A stretch of 40,777 nt of DNA from an uncultured Gammaproteobacteria bacterium (GTDB lineage: Bacteria > Pseudomonadota > Gammaproteobacteria > Arenicellales > JAANXG01). Positions 1-40,777 of the stretch are shown here, piece after piece. Made by a program: the position numbers and the translations under genes. A model generated the notes under the pieces. It worked only from the letters and a program-made list of their open reading frames with translations, was not told where the DNA came from and made no database searches. The stretch covers positions 1-40,777 of the forward strand of contig CAMYNX010000003.1 of assembly GCA_947259875.1 (NCBI GenBank). The letters run 5' to 3'. How positions within the stretch are numbered: position 1 is the first letter of the stretch; every line of letters begins with the position of its first letter.

Positions 1-199
1 ACGCCACTACCACATCATTCAACGCACCGAATAATTTTTGTATGAACGGAAGCTTCAAAAGCAACACCGCCATAATCAGCTGAATCCCAATACCGGCAAT
101 GGCTACTTTCCATAATCTCACCTGTCGCCGCTCGCTGAAAAGCCAAGCCAGCAGCATGAGTAACAGCAAACCGAGAGCACTTTGTAAGTTATCGATCAA
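1..199 (-). CDS. NupC-type concentrative nucleoside transporter, N-terminal part (cut by window edge)
   Basis: Read on the minus strand from a TTG at 199, the frame gives a protein beginning (M)IDNLQSALGLLLLMLLAW, then SERRQVRLWKVAIAGIG and a second hydrophobic stretch ending in LNDVVVA at the edge. This is the usual start of bacterial CNT/NupC nucleoside-cation symporters: a short first helix, a basic loop, then a second helix. Only about 66 residues are present, so no substrate-binding motif can be checked. An in-frame stop lies upstream near 240 and there is no in-frame ATG, which leaves TTG (or ATT) as the start; no clear Shine-Dalgarno is visible. It follows the spermidine-synthase-like gene on the same strand after about 100 bp. 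Family assignment is fairly sure, the start less so. Confidence 0.65.
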   Translation of the reverse strand, partial: MIDNLQSALGLLLLMLLAWLFSERRQVRLWKVAIAGIGIQLIMAVLLLKLPFIQKLFGALNDVVVA

Positions 200-296
200 G
201 AAAGAAATTGGCGTTGGTGATTGCAGTTTGTGCAGAATCTTTTAAATTCATTATCCCATTGCACTAGACATCGGTCCACGTGGCTGTCGAGCCCGG

Positions 297-2765
297 TTAT
301 TGCGGTTTTGCCGGACCGGTAGTTTGCATCACTTGCGGAAAACTGACCGCAGCCGAGATATACACCAATACCGCCAGGGTTATGACCATCGCGAATCCAA
401 AATGGATCGCGCACAAGGTCGCCAGCACCGCGCTGATCACCGACGCGCAACCGTTTACGCCCCACGCCCATGGCACTAGATGACTCGCTGCGGAACTCAA
501 TCGGGACAGGCCAAGCGGGAACGGCATGCCCATGCAATACGCCAGGGGCGCAATTAACAACGCCGACACGATGACCTTGAGCACCATCGGCAGCGCAACT
601 AAGTGTTCGAACAACGGGCCCAGCAACCACGTATACGCCATTGCAAACAGCGCGATACCGATTATTGCGTAGCGCGCGGTGCGCCGGTGACCGCCCGTCT
701 GTACTGTGCGCTGGGTAACAGCGCTGCCAACGCCGGCAAATACCAAAAACGAAGCCAATGTCACCGAAACCGCATATACCGGATGGTGCAACAACAAAAT
801 GAATTTCTGAATAAAGCCAATCTCGATAAACAAAAATCCCAGTCCTACGGCAAAAAAGTACCAAAGTACCCGCGGGGAACTGACGCGGTCTTGGGAGTTA
901 GATGTATTTTGCCGCCGGAGATAAATTAACGGCAAGACAATCAATACAGCACTCGCAATTACCGCCTTGAACAAAGTCGCCACCAGGACCAGATAGCCGA
1001 TTTCCAGCAACGGCATACCACCTCGGCCACGCAATGCCATTATTTCGGGGAACACCCACCATTTGAAAAAATGAAAAAAGTACGGCCGGTCGTCAAACGT
1101 GGGGCGGATGTCATATTTATAGTCGTGTAGAAACGCGCTGCGTTTGGGGCCAAGCAACGCCATAGCGGCGCCATAGTAGTATGGCTGTCTCAACACATTG
1201 TAACGGTTGATCTCCGCCTCCTTGATGCCCGGATACCAGGCCACGTCAAATGCACGATCGGCGGCAAAAGTCTTGAGAGCGGAAATCTCCTCATCACCGA
1301 TTAGCCCGTTCTTTATCAGCAAGGTGCTGGTCTGCCAGCTGCGAATCAATAATAGCCGCCTATCCGGATGTGCCTTGTTTTCACGCTGCAATGCTTCTAT
1401 CGCGGTAGCGAACAGCTTCAACGTGTCGCGCGGAGGAAGTTTGATCCAGCGGGTGATCGCCAGATAACCCCCAGGTTCAAGATGTCTCAGATAGACCTGT
1501 AGCGCCTCGACCGTATACAGGTAGCTCTCATTGAGTGCATACAGGCCGGCCGAAGATGCCGCGAAGGAGTCCAATAGCGCGAGTTGGATCAAGCCGTATC
1601 GATCACGCGAACGGCTGACGAAACCACGCGCCTCCGAAATGTGCAAGTCGACGCCGTCCTGATTCATGATGTGATTCGAGAAATTCTGGTAGCGGTCACG
1701 CACGATGTCCACGAGCTGTGGGTTGAGTTCCACTGCGGTAATTCGGGGCACCCCGTGGTAGCGGGCTTGTTGAATGTCTGCGCCACCACCTGACCCCAGT
1801 ATCAACGCATGACCCGGGGAATTGAGGTGGTAGGGTAACGCTGAGGTCATATAGTCCAGATAAGCGAATGCGCCACGATCGCCGGCATCCTCAGTGATCA
1901 CCGTCATGTTATCTGCGTCTGTGAAGATCGCCACCTGGGATGGCGGCTCGACCGAGGCGTTGATACTCAAGCCGGGCGCATGCCGCAATGGGACTTGTTC
2001 GCTTTCCAACACACTGAGATAACCGAGCGGACTCGAACGCGTGTCCACCACTTTGGTTCCGGCAATACGCAACGTCTGACTCAATCCCTTATAGGGGGAG
2101 ATCGTGAGATCCACGTGGTCTATTGCCACCGCCAGCATCAACGCTCCCAGCAATGCGCCGGCAGTTACCTTTACACGCGCGGCAATGGATAATTCCCACG
2201 CAGCCACTGCTACGGAGACCATTACCAATATTCCGAGGACCATGAGTGAGGGCAGCGGATGCAACACAAACGTCAACAAAACGATCGACAGGCTACCCAA
2301 TCCAGCGCCGATCAGGTCAAAGGCATAAACGCGGGAAACTTGATCACGAAATCGAATCAGTGATAAGGCCAAGGCATTGGCGACAAAAAAGAACGGCAAC
2401 GCCAGCAACAAATAAATGGCGAATAAGCGCAGTAGCTGCGGGGGGTCCCATAACACCTCTTCAGCGTTGAATGAAATCTGTTGCGCGACCTGAAAGCAAG
2501 CTACGATAGACACCCCGAACAGCACAATGTTGACAATAAAGCTGTGGGTGAAGCGTTGTATTAGCCGTTGTTGCAAGAAACAAAGAAAGGTGCCGCTCAC
2601 GCCATATCCAAGTAATGCCAAACTGATAATCATGTAGGCAAAGTGGTGCCACTGAAGGATCGACAACAGCCGCATCAGCAACACCTCGTACGCCAGAGCG
2701 GTACCCGAGATGAGGACGATGGTCAGCAGTGGGGGGCGAACCGCGGTGTGGGGAACGTCATTCAC
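297..2765 (-). CDS. Large membrane protein with spermidine-synthase-like methyltransferase-fold domain
   Basis: The protein has 822 residues. The N-terminal third (about residues 12-220) is a run of hydrophobic helices. A class I Rossmann domain follows, with a nucleotide-binding glycine loop LILGSGGG at 321-328 and the acidic strand end ITAVELNP shortly after, as in spermidine synthases and SAM methyltransferases. The C-terminus (about 620-815) has another set of membrane helices. This helices-synthase-helices layout is common in bacterial proteins annotated as fused MFS/spermidine synthase; true aminopropyltransferase activity is usually unproven. The ATG at 2765 lies 18 bp after the methyltransferase gene, so the two are probably co-transcribed. 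Substrate and reaction are unknown. Confidence 0.8.
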   Translation of the reverse strand: MNDVPHTAVRPPLLTIVLISGTALAYEVLLMRLLSILQWHHFAYMIISLALLGYGVSGTFLCFLQQRLIQRFTHSFIVNIVLFGVSIVACFQVAQQISFNAEEVLWDPPQLLRLFAIYLLLALPFFFVANALALSLIRFRDQVSRVYAFDLIGAGLGSLSIVLLTFVLHPLPSLMVLGILVMVSVAVAAWELSIAARVKVTAGALLGALMLAVAIDHVDLTISPYKGLSQTLRIAGTKVVDTRSSPLGYLSVLESEQVPLRHAPGLSINASVEPPSQVAIFTDADNMTVITEDAGDRGAFAYLDYMTSALPYHLNSPGHALILGSGGGADIQQARYHGVPRITAVELNPQLVDIVRDRYQNFSNHIMNQDGVDLHISEARGFVSRSRDRYGLIQLALLDSFAASSAGLYALNESYLYTVEALQVYLRHLEPGGYLAITRWIKLPPRDTLKLFATAIEALQRENKAHPDRRLLLIRSWQTSTLLIKNGLIGDEEISALKTFAADRAFDVAWYPGIKEAEINRYNVLRQPYYYGAAMALLGPKRSAFLHDYKYDIRPTFDDRPYFFHFFKWWVFPEIMALRGRGGMPLLEIGYLVLVATLFKAVIASAVLIVLPLIYLRRQNTSNSQDRVSSPRVLWYFFAVGLGFLFIEIGFIQKFILLLHHPVYAVSVTLASFLVFAGVGSAVTQRTVQTGGHRRTARYAIIGIALFAMAYTWLLGPLFEHLVALPMVLKVIVSALLIAPLAYCMGMPFPLGLSRLSSAASHLVPWAWGVNGCASVISAVLATLCAIHFGFAMVITLAVLVYISAAVSFPQVMQTTGPAKPQ

Positions 2766-2783
2766 CGCACGCGGGCAGTAAGT

Positions 2784-3587
2784 CTAGTGACCGCCAGTGA
2801 GGGGGACGAATCTCACCGGCAACAATTGCCGCGTCGAAACCGATCCATCGTTATCTTTCACCACCATCAGTAATTCCTGAACCAAGAACCGCGAGCCTAC
2901 GGGAATCACCATGCGGCCCCCTGGTTTGAGTTGGGCGATCAGCGGGGGCGGCACATGACCCGCCGCGGCGGTCACAACAATTGCATCGAAAGGTGCCTGT
3001 TCTTCCCAACCATAGTAACCATCACCATGCCGTATCGTGACATTTGTATACCCAAGTCTTTGCAATCGTTTCTCCGCTTGTGTTGCTAACGGTTTTATTA
3101 TTTCTATCGAATACATGTGTGAGGCCAGCTCGGCAAGGACTGCGGCTTGATATCCGGAGCCGGTGCCAACCTCCAGTACTCGATCATCCGATTGAACACG
3201 GAGCAGATCAGTCATAACGGCAACGATATATGGTTGGGAGATTGTCTGACCGTGACCGATGGGCAGCGGCCGGTTTTCATAGGCCCTATCCCGCAGATTC
3301 TCGGCCACGAACTCATGCCGGGGAACCTGCCCCATGGCCGCCAACACTCGCGGGTCGGCTTTTTCCTTGTCGATATAGACGGCGGTATCCTGATAATCGG
3401 CGCGTATCGCATCCAGCATCCCAGCGCGAAGCCGCTGGTACCGGTCGGAGTCGGCGGAACCGGTACTGGTGGAAAAAACCACGGTCAGCGTTACCAGGCA
3501 CGCCAACTGAATCCAGTGAGCCCTACGCCGTTGGCCACAATGTAAACTTACGTGCATCACGGGTGGTATCGCTGTTTCAGCATTCAA
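2784..3587 (-). CDS. pcm: Protein-L-isoaspartate O-methyltransferase, apparently exported
   Basis: The 267-residue protein carries Pcm hallmarks: RVLAAMGQVPRHEFV, the substrate-loop segment PIGHGQTISQPYIVA, SAM motif I VLEVGTGSGYQ at 137-147, and a GGRMVIPVG segment near the end. Pcm methylates isoaspartyl residues in aged proteins to start their repair. It is longer than the cytoplasmic enzyme (about 210 residues) because of an N-terminal extension with a basic stretch (GQRRRAH) and a hydrophobic core (LACLVTLTVVF), followed by small residues. That looks like a signal peptide or anchor, so the enzyme may work in the periplasm. M11 at 3557 is an alternative start that keeps this segment. It leads the membrane spermidine-synthase-like gene by 18 bp. 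Confidence 0.88.
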   Translation of the reverse strand: MNAETAIPPVMHVSLHCGQRRRAHWIQLACLVTLTVVFSTSTGSADSDRYQRLRAGMLDAIRADYQDTAVYIDKEKADPRVLAAMGQVPRHEFVAENLRDRAYENRPLPIGHGQTISQPYIVAVMTDLLRVQSDDRVLEVGTGSGYQAAVLAELASHMYSIEIIKPLATQAEKRLQRLGYTNVTIRHGDGYYGWEEQAPFDAIVVTAAAGHVPPPLIAQLKPGGRMVIPVGSRFLVQELLMVVKDNDGSVSTRQLLPVRFVPLTGGH

Positions 3588-3723
3588 TAAATGACGAGGT
3601 ATCCCGCATCACGCCAACTTTGCTACCCAAGATAACGATGACACTTGGATGATAGATATTCGGATAGCAAGCCGCGATTACAATCACCTGAAATCTTCAA
3701 CACAAAATTATTGTTTCGGCTGT

Positions 3724-4113
3724 TCAGCTAACGAGATCGAGTAAGTCAAAACTGCTAATAATTCCAAGGATTTTACGATCGTCGATCACCAAGACGTGAT
3801 GTATATGCTGATCGATCATGATCTCGGCGACTGATCTGACGGATGCATCGGACGATACATGCACGACTTCGTAATTCATTATGTCACTGACGACGGGGAC
3901 CGATCCGAAGATCTCGCTGAATTTTTTCGACCTTTGCAGCTCCGCGGCCTGCAGCATATCGGTTTTACTAACGATACCGATGATCTTTCCGCCTTCGGAC
4001 TGCACCGGTAATGCGCTGATACCCTCGGCCGTCAGCACACCTTCAAGCTCGTCGATCGACATTGACGGCGATACCGTCATCACGGGCGCCGCCATCACAT
4101 CTTTGGCTTTCAT
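3724..4113 (-). CDS. Stand-alone CBS-domain pair protein
   Basis: The 129-residue protein consists of two CBS motifs and nothing else: the first at about residues 5-60 (KDVMAAPVMTVSP, then GISALPVQSEGGKIIGIVSK), the second at about 75-127 (DIMNYEVVHVSSDASVRSVA, then HHVLVIDDRKILGIISSFDL). Such Bateman modules bind adenosine nucleotides and act as energy or redox sensors on a partner protein. No effector domain is fused and no obvious partner is adjacent, so the target is unknown. It is divergent from the SemiSWEET gene, with 132 bp between the two starts. No terminator was seen downstream. Confidence 0.85.
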   Translation of the reverse strand: MKAKDVMAAPVMTVSPSMSIDELEGVLTAEGISALPVQSEGGKIIGIVSKTDMLQAAELQRSKKFSEIFGSVPVVSDIMNYEVVHVSSDASVRSVAEIMIDQHIHHVLVIDDRKILGIISSFDLLDLVS

Positions 4114-4245
4114 GGGATAATTCGAGTAGTACCTGAATCTATAGTTACCAATTTGCCACGTGTCTTGACAATAGGCAATAGTGATGCCGGTAATAGCCCA
4201 GGTTAGTCATTATCAAATAATCCATATGACAGTAACGAAAGGAAC

Positions 4246-4518
4246 ATGGCTGATCTAATCGGATGGATAGGTTCTGTGGCATTTGCAATATGTGGTATTC
4301 CACAGGCCTGGGAATGCTACAAGAACAAAAGCGCAAAAGGAATAAATCCTACCTTCGTTGGTTTATGGTTGCTTGGCGAGGTCTGTTACGTGATCAGCGT
4401 CCTCATGAAATTCGGTTGGGTAAACTGGATGATGTTCAACTACATTGCCAATATACTATCCATAGGCGTCATAATCTTTTATTTGTTGAAAGATAACCAA
4501 CAGGCCGCAGTTTCCTAG
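4246..4518 (+). CDS. SemiSWEET-type PQ-loop small membrane protein
   Basis: Ninety residues form three hydrophobic helices. Helix 1 carries the PQ motif (GIPQAWECYKNKSAKGIN), and the WLLGEVCYVI and FNYIANILSIGVIIFYLL segments follow. Length and layout match SemiSWEETs, which work as homodimers carrying sugars or other small solutes across the inner membrane. The substrate cannot be read from the sequence. The ATG is preceded by AAAGGAAC at suitable spacing. It stands alone, divergent from the CBS protein, with a repeat-like spacer behind it. Confidence 0.85.
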   Translation: MADLIGWIGSVAFAICGIPQAWECYKNKSAKGINPTFVGLWLLGEVCYVISVLMKFGWVNWMMFNYIANILSIGVIIFYLLKDNQQAAVS

Positions 4519-4904
4519 CCTCACACTTGGAAAGGCTCCTGCGGCTACGCTCAGGACAACAAAGTTGTCATCCCGACAAGCGCAGCGCGGCTTGTCCTGC
4601 TGTTCCCCTGCTGTGTGGGGACAAGGCGGGGACAAGCGCAGGAAGAGATCTCATCCCGTTGAATTCGTCGCCAGGATCAACCACGGTGAGATTTCTCGTT
4701 GCACTTGGAATGACATCAAAAATCGGCACGGCCAACAGCAGGCCGGATCCCGCACGCCGTTCGAAATGACAATGTTAGTGCTCGGAATGACATCAAGGGA
4801 TCGGCACGGAGCGAGGTCATGGATATCCAAGCGAATAAAGTACAATAAGCCGACCCCACATTTTATTTGTGGGACCAGAGGAATTGTGCCTTTAGGATAG
4901 CTCC
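4519..4904. other. Gene-free spacer with repeat-derived sequence
   Basis: I see no convincing gene in these 386 bp. The spacer contains a 30-bp stretch at 4596-4625, with a CCCC(TGCTGTGT)GGGG hairpin, that is almost identical to 6830-6859 and partly repeated at 30129-30150. It also holds repeated GGAATGACATCAA words (near 4708 and 4788), typical of decayed dispersed intergenic repeats. Open frames here (up to about 110 codons) have repeat-like composition and no family resemblance. Confidence 0.5.
4596..4625. repeat. Short palindromic repeat P1 (copy 1)
   Basis: The core is CCCC-TGCTGTGT-GGGG followed by ACAAG. Near-identical copies occur inside two of the MITE-like elements, at 6830-6859 and 30129-30150. 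Comparing the element at 30075-30352 with its sister at 22039-22282 shows this motif as a clean extra block between GGCTGGA and CGCCGC, so it appears to be an inserted unit. Confidence 0.6.
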
Positions 4905-6077
4905 ATGCGCCTTGGTCTTGAACGGTTACTGGAAAACCCACAGCGTTGGCTGGGTAATGCCCGCATAGGGCTGATTGCTAATCCAACCAGCGTCGATCGT
5001 CAGCTGAATCACGCTGTCGATCTCATGCACCGTCACCGCGACATCGATCTACGCCTGCTGTTCGGACCTGAGCACGGCCTGCGCGGTTTTGCCCAAGACA
5101 TGATCGGGGTCGATGACGCCTGCGACCCGGCTACAGGATTACCGGAAATCAGTTTGTACGGTAAAAGCTTTGACTCGTTATCTCCGACGTCTGAGCACCT
5201 GGCGCAGATTGATGTACTGGTATTTGACGTCCAAGACATCGGTACGCGGTATTACACGTATGCCGCAACCATGGCGCTTTGCATGCGCGCCGCAAAATCG
5301 CACCTGATTAAGGTGGTGGTGCTCGACAGACCGAACCCGATCGGTGGATTGCAGATCGAAGGCGGTGGCGTGGACGCGGGACTCGAAAGCTTTTGTGGCT
5401 TGTATCCAATTCCGCAACGGCACGCGATGACCATCGGTGAGTTGGCGCAGCTCTACAACGACACGTTCGGCATCGGTGGTGAACTGGAGGTCGTTGAATG
5501 CGAGGGCTGGCATCGCGCCGCGTACTACGACGATTGCGATCTGCCCTGGATATTGCCGTCGCCGAACTTGCCGACCCTCGATACCGCTATCGTATACCCC
5601 GGCATGTGCCTGTTGGAGGGCACCAATCTATCTGAAGGACGCGGGACCACTCGGCCTTTTGAACTGGTCGGCGCGCCTTTCATTGACGCGCGGGCGTTGG
5701 CACACGAACTGTCACGATACACGCTCTCGGGTGTGCGCTTTCGACCCTGTGTTATCGAACCGGCGTTCCACAAGTTTGCCCGGCAACGCTGTCAAGCGCT
5801 GCAGTTACACGTCACCGACCGCCGGGCTTTTGACGCCTATCGCACCGGTATCGCGGTACTGGTCGCGGTGAGATCATTGTGGCCCAATGACTTTTGTTGG
5901 CGCACGGAACCCTATGAATTTCGCGACGATGTACCGGCTATCGACCTATTAGTGGGAACATCTTTGGTAAGAGAAACAATCGATGATGGCAAGGATCTCG
6001 ATGGTGTCATGCAACTCGCGTGTACCGGAACCGAATTGTATGACGCGGGCCGCGATAGCGCACTGCTTTACGGCTGA
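4905..6077 (+). CDS. DUF1343 / NamZ-type exo-beta-N-acetylmuramidase family protein
   Basis: The 390-residue protein shows family landmarks in order: IGLIANPTSVD (about 22-32), LLFGPEHGLRG (about 51-61), VLVFDVQDIGTRYYTY, VVVLDRPNPIGG, PIPQRHAMTIGELA, then PSPNLPTLDTAIVYPG and LLEGTNLSEGRGTTRPFE. Characterised members (NamZ, GH171) release terminal N-acetylmuramic acid from peptidoglycan fragments. No signal peptide is visible, since the first residues (MRLGLERLLENPQRW) are amphipathic, so this copy probably acts in the cytoplasm on recycled muropeptides, unlike the secreted Bacillus enzyme. The start ATG has AGGA upstream. No other cell-wall recycling gene is adjacent. Confidence 0.85.
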   Translation: MRLGLERLLENPQRWLGNARIGLIANPTSVDRQLNHAVDLMHRHRDIDLRLLFGPEHGLRGFAQDMIGVDDACDPATGLPEISLYGKSFDSLSPTSEHLAQIDVLVFDVQDIGTRYYTYAATMALCMRAAKSHLIKVVVLDRPNPIGGLQIEGGGVDAGLESFCGLYPIPQRHAMTIGELAQLYNDTFGIGGELEVVECEGWHRAAYYDDCDLPWILPSPNLPTLDTAIVYPGMCLLEGTNLSEGRGTTRPFELVGAPFIDARALAHELSRYTLSGVRFRPCVIEPAFHKFARQRCQALQLHVTDRRAFDAYRTGIAVLVAVRSLWPNDFCWRTEPYEFRDDVPAIDLLVGTSLVRETIDDGKDLDGVMQLACTGTELYDAGRDSALLYG

Positions 6078-6156
6078 ACGACTCTAAGTATCCGTGGCCA
6101 CGGCAGTCTAATGTAACCTCCGTTGGGCCCTGATAATTATCCATGTGTGACGTACT

Positions 6157-6174
6157 GCAATCGATCGCGATTGC
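6157..6174. promoter_or_regulatory. Perfect inverted repeat upstream of hemerythrin gene, possible operator
   Basis: GCAATCG-ATCG-CGATTGC is an exact 7-4-7 palindrome whose right edge is 32 bp before the hemerythrin ATG at 6207. Its position fits an operator overlapping a promoter, or a leader hairpin. It matches no binding site I can name, and no counterpart occurs upstream of the second hemerythrin gene. Confidence 0.4.
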
Positions 6175-6206
6175 CATCTTCCACAGTAATGTACTAGGAT
6201 AGGCAC

Positions 6207-6614
6207 ATGGCATTAATCGAATGGAAATCCGAGTTTTCGCTTGGTGTACCGCAGGTAGACACCGAGCATCGCGAACTGATTGACCTGATCAATCGACTCC
6301 ATCGAGTAGCACAATCCCGTGAGCACAACGCAACAATGGTCGATTTTTTGGAAGAGCTCTATGCCAGCGCCGCCAAACACTTCGCTCACGAGGAATTGAT
6401 GATGCAGGCGCGCGGTTACACCGCCTACGAAGAACACCACGCAGATCACCAACGTCTGCTGAATGAAGTCACCGCAATGATGTTCGAGCATCAAGATGGC
6501 GTGTTAAATAACGTGGAAGTCATGACCGAACGCTTATACGACTGGTTCTGCATCCACTTCAAGACCCACGATGCGCCTCTACACCGCCTGGTTCATTCCT
6601 ACATAAAGCTCTGA
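6207..6614 (+). CDS. Bacteriohemerythrin
   Basis: The 135-residue single-domain hemerythrin carries all expected diiron ligands: H in DTEHREL (residue 21), HFAHEE (about 58-63), EEHHADH (about 75-81) and HFKTHD (about 118-123). Bacteriohemerythrins bind O2 at a di-iron centre and serve in oxygen storage, delivery or sensing in microaerobic bacteria. The ATG opens MALIEWKSEFSLGV, the standard family start. A perfect palindrome lies just upstream. The paralogue at 8610-9002 is very similar, so this is a local duplication with the PAS-GGDEF gene between the copies. Confidence 0.93.
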   Translation: MALIEWKSEFSLGVPQVDTEHRELIDLINRLHRVAQSREHNATMVDFLEELYASAAKHFAHEELMMQARGYTAYEEHHADHQRLLNEVTAMMFEHQDGVLNNVEVMTERLYDWFCIHFKTHDAPLHRLVHSYIKL

Positions 6615-6760
6615 GCGAGTTTTTTGCGCGATGCCGGGAATCTGAAAGCGGGGCAAAAACCGAATCTCTTGATGTGGCACCGTGTCACCCACGTATTCGC
6701 TGACCATCTTTCTAATCAGCGGTCTGTTTGAGCTAACAACTAAAGAATAAAAAAAACTAG

Positions 6761-6975
6761 CCAGCCAGCCCATCTATTACACCAAGGATCCCGGTTGATG
6801 GCGACGGGACTCGTCCTGCGCGTTGTTCTCCTGCTGTTCCCCTGCTGTGCGGGGGCAAGCGCCGCGCTGGAACGATGAAATAAAGGGGGCGAGTCTGTAA
6901 CTCCCCCTTTATTTCTGGTGAGTGAAACGCGAATTCAGGCCCCGCTCAACTCGATCCGTGTTGGTGCAGGGAATG
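6761..6975 (+). mobile_element. MITE-like element copy D (degraded)
   Basis: The left end follows a CTAG at 6757-6760 and reads ATTACACCAAGGATCCCGG at about 6774-6797, matching the family terminus. It continues with TGATGGCGACGGGACTCG, the P1 palindrome (6830-6859) and GCCGCGCTGGAAC. The central hairpin of other copies is replaced by the long palindrome at 6878-6914. The right end (TTGGTGCA at 6961-6968) is weak and the right arm is short. It fills most of the spacer between hemerythrin and the PAS-GGDEF gene. No transposase is encoded. Family membership is well supported; the exact ends are not. Confidence 0.55.
6878..6914 (+). terminator. Long palindrome P2 (copy 1), terminator-like, inside MITE copy D
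   Basis: AAATAAAGGGGG (6878-6889) pairs exactly with CCCCCTTTATTT (6903-6914), with a further AGT/ACT pairing inside. The U-rich 3' arm could end transcription in the plus direction 260 bp after the hemerythrin gene, although no separate T-run follows. It occupies the position held by the short CATAGC hairpin in other element copies. Confidence 0.5.
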
Positions 6976-7035
6976 GAAAATTGCAAGAAGCTCAAGGCTC
7001 AGAGCAAATCTATGCGGCTCTGCTAAGCTGATAGA

Positions 7036-7896
7036 ATGGTTCGACCCGCCGTTAATCCCGCACATGGTGATAAAGTCACGATCGAGATGATCGAGGCGGC
7101 TTTGCCGTTCATTGAATTCCTGCCGTATCCGGTTCTGTGGATCGACGCGGAATACCGGGTACGATATGTGAATACCGCGGGCCGGGAAGTTTACGGTGAT
7201 AATTACGATACCTGCCACCGGCTCACCCATGGCTACGAGCACCCGTGCCACGTGCAAGGCGAAAGCTGTCCCAAGGTTCGCGCCGACGAACTTGGTGTAC
7301 CCGTGTCTGTACTGCACTCTCATGTTACTGAACAAGGTAACCAAATATTCATGGTGTTGGCATCGCCGATGGAAAACGGAGATGTAATCGAGTTCCATAT
7401 TGAACTTACCGACACCGTTTGCCGTGATGCATTGACTAGCCTCTACACCCGAACATTCTTTGAGCAAATGGTACGGCGGGAACTCTCCCTGCTTGATCGA
7501 ATGAAACTCTCCTACGCCTTGATTTTCATAGATCTCGATAATTTCAAACAGATCAACGATACAAACGGTCACAAAACCGGTGACATCGCACTACGGGCGG
7601 TCGGTCAAACCATCATGCAATTTCTGCGTGATAGTGATCTCGCGGGTCGTTGGGGAGGGGAAGAGTTTTGCATCTTTTTACCGGGGTCAAACCACGACAA
7701 TGTGATGCAAGTTGCACAGCGCTTGTGTGACGCCATCCGCGACATCCGTTTGGAGAACCCCTGGAACCAGGTGAAGATGACCGCGAGCCTCGGCGTCTTT
7801 TCTACTGCCAAATACTACGACTTCGATAAGGCGGTCCGCGGGGCCGACCTGGCAATGTATCATGCGAAGGATCAAGGTAGAAACCGAGTCGCATAG
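7036..7896 (+). CDS. PAS-GGDEF diguanylate cyclase
   Basis: The 286-residue protein has an N-terminal PAS-like domain (about 20-125; PYPVLWIDAEYRVRYVN) with a cysteine/histidine group (CHRLTHGYEHPC, then GESCP) that may bind a metal or heme or be redox active. A GGDEF domain follows (about 130-286; DALTSLYTRTFFE at its start). The active-site motif is GGEEF at 207-211, an accepted active variant, and an inhibitory-site RxxD (RDSD, 198-201) lies five residues before it. It should therefore make c-di-GMP and be product-inhibited. No membrane helix or signal peptide is present, so it is cytosolic. Its place between two hemerythrins suggests oxygen or redox input, which is inference. The ATG at 7036 has only a weak ribosome site. 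Confidence 0.88.
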   Translation: MVRPAVNPAHGDKVTIEMIEAALPFIEFLPYPVLWIDAEYRVRYVNTAGREVYGDNYDTCHRLTHGYEHPCHVQGESCPKVRADELGVPVSVLHSHVTEQGNQIFMVLASPMENGDVIEFHIELTDTVCRDALTSLYTRTFFEQMVRRELSLLDRMKLSYALIFIDLDNFKQINDTNGHKTGDIALRAVGQTIMQFLRDSDLAGRWGGEEFCIFLPGSNHDNVMQVAQRLCDAIRDIRLENPWNQVKMTASLGVFSTAKYYDFDKAVRGADLAMYHAKDQGRNRVA

Positions 7897-8193
7897 TCCC
7901 ACCTCATGATCCCGCATCACGGCGCCTGATGCGCGTCATGTCAATGCGGCTCCAGCGATCGGCCGTGGTCAATTCAACGAGCAATCATTTCTTTGACTGA
8001 TCATCAATCCCATGTAATTCCACGCCGACCCGGCATGCACCGCTTGGCAAACGCCATATCGATGCGTTTTCGCTTCCAAGTTGGGACGAATCGGGATTGC
8101 GACCGGAGGCTCTAGCCCGCATTTCTCTTCCCACGTAAAGCAAGCAGGCGCTGTTAAATGCGCCTGCGCGTCCACGGATGACCTAATATCTCA

Positions 8194-8233
8194 TTGATCT
8201 GGATCATAGCGCTGATACTGATATCGCGATAAT
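8194..8233 (+). promoter_or_regulatory. FNR/Anr-type class II promoter
   Basis: TTGATCTGGATCAT (8194-8207) matches the FNR box TTGAT-N4-ATCAA in 9 of 10 fixed positions. A -10-like hexamer GATAAT lies at 8228-8233. If transcription starts near 8241, the box is centred about 41 bp upstream, the class II activation position. The zinc-ribbon ATG follows at 8264. The rest of the spacer 7897-8193 shows nothing else I can name. Confidence 0.65.
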
Positions 8234-8263
8234 TATTGCTCACCAGCCAGGAGAGATGATCTT

Positions 8264-8428
8264 ATGCCAACCTACGAGTATCAATGCAAAGAATGCGCCG
8301 AGACATTTGAAAGAATCGAGCACATCGAGGAACACAACACGAGTAATCCGACTTGCCCAAAGTGTGGGAGCGAAAAGGTGGCTCAAATACTTGGCACCTT
8401 CTCCGCCAAGACGGCAAGAAAAAGCTAA
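8264..8428 (+). CDS. FmdB-family zinc ribbon protein
   Basis: This is a 54-residue protein beginning MPTYEYQCKECAETFE, with CxxC pairs at C8/C11 and C31/C34 (TCPKCGSEKV). These are the hallmarks of FmdB/CxxC_CXXC_SSSS small zinc ribbons, often labelled putative regulatory proteins; their function is unproven. It is short even for the family, ending SAKTARKS. The start is secure: AGGAGAG lies 8 bp before the ATG. An FNR-like promoter sits directly upstream, so expression is predicted to rise when oxygen falls. Its neighbours are two bacteriohemerythrins and a PAS-GGDEF protein. Confidence 0.85.
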   Translation: MPTYEYQCKECAETFERIEHIEEHNTSNPTCPKCGSEKVAQILGTFSAKTARKS

Positions 8429-8609
8429 GACTAAGCCATACTGCGTTACTGAATGTGCGCGAACAAACAGCACACGCGGCTGTGACCTTTCATTAAACGC
8501 TATACAAATGGTTTAGAGCAATCTCCCACGCGCGCTTTTTCCCGTGGTGATTGCCTGACTCCGCCCATGTTACTATGTTGAACGACACTGGATTTGGCAG
8601 GGCAGAACT

Positions 8610-9002
8610 ATGACGCTGATCGAATGGACACCCGAGTTTTCGCTTGGTGTGGCGGAATTGGACAATGAGCATCGCGACATGATCCAAATCGTTAACCGGC
8701 TGTACCAACAAGTACAATCAGGCCGCTATCAAACGACTGTTATCGATGCCCTCGAAGAGTTGCATACCAGCGCCGCCAGTCACTTCGCGCACGAAGAGGA
8801 GATGATGCGAACCCATAATTATGCGGCATACGAAGAACACCACGCGGACCATCGCCGGTTACTCGCCGAGGTCACCGCTATGATCCACCAATGTCAGGAC
8901 GGGGTCGACGACGATGAAGTCGTGGCCAAATGGCTGTATGAGTGGTTCTGCAACCATTTCAAGACCCACGATGCACCGCTACATCAACTGATCTGTGCCT
9001 AG
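8610..9002 (+). CDS. Bacteriohemerythrin, paralogue
   Basis: The 130-residue protein keeps the full ligand set: DNEHRDM, HFAHEEEM, EEHHADH and HFKTHD. It has the same MTLIEWTPEFSLGV opening as the copy at 6207-6614 and aligns with it without large gaps. The C-terminus is five residues shorter. Its stop codon TAG (9000-9002) is part of a CTAG tetranucleotide that is also the left flank of a MITE-like element. A palindrome within that element probably terminates its transcript. The function is presumably O2 binding or sensing; how the two copies differ cannot be read from sequence. Confidence 0.93.
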   Translation: MTLIEWTPEFSLGVAELDNEHRDMIQIVNRLYQQVQSGRYQTTVIDALEELHTSAASHFAHEEEMMRTHNYAAYEEHHADHRRLLAEVTAMIHQCQDGVDDDEVVAKWLYEWFCNHFKTHDAPLHQLICA

Positions 9003-9292
9003 CCCGCATATTGCACCGAGGCGCCCCGCGACTATTTATGGTACCCAGTTAAGAACTCCGCAGTGTCACTTCGATGAAATAGCAACATACGAGCCTCCAG
9101 TTTGTTTAGGGAGAATAGTCGCGGGACTATCCCGGCCCTGACTGGGTCTCGCACATCTGCGCTTGGCCTGCACTCAACAGAAAATAGGGGTCGGAGTCAC
9201 AGACTCCGGCCCCTATTTTTCATCGCCCCAAGCGCGGCGCTCGGCCGCACGAGTCCTGCGTCAGTATCCGAGATCCTGGTGAGAAATACGGG
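9003..9292 (-). mobile_element. MITE-like element copy H, flanked by CTAG on both sides
   Basis: The ends are CCCGCATATTGCACCGAGG (from 9003) and, in inverse orientation, CCTGGTGAGAAATACGGG (to 9292). CTAG lies at 8999-9002 and again at 9293-9296, consistent with a 4-bp target duplication. The body matches the reverse complement of copy B (21746-22011), including the nested arms CCCGCGACTATT / AATAGTCGCGGG. The central hairpin is replaced by the P2 palindrome at 9181-9219. It is non-coding, about 290 bp. This is the best-preserved evidence for target choice. It fills the spacer between hemerythrin and the CAP-domain gene. Confidence 0.75.
9181..9219 (+). terminator. P2 palindrome (copy 2), strong terminator-like hairpin
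   Basis: AAAATAGGGG-TCGGAGTC, a 3-nt loop (ACA), then GACTCCGG-CCCCTATTTT gives an 18-bp stem with one wobble pair. Five Ts (9216-9220) end it in the plus direction, and the A-run makes it work on the minus strand too. It lies inside element copy H, 180 bp after the hemerythrin stop, and could also serve the minus-strand CAP gene from the other side. Confidence 0.65.
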
Positions 9293-9377
9293 CTAGGCGA
9301 AGTCAGGGAAAAGCGCAATAGAATCAGGCGAGACGATTTTTTCGGAACGACAACCGGTAGCCTGGGTGTGCCACCGG

Positions 9378-10466
9378 TTACGGGGTTTCGCTCATCACTG
9401 TGAATCGTGCACCCTGTTGGACTTTGAAGCCAGGTCCCAATGCGATCCTGGGGGCATGAAAGGTGACGTCACCGGGCGCGTTGATTTCAAAGCCGGACGC
9501 AGCCGCAATCAGCGAGCACGCCTGGAAAGTTTGCTGATAATCAATGGTCTGTATGGGAAGATCAAGTTGATCGTCGGGCACAGCGCACGGCAGGGTGAGT
9601 GCGATCGTATCGCTCGCCGCACGTACCGTATTGTCAATGTTTCGTAGCTCAACCTCCACCTGCTTCACACCGTTACCGGAACTGAGTTCCCATGATTTAT
9701 TGGGTGAGTAAGATTCCCACAACGACCAAGTGCCGTTCTCATTCTTAAACCGCATGTCCGCAGCCCATCCTGCGCCGTACACATAAAGATCGATACCTTG
9801 CGTATCGGTCTCTGCAGCTTCACGATTGATCACCACTGGGTACACGTCGTTTCGCCGGCCAAAATTCTGGGTCCAATAGTGATAGAAAGGGCCGTCGATA
9901 CCGTCGGCCACGCAGTCGTCGTTAGCATCGATTCGCACGTTAGAGAAATCAGCGGGCTGGTGCGTGTGACCGATCCCGATCTCCCGGTAACTCCCTGACA
10001 GTATATTGTTCCGGTGACCAGAACTGCTCATCCACGCGTTCATCACAAAGTCCGGTGTAGTATAGCCGGCGGCGATGTTTTCAGCCGCGCTGTTCCACAC
10101 GTAACCCGCAGCCGTTATTCGATCAAATGCTGACGTCACCAGATCCAGGTCGCAGTGCGCAGAGAAGTCTCTGCTGGCCATGTTGTCGCTATGTGTGCCC
10201 GCGGAACTATCGAGCAGGACGTTGCGTTTCAGCGGGGCGAGCCCCTGGGCGTCGCGCTCTTGGTTGACCCGCTCGACGACCTGCTGCTCGAAATCGGCTG
10301 TTGTGGGCGCGGTCAGTGTTTGCGCGGTGGGTGCACCCAAGTCATCCGGCTGTGGGGTGATGCCTGCGGGCCCCGGATTCGGGGCCTCGGGTCCCAACTG
10401 GGCAAAACTGACGAGATTCCACATCAGTGTTGCGAGGGCGGTGATTGAGACTGGATAATGGTGCAC
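9378..10466 (-). CDS. Secreted CAP (SCP/PR1-like) domain protein
   Basis: The 362-residue protein has an N-terminal hydrophobic signal-like stretch (ITALATLMWNLVSFA), a Pro-rich linker, then a CAP domain at about residues 55-215: NQERDAQGLAPL, THSDNMASRDFSAHCD, AAENIAAGY, MSSSGHRNNIL and WTQNFG. CAP proteins are extracellular; bacterial functions are mostly unknown. After a middle region of unclear fold (WSLWESYSPNKSWEL), the last 50 residues form a small module ending PRIALGPGFKVQQGARF that recurs in the next protein (10900-12678). The two are on the same strand and may share a surface or sorting signal. No operon link is clear, since about 430 bp including a pseudogene separates them. Confidence 0.85.
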   Translation of the reverse strand: MHHYPVSITALATLMWNLVSFAQLGPEAPNPGPAGITPQPDDLGAPTAQTLTAPTTADFEQQVVERVNQERDAQGLAPLKRNVLLDSSAGTHSDNMASRDFSAHCDLDLVTSAFDRITAAGYVWNSAAENIAAGYTTPDFVMNAWMSSSGHRNNILSGSYREIGIGHTHQPADFSNVRIDANDDCVADGIDGPFYHYWTQNFGRRNDVYPVVINREAAETDTQGIDLYVYGAGWAADMRFKNENGTWSLWESYSPNKSWELSSGNGVKQVEVELRNIDNTVRAASDTIALTLPCAVPDDQLDLPIQTIDYQQTFQACSLIAAASGFEINAPGDVTFHAPRIALGPGFKVQQGARFTVMSETP

Positions 10467-10597
10467 GGTTCGTGCTCAATAATTCGTGGTTACTTATTTA
10501 CAGCATAGACGGGTTAGTGTTTAGAGTGTAGGTGTTACCGATCCTAGGGGACAGGCAAGCTTGGGTTAACGACGGTCACTATCATTCTAATAACCTC

Positions 10598-10895
10598 TTA
10601 TAACCGCAGCTTTGTTTCAAACTCGTTCAGTCGATTGCCCAATTGCTCAATCAGTTTCTGATGTGACGCAATCTCTTTTTTTAGAGTCGATGCCCTGTTG
10701 TTGATCTTTAACCAACTGCGTCGCAACCAAGACAATGCCCGTCGTTACTACCGCCTTGCTGTTGTTCGTCGCCACTAACTACGAGACGTCTGCGGCAATG
10801 AATCCCAAATAGCCTTCATCGGGCTCGATGCTTGTACCTGCACCGAACCGGGGTAAGGCCTTGTTGCTCTGGCATTGCTGGAGTCTTGCGATGCT
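10598..10895 (-). pseudogene. Decayed C-terminus of a tail-fibre / S74 chaperone-type protein
   Basis: On the minus strand the frame gives EPDEGYLGFIAADV, an in-frame TAG (about 10780), then LVATNNSK and VATQLVKDQQQGIDSKK. A one-base shift in an A7 run (about 10679) leads into EIASHQKLIEQLGNRLNEFE and a TAA at 10598-10600. This is the usual end of tail-fibre-domain (intramolecular chaperone) proteins: a GFIAEDVPxLVA strand followed by a QQQ-rich coiled coil. One stop and one frameshift make it non-functional, and only about the last 95 residues remain. The bases between 10467 and 10597 show nothing further. Confidence 0.65.
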
Positions 10896-10899
10896 TTGT

Positions 10900-12678
10900 C
10901 TACGGGACACAAACCGGGCACGGGTTCGCTGAATTGGTTTTGAATACACCGTTCGACTCGACGCTAAATCCAGGCTCGATGGTAATCCGTGGTGAGATGA
11001 TCCCAAGGTTGCCCGTCGCCATAACGCGCGCGGTCCCCTTTACCGTGACCGAGCTCGCGGCCACGCACTGCTGGGCATCGCTGACCACACTGTCGAAGTT
11101 CGCGTCATTCCCCGCACATACGTTACTAGAGAACACCGGGTGGTCGTCCCAATTGTCCTGAATACCGTCCCCATCGGTGTCGGGATCGTTCGGGTCCAAA
11201 TCCGGGTGTTTATTAAATTCGTCCAGATTGGTCAGACCGTCGTTGTCCGGATCGTCGTCCGCATCGGTGGGATCGAGGGGGTCCAGTACTGCGGGGTGGG
11301 CGTTTTCGAATCCATCGGTCATGCCGTCATTGTCGTCGTCATTGTCGTCGGCATCCAGGATGCCATCCCGATCGAAGTCCGCAGCGGTATAGGCAATCTT
11401 GCGCACGCTATTGGTCCATTGAGAAACGTAATAAAGCGCGCCGTCGGGCCCCACGGTCCAGTCGGAACTACCGCCGGACAGTGCGGTGGCAAAATCGTCC
11501 GCCGTCACCCCGCCGGTAATCTGGACCCAGGTGGAAGTTCCGGAATCCCAGCGCCGGGCCCGCAAAAACCCCACATAGTAATCCGAGGCGAAGTACACGC
11601 CCTCGAAGCTCAGCGGAAAACTGACGTCCCCCGAGATATTATTGGGGTAAGGGTTGCCGCGGTAGACAGGGCCGCCCATCACCGACAGGGCGCCCTGGCC
11701 ACTATGGTCGTATTCAAAAATGGGAGGATGGTTGGGTGGCGGCGTAATCCCACAGTTGGGATTGGCGGGGGCGTGCATACCTTCGTAGTACGGCCACGCA
11801 AAGTTGTCTGCGCTGGCGGCACCGCCGTCTTCAGCCGGCGGCGACCCTTCGCTGGCCTCCTCCCGGGTACCAGCCCCGACGTCGCCGACATAGATGCGCC
11901 CGGACGCCGGGTCAATGGAAAAACGAAACGGGTTTCGCAGCCCGTACGCCCAGATCAGGCGTTTGTCCAGGTTGGCGTCTCCGGAAAACGGATTGTTACC
12001 CGGATCCAGAGATACCCGGTCTGAGGCCGCATCGAAAGTCCCGGTCACACCCTCTACATTGATGCGCAGGATCTTGCCCTTGAGCAATGTCAGATCCTGC
12101 GCGTCGCAGCGGTCGGCATCGTCGCCTAGGCTGACGTACAGCTTCCCGTCGGGTCCAAAGCGGAGTGTACCGCCGTTGTGGTTGCTGGCATCGTCCGGAA
12201 TGTCATGCAGCAGTATTACCTTCGTATTGCTGTCGATGGTGAAATTGGCGGACGACGGATCGTTCAGGTCGCCTGCTACGGTGTAACGCGCGATGTGGAT
12301 CTTCGGCGGGGAGGCGTTGGTGTAGAACAGGTAGATGTATGGACGCGAAGGAAATGCCGGGTCAACCGCAATACCCAACAACCCTCGTTCGCCCCCGGTG
12401 TTGACCTCGGGCATCGTCAGGAGTGTGCTCAGCGCCCCGTTCGCCCACAATTTCACCTTTGCATCGTCATCGGCGTTTTGGTTGGTATTGTTGCCTTGCT
12501 GGACAACGAGCAGCCGTCCGTCGGGCAGAAACGCCATGCCCACCGGGCCGTTTAATCCGCTGCCAATTACCACCTGTTCAGTAAATCCGCTGGGAAGGCT
12601 GACCGCAACTGCGGGTGCCGAAAGCGATATTGCGACCGAGACCACGATTCCGCACAGATAAAACACAAAATGCCTCAC
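10900..12678 (-). CDS. Secreted PQQ-type glucose/sorbosone dehydrogenase propeller with TSP3-like calcium repeats
   Basis: The 592-residue protein begins with a signal peptide (FYLCGIVVSVAISLSAPAVA). A GSDH-type six-bladed propeller occupies about residues 30-430: GLNGPVGMAFLPDGRLLV, GERGLLGIAVDPAFP, NHNGGTLRFGPDGKLYVSLG, GKILRINVEG and WAYGLRNPFRFSIDP. Family members oxidise aldoses using PQQ, but many relatives with this layout lack proven activity. Residues about 440-545 are Asp-rich calcium repeats (DRDGILDADDNDDDNDG, DTDGDGIQDNWDD). The last 55 residues carry the PRITIEPGFSVESNGVF module shared with the CAP protein, then CPVCVP. It is extracellular or surface bound. No PQQ biosynthesis genes lie in the window. 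Confidence 0.85.
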   Translation of the reverse strand: MRHFVFYLCGIVVSVAISLSAPAVAVSLPSGFTEQVVIGSGLNGPVGMAFLPDGRLLVVQQGNNTNQNADDDAKVKLWANGALSTLLTMPEVNTGGERGLLGIAVDPAFPSRPYIYLFYTNASPPKIHIARYTVAGDLNDPSSANFTIDSNTKVILLHDIPDDASNHNGGTLRFGPDGKLYVSLGDDADRCDAQDLTLLKGKILRINVEGVTGTFDAASDRVSLDPGNNPFSGDANLDKRLIWAYGLRNPFRFSIDPASGRIYVGDVGAGTREEASEGSPPAEDGGAASADNFAWPYYEGMHAPANPNCGITPPPNHPPIFEYDHSGQGALSVMGGPVYRGNPYPNNISGDVSFPLSFEGVYFASDYYVGFLRARRWDSGTSTWVQITGGVTADDFATALSGGSSDWTVGPDGALYYVSQWTNSVRKIAYTAADFDRDGILDADDNDDDNDGMTDGFENAHPAVLDPLDPTDADDDPDNDGLTNLDEFNKHPDLDPNDPDTDGDGIQDNWDDHPVFSSNVCAGNDANFDSVVSDAQQCVAASSVTVKGTARVMATGNLGIISPRITIEPGFSVESNGVFKTNSANPCPVCVP

Positions 12679-13136
12679 AGGAAGTCATGCCCTCCCATTG
12701 AGAGTGGCCATTTTTCTTCGTGCTGCCTTCCCGCACTACAAACTATATTTTTTACGTTCACGGCGTTCACCAAACAACTCGTTCACTACGGGTCGGACCT
12801 CGTCAACTACAAACAAGTTCACGACCTACGTTTACAAGGAGTCGGACCTCGTCAACTGATTGATTAAATGAAATATGTTATCCGTAGTATCGCGATATCC
12901 ACGATTACAACATCGTTTTTGCGCCCCAAAACGCCGCTATAAGCGGTAAGTGCCACGATCCAGGTTCTGCAGGCATTATCGGAACCGAACCCAGTTAGTG
13001 GTTTCAAGTTGCGGCCCCACTGAACGGCTTGGTTTTTACGATCATTTGACGTATTCTTGACGTTCGCATTCTTTTCAAGGGTGTTGATCAACTAAGACTC
13101 GGATAAGTTAGCTCTCACGATAACAAGGAGGTTGTC
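12679..13136. other. Spacer with a 17-bp direct repeat
   Basis: GTCGGACCTCGTCAACT occurs twice, starting near 12791 and 12841, with related GTTCAC words around it (near 12757, 12767, 12780 and 12815). No gene is convincing. A minus-strand frame (12864-13091, 75 codons) has no recognisable family. The 3' half leads into the PEP-CTERM gene, and no clear promoter was seen. Confidence 0.4.
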
Positions 13137-13805
13137 ATGCAATGTTCCAAGACTTTTCTGTTCTGCTCCGTTCTTCTTATCTCCTGGAATACGCCTGTTT
13201 CGGCCATGCCTATGGTCTTGATTAATGAGGTTGTCTATGACGGATCGGGTTCTGACGCTGATGATGTATTTACGGAATTATTTGGCAGCCCTAACGCCAG
13301 CCTGAACGGTTATTTTTTAACGGGTACGAATGGATCCACGGGTTTAGTTTACCGCTCGATCGATTTAACAAATACTGTTATCCCGTTCGATGGGGTCCTG
13401 GTGTTGGCGACATCGTCCGCATCCGACGCAGTAAAGGCAGCAAGAGATTATGTTGCAAGTGTCGACTGGCAAAACGGACCGGACTCTATCCAGTTACTGG
13501 ACGCCACAGGATCGATCATCGATTCTCTACAATACGGAGATGCCGGTATTTACAATAGCGGTGAGGGCATGCCGGCTTTGGACGTACCCGCCGGTTTTAG
13601 CCTGTCACGGGATACGTTCGCAACAGACACCAATAACAACGCATTAGATTTTGCAAGCACTTTCAGCCCTACACCCGGCACAGGGCCTGCAATACTAAAT
13701 GTTCCAGAACCGTCGAGCTGGTTGTTAATGACCTTTGGGCTCATTAGTTTTCTCGTTACCATAAAATTGCGCGCGCTGCACGCCGCTAAAGAGATGTCCG
13801 GATAG
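13137..13805 (+). CDS. Lamin-tail-like secreted protein with PEP-CTERM sorting signal
   Basis: The 222-residue protein has an N-terminal signal peptide (TFLFCSVLLISWNTPVSA) and a domain beginning MVLINEVVYDGSGSDADDVF that resembles lamin-tail (LTD) domains (INEV start, FVEL-like strand, later DSIQLLDATGSIIDSLQYG). The C-terminal tripartite signal is VPEPSSW, a hydrophobic helix (LLMTFGLISFLVTI) and a basic tail (KLR). PEP-CTERM proteins are processed by an exosortase and usually belong to the exopolysaccharide/biofilm surface. AAGGAGG lies 7 bp before the ATG, a strong ribosome site. No exosortase is in this window. Confidence 0.88.
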   Translation: MQCSKTFLFCSVLLISWNTPVSAMPMVLINEVVYDGSGSDADDVFTELFGSPNASLNGYFLTGTNGSTGLVYRSIDLTNTVIPFDGVLVLATSSASDAVKAARDYVASVDWQNGPDSIQLLDATGSIIDSLQYGDAGIYNSGEGMPALDVPAGFSLSRDTFATDTNNNALDFASTFSPTPGTGPAILNVPEPSSWLLMTFGLISFLVTIKLRALHAAKEMSG

Positions 13806-13837
13806 CAAAGATTCAACACCGCCGGACTTTGGCGAGT

Positions 13838-13859
13838 GGCCCGGATGTCGCACCGGGCC
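13838..13859 (+). terminator. GC-rich hairpin after PEP-CTERM gene
   Basis: GGCCCGG (13838-13844) and CCGGGCC (13853-13859) pair around an 8-nt loop, 33 bp after the stop codon. No T-run follows, so it may only be a stabilising 3' hairpin. Confidence 0.3.
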
Positions 13860-13938
13860 CCGTCGCCAGGGACTGCAGTGGCGTCAAGCAGCTTTACCGT
13901 AGAATGTCACGATTTCCTGGAAAAGACGCTGCGAGGCA

Positions 13939-13958
13939 CCTTGGTGCGATAGCCGAGC
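13939..13958. repeat. Isolated MITE-family end (copy G, fragment)
   Basis: CCTTGGTGCGATAGCCGAGC resembles the right terminus of the element family (CCTTGGTGCAATATGCGGG). No matching left arm could be recognised with certainty between here and 13806, so this is either a relic or chance. Confidence 0.3.
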
Positions 13959-14058
13959 CGGTTCTGCGTTCTTGTCGTGCTCAGCAAGGGGCCGGTGACA
14001 AATACGCGTTATGAGTTTGCTCGGATAAGTTTCGAGGCGACTGAAACCGCGAATTTAT

Positions 14059-14132
14059 TGGCTGGGGGAGAGGGATTCGAACCCCCGCTGGCGGAGTCAG
14101 AGTCCGCAGTCCTACCACTAGACGATCCCCCA
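14059..14132 (-). tRNA. tRNA-Gln (anticodon CUG)
   Basis: On the minus strand the sequence starts TGGGGGATCG, has D-arm GTCTAGTGGTAGGAC, anticodon stem GCGGA/TCCGC with loop CTCTGAC (anticodon CTG, reading CAG), a T-arm with GGTTCGAATCC, and an acceptor strand ending in an encoded CCA. The U1-A72 end pair is typical of glutamine tRNAs. It is a single gene between the PEP-CTERM gene and rpsI, with no attached integrase. Confidence 0.95.
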
Positions 14133-14383
14133 GGATCAGACACAAGATACAAGCGAAAAGGGACCAGGTAAAGGCACTTCAGACTTGTTTCGGACTTGCG
14201 ATCAGCCGATTGATCCGGCCCACCCCGCTGCGGGTCCCATGGCGATTTGCTGTCATCGCCCAAGCGCGCTGCGTGTAGAACCTCGCAACCCCGGCTGCAT
14301 TCGACGGCAACGAGGGAGCGTACTGGATATTATCTGATCGCGAAACGCGAGGGATGCGGGGCGTATGATGCTGTGCCCAGAAA

Positions 14384-14418
14384 AAACGGGGTCAGAGTCT
14401 GTGACTCTGACCCCGTTT
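14384..14418 (-). terminator. Intrinsic terminator of rplM-rpsI, formed by a P2 palindrome (copy 3)
   Basis: On the minus strand a perfect 16-bp stem (AAACGGGGTCAGAGTC paired with GACTCTGACCCCGTTT, 3-nt loop) runs into six Ts (14386-14381), 32 bp after the rpsI stop. The same palindrome type occurs at 6878-6914 and 9181-9219 inside mobile elements, so a mobile repeat appears to serve as terminator of a ribosomal protein operon. Confidence 0.75.
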
Positions 14419-14449
14419 CTGATCCGGGATCCTCGGTGCAATATACGGC
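14384..14449 (-). mobile_element. MITE-like element copy C (one clear end) abutting rpsI
   Basis: The terminus GATCCTCGGTGCAATATACGGC (14428-14449, in plus orientation) matches the family end and is followed by CTAG at 14450-14453, which contains the rpsI stop codon. Inward is the P2 palindrome. The other end is not recognisable, though CATCGCCCAAGCGCGCTGCG near 14257 resembles a block of copy H, so the element may extend left to about 14230. Confidence 0.5.
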
Positions 14450-14848
14450 CTAGCGTTTACTGTATTGCGGCCGTTTCCTAGCTTTGTGGAGACCAACTTT
14501 CTTGCGTTCGACTTCTCTCGCGTCACGGGTGACGAAGCCAGCCTTGCGGAGCTTGCGGCGCAGGGTCTCATCATAGCCGAGCAAAGCACGGGTGATTCCG
14601 TGGCGAATAGCGCCGGCTTGCCCACTGTTACCGCCACCATCGACGTTTACTTCAATGTCGAATGTGCTCTCCATGTCCGCAAGTACCAGCGGTTGCCGCA
14701 CGACCATGCGCGACGTTTCCCGTCCAAAATATTCGTCGAGGGGATGCTGGTTTACCATAATTCGTCCGCTGCCATGCTTGAGACGCACCCGGGCGGTAGA
14801 CGACTTGCGCCGACCTGTCCCTGCATAATATTGTTCGGTGTTCGCCAC
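14450..14848 (-). CDS. rpsI: 30S ribosomal protein uS9
   Basis: The 132-residue protein is full length: [10 protein letters not shown]-like start ([15 protein letters not shown]), the central [20 protein letters not shown], and the universal basic tail ending KRPQYSKR, which reaches toward the P-site tRNA. The start is GTG, supported by GAGG 8 bp upstream. It follows rplM by 17 bp in the usual rplM-rpsI operon. Its TAG stop falls in the CTAG that borders a MITE-like element, and the operon terminator lies within that element. Confidence 0.98.
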
Positions 14849-14865
14849 GTAATACCTCGTCGCAA

Positions 14866-15294
14866 TCAGAGTTCTAACGGCTTGGGCTGCTGCGCCTGAT
14901 GCCGATGTTCGGATCCCGCGTAGACATGCAGTTTGGAAAACATCGCCCGGCCGAGCGGATTCTTGGGCAACATTCCCTTTATAGCTGTTTCGATGACAAA
15001 TTCGGGACTTCTGATTAGCGCTTTCTCAAACGTCTCCGACTTGATTCCGCCCGGGAAACCGGTATGGCGGTGATAGATCTTGTCGCTCGCCTTATTGCCG
15101 GTCACGCGCACCTTGCCCGCATTAATCACCACGACGTGATCACCGGTGTCCATATGGGGTGTGTACTCCGGCTTGTGCTTGCCCCGCAAGCGCCGCACAA
15201 CCTCGGTGGCGAGACGCCCTAATACCTTGTCTGTGGCGTCAACAATATACCAGTCACGCCGTATATCTTTGGGTTTTGCGGAAAAGGTCTTCAT
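14866..15294 (-). CDS. rplM: 50S ribosomal protein uL13
   Basis: The 142-residue protein matches uL13 throughout: [20 protein letters not shown], the [22 protein letters not shown] segment (positions about 38-60), and [14 protein letters not shown]. It is the first gene of the rplM-rpsI operon, with its own sigma70-type promoter upstream. In E. coli L13 represses its own operon; whether the leader here does so cannot be seen. Confidence 0.98.
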
Positions 15295-15328
15295 GCCAGT
15301 TTATGTGCCCGGTGGAGGGCGGAGGCGC

Positions 15329-15357
15329 ATACTACTAAACAGGGATATAAGTTACAA
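15329..15357 (-). promoter_or_regulatory. Sigma70-type promoter of rplM-rpsI
   Basis: On the minus strand a -35 TTGTAA (15357-15352) and -10 TAGTAT (15334-15329) are separated by exactly 17 bp. The predicted start is about 30 bp before the rplM ATG. It lies between the small-RNA terminator and rplM, so rplM need not depend on transcription from further upstream. Confidence 0.6.
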
Positions 15358-15411
15358 GACACTATCACGACGCTATGTCGCGCAGAACGTAATCATCAAG
15401 CAGGGGTATCC

Positions 15412-15443
15412 AAAAAAAAGGCGTGGCTTAGAGGAGCCACGCC
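15412..15443 (-). terminator. Strong intrinsic terminator of candidate small RNA
   Basis: On the minus strand GGCGTGGCT pairs with AGCCACGCC around a 6-nt loop (15443-15420), followed by eight consecutive Ts (15419-15412). This is a textbook factor-independent terminator. No protein gene ends close to it; the ferredoxin stop is almost 300 bp upstream. Confidence 0.85.
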
Positions 15444-15543
15444 CAAACCACCAAAGGAGGATGGAGGAGACTGTCACGGGATATCCGCTTCCAAGCCAAT
15501 ACCCGGTGTTCTTCCACCTGAAATCCTTCCACAACTTCAGGAT
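15412..15543 (-). ncRNA. Candidate small regulatory RNA, about 130 nt
   Basis: This non-coding stretch is bracketed by a near-consensus sigma70 promoter and a strong terminator on the same strand. Predicted 5' features are a CTGAA...TTCAG hairpin with a GTGGAAGGAT loop, then GGTG-GAAGAA-CACC, then a stem around GCTTGGAAGC. Several GGA motifs in or near loops recall CsrA-binding RNAs. The 3' part holds a CU-rich single-stranded tract (CTCCTCCATCCTCCTTTGG) complementary to Shine-Dalgarno sequences, as in trans-acting small RNAs. I do not recognise a named family. The alternative is an attenuated leader for rplM, but rplM has its own promoter after the terminator. Confidence 0.6.
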
Positions 15544-15549
15544 ATAATA

Positions 15550-15578
15550 ATTATCTAATATTATATTAGATTTGTCAA
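15550..15578 (-). promoter_or_regulatory. Near-consensus sigma70 promoter for the candidate small RNA
   Basis: On the minus strand -35 TTGACA (15578-15573) is a perfect match and -10 GATAAT (15555-15550) follows after exactly 17 bp of AT-rich spacer. Transcription would begin near 15543. The 15579-15737 stretch between it and the ferredoxin gene is AT-rich and otherwise empty. Confidence 0.75.
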
Positions 15579-15737
15579 ATCCATCCGTTACTTATCATTA
15601 TAGACGAATATTTCCGTATAACACCCTGTATTGTAGATAACTTCCTTATCTTGTTGTTATCCCCCAGCGGTTTGCGCCTGACGCCTTGCTCTCGATTCGC
15701 GTGCCGGACCGCCCATTGCACTATCCTGGTGCACAGA

Positions 15738-16055
15738 TTAAATGCGCAGCCGCTCGACCACCCGCCCGTTGATTAGGTGCTCCTCAATGATCTCGTCGAT
15801 GTCTTCTTCGTCAACGTAGGTGTACCAGATGCCGTCCGGGTACACCACGATCACCGGCCCCTGCTCGCAGCGGTCCAAGCAGCCGGCCTGGTTGATGCGC
15901 ACGCCACCCTTACCATGAATGCCCAGCTGCTTGGCTTTGGCCTTGGCATAGTCACGCATAGCGGGTGCGTCGTGATCGGCGCAACAGGCCTCGTCGTTGT
16001 CGCGTCGATTAATACAAAAAAACACGTGCCGTTGGTAAAAAGGTTTATCGGACAT
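15738..16055 (-). CDS. Thioredoxin-like [2Fe-2S] ferredoxin
   Basis: The 105-residue protein starts PFYQRHVFFCINRR and has the four-cysteine pattern of thioredoxin-fold [2Fe-2S] ferredoxins: C at about 14 with CC shortly after, and GCLDRCEQGP near 60. The C-terminus is IDEIIEEHLINGRVVERL. Such proteins resemble the NuoE subunit and Azotobacter FdI-type shuttles and carry single electrons. It lies 20 bp after the SAF-type oxidoreductase and is probably the last gene of the glcDEF-containing cluster. Its electron partner is unknown. Confidence 0.88.
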   Translation of the reverse strand: MSDKPFYQRHVFFCINRRDNDEACCADHDAPAMRDYAKAKAKQLGIHGKGGVRINQAGCLDRCEQGPVIVVYPDGIWYTYVDEEDIDEIIEEHLINGRVVERLRI

Positions 16056-16075
16056 TCCGCAGCGTCCAAGACCGA

Positions 16076-17425
16076 TTATAGCGAACCCTGGACGAATTCG
16101 CGTTCCATCCGCCGCCGTAGTTCCAGCGCACGGGAAGTTTGCGGCGGGTCAATATCGCTCCAATTGACTGGCCGTTTCGCCGCCACCGGACGGCGTAGTC
16201 GCACGCCCGCTGCTAAACCCAGCGGCAGAAAGCCTTTCTCGAGACTGGCCGCGGACGGCACCAATTGGCCATATACCGTGTACCCCCCCTCCCCATCGAG
16301 CAGTTCACCCGCCGCAAGGTCGCGCTTGGCGACCGCCGCGACATCGGCGTTGAACTGCGCAGCCGTCCCGGTAGCCTCGTTCCTCAGTGCCGCGTGTGCG
16401 ACCGACAGGCCGAGTTCCAAACCGATGAAATGGGTCGGCCTGTAAAGCGCAGCGTAGCGGCCGCTGTCATCGGTGACCACACCGTACTCGCTAAAACAGC
16501 GTTGCACATAATCATTATCGGATTCAAAGGTGACATACACCCCCCACCGCAGATCCCTTGGCACTTCTGCGCCATCCCGGTACAAGCTGGACACAACCTC
16601 CACCGTCCCGCTTCGACCCAACACCCCACCATGGACCTGTGGGCGGCAAACTTGCGCCAACTCATCGACCGAGCTCGGCGGAAACCGTAATCCATCGGAT
16701 TGCGGTATCAGACCGGTAGCATTGGCCACGGCCGCCATCTCAATCGCCGATTTGGTGCCATCGAGAAACGAATTGAACATCTGCGCGTTGTAATCGCCGC
16801 TGGCGACTTGCTGCCCGGTGAACCCATAATGTCCCCACACCGTATCCGGCGTGGACTCGTGGTACGCTGGGAGGTATTTGGTCCCCTTACCGGCACAGGT
16901 GACGGTAAAACCAACGGTTCGTAACAGGTCCACCAGTTCACAGATCAACGCCGGTTGGTCACCGTTGGCCAACGAGTACACGACGCCCGCTTGGGCCGCT
17001 TGTTTCGCCAACAGCGGACCGACCAGGGCATCTGCCTCAACGGTGACCATCACCACATGCTTGCCAGCTTCAAACGCGCGCAGGGCATGATCCACCCCAG
17101 CAATCACGTGACCGGTACACTCGATCACCACATCGATGGCCGCGGTGGAAAACGCAACTTCGACATCGTCGGTGATCAGGGTGCGGCGCTCGGCAAGCGC
17201 TTCGGCTACCGTGAGCACATTATGCGCCTCGCTCGGCCAACCGATACGTTTGACACTGGACTGGACCCTGGGTGGATCGAGATCCGCGATCACGGCGACA
17301 TGCAGTCCGGGCGTGGTCGGCGCCTGGGCGAGAAACATGGAGCCGAACTTGCCGGCACCGATCAATGCGACGCGGATTGGTTGGTCCGCTTGTTGCCGTT
17401 CTTGTAGTTTTTCAAATAATGCCAT
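16076..17425 (-). CDS. NAD(P)-binding oxidoreductase with C-terminal SAF-like domain
   Basis: The 449-residue protein has an N-terminal Rossmann fold (IRVALIGAGKFGSMFLAQ, about 17-34, then VAVIADLDPPR) and a middle part resembling homoserine-dehydrogenase/Gfo-Idh-type enzymes (DVVIECTGHVIAGVDHAL, KHVVMVTVEADALVGP). Near the C-terminus KRDLAAGELLDGEGGYTVYG resembles a SAF domain. The family is widespread next to sugar- or hydroxyacid-catabolic genes, but I know no settled reaction. It lies 57 bp after glcF and 20 bp before a ferredoxin gene, so it probably shares their transcript. A role in making or using a glycolate-related 2-hydroxyacid is inference. Confidence 0.75.
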   Translation of the reverse strand: MALFEKLQERQQADQPIRVALIGAGKFGSMFLAQAPTTPGLHVAVIADLDPPRVQSSVKRIGWPSEAHNVLTVAEALAERRTLITDDVEVAFSTAAIDVVIECTGHVIAGVDHALRAFEAGKHVVMVTVEADALVGPLLAKQAAQAGVVYSLANGDQPALICELVDLLRTVGFTVTCAGKGTKYLPAYHESTPDTVWGHYGFTGQQVASGDYNAQMFNSFLDGTKSAIEMAAVANATGLIPQSDGLRFPPSSVDELAQVCRPQVHGGVLGRSGTVEVVSSLYRDGAEVPRDLRWGVYVTFESDNDYVQRCFSEYGVVTDDSGRYAALYRPTHFIGLELGLSVAHAALRNEATGTAAQFNADVAAVAKRDLAAGELLDGEGGYTVYGQLVPSAASLEKGFLPLGLAAGVRLRRPVAAKRPVNWSDIDPPQTSRALELRRRMEREFVQGSL

Positions 17426-17482
17426 CTGCGATTTGTACCTCTATTGAGAACTGACTGCACGTACCGACCAGGGTTACGTCAG

Positions 17483-18694
17483 TCAACTAATTTGCGCGTC
17501 GAGCAGCTCGATCCAATGCCTTACCGGAACTGCGGCATCAGCCTGCATATGGGCCAGACAGCCAATGTTCGCGGTGGCCACCAGGTCTGGGCTGCCGGAC
17601 TGCAACGCCTTCAATTTATTTTTTTTCAGTTGATCGGCGATTTTTCTCTGCAGTATCGAATAGGTGCCCGCGGATCCGCAGCAAAGATGTGCGTCGGGAA
17701 CCGCGGTCAGGCTAAGCCCGATACGGGTCAAAATGGCTTCCACAACGCCATTTATTTTCTGGCCATGCTGCAGAGAGCACGGGGCGTGAAATGCGACCCG
17801 CGTATCCGCCTCGATGCGCAGCGGATCGAGATCCTCGCCGTGCAATACTTCGCAAAGATCTTTGGTGAGATTGGACACATGGGCGGCCTTCTCGGCGTAT
17901 TCGGGATCATTGCGCAACAGGTGGCCATACTCCTTGACCAACACGCCGCAGCCGCTGGCGGTCATGACGATTGCTTCTGCGCCTTGCTCGACGTAAGGCC
18001 ACCAAGCGTCGATGTTGTAGCGCATATAAGTAAGCGCTTCTTCGGGTGCCGACAAGTGATGGCTGAGCGCGCCGCAGCAAGTGTCTTGCGCGGCGATCAG
18101 TTGGATACTCAAGCGGTCCAACACCCGCGCCGCCGCAGCATTGATTTGCGGCGCAATCGCCGGCTGTGCGCACCCCTGCAACACGAGCATGGTGCGCGGG
18201 TGATTGTTCCGCGGCCATGGCCCGGCTGGCGGCGTTATCGGGACCAGCCGTTTGACCGGATTCGGTAACGCCGGTCTGACCCACTGGCCGAGTTTCAACA
18301 GCGAGCCGAAGCGCTGCCGATACGGAATAATCATCCGCAGGGTTTTGCGCATCACGCGATCGATGACCGGCCGGGTGACGCGCGTGTCCACGACCTCGCG
18401 ACCGATGTCGAGCAGGCGGCCGTACTGAACCCCCGAGGGACACGTGGACTCACAACTGCGGCACGTCAGACAACGGTCAAGATGTATCTGTGTGGTAGCG
18501 GTGGGGGTTGCACCCTCTAGCACTTGTTTCATCAGGTAGATACGGCCCCGCGGGCTGTCGAGCTCGTCCCCTAGCAGCTGATACGTAGGACAGGTCGCGG
18601 TGCAAAACCCACAATGCACGCAAGCACGCAAGATGGCCTCGGCCTCTTTTCCCTTTTCAGTTCCTCGAATGAATTCTGCAAGCGCGGTTTGCAT
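17483..18694 (-). CDS. glcF: Glycolate oxidase iron-sulfur subunit
   Basis: The 403-residue protein has two [4Fe-4S] binding motifs at C25/C28/C31/C35 (CVHCGFCTATCP) and C75/C78/C81/C85 (CLTCRSCESTCP). Two later cysteine-rich CCG-type repeats follow (DTCCGALSHH near 200, and LCCGSAGTY near 340), as in GlcF and related heterodisulfide-reductase-like subunits. It passes electrons from the flavoprotein subunits to the quinone pool at the inner membrane. It is the third gene of glcD-glcE-glcF, 146 bp after glcE across an AT-rich spacer with no element in it. Confidence 0.95.
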   Translation of the reverse strand: MQTALAEFIRGTEKGKEAEAILRACVHCGFCTATCPTYQLLGDELDSPRGRIYLMKQVLEGATPTATTQIHLDRCLTCRSCESTCPSGVQYGRLLDIGREVVDTRVTRPVIDRVMRKTLRMIIPYRQRFGSLLKLGQWVRPALPNPVKRLVPITPPAGPWPRNNHPRTMLVLQGCAQPAIAPQINAAAARVLDRLSIQLIAAQDTCCGALSHHLSAPEEALTYMRYNIDAWWPYVEQGAEAIVMTASGCGVLVKEYGHLLRNDPEYAEKAAHVSNLTKDLCEVLHGEDLDPLRIEADTRVAFHAPCSLQHGQKINGVVEAILTRIGLSLTAVPDAHLCCGSAGTYSILQRKIADQLKKNKLKALQSGSPDLVATANIGCLAHMQADAAVPVRHWIELLDAQIS

Positions 18695-18840
18695 AGTATT
18701 TAAACAACAAGAATAAAATCAAAAATAATGAGCAAGGAATTCCAAGTACCAGGTCTAAAGTTTAAACAACACTAAACATGGCGTGTAATGGGCTATTCGC
18801 TTTCCTGGTTTCGAGCACTCGATCTGCACTATCCACCTAT

Positions 18841-19935
18841 TCACAAATCCCGATACAGCCGTCCAGGGTTAAATATTCGCTGGGGATCAAATGCATTTTT
18901 CAAATTACGATGCAGGTTGAACAGTCCCGAAGGCAGCGAGTGAAACACCTCGCCTGATCGATCGCCGCCGCGGAACAGGGTCGCGTGACCGCCGGCGGCC
19001 TCGACCTGTTTGCGAATCACATCTGTTGGCGCATCGGTCTTCAACCAACGTTGCCCTCCTCCCCATTCGATCAACCACTCACCGTCGAGGGGCAGCGGCG
19101 GCGTGGCCTGCGGCACCGAGATACGCCACTGCGATTGATCATCAGCAAAAAACGAATGGCGGTGCTCTTTGACGCCGTGCCAAAACGCTGCGCCCTCATC
19201 GATCAATTCACCATCCAGTTTAATGATCGCTGCATCCACACCCTTGGCGGAACCGGACACGCGAACATCAAGCGTACCGTCGTGATAACACGTGGCTGAG
19301 ATCGGGATCGGCTGTCCGGCCCATTCGTTCATCTGCCCAATCGCTTGCGCCGCGGGCATTGAGAATCGAACCGTGGCCTCGCGGGCCGGGATGGGCAGCA
19401 CCTTCACCGATACCTCGACAATCACCCCTAGGGTACCCATGGCCCCAACCGTCAATCGGGATATGTCGTAACCGGCGACGTTCTTCATCACCTGTCCACC
19501 GAATCGCAGCAACTCGCCGTGACCGTTGATGATCCGGGCGCCCAACACAAAATCCCGCGCCGACCCGGCGTAGGGTCGCCGGGGCCCGGAAAACCCGCAA
19601 GCAATCGCGCCACCCAGGGTCGCACCATCGCCGAAATGTGGCGGCTCAAATCCCAACATCTGACCCTGATCGGCCAGGTCTGACTCGAGGTCCACAAGTA
19701 ATGTCCCGGCCCGCGCGGTAACGACCAATTCCGATGGTTCATAGCTGACGACCCCGTTGTGGCCGCGTAAATCCAACGGTTGTCCTTCACTCGCGCGACC
19801 ATAAAACGCCTTGGTGTCGCCGCCCTGCAAACGCAATGGTGTACTCTCCGCGGCCGCCTGCTTGACCACCAGACAGAGCTGCTTGTCGATGTTGTTGTCA
19901 GAATTCAACGCGGGCTGCACCCTGCTCGCCTGCAT
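18841..19935 (-). CDS. glcE: Glycolate oxidase FAD-binding subunit
   Basis: The 364-residue FAD-binding PCMH-type protein has PLRLQGGDTKAFYG near 35-48, YEPSELVVTARAGT, the FAD loop GDGATLGGAIACGFSGPRRP, and the end FDPQRIFNPGRLYRDL. It is the second flavin subunit of glycolate oxidase. The predicted ATG at 19935 lies inside the left terminal repeat of MITE-like copy A, so MQASR derives from mobile DNA. GTG (codon 6, 19920) and TTG (codon 10, 19908) lie near the element boundary and are the alternatives. No good Shine-Dalgarno precedes the ATG. It is separated from glcD by that element. Confidence 0.93.
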   Translation of the reverse strand: MQASRVQPALNSDNNIDKQLCLVVKQAAAESTPLRLQGGDTKAFYGRASEGQPLDLRGHNGVVSYEPSELVVTARAGTLLVDLESDLADQGQMLGFEPPHFGDGATLGGAIACGFSGPRRPYAGSARDFVLGARIINGHGELLRFGGQVMKNVAGYDISRLTVGAMGTLGVIVEVSVKVLPIPAREATVRFSMPAAQAIGQMNEWAGQPIPISATCYHDGTLDVRVSGSAKGVDAAIIKLDGELIDEGAAFWHGVKEHRHSFFADDQSQWRISVPQATPPLPLDGEWLIEWGGGQRWLKTDAPTDVIRKQVEAAGGHATLFRGGDRSGEVFHSLPSGLFNLHRNLKNAFDPQRIFNPGRLYRDL

Positions 19936-20195
19936 GTTGCACCAAGGATTCCGGAAGCTGGCGAAGAGACCTGTCCTGAGCGCAGTCGAAGGATCGAGCG
20001 ACTGAACGCCGCGTTGGAGCTCAACTCATAGCGAGCTATGGGTTGAGCGAAGCGCAAGTGCAGGCGTTCGAGATCGAGCCAGGGCCGGGATAGGCGATCG
20101 CCGCGGTACAGAGTGTCACTTTCGCAATTTATCGAATTACCTAAATCAATCATTTTGATAACTCTGAATTTCGCCGCCTTGGTGCAATATGCAGG
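19929..20195 (+). mobile_element. MITE-like element copy A between glcD and glcE
   Basis: The left end CCTGCATGTTGCACCAAGG and right end CCTTGGTGCAATATGCAGG are inverted repeats. The right flank is CTAG (20196-20199), which contains the glcD stop codon; the left flank is CTCG. The interior follows the family pattern: GGATTCCGG, a GCCGCGTTGGAGC block, the central hairpin 20021-20046, CAGGCGTTCGAGA, then GGGCCGGGATAG. It shares its right arm type with copies E and F. It is non-coding, about 267 bp, and splits an operon that is normally tightly packed. Confidence 0.75.
20021..20046. repeat. Central covarying hairpin of MITE copy A
   Basis: TCAACTCATAGC pairs with GCTATGGGTTGA over 12 bp, with one U-G wobble. 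Equivalent hairpins are at 21817-21838 (B, GACCCATA/TATGGGTC), 22112-22129 (E, GCATAGC/GCTATGC) and 30168-30189 (F, AGTCATAGC/GCTATGGCT). Flanking pairs differ between copies but stay paired. Confidence 0.65.
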
Positions 20196-21683
20196 CTAGA
20201 ACCGTTCCAGGTCTGGAAATTTCAACTCACCTTTGTGTACGTGCATGGCGCCGAATTCCGCACAGCGGCTCAAGGTGGGAACCGCCTTACCCGGGTTGAG
20301 TAGATTATTGGGATCAAACGCCGCTTTCAACGCATGAAATTGGGTCAGCTCTGATTTATCGAACTGCACACACATCTGGTTGATCTTTTCCACCCCGACA
20401 CCATGCTCGCCGGTGATCGTGCCACCGACTTCGACGCTCAACTCCAGGATCTTACCGCCCAGTTCTTCGGTGCGCTCAAGCTCACCGGGCTGGTTGCCGT
20501 CGTAAAGTATCAACGGATGCAGATTGCCGTCGCCGGCATGAAACACGTTGGCAATTCGCAGACCGTACTCCTGTCCCATTTCCGCGATGCGCGTCAATAC
20601 GTAACCGATTTTTTTTCTGGGGATGGTGCCGTCAATACAATAGTAATCGGGTGACAACCGGCCCGCCGCCGGAAACGCCGCCTTGCGTCCGGACCAGAAC
20701 AGTTGCCGTTCCTGTTCATCTTTGGCAATGCGCATATCGGTGCAACCACTTTGTTCCAGCACCTTCTTGACCCGCGCGATATCATCATCGACCTCTTCGG
20801 GCGTACCGTCCAGCTCACAAAAAAGTATCGCCGCGGCATCGATGTCATAACCGGCGTGTACAAAATCTTCCGTTGCCCGGGTCGCCAGGTTGTCCATCAT
20901 CTCCAAGCCGCCAGGAATGATCCCCGTCGCAATAATGTTGCCAACGGCGTTACCCGCCTGTTCGATATCGTCAAAAGACGCCATGATAAGCTTGGCCGAC
21001 ACCGGTTTTGGCAACAGCCGGACGGTGATCTCCACGATAATTCCCAGCATGCCCTCAGAGCCGGTCATCAACGCCAGCAAGTCATAACCCGGGGCGTCCA
21101 GGCTGTCCGCCCCGATGGTGACCAAGTCGCCTTCCACGGTGACCACTTGCAGCTTCAGGATGTTGTGAACCGTCAACCCGTACTTCAGGCAATGCAGGCC
21201 CCCGGCATTCTCGGCCACATTGCCGCCGATGCTACAGGCGATTTGTGATGAGGGGTCCGGGGCGTAATAAAACCCCGACCCGGATACCGCCTCGGAAATG
21301 GCCAGATTGCGCACCCCCGGTTGCACCCGGGCGGTGCGATTGAGCACATCGATGTCGAGAATCCGGTTGAACTTGGCGAGGCTCAACAACACGCCGTTTT
21401 CCAGCGGTAGTGCGCCCCCCGACAGGCCGGTCCCCGCGCCACGCGCGACCACCGGGATCCGCTGGCTCGCGCAGTAACGCATCACCGCCTGCACTTGCTC
21501 AACGGTATCCGGCAACGCGACTACCAGGGGTAGCCTGCGGTAGGCGCTAAGGCCATCGCACTCGTACGGCCGAAGCTGCTCGGTTTGATCGAGCACCGCG
21601 TCATCCGACAGCCATTGCCGCAATGCGCGCCCAAGCGCACGTCGTCCGTTATCAGCCTGCGCTTGCTCCGCGGTCCGGGCCAT
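20196..21683 (-). CDS. glcD: Glycolate oxidase FAD-linked subunit
   Basis: From the ATG at 21683 the protein has 495 residues, close to the E. coli GlcD length. The PCMH-type FAD domain includes YECDGLSAYRRLPLVVALP, VVARGAGTGLSGGALP, APDPSSQIACSIGGNVAENA and MTGSEGMLGIIVEI. The C-terminal FAD-oxidase domain includes FHAGDGNLHPLILYD, GEHGVGVEKI and FDPNNLLNPGK. It oxidises glycolate to glyoxylate with GlcE and GlcF. The open frame runs 56 codons further upstream into a mobile element; GAGGTGG just before the ATG at 21683 decides the start. Element copy B lies about 60 bp upstream and copy A begins at its stop codon. Confidence 0.95.
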   Translation of the reverse strand: MARTAEQAQADNGRRALGRALRQWLSDDAVLDQTEQLRPYECDGLSAYRRLPLVVALPDTVEQVQAVMRYCASQRIPVVARGAGTGLSGGALPLENGVLLSLAKFNRILDIDVLNRTARVQPGVRNLAISEAVSGSGFYYAPDPSSQIACSIGGNVAENAGGLHCLKYGLTVHNILKLQVVTVEGDLVTIGADSLDAPGYDLLALMTGSEGMLGIIVEITVRLLPKPVSAKLIMASFDDIEQAGNAVGNIIATGIIPGGLEMMDNLATRATEDFVHAGYDIDAAAILFCELDGTPEEVDDDIARVKKVLEQSGCTDMRIAKDEQERQLFWSGRKAAFPAAGRLSPDYYCIDGTIPRKKIGYVLTRIAEMGQEYGLRIANVFHAGDGNLHPLILYDGNQPGELERTEELGGKILELSVEVGGTITGEHGVGVEKINQMCVQFDKSELTQFHALKAAFDPNNLLNPGKAVPTLSRCAEFGAMHVHKGELKFPDLERF

Positions 21684-21745
21684 GGTTCCACCTCTCATGA
21701 ATCGGGGCCGCCAACATACCATGATCCTTAACTGGAAGGCACTAG

Positions 21746-22011
21746 CTCGCATATTGCACCAAGGATCCCGGCTGCTGGCGAAGGACTCGTGCAGCTGAGC
21801 GCGGCGCCTGGAGCAAGACCCATAGCGGGTTATGGGTCGAGTGAAAGCCAAGCGAAGGTGTGCGAGAACCAGCCAGTGCCGGGATAGCCCCGCGACTATT
21901 CTCCCTAAATAACCTGGAGACCCTTATGTTGCTATTTTATCTAAGGGACACTGCGAAGTTCTTAGCTGGGCATCATGAATAGTCGCGGGGCGCCTTGGTG
22001 CAATATGCGGG
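21746..22011 (+). mobile_element. MITE-like element copy B upstream of glcD
   Basis: The left end CTCGCATATTGCACCAAGG and right end CCTTGGTGCAATATGCGGG are inverted repeats; flanks are CTAG (21742-21745) and CTGA. The interior has a central hairpin (21817-21838) and a nested 103-bp block bounded by perfect 14-bp inverted repeats CCCCGCGACTATTC (21888-21901) and GAATAGTCGCGGGG (21977-21990). Copy H has the same nested block; copies A, E and F have a different right arm. It is non-coding. It lies between glcD and its likely regulatory region, so it may separate the gene from, or supply, its promoter. Confidence 0.78.
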
Positions 22012-22038
22012 CTGACCCTTGCAACCCGCCGCGGCTAG

Positions 22039-22282
22039 CTCGTATATTGCACCAAGGATCCCGGATGATGGCGAAGGGACCGGGCGGCTGGACGCCGCGC
22101 TGGAACGAAATGCATAGCCGCAGCTATGCGTTGAGAGCAGCGCAACTCCAGGCGTTCGAGACCAAGCCAGCGCCGGGATAGGCGCATACTCGGGGACAAA
22201 GTGTCACACCGGGTATTGATCGAATTAATTATGCCCAAGAAATGTCAGCTCTATTTCTCGCTGCCTTGGTGCAATATACGAG
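22039..22282 (+). mobile_element. MITE-like element copy E upstream of the peroxiredoxin gene
   Basis: The left end CTCGTATATTGCACCAAGG and right end CCTTGGTGCAATATACGAG are perfect inverted repeats over 19 bp. The left flank is CTAG (22035-22038), the right flank CTGC. Interior order: GATCCCGG, GGACGCCGCGCTGGAAC, hairpin GCATAGC-CGCA-GCTATGC, CTCCAGGCGTTCGAGACC, CGCCGGGATAG, then the A/E/F-type right arm with AAAGTGTCAC. It ends 45 bp before the peroxiredoxin ATG. Only about 23 bp separates it from copy B, giving a tandem pair. Confidence 0.78.
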
Positions 22283-22327
22283 CTGCACTTAGGCTGGCTG
22301 GATCAAACCGCGTTGAGGAATTCTCAT

Positions 22328-22810
22328 ATGCCTATACAAGTCGGGGATCGAGTCCCCAATGTCACACTTTACGTCATGGGCGAGGGGGGGCCGCAGCCGG
22401 TAACCACCGATACACTGTTGTCCGGCAAACGAGTGGTCTTGTTCGCCCTACCCGGCGCGTTCACACCTACCTGTTCAGCAAGCCACCTTCCAGGGTTCGT
22501 TGTCCACGCTGATGAGATCCATAACAAACAAATCGACGACATCATCTGCTTGTCTGTGAACGACGCCTTTGTCATGGATGCCTGGGGAAAGGCCCAGAAT
22601 GTCGACCACAATATACTGATGGTGGCCGATGGCAACGCCGATTTCAGCGAGGCCATTGGGCTGCACGAAGACCGTCACGACCGTGGTATGGGAATCCGTT
22701 CACAACGTTATTCAATGATCATCGAAGACGGCATAGTTAGAACCTTGAACATCGAGGAACCAGGCAAGTTCGAGGTGAGTAGCGCCGAAGAGATCCTCAA
22801 ACAGCTCTAA
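22328..22810 (+). CDS. Peroxiredoxin of the Prx5/AhpE-like redoxin family
   Basis: The 160-residue protein has the peroxidatic motif PGAFTPTCSASHLPGF (active Cys near residue 48), a second Cys in IICLSVNDAF, and the family end GKFEVSSAEEILKQL. Proteins of this type (Prx5) reduce hydrogen and alkyl peroxides using glutathione/glutaredoxin or thioredoxin. The start is set at the internal ATG 22328 because GAGGAATT precedes it; an upstream in-frame ATG at 22313 has no ribosome site. A MITE-like element ends 45 bp upstream, so the promoter may be within or very close to mobile DNA. Confidence 0.92.
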   Translation: MPIQVGDRVPNVTLYVMGEGGPQPVTTDTLLSGKRVVLFALPGAFTPTCSASHLPGFVVHADEIHNKQIDDIICLSVNDAFVMDAWGKAQNVDHNILMVADGNADFSEAIGLHEDRHDRGMGIRSQRYSMIIEDGIVRTLNIEEPGKFEVSSAEEILKQL

Positions 22811-23136
22811 CTGACTAGCCAACGTATCAGCACGGCAGACCCTGCACCAACGAATAACGCCATCGGAATATTGCGAATCCAGCGATAAAACCCCAGCGCA
22901 ACAGCAAGCCCGGCAAATTTGATATAGGTGTCCATTCCAAATACCAGCCTGCTGCCATCCAACAACAGCGCCTTGGACACGATGCCGGCGGCGATCGCGA
23001 ATGACACGTAAGTGAGAAAATCGACATAACGGCGGCCAACGTCACGCAGCGGTGTCCACAGGAATGGGGCTGCGCGCAGGACATAAGTCCCCGCGGCAGT
23101 GCCGCCGATGGCGAAGAACCACTGTAAATCTGTCAC
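22807..23136 (-). CDS. azlD: AzlD-type branched-chain amino acid exporter subunit
   Basis: The 109-residue membrane protein begins TDLQWFFAIGGTAAGTYVLRAAPF and has three to four hydrophobic segments, the size and pattern of AzlD. With AzlC it forms a small exporter for branched-chain amino acids. The start is GTG at 23136, overlapping the azlC stop (GTGA), which shows tight coupling; a longer frame to 23193 has no initiation support. Its last bases overlap the convergent peroxiredoxin stop by 4 bp. Confidence 0.85.
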   Translation of the reverse strand: MTDLQWFFAIGGTAAGTYVLRAAPFLWTPLRDVGRRYVDFLTYVSFAIAAGIVSKALLLDGSRLVFGMDTYIKFAGLAVALGFYRWIRNIPMALFVGAGSAVLIRWLVS

Positions 23137-23804
23137 CGCTTCACCGCTGTCACAATCGCACCTGCCCCGATGGCGGCAACGAACAGGCCCCATCCCGGTA
23201 TTAGCAACTCCAGAGGTGGTGTAAACATCAGTCCGATCATGACCGCTGCCACCTCATAACGACCTTTGGTTTCACCGACCAACAATAACGAGAAATAGAT
23301 GGGCAAAAACAACGTCGCACCAAACGCCAGTAAGGCCGGCAATCCAGCCCCGATTACGACACCTATCGCGGTCCCCACGATTGCCGCGGTGAAGGTCATA
23401 AACACCACACCACGATAAAAATCGAACAAGTCCACCGGCTCATCGCGGCGTGATTGAAAAAACGTCACCAAATAGGATGAAGCGCTCACGAACTGCGCCC
23501 AATAGACAAGACGTGTTCGCGGTACGGTGTCGAAGAAATTGGTCAACGTCAGGCTCATGACGAAGAACCGCAGATTCACAAGCACGCCCACAGAGATAAT
23601 CTGCAGCAACGCGTGATCCTGCATTGCCATATCGAACATTGCGAATTGCGCTGGCGCTGCGAATATCGCTGCCGACGACAACAACGTGGCCAGTGGCGGC
23701 AAATCCGCAACCTCGGCCGCGATACCGACACCGATAAAAATCGCTACGAACGTTGGCGCAACGGCTCCCCCAGCCTTAATGCCTCGCTTGACGTCTTCGG
23801 ACAC
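23133..23804 (-). CDS. azlC: AzlC-type branched-chain amino acid exporter subunit
   Basis: The AzlC core reads KRGIKAGGAVAPTFVAIFIGVGI, then PAQFAMFDMAMQ, NLRFFVMSLTL and VIGAGLPALLAFGATLFLPIYFS segments; five or more membrane helices are visible. A GTG at 23804 (VSEDVKRG) gives 223 residues, the usual family length. The open frame extends to 23990, but that part overlaps the dehydrogenase gene and does not look like AzlC; no Shine-Dalgarno settles the start. It is coupled to azlD by a 4-bp overlap and lies about 80 bp after the dehydrogenase gene. Confidence 0.82.
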   Translation of the reverse strand: MSEDVKRGIKAGGAVAPTFVAIFIGVGIAAEVADLPPLATLLSSAAIFAAPAQFAMFDMAMQDHALLQIISVGVLVNLRFFVMSLTLTNFFDTVPRTRLVYWAQFVSASSYLVTFFQSRRDEPVDLFDFYRGVVFMTFTAAIVGTAIGVVIGAGLPALLAFGATLFLPIYFSLLLVGETKGRYEVAAVMIGLMFTPPLELLIPGWGLFVAAIGAGAIVTAVKR

Positions 23805-23886
23805 GGTGCGCAGAGATACCAAACCAAAAGACCATGCTAACAGTGAAAATAGCGTTGTACTTGTTATTAAGTGTCTTTGCGCCCGA

Positions 23887-24951
23887 TCAAATTGCGGACG
23901 CGATCGCTTGCCCCAGTTCGCTGGTGGTGGCCTTTCCGCCCATATCCGGCGTGTGCAGGCCAGGCTCCGCCAGCACGGTCTCAATCGCACGCTCCACGGC
24001 CTGTGCTGCGTCGCGATGCCCGAGGTGATCCAACATCATGCCACCGGACCAGATTTGGCCAATAGGATTGGCGATGCCCTCGCCGGCGATGTCAGGAGCC
24101 GAGCCATGTACGGGTTCGAACATGCTGGGAAAACGGCGTTCGGGGTTGATATTGGCGGATGGCGCAATGCCTATGGTTCCAGCCACTGCGGGACCGAGGT
24201 CGGACAGAATATCGCCAAATAGATTACTCCCAACGACGACGTCAAACCAATCCGGATGCAGTACGAAATTCGCCGCCAGGATGTCGATGTGGTATTGATC
24301 GGTGCGAACGTGCGGATACTCGTCGGCCATCGCGGTGAAGCGCTCGTCCCAATACGGCATGGTGTGAATAATGCCGTTGGACTTGGTTGCCGATGTCAGA
24401 TGCTTGGCATCGCGGGTCTGGGCCAGCTCAAACGCGTACTTGATGACACGATCAACCCCGTGACGGGTGAATACGCTTTCCTGAACCACCATCTCCGCAT
24501 CGGTGTCCCGATAAAGGCGCCCGCCGATCTCCGAATACTCGCCCTCATTGTTCTCGCGGACCACGATAAAATCTATATCTTCCGCACTACGGTCTCGCAA
24601 CGGTGATTGGATACCGTCGAGCAGGCGCACCGGCCGCAGATTGACATATTGCTGCATCTCGCGGCGGATCGGGATCAAAAGACCCCATAACGAGACATGA
24701 TCAGGGACATTGGGGAAACCGACCGCGCCCAAAAAGATGGCATCAGTCGGTTTGAGTTGCGCAAGTCCATCTTCGGGCATCATCTCGCCGGTGTTGGCGT
24801 AGGTCTCACAACTCCACGGGAACTCCAACCAACTGAATTCGATACCGAAGCGGCCACCGACGCGTTCCAAGACCCGTATTCCTTCCGGCACCACTTCCTT
24901 ACCAATCCCATCCCCGGGTATCACCGCAATGTTGTAATGTGTTTTGGTCAT
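23887..24951 (-). CDS. Tartrate/D-malate dehydrogenase-like beta-decarboxylating dehydrogenase
   Basis: From ATG 24951 (AGGTGGAAG upstream) the protein has 354 residues. Motifs are YNIAVIPGDGIGKEV, the SLWGLLIPIRREMQQYVNLR region, FIVVRENNEGEYSEIGG, HIDILAANFVLHPDWFDVVV, NLFGDILSDLGPAVAG and FEPVHGSAPDIAG. The RREMQQYVNLRP and VRENNEGEYSEIGG signatures fit the tartrate/D-malate dehydrogenase branch (TtuC/DmlA) rather than LeuB. Such enzymes use NAD and Mn2+ to oxidise and decarboxylate D-malate or tartrate. The 3-isopropylmalate branch cannot be fully excluded without alignment. It lies between the liv operon and azlCD. Confidence 0.85.
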   Translation of the reverse strand: MTKTHYNIAVIPGDGIGKEVVPEGIRVLERVGGRFGIEFSWLEFPWSCETYANTGEMMPEDGLAQLKPTDAIFLGAVGFPNVPDHVSLWGLLIPIRREMQQYVNLRPVRLLDGIQSPLRDRSAEDIDFIVVRENNEGEYSEIGGRLYRDTDAEMVVQESVFTRHGVDRVIKYAFELAQTRDAKHLTSATKSNGIIHTMPYWDERFTAMADEYPHVRTDQYHIDILAANFVLHPDWFDVVVGSNLFGDILSDLGPAVAGTIGIAPSANINPERRFPSMFEPVHGSAPDIAGEGIANPIGQIWSGGMMLDHLGHRDAAQAVERAIETVLAEPGLHTPDMGGKATTSELGQAIASAI

Positions 24952-25078
24952 CAATCTACTTCCACCTTTCTCAGGCACGCAAGGATATCAAAGAAAGAAA
25001 ACGTCGGATGATCAACGTATTCCATGAATAGGGACACTAGTTTGAGTCTCGAGTCCTTCGGTTTTGTTACTTGCTTTT

Positions 25079-25954
25079 TTACCCGCCCAGGAATAGCCGT
25101 CCGACCTCCGGGTCGGCCAATAACAGGTCTCCCTTGTCCGCCATCGCGATCTCGCCGGAAACCATTACATAACCCACATCGGAAAACTCGAGTCCTTTCT
25201 TGGCGTTTTGCTCAACCATGATGATGGTCTTTCCCTCGTTGTGTTGCAGGTCGTCGAGGATCTCGAACACCATGTTGATGAACCGTGGCTCCAAACCAAT
25301 AGACGGCTCGTCCACCAGCAGTATTTCAGGATTCATGACCAGGGCACGGGAGATCTCCAACAGGCGCCGCTCGCCTCCCGACAATACCCGCGCCAGTTGG
25401 TGGCGGCGTTCCGCCAGGTTTGGATATTTATCCAAGATCTTATCTGCAGCCTCCCGCGCGTGCGCCGGATCCTCCATCAGGTATCCGCCCATCCACAGAT
25501 TTTCCTCCACGGTCATGTCTGCAAACACGGAGTTGTCCTGGAGGATATAGGCGATCTTCGCTTGCTTGAGTTTCTGGTTGGGGCCAAGCTTGGTGATCTC
25601 CTGACCGTTGACCCGGATCGACCCGCCCATGATGTTGGTAAACCCATAGATCGAATGCAGCACCGTGGATTTGCCCGCGCCGTTGGGTCCGATCAAACAC
25701 AATGACTGGCCTTTGCTGACCTGCAGATGGACATCGAACAAGATCTGCATCTTGCCGTAACCGGCATTGAGACTCTCAATGGTGAGAAACGGGGCGTTAT
25801 CCGCGAGCGCGGCAAACTTGTCCACCGTCGGACGGTCCTGGGAGAGCGCGCCGGCGTCGCGCGCGACCTCGTCCACCGATAACACGGTGTCCACCGTCCC
25901 CGCGCCGTGACCATGGATCCTGGTGTCGGTGTTGTCGCGATCGTTCTCGGCCAT
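25079..25954 (-). CDS. livF: Branched-chain amino acid ABC transporter, ATPase LivF
   Basis: The 291-residue protein has an ABC ATPase core from about residue 55: Walker A GPNGAGKST, signature LSGGERRLLEIS, Walker B ILLVDEPSIGLEP and the switch region IIMVEQNAKKGLEF. An Asp/His-rich N-terminal extension of about 50 residues (DRDNTDTRIHGHGAGTVDT) is unusual for LivF, which is normally near 235 residues. Its ATG overlaps the livG stop (TGATG). It is the last gene of livKHMGF. It energises uptake of branched-chain or related amino acids. Confidence 0.93.
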   Translation of the reverse strand: MAENDRDNTDTRIHGHGAGTVDTVLSVDEVARDAGALSQDRPTVDKFAALADNAPFLTIESLNAGYGKMQILFDVHLQVSKGQSLCLIGPNGAGKSTVLHSIYGFTNIMGGSIRVNGQEITKLGPNQKLKQAKIAYILQDNSVFADMTVEENLWMGGYLMEDPAHAREAADKILDKYPNLAERRHQLARVLSGGERRLLEISRALVMNPEILLVDEPSIGLEPRFINMVFEILDDLQHNEGKTIIMVEQNAKKGLEFSDVGYVMVSGEIAMADKGDLLLADPEVGRLFLGG

Positions 25955-26697
25955 CAGTGTGCACCCAGATAGGCGTCAATCACGCGCCGATCGTTCTGGA
26001 TCTCGTCGGGGGTGCCGTCCGCCAACAATTCGCCGTGGGCGAGACAGTAGATGTGCTGCGCGAGGTTCATGATAACGCGCATATTGTGCTCGATCACGAA
26101 CAGGGTGATACCGAATTCAGCATTGGCGCGCTTCAGCCGGTCGATAAGACCATTAATTAGCGTTGGATTGATCCCTGCAGTCGGTTCGTCGAGCAATAAC
26201 GTGATCGGCTCATTCATTAATGCCATCGCAAACTCCAGCAACTTCTGCTGGCCAAATGACAAGTCTTCGGCACGCAGCTGACGTTTCGCATATAGGCCAA
26301 CAAACTCCAGTAAACTCTCTGCCCGTTCGGTGATTTCCGGTGGAAACTTTCGCAGCATCGTGGCGAAACTGTCGTCTACGTGCGGCAGGCTGATCTGCAT
26401 GTTCTGCACGCAGTTCATCTTGCCGAAGATGCGGGTCTGTTGATACGTACGAAGCAGACCCAACCGCGCGATTTGCGGCGTCCTCAGACGAGACAGCTCG
26501 GTACCTTGAAATCGAACCGCCCCGCTATCGATCGGATGATGGCCAACGATGGAATTAAACAACGTGGTCTTGCCGGAGCCGTTCGGTCCGATCAAGCCAA
26601 TAATGGAACCCTTCGGCACTGACAAGCTGATGCTGTTATTCGCGATCACCCCGCCGAAGGTCTTGGTCACGTTTTCAACTTCCAGGATCGCGCTCAT
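25954..26697 (-). CDS. livG: Branched-chain amino acid ABC transporter, ATPase LivG
   Basis: The 247-residue protein has Walker A GPNGSGKTTLF, signature LSFGQQKLLEFAMAL, Walker B LLLDEPTAGINP and VIEHNMRVIMNLAQHIYCL, the LivG pattern. The length is normal. Its ATG overlaps the livM stop (ATGA), indicating translational coupling. Confidence 0.94.
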   Translation of the reverse strand: MSAILEVENVTKTFGGVIANNSISLSVPKGSIIGLIGPNGSGKTTLFNSIVGHHPIDSGAVRFQGTELSRLRTPQIARLGLLRTYQQTRIFGKMNCVQNMQISLPHVDDSFATMLRKFPPEITERAESLLEFVGLYAKRQLRAEDLSFGQQKLLEFAMALMNEPITLLLDEPTAGINPTLINGLIDRLKRANAEFGITLFVIEHNMRVIMNLAQHIYCLAHGELLADGTPDEIQNDRRVIDAYLGAH

Positions 26698-27758
26698 CGT
26701 TCTCCGTCCAAGGACACCTGCACCCGGCGGGCGCCCTCATCGACAACCTCGCCAAACCGCTGCGGCCAGCGTTCGCGTAACCAGCCGACGATCCCTAGCG
26801 GGAAGAACACCACTACGACAACGATCATAAGACCCAGCGCGACGCGCTGCCAGCCAAACAGATAAGTCCAGAAGATTTCCTGGGTGATGTGAAAAACCGT
26901 GGCGCCGATGACCGGCCCCCACAGCGTGCCCTTTCCGCCGAGGATCGCCATCAGCACCATCCACACCCCGAAGGTGGGCCCGGCGAACGCCACATCCGTC
27001 GGGTCGATAAAGATCACCAGATTGCCGAAGGCGCCCCCGGTCAAAGCCAGAAAAAACCCCGACACGCACCAGGCGACGGTTTTGTAACGGGTGGCATGCA
27101 AGCCCAAGGCATCTGCCTTGTCCTCGTCATCGCGGATTGCGTTGATTGCCAATCCAAATTGGCCGGCGTATAAACGCTTGAGCACCGCAAACGCGATCAC
27201 CGCCAACACCAAGAACAAATAATAGAAAAACGGGCCGCGCTCGCCGAGGGCGTCGGGTAATAACGGTGTCACCAGGCCCGAACCAGCGCCAATGTAATCC
27301 CAACCGCTGGCCAGTTCGCCGGCGGCGATCCCCAGACCCAGCGTGCAGATCGCGAAATAATGCCCGCGTAGCCCGAGAATACCGGAACCCAACACCGCGG
27401 CGATCACCACTGCCAATAACGCGCCGCTACCCATGCCCAGACCTAACCCGGTCAAATACTCCACTGGGGTCAACACCGCCTGGTCGCCGCCGGCGACGTT
27501 GGCGTATTCTTCGACCGTAAAGTACAGGTCCCGCTGCACTACCGCGGTGGCATACATGCCGACACCGAAAAAGACGATATTGCCGAACGAGTTATAGCCC
27601 ATCTGCCCGCCCAACACGTCCCAGGTCATGGCAAACAGAATCATGACCCATAGAAACGCGAATTGGATGAGATATGGTTGCAACACGGGGACCAGAGGAA
27701 TAAGGAACGCCGCGATCACCAACGCAACATACAGCGCCATTTTGCCGGGACCGTTCAT
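26694..27758 (-). CDS. livM: Branched-chain amino acid ABC transporter permease LivM
   Basis: The 354-residue protein has about nine hydrophobic segments. The LivM signatures are WDVLGGQMGYNSFGN-like (residues about 45-60), the cytoplasmic loop FGLAINAIRDDEDKADALGLH (21 residues; key residues AIRDDEDKA), and GGKGTLWGPVIGA near the C-terminus. It overlaps livG and livH by 4 bp each. The inner membrane permease partners LivH. Confidence 0.94.
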   Translation of the reverse strand: MNGPGKMALYVALVIAAFLIPLVPVLQPYLIQFAFLWVMILFAMTWDVLGGQMGYNSFGNIVFFGVGMYATAVVQRDLYFTVEEYANVAGGDQAVLTPVEYLTGLGLGMGSGALLAVVIAAVLGSGILGLRGHYFAICTLGLGIAAGELASGWDYIGAGSGLVTPLLPDALGERGPFFYYLFLVLAVIAFAVLKRLYAGQFGLAINAIRDDEDKADALGLHATRYKTVAWCVSGFFLALTGGAFGNLVIFIDPTDVAFAGPTFGVWMVLMAILGGKGTLWGPVIGATVFHITQEIFWTYLFGWQRVALGLMIVVVVVFFPLGIVGWLRERWPQRFGEVVDEGARRVQVSLDGER

Positions 27759-28654
27759 TTCAGGACCTGGCGTTGCCGCTTGAGAAACATGTTACGTACC
27801 AGCAGGATGACCACCAACAGCCCAAACACGAACCCAATCTGGAACTCGGCGCCAAGCAGGAAGGCGGCGAACTGCTCCGCCGCGCCCAGTCCCAAGGCCG
27901 CGGCGACGACCGCGGCGATGTTACCCAACCCCGCTACCACCACGATCATAAACGAGCGAATGGTATAGGCGAGACCGATGAAGGGTTGGATCACCCAGGT
28001 CATCACCACCAGCGCCCCGGCGGCGCCGCAGAGGGCGGCGTTCAACGCGAATGTCATCGCGTAGACCCGATCGGTGTTGATGCCCATCAGGCGCGCCGCC
28101 CGGGCATTCTGCGCGGTAGCCCGAATCGCCTGCCCCATGCGCGATTTTTTGAAAAACAACACCAAGGCCACGCCGACGACAACCACGACGGCAAAGGCCA
28201 CGAGCTTGATCTGACTCACAGTCACTTGACTATCGAACAGGAATATCTGTCCCAGGCCGGACTCGGCGGACTGGATGTCGGCGCCGAAGATCTGGTCCAT
28301 CAATTGCTGCAACAGGATGGAAATGCCAAACGTCGCCAGTATCGAGATAAATAGATCGCGATCGACGACCCGGAATATCACCGCCCGGTAGATGGCCCAA
28401 CCGACGATGAATAACACCAGCGCCGCCACCGGGACACCGAACAACGGATGAATCCCGGCGTTGTAAAGCGTCAGAGTGACATAGCCACCGAGAATGACGT
28501 AGTCGCCCTGGGAGATGTTGATGATGTTCATCACCCCCCATAGCAACGCCATGCCGTAGGCGGCTAAGGCGAAGATTGACCCCACCAACAAGCCGTCGAT
28601 CAACAACTGCACCGAAAAGATCGGTGCTTGCAGCAGGATCTCAAGGTTGCCCAT
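27755..28654 (-). CDS. livH: Branched-chain amino acid ABC transporter permease LivH
   Basis: The 299-residue protein has eight or so helices: LIDGLLVGSIFALAAYGMAL and INISQGDYVILGGYV at the N-terminus, and the coupling loop GQAIRATAQNARAARLMGIN in the middle. This is a typical LivH. It follows livK by 56 bp and overlaps livM by 4 bp. The substrate range depends on the binding protein. Confidence 0.94.
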   Translation of the reverse strand: MGNLEILLQAPIFSVQLLIDGLLVGSIFALAAYGMALLWGVMNIINISQGDYVILGGYVTLTLYNAGIHPLFGVPVAALVLFIVGWAIYRAVIFRVVDRDLFISILATFGISILLQQLMDQIFGADIQSAESGLGQIFLFDSQVTVSQIKLVAFAVVVVVGVALVLFFKKSRMGQAIRATAQNARAARLMGINTDRVYAMTFALNAALCGAAGALVVMTWVIQPFIGLAYTIRSFMIVVVAGLGNIAAVVAAALGLGAAEQFAAFLLGAEFQIGFVFGLLVVILLVRNMFLKRQRQVLK

Positions 28655-28710
28655 TACGAATCGCCCGCCCCGGCAACGCCAAGGGCGGACTCCTATCTAG
28701 CACCTGTAAA

Positions 28711-29952
28711 TTACCGTTCGCTCCACTTGGGACGCGGATGAATCAGCTTGTCCGACGCCCACTTGGTCGGCGCGACCACCTTGTATTGGCCACCCTGGAT
28801 CTGACGCAGCACCATCGGCTTGGCAATGTTCTTGCCGGTCTCATCGAACTTGATGTTGCCGTAGAAGGTCTGCATCTCGGTTGCCGACAGCGCATCGCGC
28901 AGCTTGCCGGTATCGAAGGAGTTGGCCCGCTGCAGGGCATCGACCCACACCAATACCGAGGCGGTGGATTCGGCGGCCTGGTACGGTGGCACGTAGCCGT
29001 ATTCCTTCTCGAACAGCTTGGCGTAATCGCTGGCCGAGCCAAAGTACTCATCCTTGTAGGTCATGGTCTCGGCCCACTGGGTAGCGCACAATGTGTACTC
29101 AGCGCCAGGGCCGAACTTACCGACCACGTCCGCCGCCTCACAGTGGGTGATGGCAAACATCGGCACATCGACCTTTTGCTCCATCATCTGGCGCACCGCG
29201 GTGGCGGCGCCTTTGGAGTGGCCGGAGACGACCAAGATATCCGGTTTCAATGCCCTGATCTTGGTCAGCGTGACCGTCATGTCGTTCAGCTCTTTGGGCA
29301 GCTTGTCGTCGATCACCACGTTCATGCTGTGGGTCTGCGCGTCGTCCAACACGCCGGCGCGGATATCCTGAGAGAACGGGTCGTTCTCCATCGCCAGCGC
29401 TAACTTGAGTTCGGCCGGGTCTTTGCCCGCCGCCAACGCCTCTTGGGCGGCCAGATTGATGGCCTCGGCCAGATACTGCTCCGACGTCGACAGCACCGCA
29501 AACAGATATTTGTAGCCCTTGTTGAAGAGCGACCGGGATGCCCCATTGCCCTCGACCATCGGAATCTTGTACTTCTCGGTTACCGGTGCCATCGCCTTGG
29601 TCAACCCCGAGCTGTACGGGCCGAGCATGAACTGCACGCCGTCCTGCTTGATTAGGCGCTCGACCAGCTGGGCGCCGCGGGCGGGGGTGGACTCGTCGTC
29701 GTAGTAAATGACCTTGAGCTTGTAGCTCTTGCCGCCCACTTTGATGCCACCCATTTCGTTGACTTTCTTGACCGCCAGCTCATAGCCGTTCTTGGTGTGC
29801 TTGCCGTTGGTTTTATACTTCCCTGTAAACGACAGGGCGGCACCAAGAATAATGGTATCGCCGTCCACCTTTGCTTGCGCGGCACCGGCCAATGACACGG
29901 CGAGGGTCGCGGCGGAAAGGGCGGCGAAGACGGGTTTGAGATATTGAAACAT
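28711..29952 (-). CDS. livK: Branched-chain amino acid-type ABC transporter substrate-binding protein
   Basis: The 413-residue protein has a clear signal peptide (FAALSAATLAVSLAGAAQA, cleavage near residue 27) and a type I periplasmic binding fold: TIILGAALSFTGKYK, the VQFMLGPYSSGLTKAM and KYKIPMVEGNGASRSLF segments, and AAESTASVLVWVDAL. It delivers the ligand to LivHMGF; the residues do not let me tell leucine-type from other amides. AGGAGG lies just before the ATG. MITE-like copy F lies about 120 bp upstream of the ATG. Confidence 0.92.
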   Translation of the reverse strand: MFQYLKPVFAALSAATLAVSLAGAAQAKVDGDTIILGAALSFTGKYKTNGKHTKNGYELAVKKVNEMGGIKVGGKSYKLKVIYYDDESTPARGAQLVERLIKQDGVQFMLGPYSSGLTKAMAPVTEKYKIPMVEGNGASRSLFNKGYKYLFAVLSTSEQYLAEAINLAAQEALAAGKDPAELKLALAMENDPFSQDIRAGVLDDAQTHSMNVVIDDKLPKELNDMTVTLTKIRALKPDILVVSGHSKGAATAVRQMMEQKVDVPMFAITHCEAADVVGKFGPGAEYTLCATQWAETMTYKDEYFGSASDYAKLFEKEYGYVPPYQAAESTASVLVWVDALQRANSFDTGKLRDALSATEMQTFYGNIKFDETGKNIAKPMVLRQIQGGQYKVVAPTKWASDKLIHPRPKWSER

Positions 29953-30074
29953 GATTTCCTCCTTAGTCCTCTGGTTTTAATCTCTCTCTGTAACCCCCTC
30001 CTTAGCTTAGAGCAATCCTGGTCGCTACTTTATCGCCGACCGCCCGGTAAGCCAAGCGGTTTCACCACTCCTAG

Positions 30075-30352
30075 CCTGCCTATTGCCGCAGTATCCGGGA
30101 AGCTGGCGCGGGACCGGGGCGGCTGGATCCCCCTGCTGTGCGGGGACAAGCGCCGCACTGGAGCGAAAGTCATAGCCGTAGCTATGGCTAGAGTGAAGTC
30201 CAAGTTCAGGCGTACCTGGACCAGTCAGAACGCGGATAGGAAACCGGCCGTGTACAAAGTGTACCCAAGACAAATGTGCTTGATTCGATGTTTATACATT
30301 GTTTATCAATCAGTTAACTCAAGGCTGGTGGCCGACGGACGCAATATGCGGG
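30075..30352 (+). mobile_element. MITE-like element copy F upstream of livK
   Basis: CTAG at 30071-30074 precedes a diverged left end (CCTGCCTATTGCCGCAGTATCCGG). The right end is GACGCAATATGCGGG with flank TTAA. Interior order: GAAGCTGGCG, GACCGGGGCGGCTGGA, an inserted P1 palindrome (30129-30150), CGCCGCACTGGAG, hairpin AGTCATAGC-CGTA-GCTATGGCT, then GGATAG and a right arm with ACAAAGTGTACCC. It is non-coding and the oldest-looking full copy. It lies between the divergent livK and acyltransferase genes. Confidence 0.65.
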
Positions 30353-30575
30353 TTAAGCAACGCGTAGCACGGATTTCCGGGTCCCACACTAGGTTGGAGC
30401 CCATCAAGGCCAACTCGCAATATTTTTCGCGAGACAGACCCAATCCGGCTGCGGTGTTTATTGGTCGCTCGCGAAGCACCGGTTTGGTGTGCGCGCCCAG
30501 TGCCCGGGGCCACGCACGCGACCCGCAACCGAAGTCCTGCAAAGCCGGAGGGACCTCACCCACCACCCAGCCCAA
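30306..30575 (-). pseudogene. Possible gene remnant truncated by MITE copy F
   Basis: A minus-strand frame reads GWVVGEVPPALQDFGCGSRAW and later GLSREKYCELALMGSNLVWD. These have protein-like composition, but I cannot assign a family. Its last 20 or so codons run into the element terminus, so any original C-terminus is lost. There is no clear ribosome site. It may be chance. Confidence 0.25.
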
Positions 30576-30685
30576 CCCGTCACAGAATTTAATCGCGGAA
30601 GTGACGACGCGCTGGGCTTTGCTTCATCCACAACAAACCCAACCGTGAAGATACGATAATCAACTGAATCGTTTATGCTAAGGCC

Positions 30686-31543
30686 ATGCTCGCCGCGACG
30701 TTGACACTGCTATCCCGATTGCCGCTTTCTGCATTGTATGGTTTTTCGCCGTTAATTGAATTCGTGCTTTATCGCTTCGTTCCATCACGACGTGCGATTG
30801 TGTTGGGAAACTTAAAACGAGCGTTTCCAGAACGAGAAACCCATGCGGTTGATAGCTTGGCTCGCCAGATCTACCGCAATTACGCGGACGTTGCTGTGGA
30901 AATGATTAAGTCACTCACTATTACCGCATCCGATCTGGACCAACGGATAACAATTTCCGGTGGCGAGACGATCAATCACTATTTGACACAAGACCAACCG
31001 TTGCTGGTGACCGTCGCCCACCAATGCAATATCGAATGGTTGCTGCTGGCGATGAATCTGAAGTTCGACTATCCACTGGAGGCCATCTATCGGCCCGTTA
31101 GCAACCGCTCACTGGAGACGCTGCTGTCGAGAATCTATCGACGCTTTGGCGGCAAGCTGATCCCCGACCGCAGCGTGGTGTCCGAGGTCATGCAACGCCG
31201 TGGCGAACCACGTCTGGTCTCCATCGCTCCGGATCAGGCCCCCAATTGGCAAGATGAGACCTACTGGACCACATTCCTGAATCAGGAAACCGGCTTCTTT
31301 CAAGCACCGGAGATTCTGGCCAAATTTGCAAACTATCCGGTGGTGTTTGTCGGCATGTCACGCATCAAACGCGGTTTCTACCAGGCCGATATTCACTTGC
31401 TGGCTGAACCGCCTTATGCAAAAGACGATCATGCGATTATCGAGGGCTATGTGCATGCCGTAGAGGCGCAGATCAACGCACATCCTGCCGACTGGTTTTG
31501 GTTTCACAACCGATGGAAGCGCAAACGTTCGCTATACGGCTGA
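30686..31543 (+). CDS. LpxL/HtrB-like lysophospholipid acyltransferase family protein
   Basis: The 285-residue protein has an N-terminal hydrophobic anchor (LAATLTLLSRLPLSALYGF) followed by the LpxL-family core: VLGNLKRAFPE, YRNYADVAVEMIKS, and the catalytic HX4E box VAHQCNIEWLL (H112, E117). AIYRPVSNRSLETLL, SIAPDQAPNW and PADWFWFHNRWKRKR follow at the end. LpxL-type enzymes transfer an acyl chain from acyl-ACP to lipid A precursors or other lipids at the inner membrane. It is convergent with, and overlaps by 12 bp, the acyl-AMP ligase-ACP gene, which makes a specialised acyl donor plausible. It could equally be the housekeeping lipid A late acyltransferase. Confidence 0.85.
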   Translation: MLAATLTLLSRLPLSALYGFSPLIEFVLYRFVPSRRAIVLGNLKRAFPERETHAVDSLARQIYRNYADVAVEMIKSLTITASDLDQRITISGGETINHYLTQDQPLLVTVAHQCNIEWLLLAMNLKFDYPLEAIYRPVSNRSLETLLSRIYRRFGGKLIPDRSVVSEVMQRRGEPRLVSIAPDQAPNWQDETYWTTFLNQETGFFQAPEILAKFANYPVVFVGMSRIKRGFYQADIHLLAEPPYAKDDHAIIEGYVHAVEAQINAHPADWFWFHNRWKRKRSLYG

Positions 31544-33493
31544 CACCCTTTGCTCTAGAAATTCCGCCAGTTCCGCCAATGTCGGAAAGTCAAACAAGTC
31601 CATCAATTCGACACGCCCCGGAAACGCATTTTCGATCTGTTCGTGAATTTCGATGAGTTTCAACGAACTGGCGCCGGTCTCAAAAAAGTTGTCGTGCCGG
31701 CCCAGCCGGATATCACCAAGCGCTTGATCGCAGATATCCCTGAGTCGGCGTTCAATATTGGTTACCGGTTCGTCACGCTCAACCGATGCCGCAAGTTGCT
31801 GCAACATCGCCCGATCTTCGTCAAATTCGCCGGCCAAATACGCTTGTACCAAGGCGAAACGCTGCAGTTTACCGCTGGTAGTCTTCAACATTCGAGACAC
31901 CGGTACCACCTCCGACACCTCGGCACCGGTGTGCTCGTTGATATATCCGGTCACATCACGCGCCAAGGTTACGAAATCACCGAGATCACCCCGGTGTAAA
32001 ACAAAAACCAGCACCTTGTCGGTGTCCGAACCCTCATCACGATAACTCCCGACCGCCACTTTACCCAACTGCAGCCGCCCCGACTGCAGCGCGACCGCCT
32101 CCAAGTCATGGGCGTAGAAGTTCTGACCATTGACAAACAGCACGTCCTTCTCGCGACCGGTGATGAACAATTCACCGTCTTCCAAAAACCCCAAATCGCC
32201 GGTGTCCAGCCAACCCTCCCCATCGATGGCCGCTTCGGTGGCGCCGGGATCGAGATAATAACCGGGGGTGACATTGGGTCCATTGATGAGGATTCGTCCG
32301 ATGGTGCCGTCTGGGAGCGGTCTTTGATCATTGCCCACTATCCGCATCCGGCACCTACCGATGGCGTGCCCCACACTCACACAGCGCATCGCTTGGGCAT
32401 CGCCGGGTGCGGAGCGCACAGCATCGCCCATACCCGCCGCCCCGCGATCGATGTCTTGCCACCGCAAGTCTCGGTCAAGATGAGGAAATGACACGGCAAG
32501 ACTCGCCTCGGCCAGCCCATACACCGGAAACATGGCTTTCCGACGCAGTCCATATGGCTCGAGGGCGCGCAAAAACTCCTCGCATAAGGATGCCGAAATC
32601 GGTTCAGCACCGTTAAAAATCAACCGCACCTGGGACAAATCGACATCGGCGCCGTCGAATTGACGCTTGTTGAACAACCGCAAGAAATGGCGGTAACCGA
32701 AATTGGGAGAGCACAAGATATTGGCGCGCGCCGAACTCGCCACCTGCAGCCAGCTCAATGGTCGGCGAATGAATACCTCGGTATCCATCAAATAGTGATG
32801 CATTTGGCTGACCAGCATATTCAAATGAAACCCGATCAGCCCCATATCGTGGGTCAGTGGCATCCAACTCAGGCTGATATCGTCGGGCGTGAATCGGGCC
32901 GCTTGAACGATGTCGCCGATGTTGGCGAGCAAATTACCATGGGTGAGCACGATTCCCTTTGGTTCGCTGGTTGATCCAGAGGAATATTGGATAAAGGCCA
33001 CGTCGTCACGGTTCACATTCGCGATGTCACCGGGCTGCGACGTATCGTGAATGTTGTCGCTGAGCATACACCGCGATTGCATCTCATCAGAGACATCCGC
33101 AATGCCCCGGCTGTGGGCGAAATCATGCAAGCGGTGCCAAATTGGGCGATCGGTATACACAAAAGCATTGGGGAGCTTCTCGTAAACACGAAACAGCTTG
33201 AATCGCTGCTCGTCGGACACACCGACAGCAATCGGAACCGGAATGATGCCTCCGTACAGGCAGGCCCAGAATACATCTATAAACCGCTCATTGTTATTCA
33301 GCAGTACGATCAATTGATCTCCCCGCCTTATCCCCCGATCCTGCAGATAGCGAAGAATGCCGATCGCCCTTAGGTACAGATCAGAGAGCAAAACCGACCG
33401 GCTGCGATCCTGCGTTGCTATGTACGTAATGCGTCGATCTGAGTTGCGGAGTGTAGTTAACGCTTCAGTTAACGTCTGATATTCCATATTCAC
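31532..33493 (-). CDS. Fatty acyl-AMP ligase fused to a C-terminal acyl carrier protein
   Basis: The 653-residue protein begins with an adenylate-forming domain (about 1-560): AMP-binding motif FIQYSSGSTSEPKGIVLTHG, NFGYRHFLRLFNK, YGLAEASLAVSFP, and the GWLDTGDLGFLEDGELFITG region with GREKDVLFVNGQNFYAHDLE. These are hallmarks of FAAL enzymes, which make acyl-AMP and load an ACP rather than CoA. The last 80 residues are an ACP: DNFFETGASSLKLIEIHEQI, with the phosphopantetheine serine at S610 (a GASSL variant of GxDSL). The start is GTG at 33493, overlapping the P450 stop (GTGA); ATG at 33487 is an alternative. The fusion implies the activated fatty acid stays bound to this protein for a further step. 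Confidence 0.9.
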   Translation of the reverse strand: MNMEYQTLTEALTTLRNSDRRITYIATQDRSRSVLLSDLYLRAIGILRYLQDRGIRRGDQLIVLLNNNERFIDVFWACLYGGIIPVPIAVGVSDEQRFKLFRVYEKLPNAFVYTDRPIWHRLHDFAHSRGIADVSDEMQSRCMLSDNIHDTSQPGDIANVNRDDVAFIQYSSGSTSEPKGIVLTHGNLLANIGDIVQAARFTPDDISLSWMPLTHDMGLIGFHLNMLVSQMHHYLMDTEVFIRRPLSWLQVASSARANILCSPNFGYRHFLRLFNKRQFDGADVDLSQVRLIFNGAEPISASLCEEFLRALEPYGLRRKAMFPVYGLAEASLAVSFPHLDRDLRWQDIDRGAAGMGDAVRSAPGDAQAMRCVSVGHAIGRCRMRIVGNDQRPLPDGTIGRILINGPNVTPGYYLDPGATEAAIDGEGWLDTGDLGFLEDGELFITGREKDVLFVNGQNFYAHDLEAVALQSGRLQLGKVAVGSYRDEGSDTDKVLVFVLHRGDLGDFVTLARDVTGYINEHTGAEVSEVVPVSRMLKTTSGKLQRFALVQAYLAGEFDEDRAMLQQLAASVERDEPVTNIERRLRDICDQALGDIRLGRHDNFFETGASSLKLIEIHEQIENAFPGRVELMDLFDFPTLAELAEFLEQRVSAV

Positions 33494-34797
33494 CGTAACA
33501 CCGATTGAAACATGAGGTTATGCGCCGTTCGCAAGTTGACGCGGGGTTCCATTTCCACCGGTGATTTTCCTATATAGCGGAGCGCCAGCTTACGAATAAC
33601 CACGGCAACGTGAATCTGCATTTCGGCCAGCGCGAAGGCTTCCCCCACGCAGCGTCGAGGTCCGGCAACGAATGGCAGATACACGAACCGGTAACGCTCC
33701 TTGGCATCTGCAGCAGCGAATCGCTGTGGCCGGAATTGCTCCGGCTGCTGCCAATAACGGGGATGACGGTGCAGCAGGTACGGGCTGATCAAGATATCGG
33801 TACCCGGTGCGATGGGGAAACCACCAATGACATCGTCCCCAATCGCCCGCCGCGTAATCAGCCAGCCGGGGGGATACAGCCGCAGGGTCTCGTCGACGAC
33901 ATACCGCACGAGGTCTAAAGAAAGTATCGAATCTACCATCATCGGCGAGGATAACCGGTCCACCGCAGCCTGTAGCTCTAACTCTATTTCCGGATGCTGG
34001 CTGACCATATACCAGAGCCAGTTCAATCCGCTGGCGCTGGTTTCGTGGCCAGCGACGATCAAGGTCATGACTTCGTCGATCAATTCCTTATCTTGCATCG
34101 GTTCGCCGGTGCGCTTGTCGCGCGCCGACATCAGCATCGACAATAGATCCGGACGGTCAATGCCTGTGCTGCGCCGTTGCTCGACGATCGCAAGGATCGG
34201 CTTTTTTAAGTTTCGAAACTGCGCGGCGAATCTAAGATCGCGCGCTGATTCTTTCGCCACTAAAAGGAATGGATTTTCGCCCATTGTCGACGCCAGGGCG
34301 TTCAAATCTTCACTAAAAATGGCGCGTAAAATAATCTCCAGCGTCACCTCGCTGACGTCTTCCGTTACATCTACCGGTTTACCGCTGGTGGCGTTTTCCA
34401 TCCAGCGATCGACCAGCGCCTGGTTGCACTCAATCATCATCTCATAAAAGCGCCGGATCGCGCGTTTATGGAACAAAGGTTGAATCATGAGCCGCTGGCG
34501 CCGCCAGAAATCACCTTCACTGACCATTATCCCGTTTCCGAGCAATACCTTGACTCGATTAATCCCAACACCTTTGGTGTAATTACGGTGATTCGTCACC
34601 AATACGTGTTTTACCCAATCGGGATGACTGATCACATAGGTATCTGCTCCTCTCCCGGGAGAATAAATCCGAAAAATGTCGCCATAGGATTTGAAATACG
34701 CCACCAGCTTTGCGAGTGAATCATTGGTATCGCCGACGTCAAATTGTTCCGGCGGCCCGGGTGGGAGCGGCATTGCGTTTTGTTCTTGTTGATTCAT
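33490..34797 (-). CDS. Cytochrome P450
   Basis: From ATG 34797 (MNQQEQNAMPLPPGPP) the protein has 435 residues; an upstream in-frame ATG at 34836 adds 13 unlikely residues. The P450 landmarks are the I-helix AGHETSASGLNW, K-helix ETLRLYPPGW, the meander PEQFRPQRF, and the heme loop FVAGPRRCVG with the axial Cys at 383. No membrane anchor is present, so it is soluble and needs ferredoxin-type electron partners. It is translationally coupled to the FAAL-ACP gene, pointing to an ACP-bound fatty acyl chain as substrate (compare BioI, which acts on acyl-ACP). Hydroxylation, desaturation or cleavage cannot be distinguished. Confidence 0.92.
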   Translation of the reverse strand: MNQQEQNAMPLPPGPPEQFDVGDTNDSLAKLVAYFKSYGDIFRIYSPGRGADTYVISHPDWVKHVLVTNHRNYTKGVGINRVKVLLGNGIMVSEGDFWRRQRLMIQPLFHKRAIRRFYEMMIECNQALVDRWMENATSGKPVDVTEDVSEVTLEIILRAIFSEDLNALASTMGENPFLLVAKESARDLRFAAQFRNLKKPILAIVEQRRSTGIDRPDLLSMLMSARDKRTGEPMQDKELIDEVMTLIVAGHETSASGLNWLWYMVSQHPEIELELQAAVDRLSSPMMVDSILSLDLVRYVVDETLRLYPPGWLITRRAIGDDVIGGFPIAPGTDILISPYLLHRHPRYWQQPEQFRPQRFAAADAKERYRFVYLPFVAGPRRCVGEAFALAEMQIHVAVVIRKLALRYIGKSPVEMEPRVNLRTAHNLMFQSVLR

Positions 34798-34945
34798 CGT
34801 TGACTCAAGGCATTTGCCATCCCGGGCCGCGCACAACCCGAAATAATAACCCGACAGTCAGGGAGTACCGCGTTAGCAGTTCACCGGTTCCAGAACACGA
34901 TGTACCGATAACATAATGTTGAGGTGAACTTGGTGTCAGCCCTAA

Positions 34946-36955
34946 TTAGACAGCGCGACTTACTACCTGTGTGGATATCATATCAGGTATGGCTGCCGAG
35001 GGTACCGGCGGCGAGAACAGAAAACCTTGCAATTCGTAACAGTCCTGCGAGCGCAGAAACTCCACCTGACCACTTTCCTCGACTCCTTCGGCAACCAATT
35101 TGATGTTGAGACTATGCGCCAACGCCGCGATCGTTTTGATTATCGCCATATCTTTCTCATTCGTTGCCAGATCCTTTACAAAAGTTCGGTCGATCTTTAG
35201 AAAGTCGAGCGGTAACAATTTGAGATAGTTCAAGGATGAGTAGCCCGATCCAAAGTCATCGATGGAAATGGCCACACCGATTGCTTTGAGATCATCCATG
35301 ACCTTAACGGCGGTGTCGATGTTTTCGATGAGTACGCTCTCGGTCAGTTCTAGTTCTAAATATTGCGCGTCCAGTCCGGATTGGTCCAAGGCATCTTGGA
35401 CCATGTCAACAAACGATCTAACCCTGAATTGTCCTGACGAAATGTTTACCGACACCCGAACTCTGGACATCCCGGCATCGTGCCACTTTTTGGTCTGCTG
35501 GCACGCGGTACGCAGGACCCATTCCCCGACTGAGTTGATCAGCCCCATCTGTTCGAGCAACGGGATGAAACTGTTCGGCGGTACCAAGCCCCGCTCGGCA
35601 TGCGCCCAGCGCAGTAACGCCTCAACTGCGACAATCTCCTCCGACTTGGTTTCGACCCGCGGCTGGTAATACAGAACAAACTCATCATTTTGGAGCGCCT
35701 GTTTTAGCCCTGTCTCGAACTCGAGCCGGTCAAGCGCATGTTGCTTCATCGCCGGCGAGTAATACCGGTACTGATTACGGCCTTCTTGTTTGGCGAGATG
35801 CATGGCGCTGTCCGAATTTTTCACCAGCATTTCGGCGGATAAATCATCCTGTGGAAAGATGGAAATACCGATACTCACAGTGACCGTGAGGTCTTGATCG
35901 TTGACTTTTATCGGTTCGGCCATCGATTCGATGACACGCGACGCCAGGCGCGACACATCTTCGGTATTACGCAGCGGCTCTATGATTATGGCAAACTGAT
36001 CGCTTCCGGTCCGAAATACCATGTCGCTCTCACGAATACACACCAGCATGCGCTTGGCGCTCGTTCGCAGCACTTGATCCCCCGCCGATTGCCCAAGGCT
36101 GTCATTGACAAGTTTGAAGCGGTCGAGATCAAACTGAAGCAGGCCCAGCATACGGCCCGCTCGGCGCGCGCGTTTGAGGGCCTCTTCCAGACGCTCTGCA
36201 AAACTAATCCGGTTATGAAGACCGGTGAGCGCGTCATAATGGGCTTGATAGTGAATCTTTGCTTCGTCGTCCAACCGTTGTTTATCCTGGGCCTGAATAG
36301 TTTTATCCGCTCGCCGTACAATTACTAACAGGAACAGATAACACAGTGACAGACTACCCACTACCCAGGCAATGATTTCCCACTGGTGTTTTTTTATATC
36401 GACGACCAGATCGGTGACGTCGGAGTACACCTCAAATACTGCCTCCACCGGCGCATTCTCACTGATACGGACCGGTATATAGGAAGAGACCAAATTACGG
36501 TCGACGATCACGCCTTCAAACGTGTTGAAACGATCTCTAAACGTGATCTTGCCGGTGGGCACACCCTTGTTTGCACTGATAAATCCTGGATTATGGCTTT
36601 TGTCCTGTCCAATCTGAGCAGGGTCAGTGGAGAACACCGTGATACCGGTGAGATCGTAGATCTTGATTTTTACCACGCTCGATCGCGCGATGTATCGCGC
36701 GACGTCTTGTTGTAGCCGGTGGATCACCTCATGGTGCTGCAGTTCAGCCTTGGAAAACTGCGAGGCGTCGGCGAGAAACAAGGCGTACCGCGGCCAGATC
36801 GTATTCGAGAAGACCTGCGTCAGGGTGGCGTGGGACTTTGTCTCGTGTTCGACCAGCACATGCCACACGAGATTTCGATACACAAACAGCAGGACAGTGA
36901 TGGCAACGATGCCAACGATGCTGGTTATCAAGCCATAGCGGTGCGACCTAAACAT
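34946..36955 (-). CDS. Membrane sensor with degenerate GGDEF and intact EAL domain (c-di-GMP phosphodiesterase)
   Basis: From ATG 36955 (AGAGGG just upstream) the protein has 669 residues: a membrane helix (about 8-26), a periplasmic sensor region to about 195, a second helix (WEIIAWVVGSLSLCYLFLLV), then GGDEF and EAL. In the GGDEF domain the active motif is GSDQF (317-321), so cyclase activity is unlikely. The preceding RESD keeps the RxxD inhibitory site. The EAL motif is intact (445-447), with NISSGQF, ELTES, DDFGSGYSSL, KIDRTFVKDL and AEGVE, so phosphodiesterase activity is expected. The frame opens at 37021, but the ribosome site favours 36955. It is divergent from another GGDEF gene. 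Confidence 0.9.
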   Translation of the reverse strand: MFRSHRYGLITSIVGIVAITVLLFVYRNLVWHVLVEHETKSHATLTQVFSNTIWPRYALFLADASQFSKAELQHHEVIHRLQQDVARYIARSSVVKIKIYDLTGITVFSTDPAQIGQDKSHNPGFISANKGVPTGKITFRDRFNTFEGVIVDRNLVSSYIPVRISENAPVEAVFEVYSDVTDLVVDIKKHQWEIIAWVVGSLSLCYLFLLVIVRRADKTIQAQDKQRLDDEAKIHYQAHYDALTGLHNRISFAERLEEALKRARRAGRMLGLLQFDLDRFKLVNDSLGQSAGDQVLRTSAKRMLVCIRESDMVFRTGSDQFAIIIEPLRNTEDVSRLASRVIESMAEPIKVNDQDLTVTVSIGISIFPQDDLSAEMLVKNSDSAMHLAKQEGRNQYRYYSPAMKQHALDRLEFETGLKQALQNDEFVLYYQPRVETKSEEIVAVEALLRWAHAERGLVPPNSFIPLLEQMGLINSVGEWVLRTACQQTKKWHDAGMSRVRVSVNISSGQFRVRSFVDMVQDALDQSGLDAQYLELELTESVLIENIDTAVKVMDDLKAIGVAISIDDFGSGYSSLNYLKLLPLDFLKIDRTFVKDLATNEKDMAIIKTIAALAHSLNIKLVAEGVEESGQVEFLRSQDCYELQGFLFSPPVPSAAIPDMISTQVVSRAV

Positions 36956-37422
36956 CGACCCTCTCGTGTGATCTCTCGCGGCTGAGCACGGCTGGCCTTC
37001 GAGCCGCGCCCATGTAGCCACATCGATGCTCAGGGTTGGCGGGCGTTCGTTTGCCCTGGGTTTATTGAAAAAGAAGTTGTTAAACCAAGCACTTATAGCT
37101 CGCTAGACTCACAATCCCGGCACCGGAAAAATTTTCTCATTCCGCTTATTAAGTTTAGGTGACATAAGCATTTTTTCCAGCACCATGCTTGGTTTTAGCA
37201 GCCGGGAAAGTGCCCCGGGCAGTCAACGACTCTGCTCCGGGTTGTTGTCGATTCTTATCCCGTCGGCGGAAGCCTGGGTCCTGGTCCGCTATCTTAGGCG
37301 CCACGAATGGGCGAATAACCCCTATTGAGGAGAGCATTTTTCGCCGCATCCGAAACCGTCATGCGTGTAGTCTAAAATGTTAAGAGTGGGATTAAACTTT
37401 AACTGAACGTAATAGCTTCATT
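36956..37422. other. Divergent spacer between EAL and GGDEF genes
   Basis: In these 467 bp I see no gene. Weak features only: AAGCAT/ATGCTT inverted words around 37167-37191, and a GC-rich block at about 37200-37235. Promoters for both genes must lie here, but none is convincing. Confidence 0.4.
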
Positions 37423-38460
37423 TTGAATAAGCTCAATATCTGGGAAGGACTCATTCAAGCGGAACGCAGACTCGATCCCGCAGCGACTCGGCAAGAGATG
37501 GTCAACGTCAGTGTGGCTGCGTATACGGGGGGTGCGATTACCGGCTTTCTGGCGCTGCTGTTATCCGGCTGGCCGTTCACCAGCTTTCTGAGTGCACTGG
37601 CGATCATCGCGATGGTTGTCGTGACGACCCTGTTATTGCGCACGTCCCGCTGGCAGGTTCCGATTTGGGTATTGGTTGCGCAAGCGCCCTACGCCACGAT
37701 CTTGCTTTCGATCGCCGTTTGGATCGACGTGCATGCCGCCCCCGGTACGCTAGCATTATTCTATGTGCTCATTTCGCTGTATGCCTTCTACTTCCTGAAA
37801 ACATGGGTAGCCAGTGGCTTTTTGCTGTTCGCTGCAATCCTGTATGCGTCTGCACTGATAGTGAAAGGCGTCCCAGACTGGTTGTCACAGTCGATATTGA
37901 TGCTGGGCAGTTGTATCACCGTGAGCATCGTGGTGACATTATTGGTCAAACGTGTTCATCGGTTGGCGACTGAAGACAGTTTGACCGGCTTGGCCAACCG
38001 GCGACTTTGGGAGGCACTGATCAGACATGAGGTTGCCAGCGCCAATAGATATAAACAAGACCTGTCCATCGCACTGATTGACCTTGACGGTTTTAAACGC
38101 ATCAATGACGTTCATGGACACATACACGGTGATGAAATCCTGCAGAAGGTCTCCGATGCGCTTCGCAAAGTGTGTCGCGAGGGTGACACGCCTGCGCGTT
38201 GGGGTGGCGACGAGTTTGGTCTGTTGTTATTAAAGTGTGACACGCGTGATGCACGCAGCATCGTAGACCGTCTGCGCGGCCAACTTCGAAACGTTATCCG
38301 AATCTCTGCCGGTGTCGCGACTTGGAAACCCGACAAGACCGCAGATGACATGATTCGTGAAGCGGACCGGAGTTTGTACGAATCTAAATCAGAGCAGATA
38401 CAAATCCGAGCTGCTAATACGCACACTGGCAGCGTCCCACGCCTCCAGACTCAGGACTGA
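37423..38460 (+). CDS. Membrane diguanylate cyclase
   Basis: The 345-residue protein has five to six hydrophobic helices (about residues 28-178) forming an integral membrane sensor, then a GGDEF domain: DSLTGLANRRLWEAL, DLDGFKRINDVHGH, the active motif GGDEF at 261-265 and an inhibitory RxxD (REGD) five residues before it. It should synthesise c-di-GMP with product inhibition. The start is TTG at 37423 without a clear ribosome site; ATG at 37498 (MVNVSV) is possible and would keep all helices. It is divergent from the EAL protein and may oppose it. Confidence 0.88.
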   Translation: MNKLNIWEGLIQAERRLDPAATRQEMVNVSVAAYTGGAITGFLALLLSGWPFTSFLSALAIIAMVVVTTLLLRTSRWQVPIWVLVAQAPYATILLSIAVWIDVHAAPGTLALFYVLISLYAFYFLKTWVASGFLLFAAILYASALIVKGVPDWLSQSILMLGSCITVSIVVTLLVKRVHRLATEDSLTGLANRRLWEALIRHEVASANRYKQDLSIALIDLDGFKRINDVHGHIHGDEILQKVSDALRKVCREGDTPARWGGDEFGLLLLKCDTRDARSIVDRLRGQLRNVIRISAGVATWKPDKTADDMIREADRSLYESKSEQIQIRAANTHTGSVPRLQTQD

Positions 38461-38536
38461 CCCCGAGCTATCTATCCGGACCCGCCGCCTATCGGAGACG
38501 AATCCGTACACGGACCTTCGTAAGGCGGCCCATTCG

Positions 38537-39427
38537 TTATCGTTCGTCTGGGGGTAAGACCACGACGTCCGCGTATTCATGCCTTTTCGTAATCAGGCTG
38601 CTATGTAAAAACACGTCCAGCGCAACGTCATACTGAGACCGACTGATACGCACATCCGGATTCCAACAACCCAGCCGTTGATAAAACTCGATCGCTGCGG
38701 CAATCGCTTCGATGTCAATGCCTTTGAAAAAATCGGCTTCCGACGCTGCGATCTCGGCAGCCGATGCGCGGTTCACGTAGTCCCGTGCCTGACGATAAGC
38801 GGTCATGAATGCCAGTGCCATATCGGTTTCCAACCATTCCCGGGTAGCCACCAAGCTGCTGAACGCGACCGGACCGATCGCTTCACCCACCGCGGCAACA
38901 ATATGGGCCGCGCCGTCTTTTTCCATCTGCTGCGGCGCCGGGCCTTGCAGATGCACATAGTCACCCTGTCCGTCGTAAAATGCGCGTTCGATCTCGTGCA
39001 CGTCTCCAGCATCAATGGCGTTGATCGCAGCGTAATCCACACCCTTCTTGTGCGCCGCATATTTGAACATTGCCAACGGCTGCCCGAAATGATCGACCAG
39101 CACGTCGCGCCCACGTAGCGTATCCCAAGTAAAATCCGGCTCCGGTTCACGGCCGGCGATGAAGAAACCATCCCGCTCGTTGATCTGGGCGAAATGCATC
39201 ACCGTATTCGGCTCGCCCTTTTCCATCGGTCCCCAGCTCGCGGCAACCGAAGACTGGCCGACATGAACCGAACCGTCAGCGAGTCCCTCGGCAACCGACT
39301 TTTGCGGCGTCATGATCGAATAAGTCGGCTCCAATCCCTGCTGTTGCAAGAACCCGGCGCTGATCGCAGAGATCAATGGGCTATAGAACGCCGAATGCCG
39401 GGAAACCATTATGTGTATCTGCGCCAA
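38537..39427 (-). CDS. NMT1/THI5-like (SsuA/NrtA-type) substrate-binding protein without signal peptide
   Basis: The 296-residue protein opens directly with the first strand of the fold (IHIMVSRHSAFYSPLISAI), then GLADGSVHVGQSSVAASW, HFAQINERDGFFIAG, LRGRDVLVDHFGQPLAMFKYA and YVHLQGPAPQQMEKDG: a type II binding fold of the NMT1/THI5 type. The start TTG at 39427 is supported by GGGAGG 6 bp upstream; ATG at 39409 is an alternative. Neither start leaves a signal peptide, and no ABC permease or ATPase is nearby. It therefore looks cytoplasmic and is probably a sensor, an enzyme or a thiamin-pyrimidine-type protein rather than a transporter part. The ligand is unknown. Confidence 0.75.
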   Translation of the reverse strand: MAQIHIMVSRHSAFYSPLISAISAGFLQQQGLEPTYSIMTPQKSVAEGLADGSVHVGQSSVAASWGPMEKGEPNTVMHFAQINERDGFFIAGREPEPDFTWDTLRGRDVLVDHFGQPLAMFKYAAHKKGVDYAAINAIDAGDVHEIERAFYDGQGDYVHLQGPAPQQMEKDGAAHIVAAVGEAIGPVAFSSLVATREWLETDMALAFMTAYRQARDYVNRASAAEIAASEADFFKGIDIEAIAAAIEFYQRLGCWNPDVRISRSQYDVALDVFLHSSLITKRHEYADVVVLPPDER

Positions 39428-39602
39428 GATGTCCTCCCGTTTCGATCAACTCTATTCGAGATGTATGTTATTTCTTTGTGATGTGTGTTCCGGACACGGC
39501 AAGCACATCATAAAGCACCTGGTCGGATTATATCAGCAGCCCGTGGTTTGGTTCCCAAACCCGCGGTATTCCTGCGCTGAAGAACAGCGCCACTGTGGGA
39601 TA

Positions 39603-39662
39603 ATGAATCAATATTATTACATTGACGCGGCGGGCAATGGTGAACGGACCTATCCGGGTTAG
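39603..39662 (+). pseudogene. Very short frame resembling the start of a GYF_2-domain protein
   Basis: ATG at 39603 gives MNQYYYIDAAGNGERTYPG and then a stop. The YYYIDAAGN opening is like bacterial GYF_2 domains (xWYYIDxxGxxxGP), which are normally longer, so this may be a truncated relic in the spacer before the reductase gene. It is too short to be sure. Confidence 0.25.
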
Positions 39663-39695
39663 AATCGCAGCGACCCACAATCAACATCGATAAAC

Positions 39696-40580
39696 ATGAA
39701 CAACTCATCTGACGAAACCATTGGCTTTATCGGCCTGGGGCTGATGGGCCGTCCCATGGCCACCCACCTGCACCAATCCGGATACCCGCTGGTCATTTAC
39801 AATCGGAGTAAACCCGTGGTGGCAGAGTTGTGCGCCGTTGGCATGACTGCCACCGAGTCTCCACGGGACGCCGCCCGACAGTCCACGATCATTATCGTTA
39901 TGGTGTCCGATACCGCGGCAACAGAGAAAGTGCTGCTGGGCGATGAGGGCGTGGCGCAGGGGGTGCAGTCCGGAACGCTGGTCATCGATATGGGTACCAC
40001 AGCGGTGACGGCGACGCGCCGTTTCGCGTACGAGATTGAAAAACGCGGGGGCGATTATGTCGACGCCCCGGTGTCCGGCGGCCAGGTCGGTGCCCAACAG
40101 GCGGCCCTCACCATCATGGCCGGTGGCAGCGAACCGAGCTTTGCACGGGCCAAACCGGTGTTCGAAACGCTCGGTCGTCATGTCACCCGGGTCGGTGACA
40201 TCGGCGCTGGGCAGGTGGCGAAAGCCGCCAATCAAATTATCGTCGGACTGACCATCGGTGCGGTCGCCGAGGCGCTGACGTTGGCGAAGAAGGCGGGGGT
40301 TGATCCAGCCAAGGTCCGCGCCGCCTTTGAGGGCGGTTTTGCCTGGTCACGTATCATGGAACTGCACGGTCAACGAATGATCGATGGTAAGTTTACTCCT
40401 GGCGCCAAAGCCGTGACGCAACGCAAGGATCTCGCACAAGCATTGGTATTAGCGGAACAAATCGGCATCGATCTTCCGGCGACCCGTTTGAACCGGGACC
40501 TGTATGATCAACTCATTGAGCAAGGCGGCGGTGAACTCGACCACAGCGCGTTGGTCAAGGTCATCGATACGGAAATCTAG
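39696..40580 (+). CDS. 2-hydroxy-3-oxopropionate reductase / 3-hydroxyisobutyrate dehydrogenase family protein
   Basis: The 294-residue beta-hydroxyacid dehydrogenase has NAD(P)-loop IGFIGLGLMGRPMATHL (about 10-26), substrate motif DAPVSGGQVGAQQAALTIMAGG (22 residues; core PVSGGQVGA), and the catalytic-Lys region GQVAKAANQIIVG. The C-terminus (MIDGKFTPGAKAVTQRKDL) fits the tartronate-semialdehyde reductase (GarR/GlxR) branch better than MmsB. It would convert tartronate semialdehyde to glycerate, a step in the glycerate pathway of glyoxylate use, consistent with glcDEF 20 kb away. The exact substrate is not proven. Confidence 0.85.
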   Translation: MNNSSDETIGFIGLGLMGRPMATHLHQSGYPLVIYNRSKPVVAELCAVGMTATESPRDAARQSTIIIVMVSDTAATEKVLLGDEGVAQGVQSGTLVIDMGTTAVTATRRFAYEIEKRGGDYVDAPVSGGQVGAQQAALTIMAGGSEPSFARAKPVFETLGRHVTRVGDIGAGQVAKAANQIIVGLTIGAVAEALTLAKKAGVDPAKVRAAFEGGFAWSRIMELHGQRMIDGKFTPGAKAVTQRKDLAQALVLAEQIGIDLPATRLNRDLYDQLIEQGGGELDHSALVKVIDTEI

Positions 40581-40583
40581 GAG

Positions 40584-40609
40584 TACCCACTGCGACGGGC
40601 AGGTGGGTA
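40584..40609. terminator. Hairpin between convergent genes
   Basis: TACCCAC (40584-40590) and GTGGGTA (40603-40609) form a 7-bp stem with a 12-nt loop, exactly between the reductase stop and the convergent partial gene. No T-run is present, so intrinsic termination is uncertain. Confidence 0.4.
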
Positions 40610-40613
40610 TCAA

Positions 40614-40777
40614 TCAGACGTCAGATGTTTCGCGCTGCTTCTGACTCTCACGCCGAATCTGGCGGTAGAAATCGTAGATCCCCATGATCAATACAACGAT
40701 GATGATGATCCAAAGATCCGGTTCGTTCACGTACACGGCAACCACACCCATAAAGGCAACCAGGGAAAGGATGGAAA
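40614..40777 (-). CDS. Small membrane protein, C-terminal part (cut by window edge)
   Basis: The minus-strand frame entering from the right edge reads SILSLVAFMGVVAVYVNEPD, then LWIIIIVVLIMGIYDFYRQI and a charged tail RRESQKQRETSDV before TGA. Two hydrophobic helices with a short hydrophilic turn are visible. No family is recognised. It is convergent with the reductase gene. Confidence 0.6.
   Translation of the reverse strand, partial: SILSLVAFMGVVAVYVNEPDLWIIIIVVLIMGIYDFYRQIRRESQKQRETSDV

Follow-up and report, generated by a model that had tools for sequence, protein, structure and literature searches.

The short mobile repeats known as Correia, RUP, ERIC, Chunjie and QMITE2 carry no transposase, reach up to hundreds of copies and give stable stem-loop transcripts, and the folds of other bacterial MITEs rest on prediction in the accessible parts of these sources (PMC2229807, PMC10969869). 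The CIR repeats of Caulobacter and Brucella, which are built of two long arms with a linker between them and are conserved as an RNA model, are only partly MITE-like, and no YTAR duplication is described for them in the same portion of the source (PMC2229807). The piggyBac superfamily of animals targets TTAA, rarely TTAG and CTAA, and has 5' motifs that mostly start with CCC; IS1380 serves as its outgroup in the excerpted text (PMC10813416). The family analysed here resembles Correia, RUP, ERIC, Chunjie and QMITE2 in being short, mobile, free of a transposase and present in up to hundreds of copies, but differs from them, as far as those excerpts describe them, in its YTAR target with a link to IS1380, its interchangeable right modules and its measured compensatory changes. 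Like CIR, it has a pair of long arms connected by a linker. Its likeness to the eukaryotic piggyBac lies in the target and, by description, in the end motif, and the kinship of IS1380 and piggyBac is indicated solely by the outgroup use in that source.

The window, i.e. the whole 40,777-nucleotide stretch of an uncultured Gammaproteobacteria bacterium that was analysed, contains the following features.

6769–6875, plus strand: worn left-half remnant, found as a profile match, with the aligned flank CCAG
9000–9002, plus strand: stop codon of the hemerythrin gene (8610–9002), inside the CTAG adjoining the 9003–9292 copy
9003–9292, minus strand: full-length copy with a type B right module, one end of each terminus class, and CTAG at 8999–9002 and 9293–9296
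14422–14449, minus strand: left-end remnant (terminus and ATCCCGG) directly next to rpsI; the GGGGTCAGAGTC palindrome follows at about 14380–14414
14450–14452, minus strand: stop codon of rpsI (14450–14848), inside the CTAG adjoining the 14422–14449 remnant
19929–20195, plus strand: full-length copy between glcD and glcE with a type A right module; site empty in G001, G002, G003 and G005, filled in G004
20196–20198, minus strand: stop codon of glcD, inside the CTAG adjoining the 19929–20195 copy
21746–22011, plus strand: full-length copy upstream of glcD with a type B right module; site empty in G004, filled in G002
21887–21901, plus strand: left arm (GCCCCGCGACTATTC) in the type B right module of the 21746–22011 copy
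21977–21991, plus strand: right arm (GAATAGTCGCGGGGC) in the type B right module of the 21746–22011 copy
22039–22282, plus strand: full-length copy with a type A right module; same insertion also in G004
22058–22179, plus strand: left rod in the 22039–22282 copy, with ATCCCGG and CCGGGAT around a long covarying hairpin
30075–30352, plus strand: full-length copy with a type C right module and flanks CTAG/TTAA; site empty in G002

A profile made from 15 copies of the window's genome recovered all seven places listed in the initial annotation, five of them as full-length copies (9000–9296, 19925–20198, 21742–22014, 22035–22284 and 30071–30355), one as a left end alone (14422–14453) and one as a worn remnant (6767–6875); the copies at 19925, 21742 and 22035 match by construction because they were used to build the profile. 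The remnant had been placed at 6761–6975, but its terminus was found at 6769, the CTAG seen earlier lying 8 bases further out, and its right end is not recognisable. Elsewhere the flanks are CTAG at 14449, CTCG/CTAG at 19929–20195, CTAG/CTGA at 21746–22011 and CTAG/CTGC at 22039–22282, and the CTAG reported on both sides of the 9003–9292 copy is indeed there. The shared terminal inverted repeat was recovered as 8 matches to the 19-bp terminus within the window when at most 3 mismatches were allowed (0.01 expected), but the ends of the 9003–9292 copy, TATTGCACCGAGG and TATTTCTCACCAGG, belong to two classes. Beyond what had been annotated, the family shows a stop-codon bias, two kinds of terminus, a conserved fold and an invertible right module.

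The prediction of a large genomic family was borne out by a search of the 4.59 Mb genome with GCATATTGCACCAAGG, which gave 117 + 125 = 242 matches at up to 2 mismatches and 2 + 2 = 4 with the reversed control. At least 55 family matches were found in this genome (G000), where 40 of 266 candidates were scored. The full copies are 230–357 bp long and hence too short for a transposase gene, as had been proposed for a non-autonomous MITE-like family. Being short and without such a gene, with terminal inverted repeats, target duplication and dispersed high copy number, this is a gene-less MITE family with a large copy number in the window's genome. A sample of 832,455 bases from this genome (61 stretches including the window) yielded 182 termini when up to 4 mismatches were allowed (3 in the second terminus class); nearly all stretches were picked because they contain terminus matches, so that they do not represent the average density in the genome. 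Among 60 genomes sampled, a strong terminus signal was confined to one family and one outside genome without the interior. G017 was excluded as a carrier because its 33 terminus matches included no left end with the interior, and the exact terminus was not found in IMG/VR when phage carriage was considered.

The flanks were YTAR at 106 of the 182 termini (CTAG 55, TTAG 23, CTAA 15 and TTAA 13), as compared with a background of 0.58% of positions in the 832,455-base sample. The CTAG preference proposed earlier thus held as an enrichment over background in which CTAG is the commonest case, but the target of the family is YTAR. When YTAR was present on both sides, the two flanks were identical in 23 of 32 pairs against 11.0 expected, indicating a 4-bp target duplication; since these 32 come from 85 end pairs, many copies are old. 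Furthermore, empty sites were found in relatives for three window copies (19929, 21746 and 30075). Exactly 4 bases are left at the glcD/glcE site in G001, G002, G003 and G005, reading CTAA in G002 and G005, while the stop in G001 and G003 is TGA and non-YTAR. Similarly, exactly 4 bases, CTAG, are left in G004 at the 21746 site, and one TTAG in G002 at the 30075 site. The glcD/glcE insertion is present in G000 and G004 and absent from G002, although G002 is closer to G000 (92.1% against 90.2%, pairwise identities over 10 genes). Precise excision in G002 was considered for this pattern and set aside, as sorting or recombination explains it equally well given that G002 and the also-empty G005 share CTAA.

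The empty sites also bear on whether the family is a fixed structural or regulatory repeat of the REP/BIME kind rather than a transposon. Its strong folds, its depletion inside ORFs and the occurrence of its nested hairpin modules on their own would suit such a repeat, but the terminal inverted repeats and the 4-bp duplication do not, and the empty sites refute it for the family as a whole, which makes this explanation very improbable. A RAYT (Y1) origin of the GGGGTCAGAGTC palindrome received no support: the palindrome and the other motifs sought were absent from 12 Y1 loci (of 18 matches).

The initial annotation did not recognise a named IS derivative and suggested a search for a transposase with the same ends. 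Related genomes encode transposases identified as IS1380 by NCBIfam (E = 2e-121, 1e-120 and 1e-72), and complete IS1380 elements of the same order have inverted ends starting with CCC or CCT that are similar to those of the MITE, best 14–15 of 16 bases, none being identical over the whole MITE end. The match to the TTGCACCAAGG class is 14/16, and 15/16 to the other class was seen at one end only of L115; unlike these elements the MITE has no transposase, and beyond the ends no likeness to the 30-base IS ends was seen by eye. Exact YTAR duplications of 4 bp were present at 5 of 12 IS1380 loci examined (L254, L256, L257, L279 and L281), two of which are copies of one element. The likeness of the ends and the shared YTAR duplications link the family to IS1380 and make an IS1380-type transposase its likely mover. 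It is highly probable from these sequence comparisons that the MITE family of about 230–360 bp is moved in trans by IS1380-family DDE transposases. The transposase would recognise CCCGCATATTGCACCAAGG or CCCGCATTTCTCACCAGG ends and insert the element at a YTAR target, duplicating its 4 bp.

Transposases with similar ends were thus found in related genomes, but in the window's own genome PF13701 and NF033539 gave no match (assembly 91% complete, 390 contigs); nor was an IS1380 gene found in G002 or G007, both with many terminus matches. The partner may have been lost from the window's genome or left unbinned, with IS1380 proteins acting in trans on the ends of the MITE. YTAR is also the target of some IS5 elements. 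This and five PF01609 matches in the window's genome, of which the two named are both best as IS1182 (one a fragment below cut-off), would allow an IS5- or IS1182-type mover instead. However, among 32 transposase loci searched for the end motif and 8 searched for inverted repeats, MITE-like ends around a gene were seen solely at L090, L104 and L109, all IS1380, and the IS1182-type fragment in L089 lies within a copy of the element; we consider such a mover unlikely. With IS1380 as the preferred mover, this is a very large bacterial MITE family tied to IS1380 for which duplication and empty sites are shown, and no IS1380-driven MITE was found in print within a limited literature search of partly accessible sources.

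Three genes in the window (hemerythrin, rpsI and glcD) terminate within the target beside a copy. YTAR sites at stop codons were occupied in 19 of 178 cases as compared with 23 of 599 at 1–120 bp downstream (p 0.001), an approximately threefold enrichment, and the preference was not significant against sites 1–30 bp downstream (p 0.19). YTAR includes TAG and TAA, and a copy landing on a stop codon restores the stop, so that such insertions would be tolerated and accumulate. This reuse of stop codons points to a way in which many copies could be borne by the genome. A preference for right ends at stop codons was examined and dropped (left ends 13/73, right ends 23/76, p 0.087, not significant).

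The interior consists of two rods, the left closed by ATCCCGG/CCGGGAT and the right of three alternative types. Alignment A3 holds 30 of 32 left rods of 105–122 bases, two with a central deletion being dropped and copies with extra hairpin modules being absent; A2 holds 60 of 71 full-length copies shorter than 340 bp, one dropped as the opposite strand of another and the rest as long or oddly rearranged; A1 holds 36 rows chosen by length (≥130 bases), and the right-module regex class 'A' includes some type B copies. In the left rod 88.4% of cells were paired, against at most 38.1% when slid, and in the right arms 92.8% against at most 54.3%. Double-change cells numbered 71 against 20.9 shuffled in the left rod and 40 against 14.0 in the right arms, although the relatedness of the copies makes cells non-independent in both counts; the pairs showing a double change were not in excess (12 against 10.1, i.e. 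compensatory changes at 12 of 41 left-rod pairs, and 5 against 4.2 in the right arms). These compensatory changes show that base pairing in both the left rod and the type B right rod has been maintained across copies, and they allow the question of RNA-level selection on the fold of a MITE to be addressed directly. Furthermore, G-U exceeded A-C in the left rod (98 against 12, or 33 against 12 excluding three pairs with G-U commonest) and in five stems of broader sets summed (115 against 57), and the neighbouring columns 26-100 and 27-99 of the left rod have G-U as their commonest state. Compensatory changes together with G-U far above A-C point to a strand-specific, RNA-like fold of the left rod.

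The fold most likely has its role at the RNA level, on the left-to-right strand. The element is antisense to both flanking ORFs in 37 of 108 cases and sense to both in 20 (p 0.03), and simple read-through transcription of the folded strand is therefore not favoured. Rfam matched only tRNA in the window and nothing in the element, and two chance-level matches in 19900–22320 both fall outside the copies. We tentatively consider a DNA transposon with a structured-RNA cargo, in which the strand-specific two-rod fold would have been kept by selection through hundreds of copies in several species. The ends would meanwhile have switched from one of two IS1380 specificities to the other, and the right rod would behave as a module that can be replaced or turned round. 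If so, it would be a mobile non-coding RNA borrowing a transposase, and landing on stop codons would put the RNA beside gene ends.

A further explanation is that the arms are kept alike by template switching or quasi-palindrome correction of DNA during replication and not by RNA selection. Either process would also flip the sequence enclosed by the arms, and the right module fits this in that its many arm variants mostly match within one copy and both orientations of its core are found. The process is, however, strand-symmetric, which does not agree with the excess of G-U over A-C nor with G-U being commonest at the two neighbouring left-rod pairs. It is a serious possibility, if not the one we favour, and a role of the fold as RNA remains our preferred reading. 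By best score, the core was forward in 23 and reverse in 13 of 36 modules, with two reverse calls (L056 and L178) falling in the shuffled range, and the module at L065:7041-7174 reached 85% identity to the reference only when reversed.

The initial annotation had reported copies of a MITE-like family at seven places in the window. The repeat itself was borne out, as the 19-bp terminus matched eight times at up to three mismatches against 0.01 expected by shuffling, and all seven places were recovered by a profile search (15 source copies, of which the window supplied three). Five of the places hold full-length copies, the place ending at 14449 is a left-end remnant, and that at 6769–6875 is a worn left half, the start of which had been put eight bases too early at 6761 with a CTAG that is absent from the aligned flank. 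The 9003–9292 copy carries one end of each terminus class (TTGCACC and TTTCTCACC). As a MITE the element is an already known kind of thing; the variant is of specialist interest for its conserved and apparently strand-specific fold, its exchangeable and invertible right module, and its terminus swap. Two hemerythrin genes of the window (6207–6614 and 8610–9002) are 71–75% alike across two stretches, and behind each lies an element copy or remnant.

The abundance of the terminus was monitored in the genome of the window (G000; 4,585,544 bases in 390 contigs, 91% complete) and in a survey of 60 genomes that included it. The 16-bp terminus core gave 117 forward and 125 reverse matches in G000 at up to two mismatches, and the reversed control gave 2 and 2. 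In the survey, the genus of G000 gave a strong signal (G001 28, G002 293, G003 11, G004 114, G005 115), as did part of its family (G007 146, G011 48, G012 20, G008 19); the signal was weak or absent in other family members (G006 6, G009 2, G010 1). Left ends with interior numbered 35 + 32 in G007 and 2 in G006. Beyond the family, G017 was an outlier with 33 termini, and the remaining 46 genomes had at most seven matches each. G017, which belongs to another family, showed no match to the element interior and contains IS1380 genes, one with internal stop codons; its termini possibly belong to a different element with similar ends. An exact 36-mer of the element was found in five stretches of three uncultured Gammaproteobacteria MAGs, which are the named carriers, and the exact terminus was not found in IMG/VR.

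In the 832,455 bases of G000 that were fetched, 182 termini were counted, and YTAR precedes 106 of them (CTAG 55, TTAG 23, CTAA 15, TTAA 13), against a background of 0.58% of positions. When the ends were paired in G000 and relatives, YTAR was present on both sides in 32 of 85 pairs and on one side only in 42, and the two-sided pairs carried identical YTAR in 23 cases, where shuffling gave 11.0 (p 5e-5). Empty sites were sought in syntenic blocks from five members of the genus. At glcD/glcE, where glcD is the name that we assign to the FAD oxidase gene, exactly four bases replace the element and both flanks of G000 in G001, G002, G003 and G005; these are CTAA in G002 and G005, whereas G001 and G003 have TGA as the glcD stop and a site other than YTAR. 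The site is filled in G004, which shares an altered CTCG flank with G000. The 21746 site has exactly four bases in G004 (GGCA-CTAG-CCCTTGC) and is filled in G002, the 30075 site is a single TTAG in G002, and the 9003 site of G004 lacks the element but has diverged. G002 has a further copy (L246, near 17050) some 100 bp away from its empty 30075 site; CCAG flanks this copy on both sides, and the target may therefore be slightly wider than YTAR.

Three window copies adjoin a gene exactly where its stop codon lies; by Pfam domains, these genes encode hemerythrin, ribosomal protein S9 and the FAD oxidase. Because the target CTAG includes the stop TAG, such insertion keeps the gene intact. In the fetched G000 stretches, with ORFs of at least 150 aa picked by length rather than curated, YTAR sites at stop codons were occupied in 19/178 cases, and those lying 1–120 bp downstream in 23/599 (odds ratio 3.0, p 0.001). 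The difference from the nearest 30 bp downstream alone (11/168) was not significant (p 0.19), and the odds ratio to intergenic YTAR sites at large was 2.4 to 3.2, varying with the ORF cut-off. Selection against harmful insertions suffices to explain the excess, and special targeting is not needed.

Transposase searches covered 13 family genomes (PF01609 and PF13701) and 109 genomes of the order (NF033539), and complete elements of 1.6–1.8 kb were recovered. NCBIfam names three of the transposases IS1380 (405, 403 and 245 bits; cut-off 180). Exact YTAR duplications were found at five of the 12 loci checked for ends.

Flanks of the 12 IS1380 loci checked for ends, and of L115
L254: TTAG, exact duplication
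L256: CTAG, exact duplication
L257: TTAG, exact duplication
L279: CTAG, exact duplication; second copy of the L257 element
L281: TTAA, exact duplication
L262: TAAA
L255: duplication not exact
L115: flanks CTAG/CTTG; same element as L253
L253 itself, L258, L259, L260, L280: no convincing YTAR-flanked ends

The best end match was 15/16, between the right end of L115 and the TTTCTCACC class, and the left ends of L254, L255 and L257 matched the TTGCACC class at 14/16. Judged from these sequences, the putative link of the element with IS1380 is well supported. An IS1380 gene was not found in the 91% complete G000 assembly, and the partner may have been lost or may lie on unbinned contigs. The TTGCACC class accounts for 162 of the 182 termini on the G000 stretches fetched, and the TTTCTCACC class for the other 20. 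In G001, 9 of the 14 copies fetched (L226–L239) combine the same interior with a left end of TTTCTCACC type; several of these are identical across the first ~96 bases and are cut by contig ends, which suggests recent spread. An IS1182-like transposase gene fragment lies within an apparent element copy at the end of a G000 contig (L089, 1000–2284; contig C4).

The 60 aligned full copies run from a left block, ATCCCGG to CCGGGAT or variants, through one of three types of right block (A, B or C) to the right terminus, with internal rearrangement in a few. Folded as RNA, the interior of the 22039 copy gave −85.7 kcal/mol (z −3.8) and that of the 21746 copy −109.6 kcal/mol (z −5.5); the complement of the latter gave −94.4 (z −4.4). 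The left rod was analysed in an alignment of 30 copies (105–122 bases; two with a central deletion dropped and copies with extra hairpin modules absent), the cell counts of which are not independent as the copies are related. In it, 88.4% of cells were paired, against at most 38.1% with partners slid, and 71 cells showed double changes, where shuffling gave 20.9 and never reached 71 in 500 trials. Counted by pair, double changes (12 against 10.1; 67/500 shuffles) were unexceptional, as was the number of pair types; RNAalifold gave 41 pairs with compensatory change in 12. G-U cells outnumbered A-C cells (98 vs 12; by position 15 vs 7), also without the three pairs where G-U is the commonest state (33 vs 12), so the left-to-right strand suits the fold better than its complement. 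Broader sets, with five stems summed, gave 115 G-U and 57 A-C. Among 12 loci from G007 and G006, the fold model built from this alignment matched copies in five, in one of them also on the other strand but far more weakly. The fold is conserved and apparently strand-specific. Among 115 copies in stretches of G000, G002, G003 and G005, 108 had an ORF on both sides; 37 were antisense to both and 20 sense to both (p 0.03), with converging ORFs around 30 and diverging ORFs around 21. The 71 full-length copies gave 27, 12, 18 and 14, respectively. Read-through transcription as the origin of the folded strand finds no support in this mild bias towards antisense.

The arms of the type B right module vary between copies and mostly match within one copy.

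Type B arm variants: GCGACTATTC, GCGTCTATTC, GCCCCTATTC, GCCCTTATTC, GCCTCTATTC, AGCTACTATTC and others

In 36 copies, 92.8% of arm cells were paired (at most 54.3% when slid) and 40 showed double changes against 14.0; neither the count of doubly changed pairs (5 against 4.2) nor that of pair types was exceptional. By best score, the 75-base core between the arms was forward in 23 of the 36 and reversed in 13, two of the reversed calls falling inside the shuffled-sequence range. Orthologous copies differ by entire hairpins: in the glcD/glcE copy, G004 has a GGGGTCAGAATT palindrome in place of the central hairpin of G000, and the 21746 copy has an extra hairpin in G002. Some of the hairpins are also found outside the element (6/59, 4/18 and 3/21 matches, the 4/18 being palindromes counted on both strands). 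Two hairpin motifs known from the interior of the element, TCCTGCGCG..CGCAGG and CCCCTGCTGTG..GGGGACAAG, lie outside any copy at 4538–4640 of the window and seem to be small dispersed palindromes in their own right. No Y1 transposase was found beside GGGGTCAGAGTC-type palindromes in 12 loci. Palindromes of this type with T-rich flanks are present at 14380–14418 and 9187–9221 of the window, and the one after rpsI resembles a transcription terminator.

Follow-up and report, generated by a model that had tools for sequence, protein, structure and literature searches.

A candidate fatty-acid loading, oxidation and transfer cassette, with lipid A as its likeliest acceptor, in an uncultured gammaproteobacterium and its family

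BioI is a cytochrome P450 that works on an ACP-bound fatty acid and cleaves such chains for biotin synthesis. We analysed a 40,777-nucleotide stretch of DNA (hereafter the window; contig C3 in a draft genome of 4.59 Mb, 91% complete) in which a P450 is likewise proposed to act on an ACP-bound chain; no biotin gene was seen among the classified neighbours of this P450. Here the P450 gene adjoins genes for a fatty acyl-AMP ligase fused to an acyl carrier protein (FAAL-ACP) and for an acyltransferase. Among the closest described relatives of such an arrangement is the AcpXL-LpxXL system of Rhizobiales, in which a dedicated carrier feeds a dedicated acyltransferase of lipid A, LpxXL putting an unusual (omega-1)-hydroxylated very-long chain on the molecule (PMC5613085). 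That system, however, relies on FabF/FabZ-type genes to build its chain on a free ACP, whereas the ligase of the window would activate a ready fatty acid on its fused ACP with a P450 attached, and no fabF/fabZ-type genes are present among the classified genes flanking the locus (27755-40580).

Two further comparisons frame the locus. In AasR/AcpR-SPT sphingolipid synthesis, a specialised acyl-ACP synthetase and a specialised ACP similarly direct fatty acid to a single lipid enzyme, but there the ACP is separate, the recipient is serine palmitoyltransferase, and no P450 is mentioned (PMC9386255). The late acyltransferases LpxL, LpxM and LpxJ are matched in the window by a PF03279 domain with an HX4E motif and in most relatives' clusters by DUF374 proteins, the class that includes the LpxJ-type acyltransferases proven to act on lipid A (PMC6148475); LpxL and LpxM differ from the window's acyltransferase in that the latter forms a separate clade, scores below the curated models and is tied to its own acyl-loading unit. 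A sequence-only reading of the window had held that the trio is not known as a described system, and we found no description of it in the open-access literature searched.

Gene layout and proposed chemistry

All three open reading frames lie where the sequence-only reading had placed them, with matching domains. The acyltransferase gene (30686..31543, plus strand, 285 aa) is an open reading frame whose product matches PF03279 over its full length (123 bits against a cut-off of 22.3) and keeps the HX4E catalytic signature (H112-QCNI-E117, 31019..31036, plus strand), which lines up with the same motif in A. baumannii LpxM. Calling the enzyme LpxL-like thus holds for superfamily and motif and fails for membership of the canonical LpxL/LpxM group: both curated family cut-offs are missed (102.6 against 248 and 81.8 against 297.8), and in our tree the canonical gammaproteobacterial LpxL/LpxM group (support 100/98) excludes it. 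An alphaproteobacterial protein of 30% identity (L082:3925-4755) groups with its clade, and the 12-kb contig of that relative carries neither a FAAL nor a P450 gene.

Convergent with the acyltransferase gene is the FAAL-ACP gene (31532..33487, minus strand), the two overlapping stop to stop by exactly 12 bp (31532..31543) as had been reported; this overlap is found in 8 of 13 members of the family. Its product, 651 aa from a conserved ATG or 653 aa from the GTG at 33493, is, as first read, a ligase with its own carrier: it combines an AMP-binding domain (PF00501, 170 bits) with a C-terminal ACP domain (PF00550, 42.7 bits; 31556..31747, minus strand) that retains the phosphopantetheine attachment residue Ser610 within the conserved GASSL signature (codon 31664..31666, minus strand). 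Among solved structures the ligase is closest to FAALs (3pbk, 1.4e-66, against about 1e-25 for 4-coumarate-CoA ligases), with McyG as the best match, and it scores below the curated threshold for FAAL model PRK09192 (354 against 600). In one relative, G001, a frameshift near codon 72 splits the FAAL-ACP gene (L060:8332-8538 and 8519-10264), which could be genuine decay or an assembly error.

The third gene encodes a cytochrome P450 of 435 aa (33490..34797, minus strand; PF00067, 247 bits) with intact signatures, namely the heme-ligand Cys383 in FVAGPRRCVG (codon 33649..33651, minus strand), AGHET in the I-helix and ExxR as ETLR; no redox partner was seen adjoining it. Its stop codon (TGA, 33490-33492) lies within the junction with the ligase gene (33487..33493, minus strand), where two FAAL starts are available: the GTG at 33493, which would give a 4-bp overlap, and the ATG at 33487, which would leave a gap of 2 nt after the stop. 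The GTGA coupling proposed earlier stands as a tight junction whichever start is used, but its GTG start is the less likely of the two, because almost every relative starts at the position of this ATG, also where no P450 lies upstream. G006 has a true ATGA overlap at this junction, with a start two codons upstream.

What might these three enzymes do together? We propose that the FAAL domain would adenylate a free fatty acid and load the acyl group onto the phosphopantetheine arm of the ACP domain in the same protein, that the P450 would oxidise the chain, most simply by hydroxylation while the chain sits on the fused ACP, and that the acyltransferase would take the acyl group from this ACP and esterify it to a lipid, most likely lipid A, in which it would be a secondary chain. 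We give about 0.45 probability to the locus being such a loading-oxidation-transfer cassette with lipid A as its likeliest acceptor, the reactions, their order and the acceptor being what we infer. The parts of this reading differ in strength: FAAL-ACP is very probably a dedicated acyl supply to the acyltransferase, the P450 probably acts on the chain that FAAL-ACP loads, and the case for lipid A as the acceptor is evenly balanced.

Distribution of the three genes

The genomes compared are draft metagenome-assembled genomes (MAGs), so that any one absence counts weakly; the named relatives within the window's family are environmental MAGs, one of them bearing the Arenicellales label. The acyltransferase and FAAL-ACP genes are adjacent and convergent in every one of the 13 family genomes. 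They stay paired in G009 despite 717 bp between them and in G008 and G010-G012 without any overlap, and the outer flanking genes differ from genus to genus, so the adjacency exceeds a general conservation of gene order. An intact P450 gene is present in four of the 13 (G000, G002, G004 and G006). Eight of the other nine show none, and G005 keeps a stub directly before FAAL-ACP (L026:9915-10247), an in-frame open reading frame of 110 codons in which the first ~30 and last ~80 residues are joined, so that the start and the heme-loop end are kept and the middle, with I-helix and ExxR, is gone. Because the family P450s and the family FAALs each form one clade, inside a wider P450-FAAL group, these trees are most simply read as a P450 present in the family ancestor and then lost several times. 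The sequence-only reading had seen its weak point in the acyltransferase, as a possibly unrelated housekeeping gene; the reverse is found, with the acyltransferase constant and the P450 the partner that is lost.

Outside the family, searching 369 genomes from across the class turned up close relatives of the P450 (E below 1e-128) in 19 genomes; one of these, G409, was left out of the readable loci, its 3.5-kb contig ending inside the P450, and the contig of G348 stops inside the FAAL. In all 18 readable loci, which come from 12 other gammaproteobacterial families, the P450 gene lies directly before FAAL-ACP on the same strand with a lipid acyltransferase gene beside the two, of the DUF374 (LpxJ) family in 16 and LpxL-like in two. 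In these two (G116 and G254) the acyltransferase gene converges on FAAL-ACP, as it does in the window, and its product belongs to the window's clade (96/88), outside canonical LpxL/LpxM; both genomes also own a canonical LpxL, so the clade is no replacement there. The cluster DUF374 proteins form a group apart from stand-alone DUF374 proteins (99/99) and retain WH, SxSx(D/E)G and DG(P/S)xGP, motifs that appear to match residues LpxJ needs. A phosphopantetheinyl transferase (PPTase) gene adjoins nine of the P450/FAAL-ACP loci, that of G409 included. Around 29 canonical LpxL-type genes, by comparison, no FAAL or P450 gene occurs within 1.5 kb.

Co-occurrence is thus far beyond chance, both for the acyltransferase and FAAL-ACP within the family and for the P450 and FAAL-ACP outside it. 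The trio proposed from the window alone passes the co-occurrence check set for it: the acyltransferase/FAAL-ACP pairing holds throughout the family, and the P450, often lost within the family, accompanies FAAL-ACP in every readable locus outside it. The pathway idea is strengthened by comparative genomics, all readable outside loci having a lipid acyltransferase from one of two families beside P450-FAAL-ACP, and we regard it as partly supported, with oxidation on the carrier, transfer and acceptor as its predicted parts. In most of the other families sampled, the unit would work with an acyltransferase of the DUF374/LpxJ type.

The P450/FAAL-ACP pair also occurs beyond the class. The conjugative IncP plasmid pDCB2 of Diaphorobacter sp. 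JS3051 carries a PPTase-P450-FAAL-ACP set in what resembles a phosphosphingolipid cluster, next to a Tn3 transposase (L218, NZ_CP065408.1 39932-59881). This cluster includes a serine palmitoyltransferase (Spt) scoring above its curated threshold, an ACP, a second FAAL, a CDP-alcohol phosphatidyltransferase and LptF/G-type permeases, and its gene content resembles the Caulobacter sphingolipid cluster. Its position there suggests that the P450/ligase unit may supply oxidised acyl chains more generally, to different lipid enzymes.

Possible acceptors of the acyl chain

Which lipid would receive the chain? We name lipid A mainly because the window's family seems to lack canonical LpxL. LpxC is found in 12 of the 13 genomes and LpxK and KdtA in all (in G000, the genome of the window, the last residues of LpxK are seemingly lost, with two in-frame TGA reported near its end; L136, ~2303-2360), and a PF03279 search of these drafts found no canonical LpxL in any of them. 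The best PF03279 match in every family genome is the window's acyltransferase (110-136 bits); a second match is absent in nine and weak in the other four (<=63 bits). The top score is 186-261 bits in 27 of 28 genomes from the rest of the order. In the window's family, the acyltransferase would appear to have assumed the role of the missing LpxL. The argument from LpxL loss is weakened by incomplete drafts and by a stand-alone DUF374 (LpxJ-like) gene elsewhere in most family genomes, a candidate secondary acylation enzyme, and we have accordingly softened an earlier view of the window's acyltransferase as the sole late-acyltransferase candidate of the family. In four relatives KdtA lies at a distance of 17-25 kb from the pair; we dropped this as evidence of an LPS locus, since the classified intervening genes are not LPS genes.

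Several observations touch on these late acyltransferases. In G006 (L212:7106-10046), G008 (L213:211-3018) and G010 (L214:6531-9493), a DUF374 gene lies divergently next to a second FAAL-like gene (~590-600 aa), and the two may form a parallel pair; the DUF374 gene of the window's own genome has no FAAL-like neighbour (L211). PF03279 matches are very weak in G307, G161 and G397, which carry the DUF374-type cassette, a possible second loss of canonical LpxL.

The same cassette could instead deliver its oxidised chain to another acceptor, a glycolipid, aminolipid or sphingolipid, which we consider unlikely though the best of the alternatives. In its AlphaFold model (mean pLDDT 90), the acyltransferase resembles LpxM (Z 24.4) about as closely as PatA (Z 24.8), a mycobacterial enzyme that acylates phosphatidylinositol mannoside, so the predicted fold alone cannot pick the acceptor; the Spt-containing, Caulobacter-like surroundings of the plasmid set also favour such a lipid. 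On the other hand, a search of the window and of the gammaproteobacterial loci examined found no homologues of the pDCB2 sphingolipid genes, Spt included, both types of acyltransferase beside the pair come from families with proven lipid A members, and canonical LpxL was not found in the window's family, all of which speaks against such an acceptor.

A second alternative, that the P450 and FAAL-ACP make the acyl starter of a secreted lipid or lipopeptide, the acyltransferases being coincidental or serving the same metabolite, seems to us improbable. FAAL-ACP units commonly feed NRPS/PKS, and McyG as best structure match fits this use, as does the G355 locus, which adjoins aryl-polyene-like genes (ketosynthase, GT2 and LpxL-like); but no NRPS/PKS gene is present among the classified neighbours of the window or of the other loci, and the recurrence of lipid acyltransferases in 18 of 18 loci speaks against it. 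The G355 cassette itself (L171:8428-13183) has a DUF374 open reading frame with a C-terminal stretch that looks hotdog-like by eye, followed by the GT2, LpxL-like and ketosynthase genes of the aryl-polyene-like cluster.

Least probable is that the acyltransferase is a housekeeping LpxL using ordinary acyl-ACP beside unrelated FAAL-ACP and P450 genes held in place by the overlap: it is the best LpxL-family gene of the family, and a 12-bp overlap could freeze gene order, but the pair persists across wide spacing or with no overlap, its clade is distinct from canonical LpxL, and that clade recurs beside P450-FAAL-ACP in two other families that keep canonical LpxL.

Possible consequences for lipid A chemistry

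Returning to the cassette with lipid A as its acceptor, a fuller picture can be drawn, which we offer tentatively and hold as more doubtful than the cassette itself: a P450-oxidised, FAAL-ACP-loaded chain may become a secondary chain of lipid A through a dedicated acyltransferase that took the place of LpxL family-wide, and, with LpxJ-type enzymes in place of this acyltransferase elsewhere, oxidised lipid A may be recurrent in Gammaproteobacteria. By gene content, the cassette is present in 13 gammaproteobacterial families (12 sampled and the window's own), and the P450/FAAL-ACP pair also travels on a betaproteobacterial conjugative plasmid. In rhizobia and Legionella, the identity of the enzymes responsible for (omega-1) oxidation of very long lipid A chains is, to our knowledge, not settled, and the cassette provides a concrete candidate type for this chemistry. 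If the reading is true, a membrane lipid would receive an oxidised acyl chain by a route that depends on a P450, and LpxL may be replaced along with its own acyl supply.
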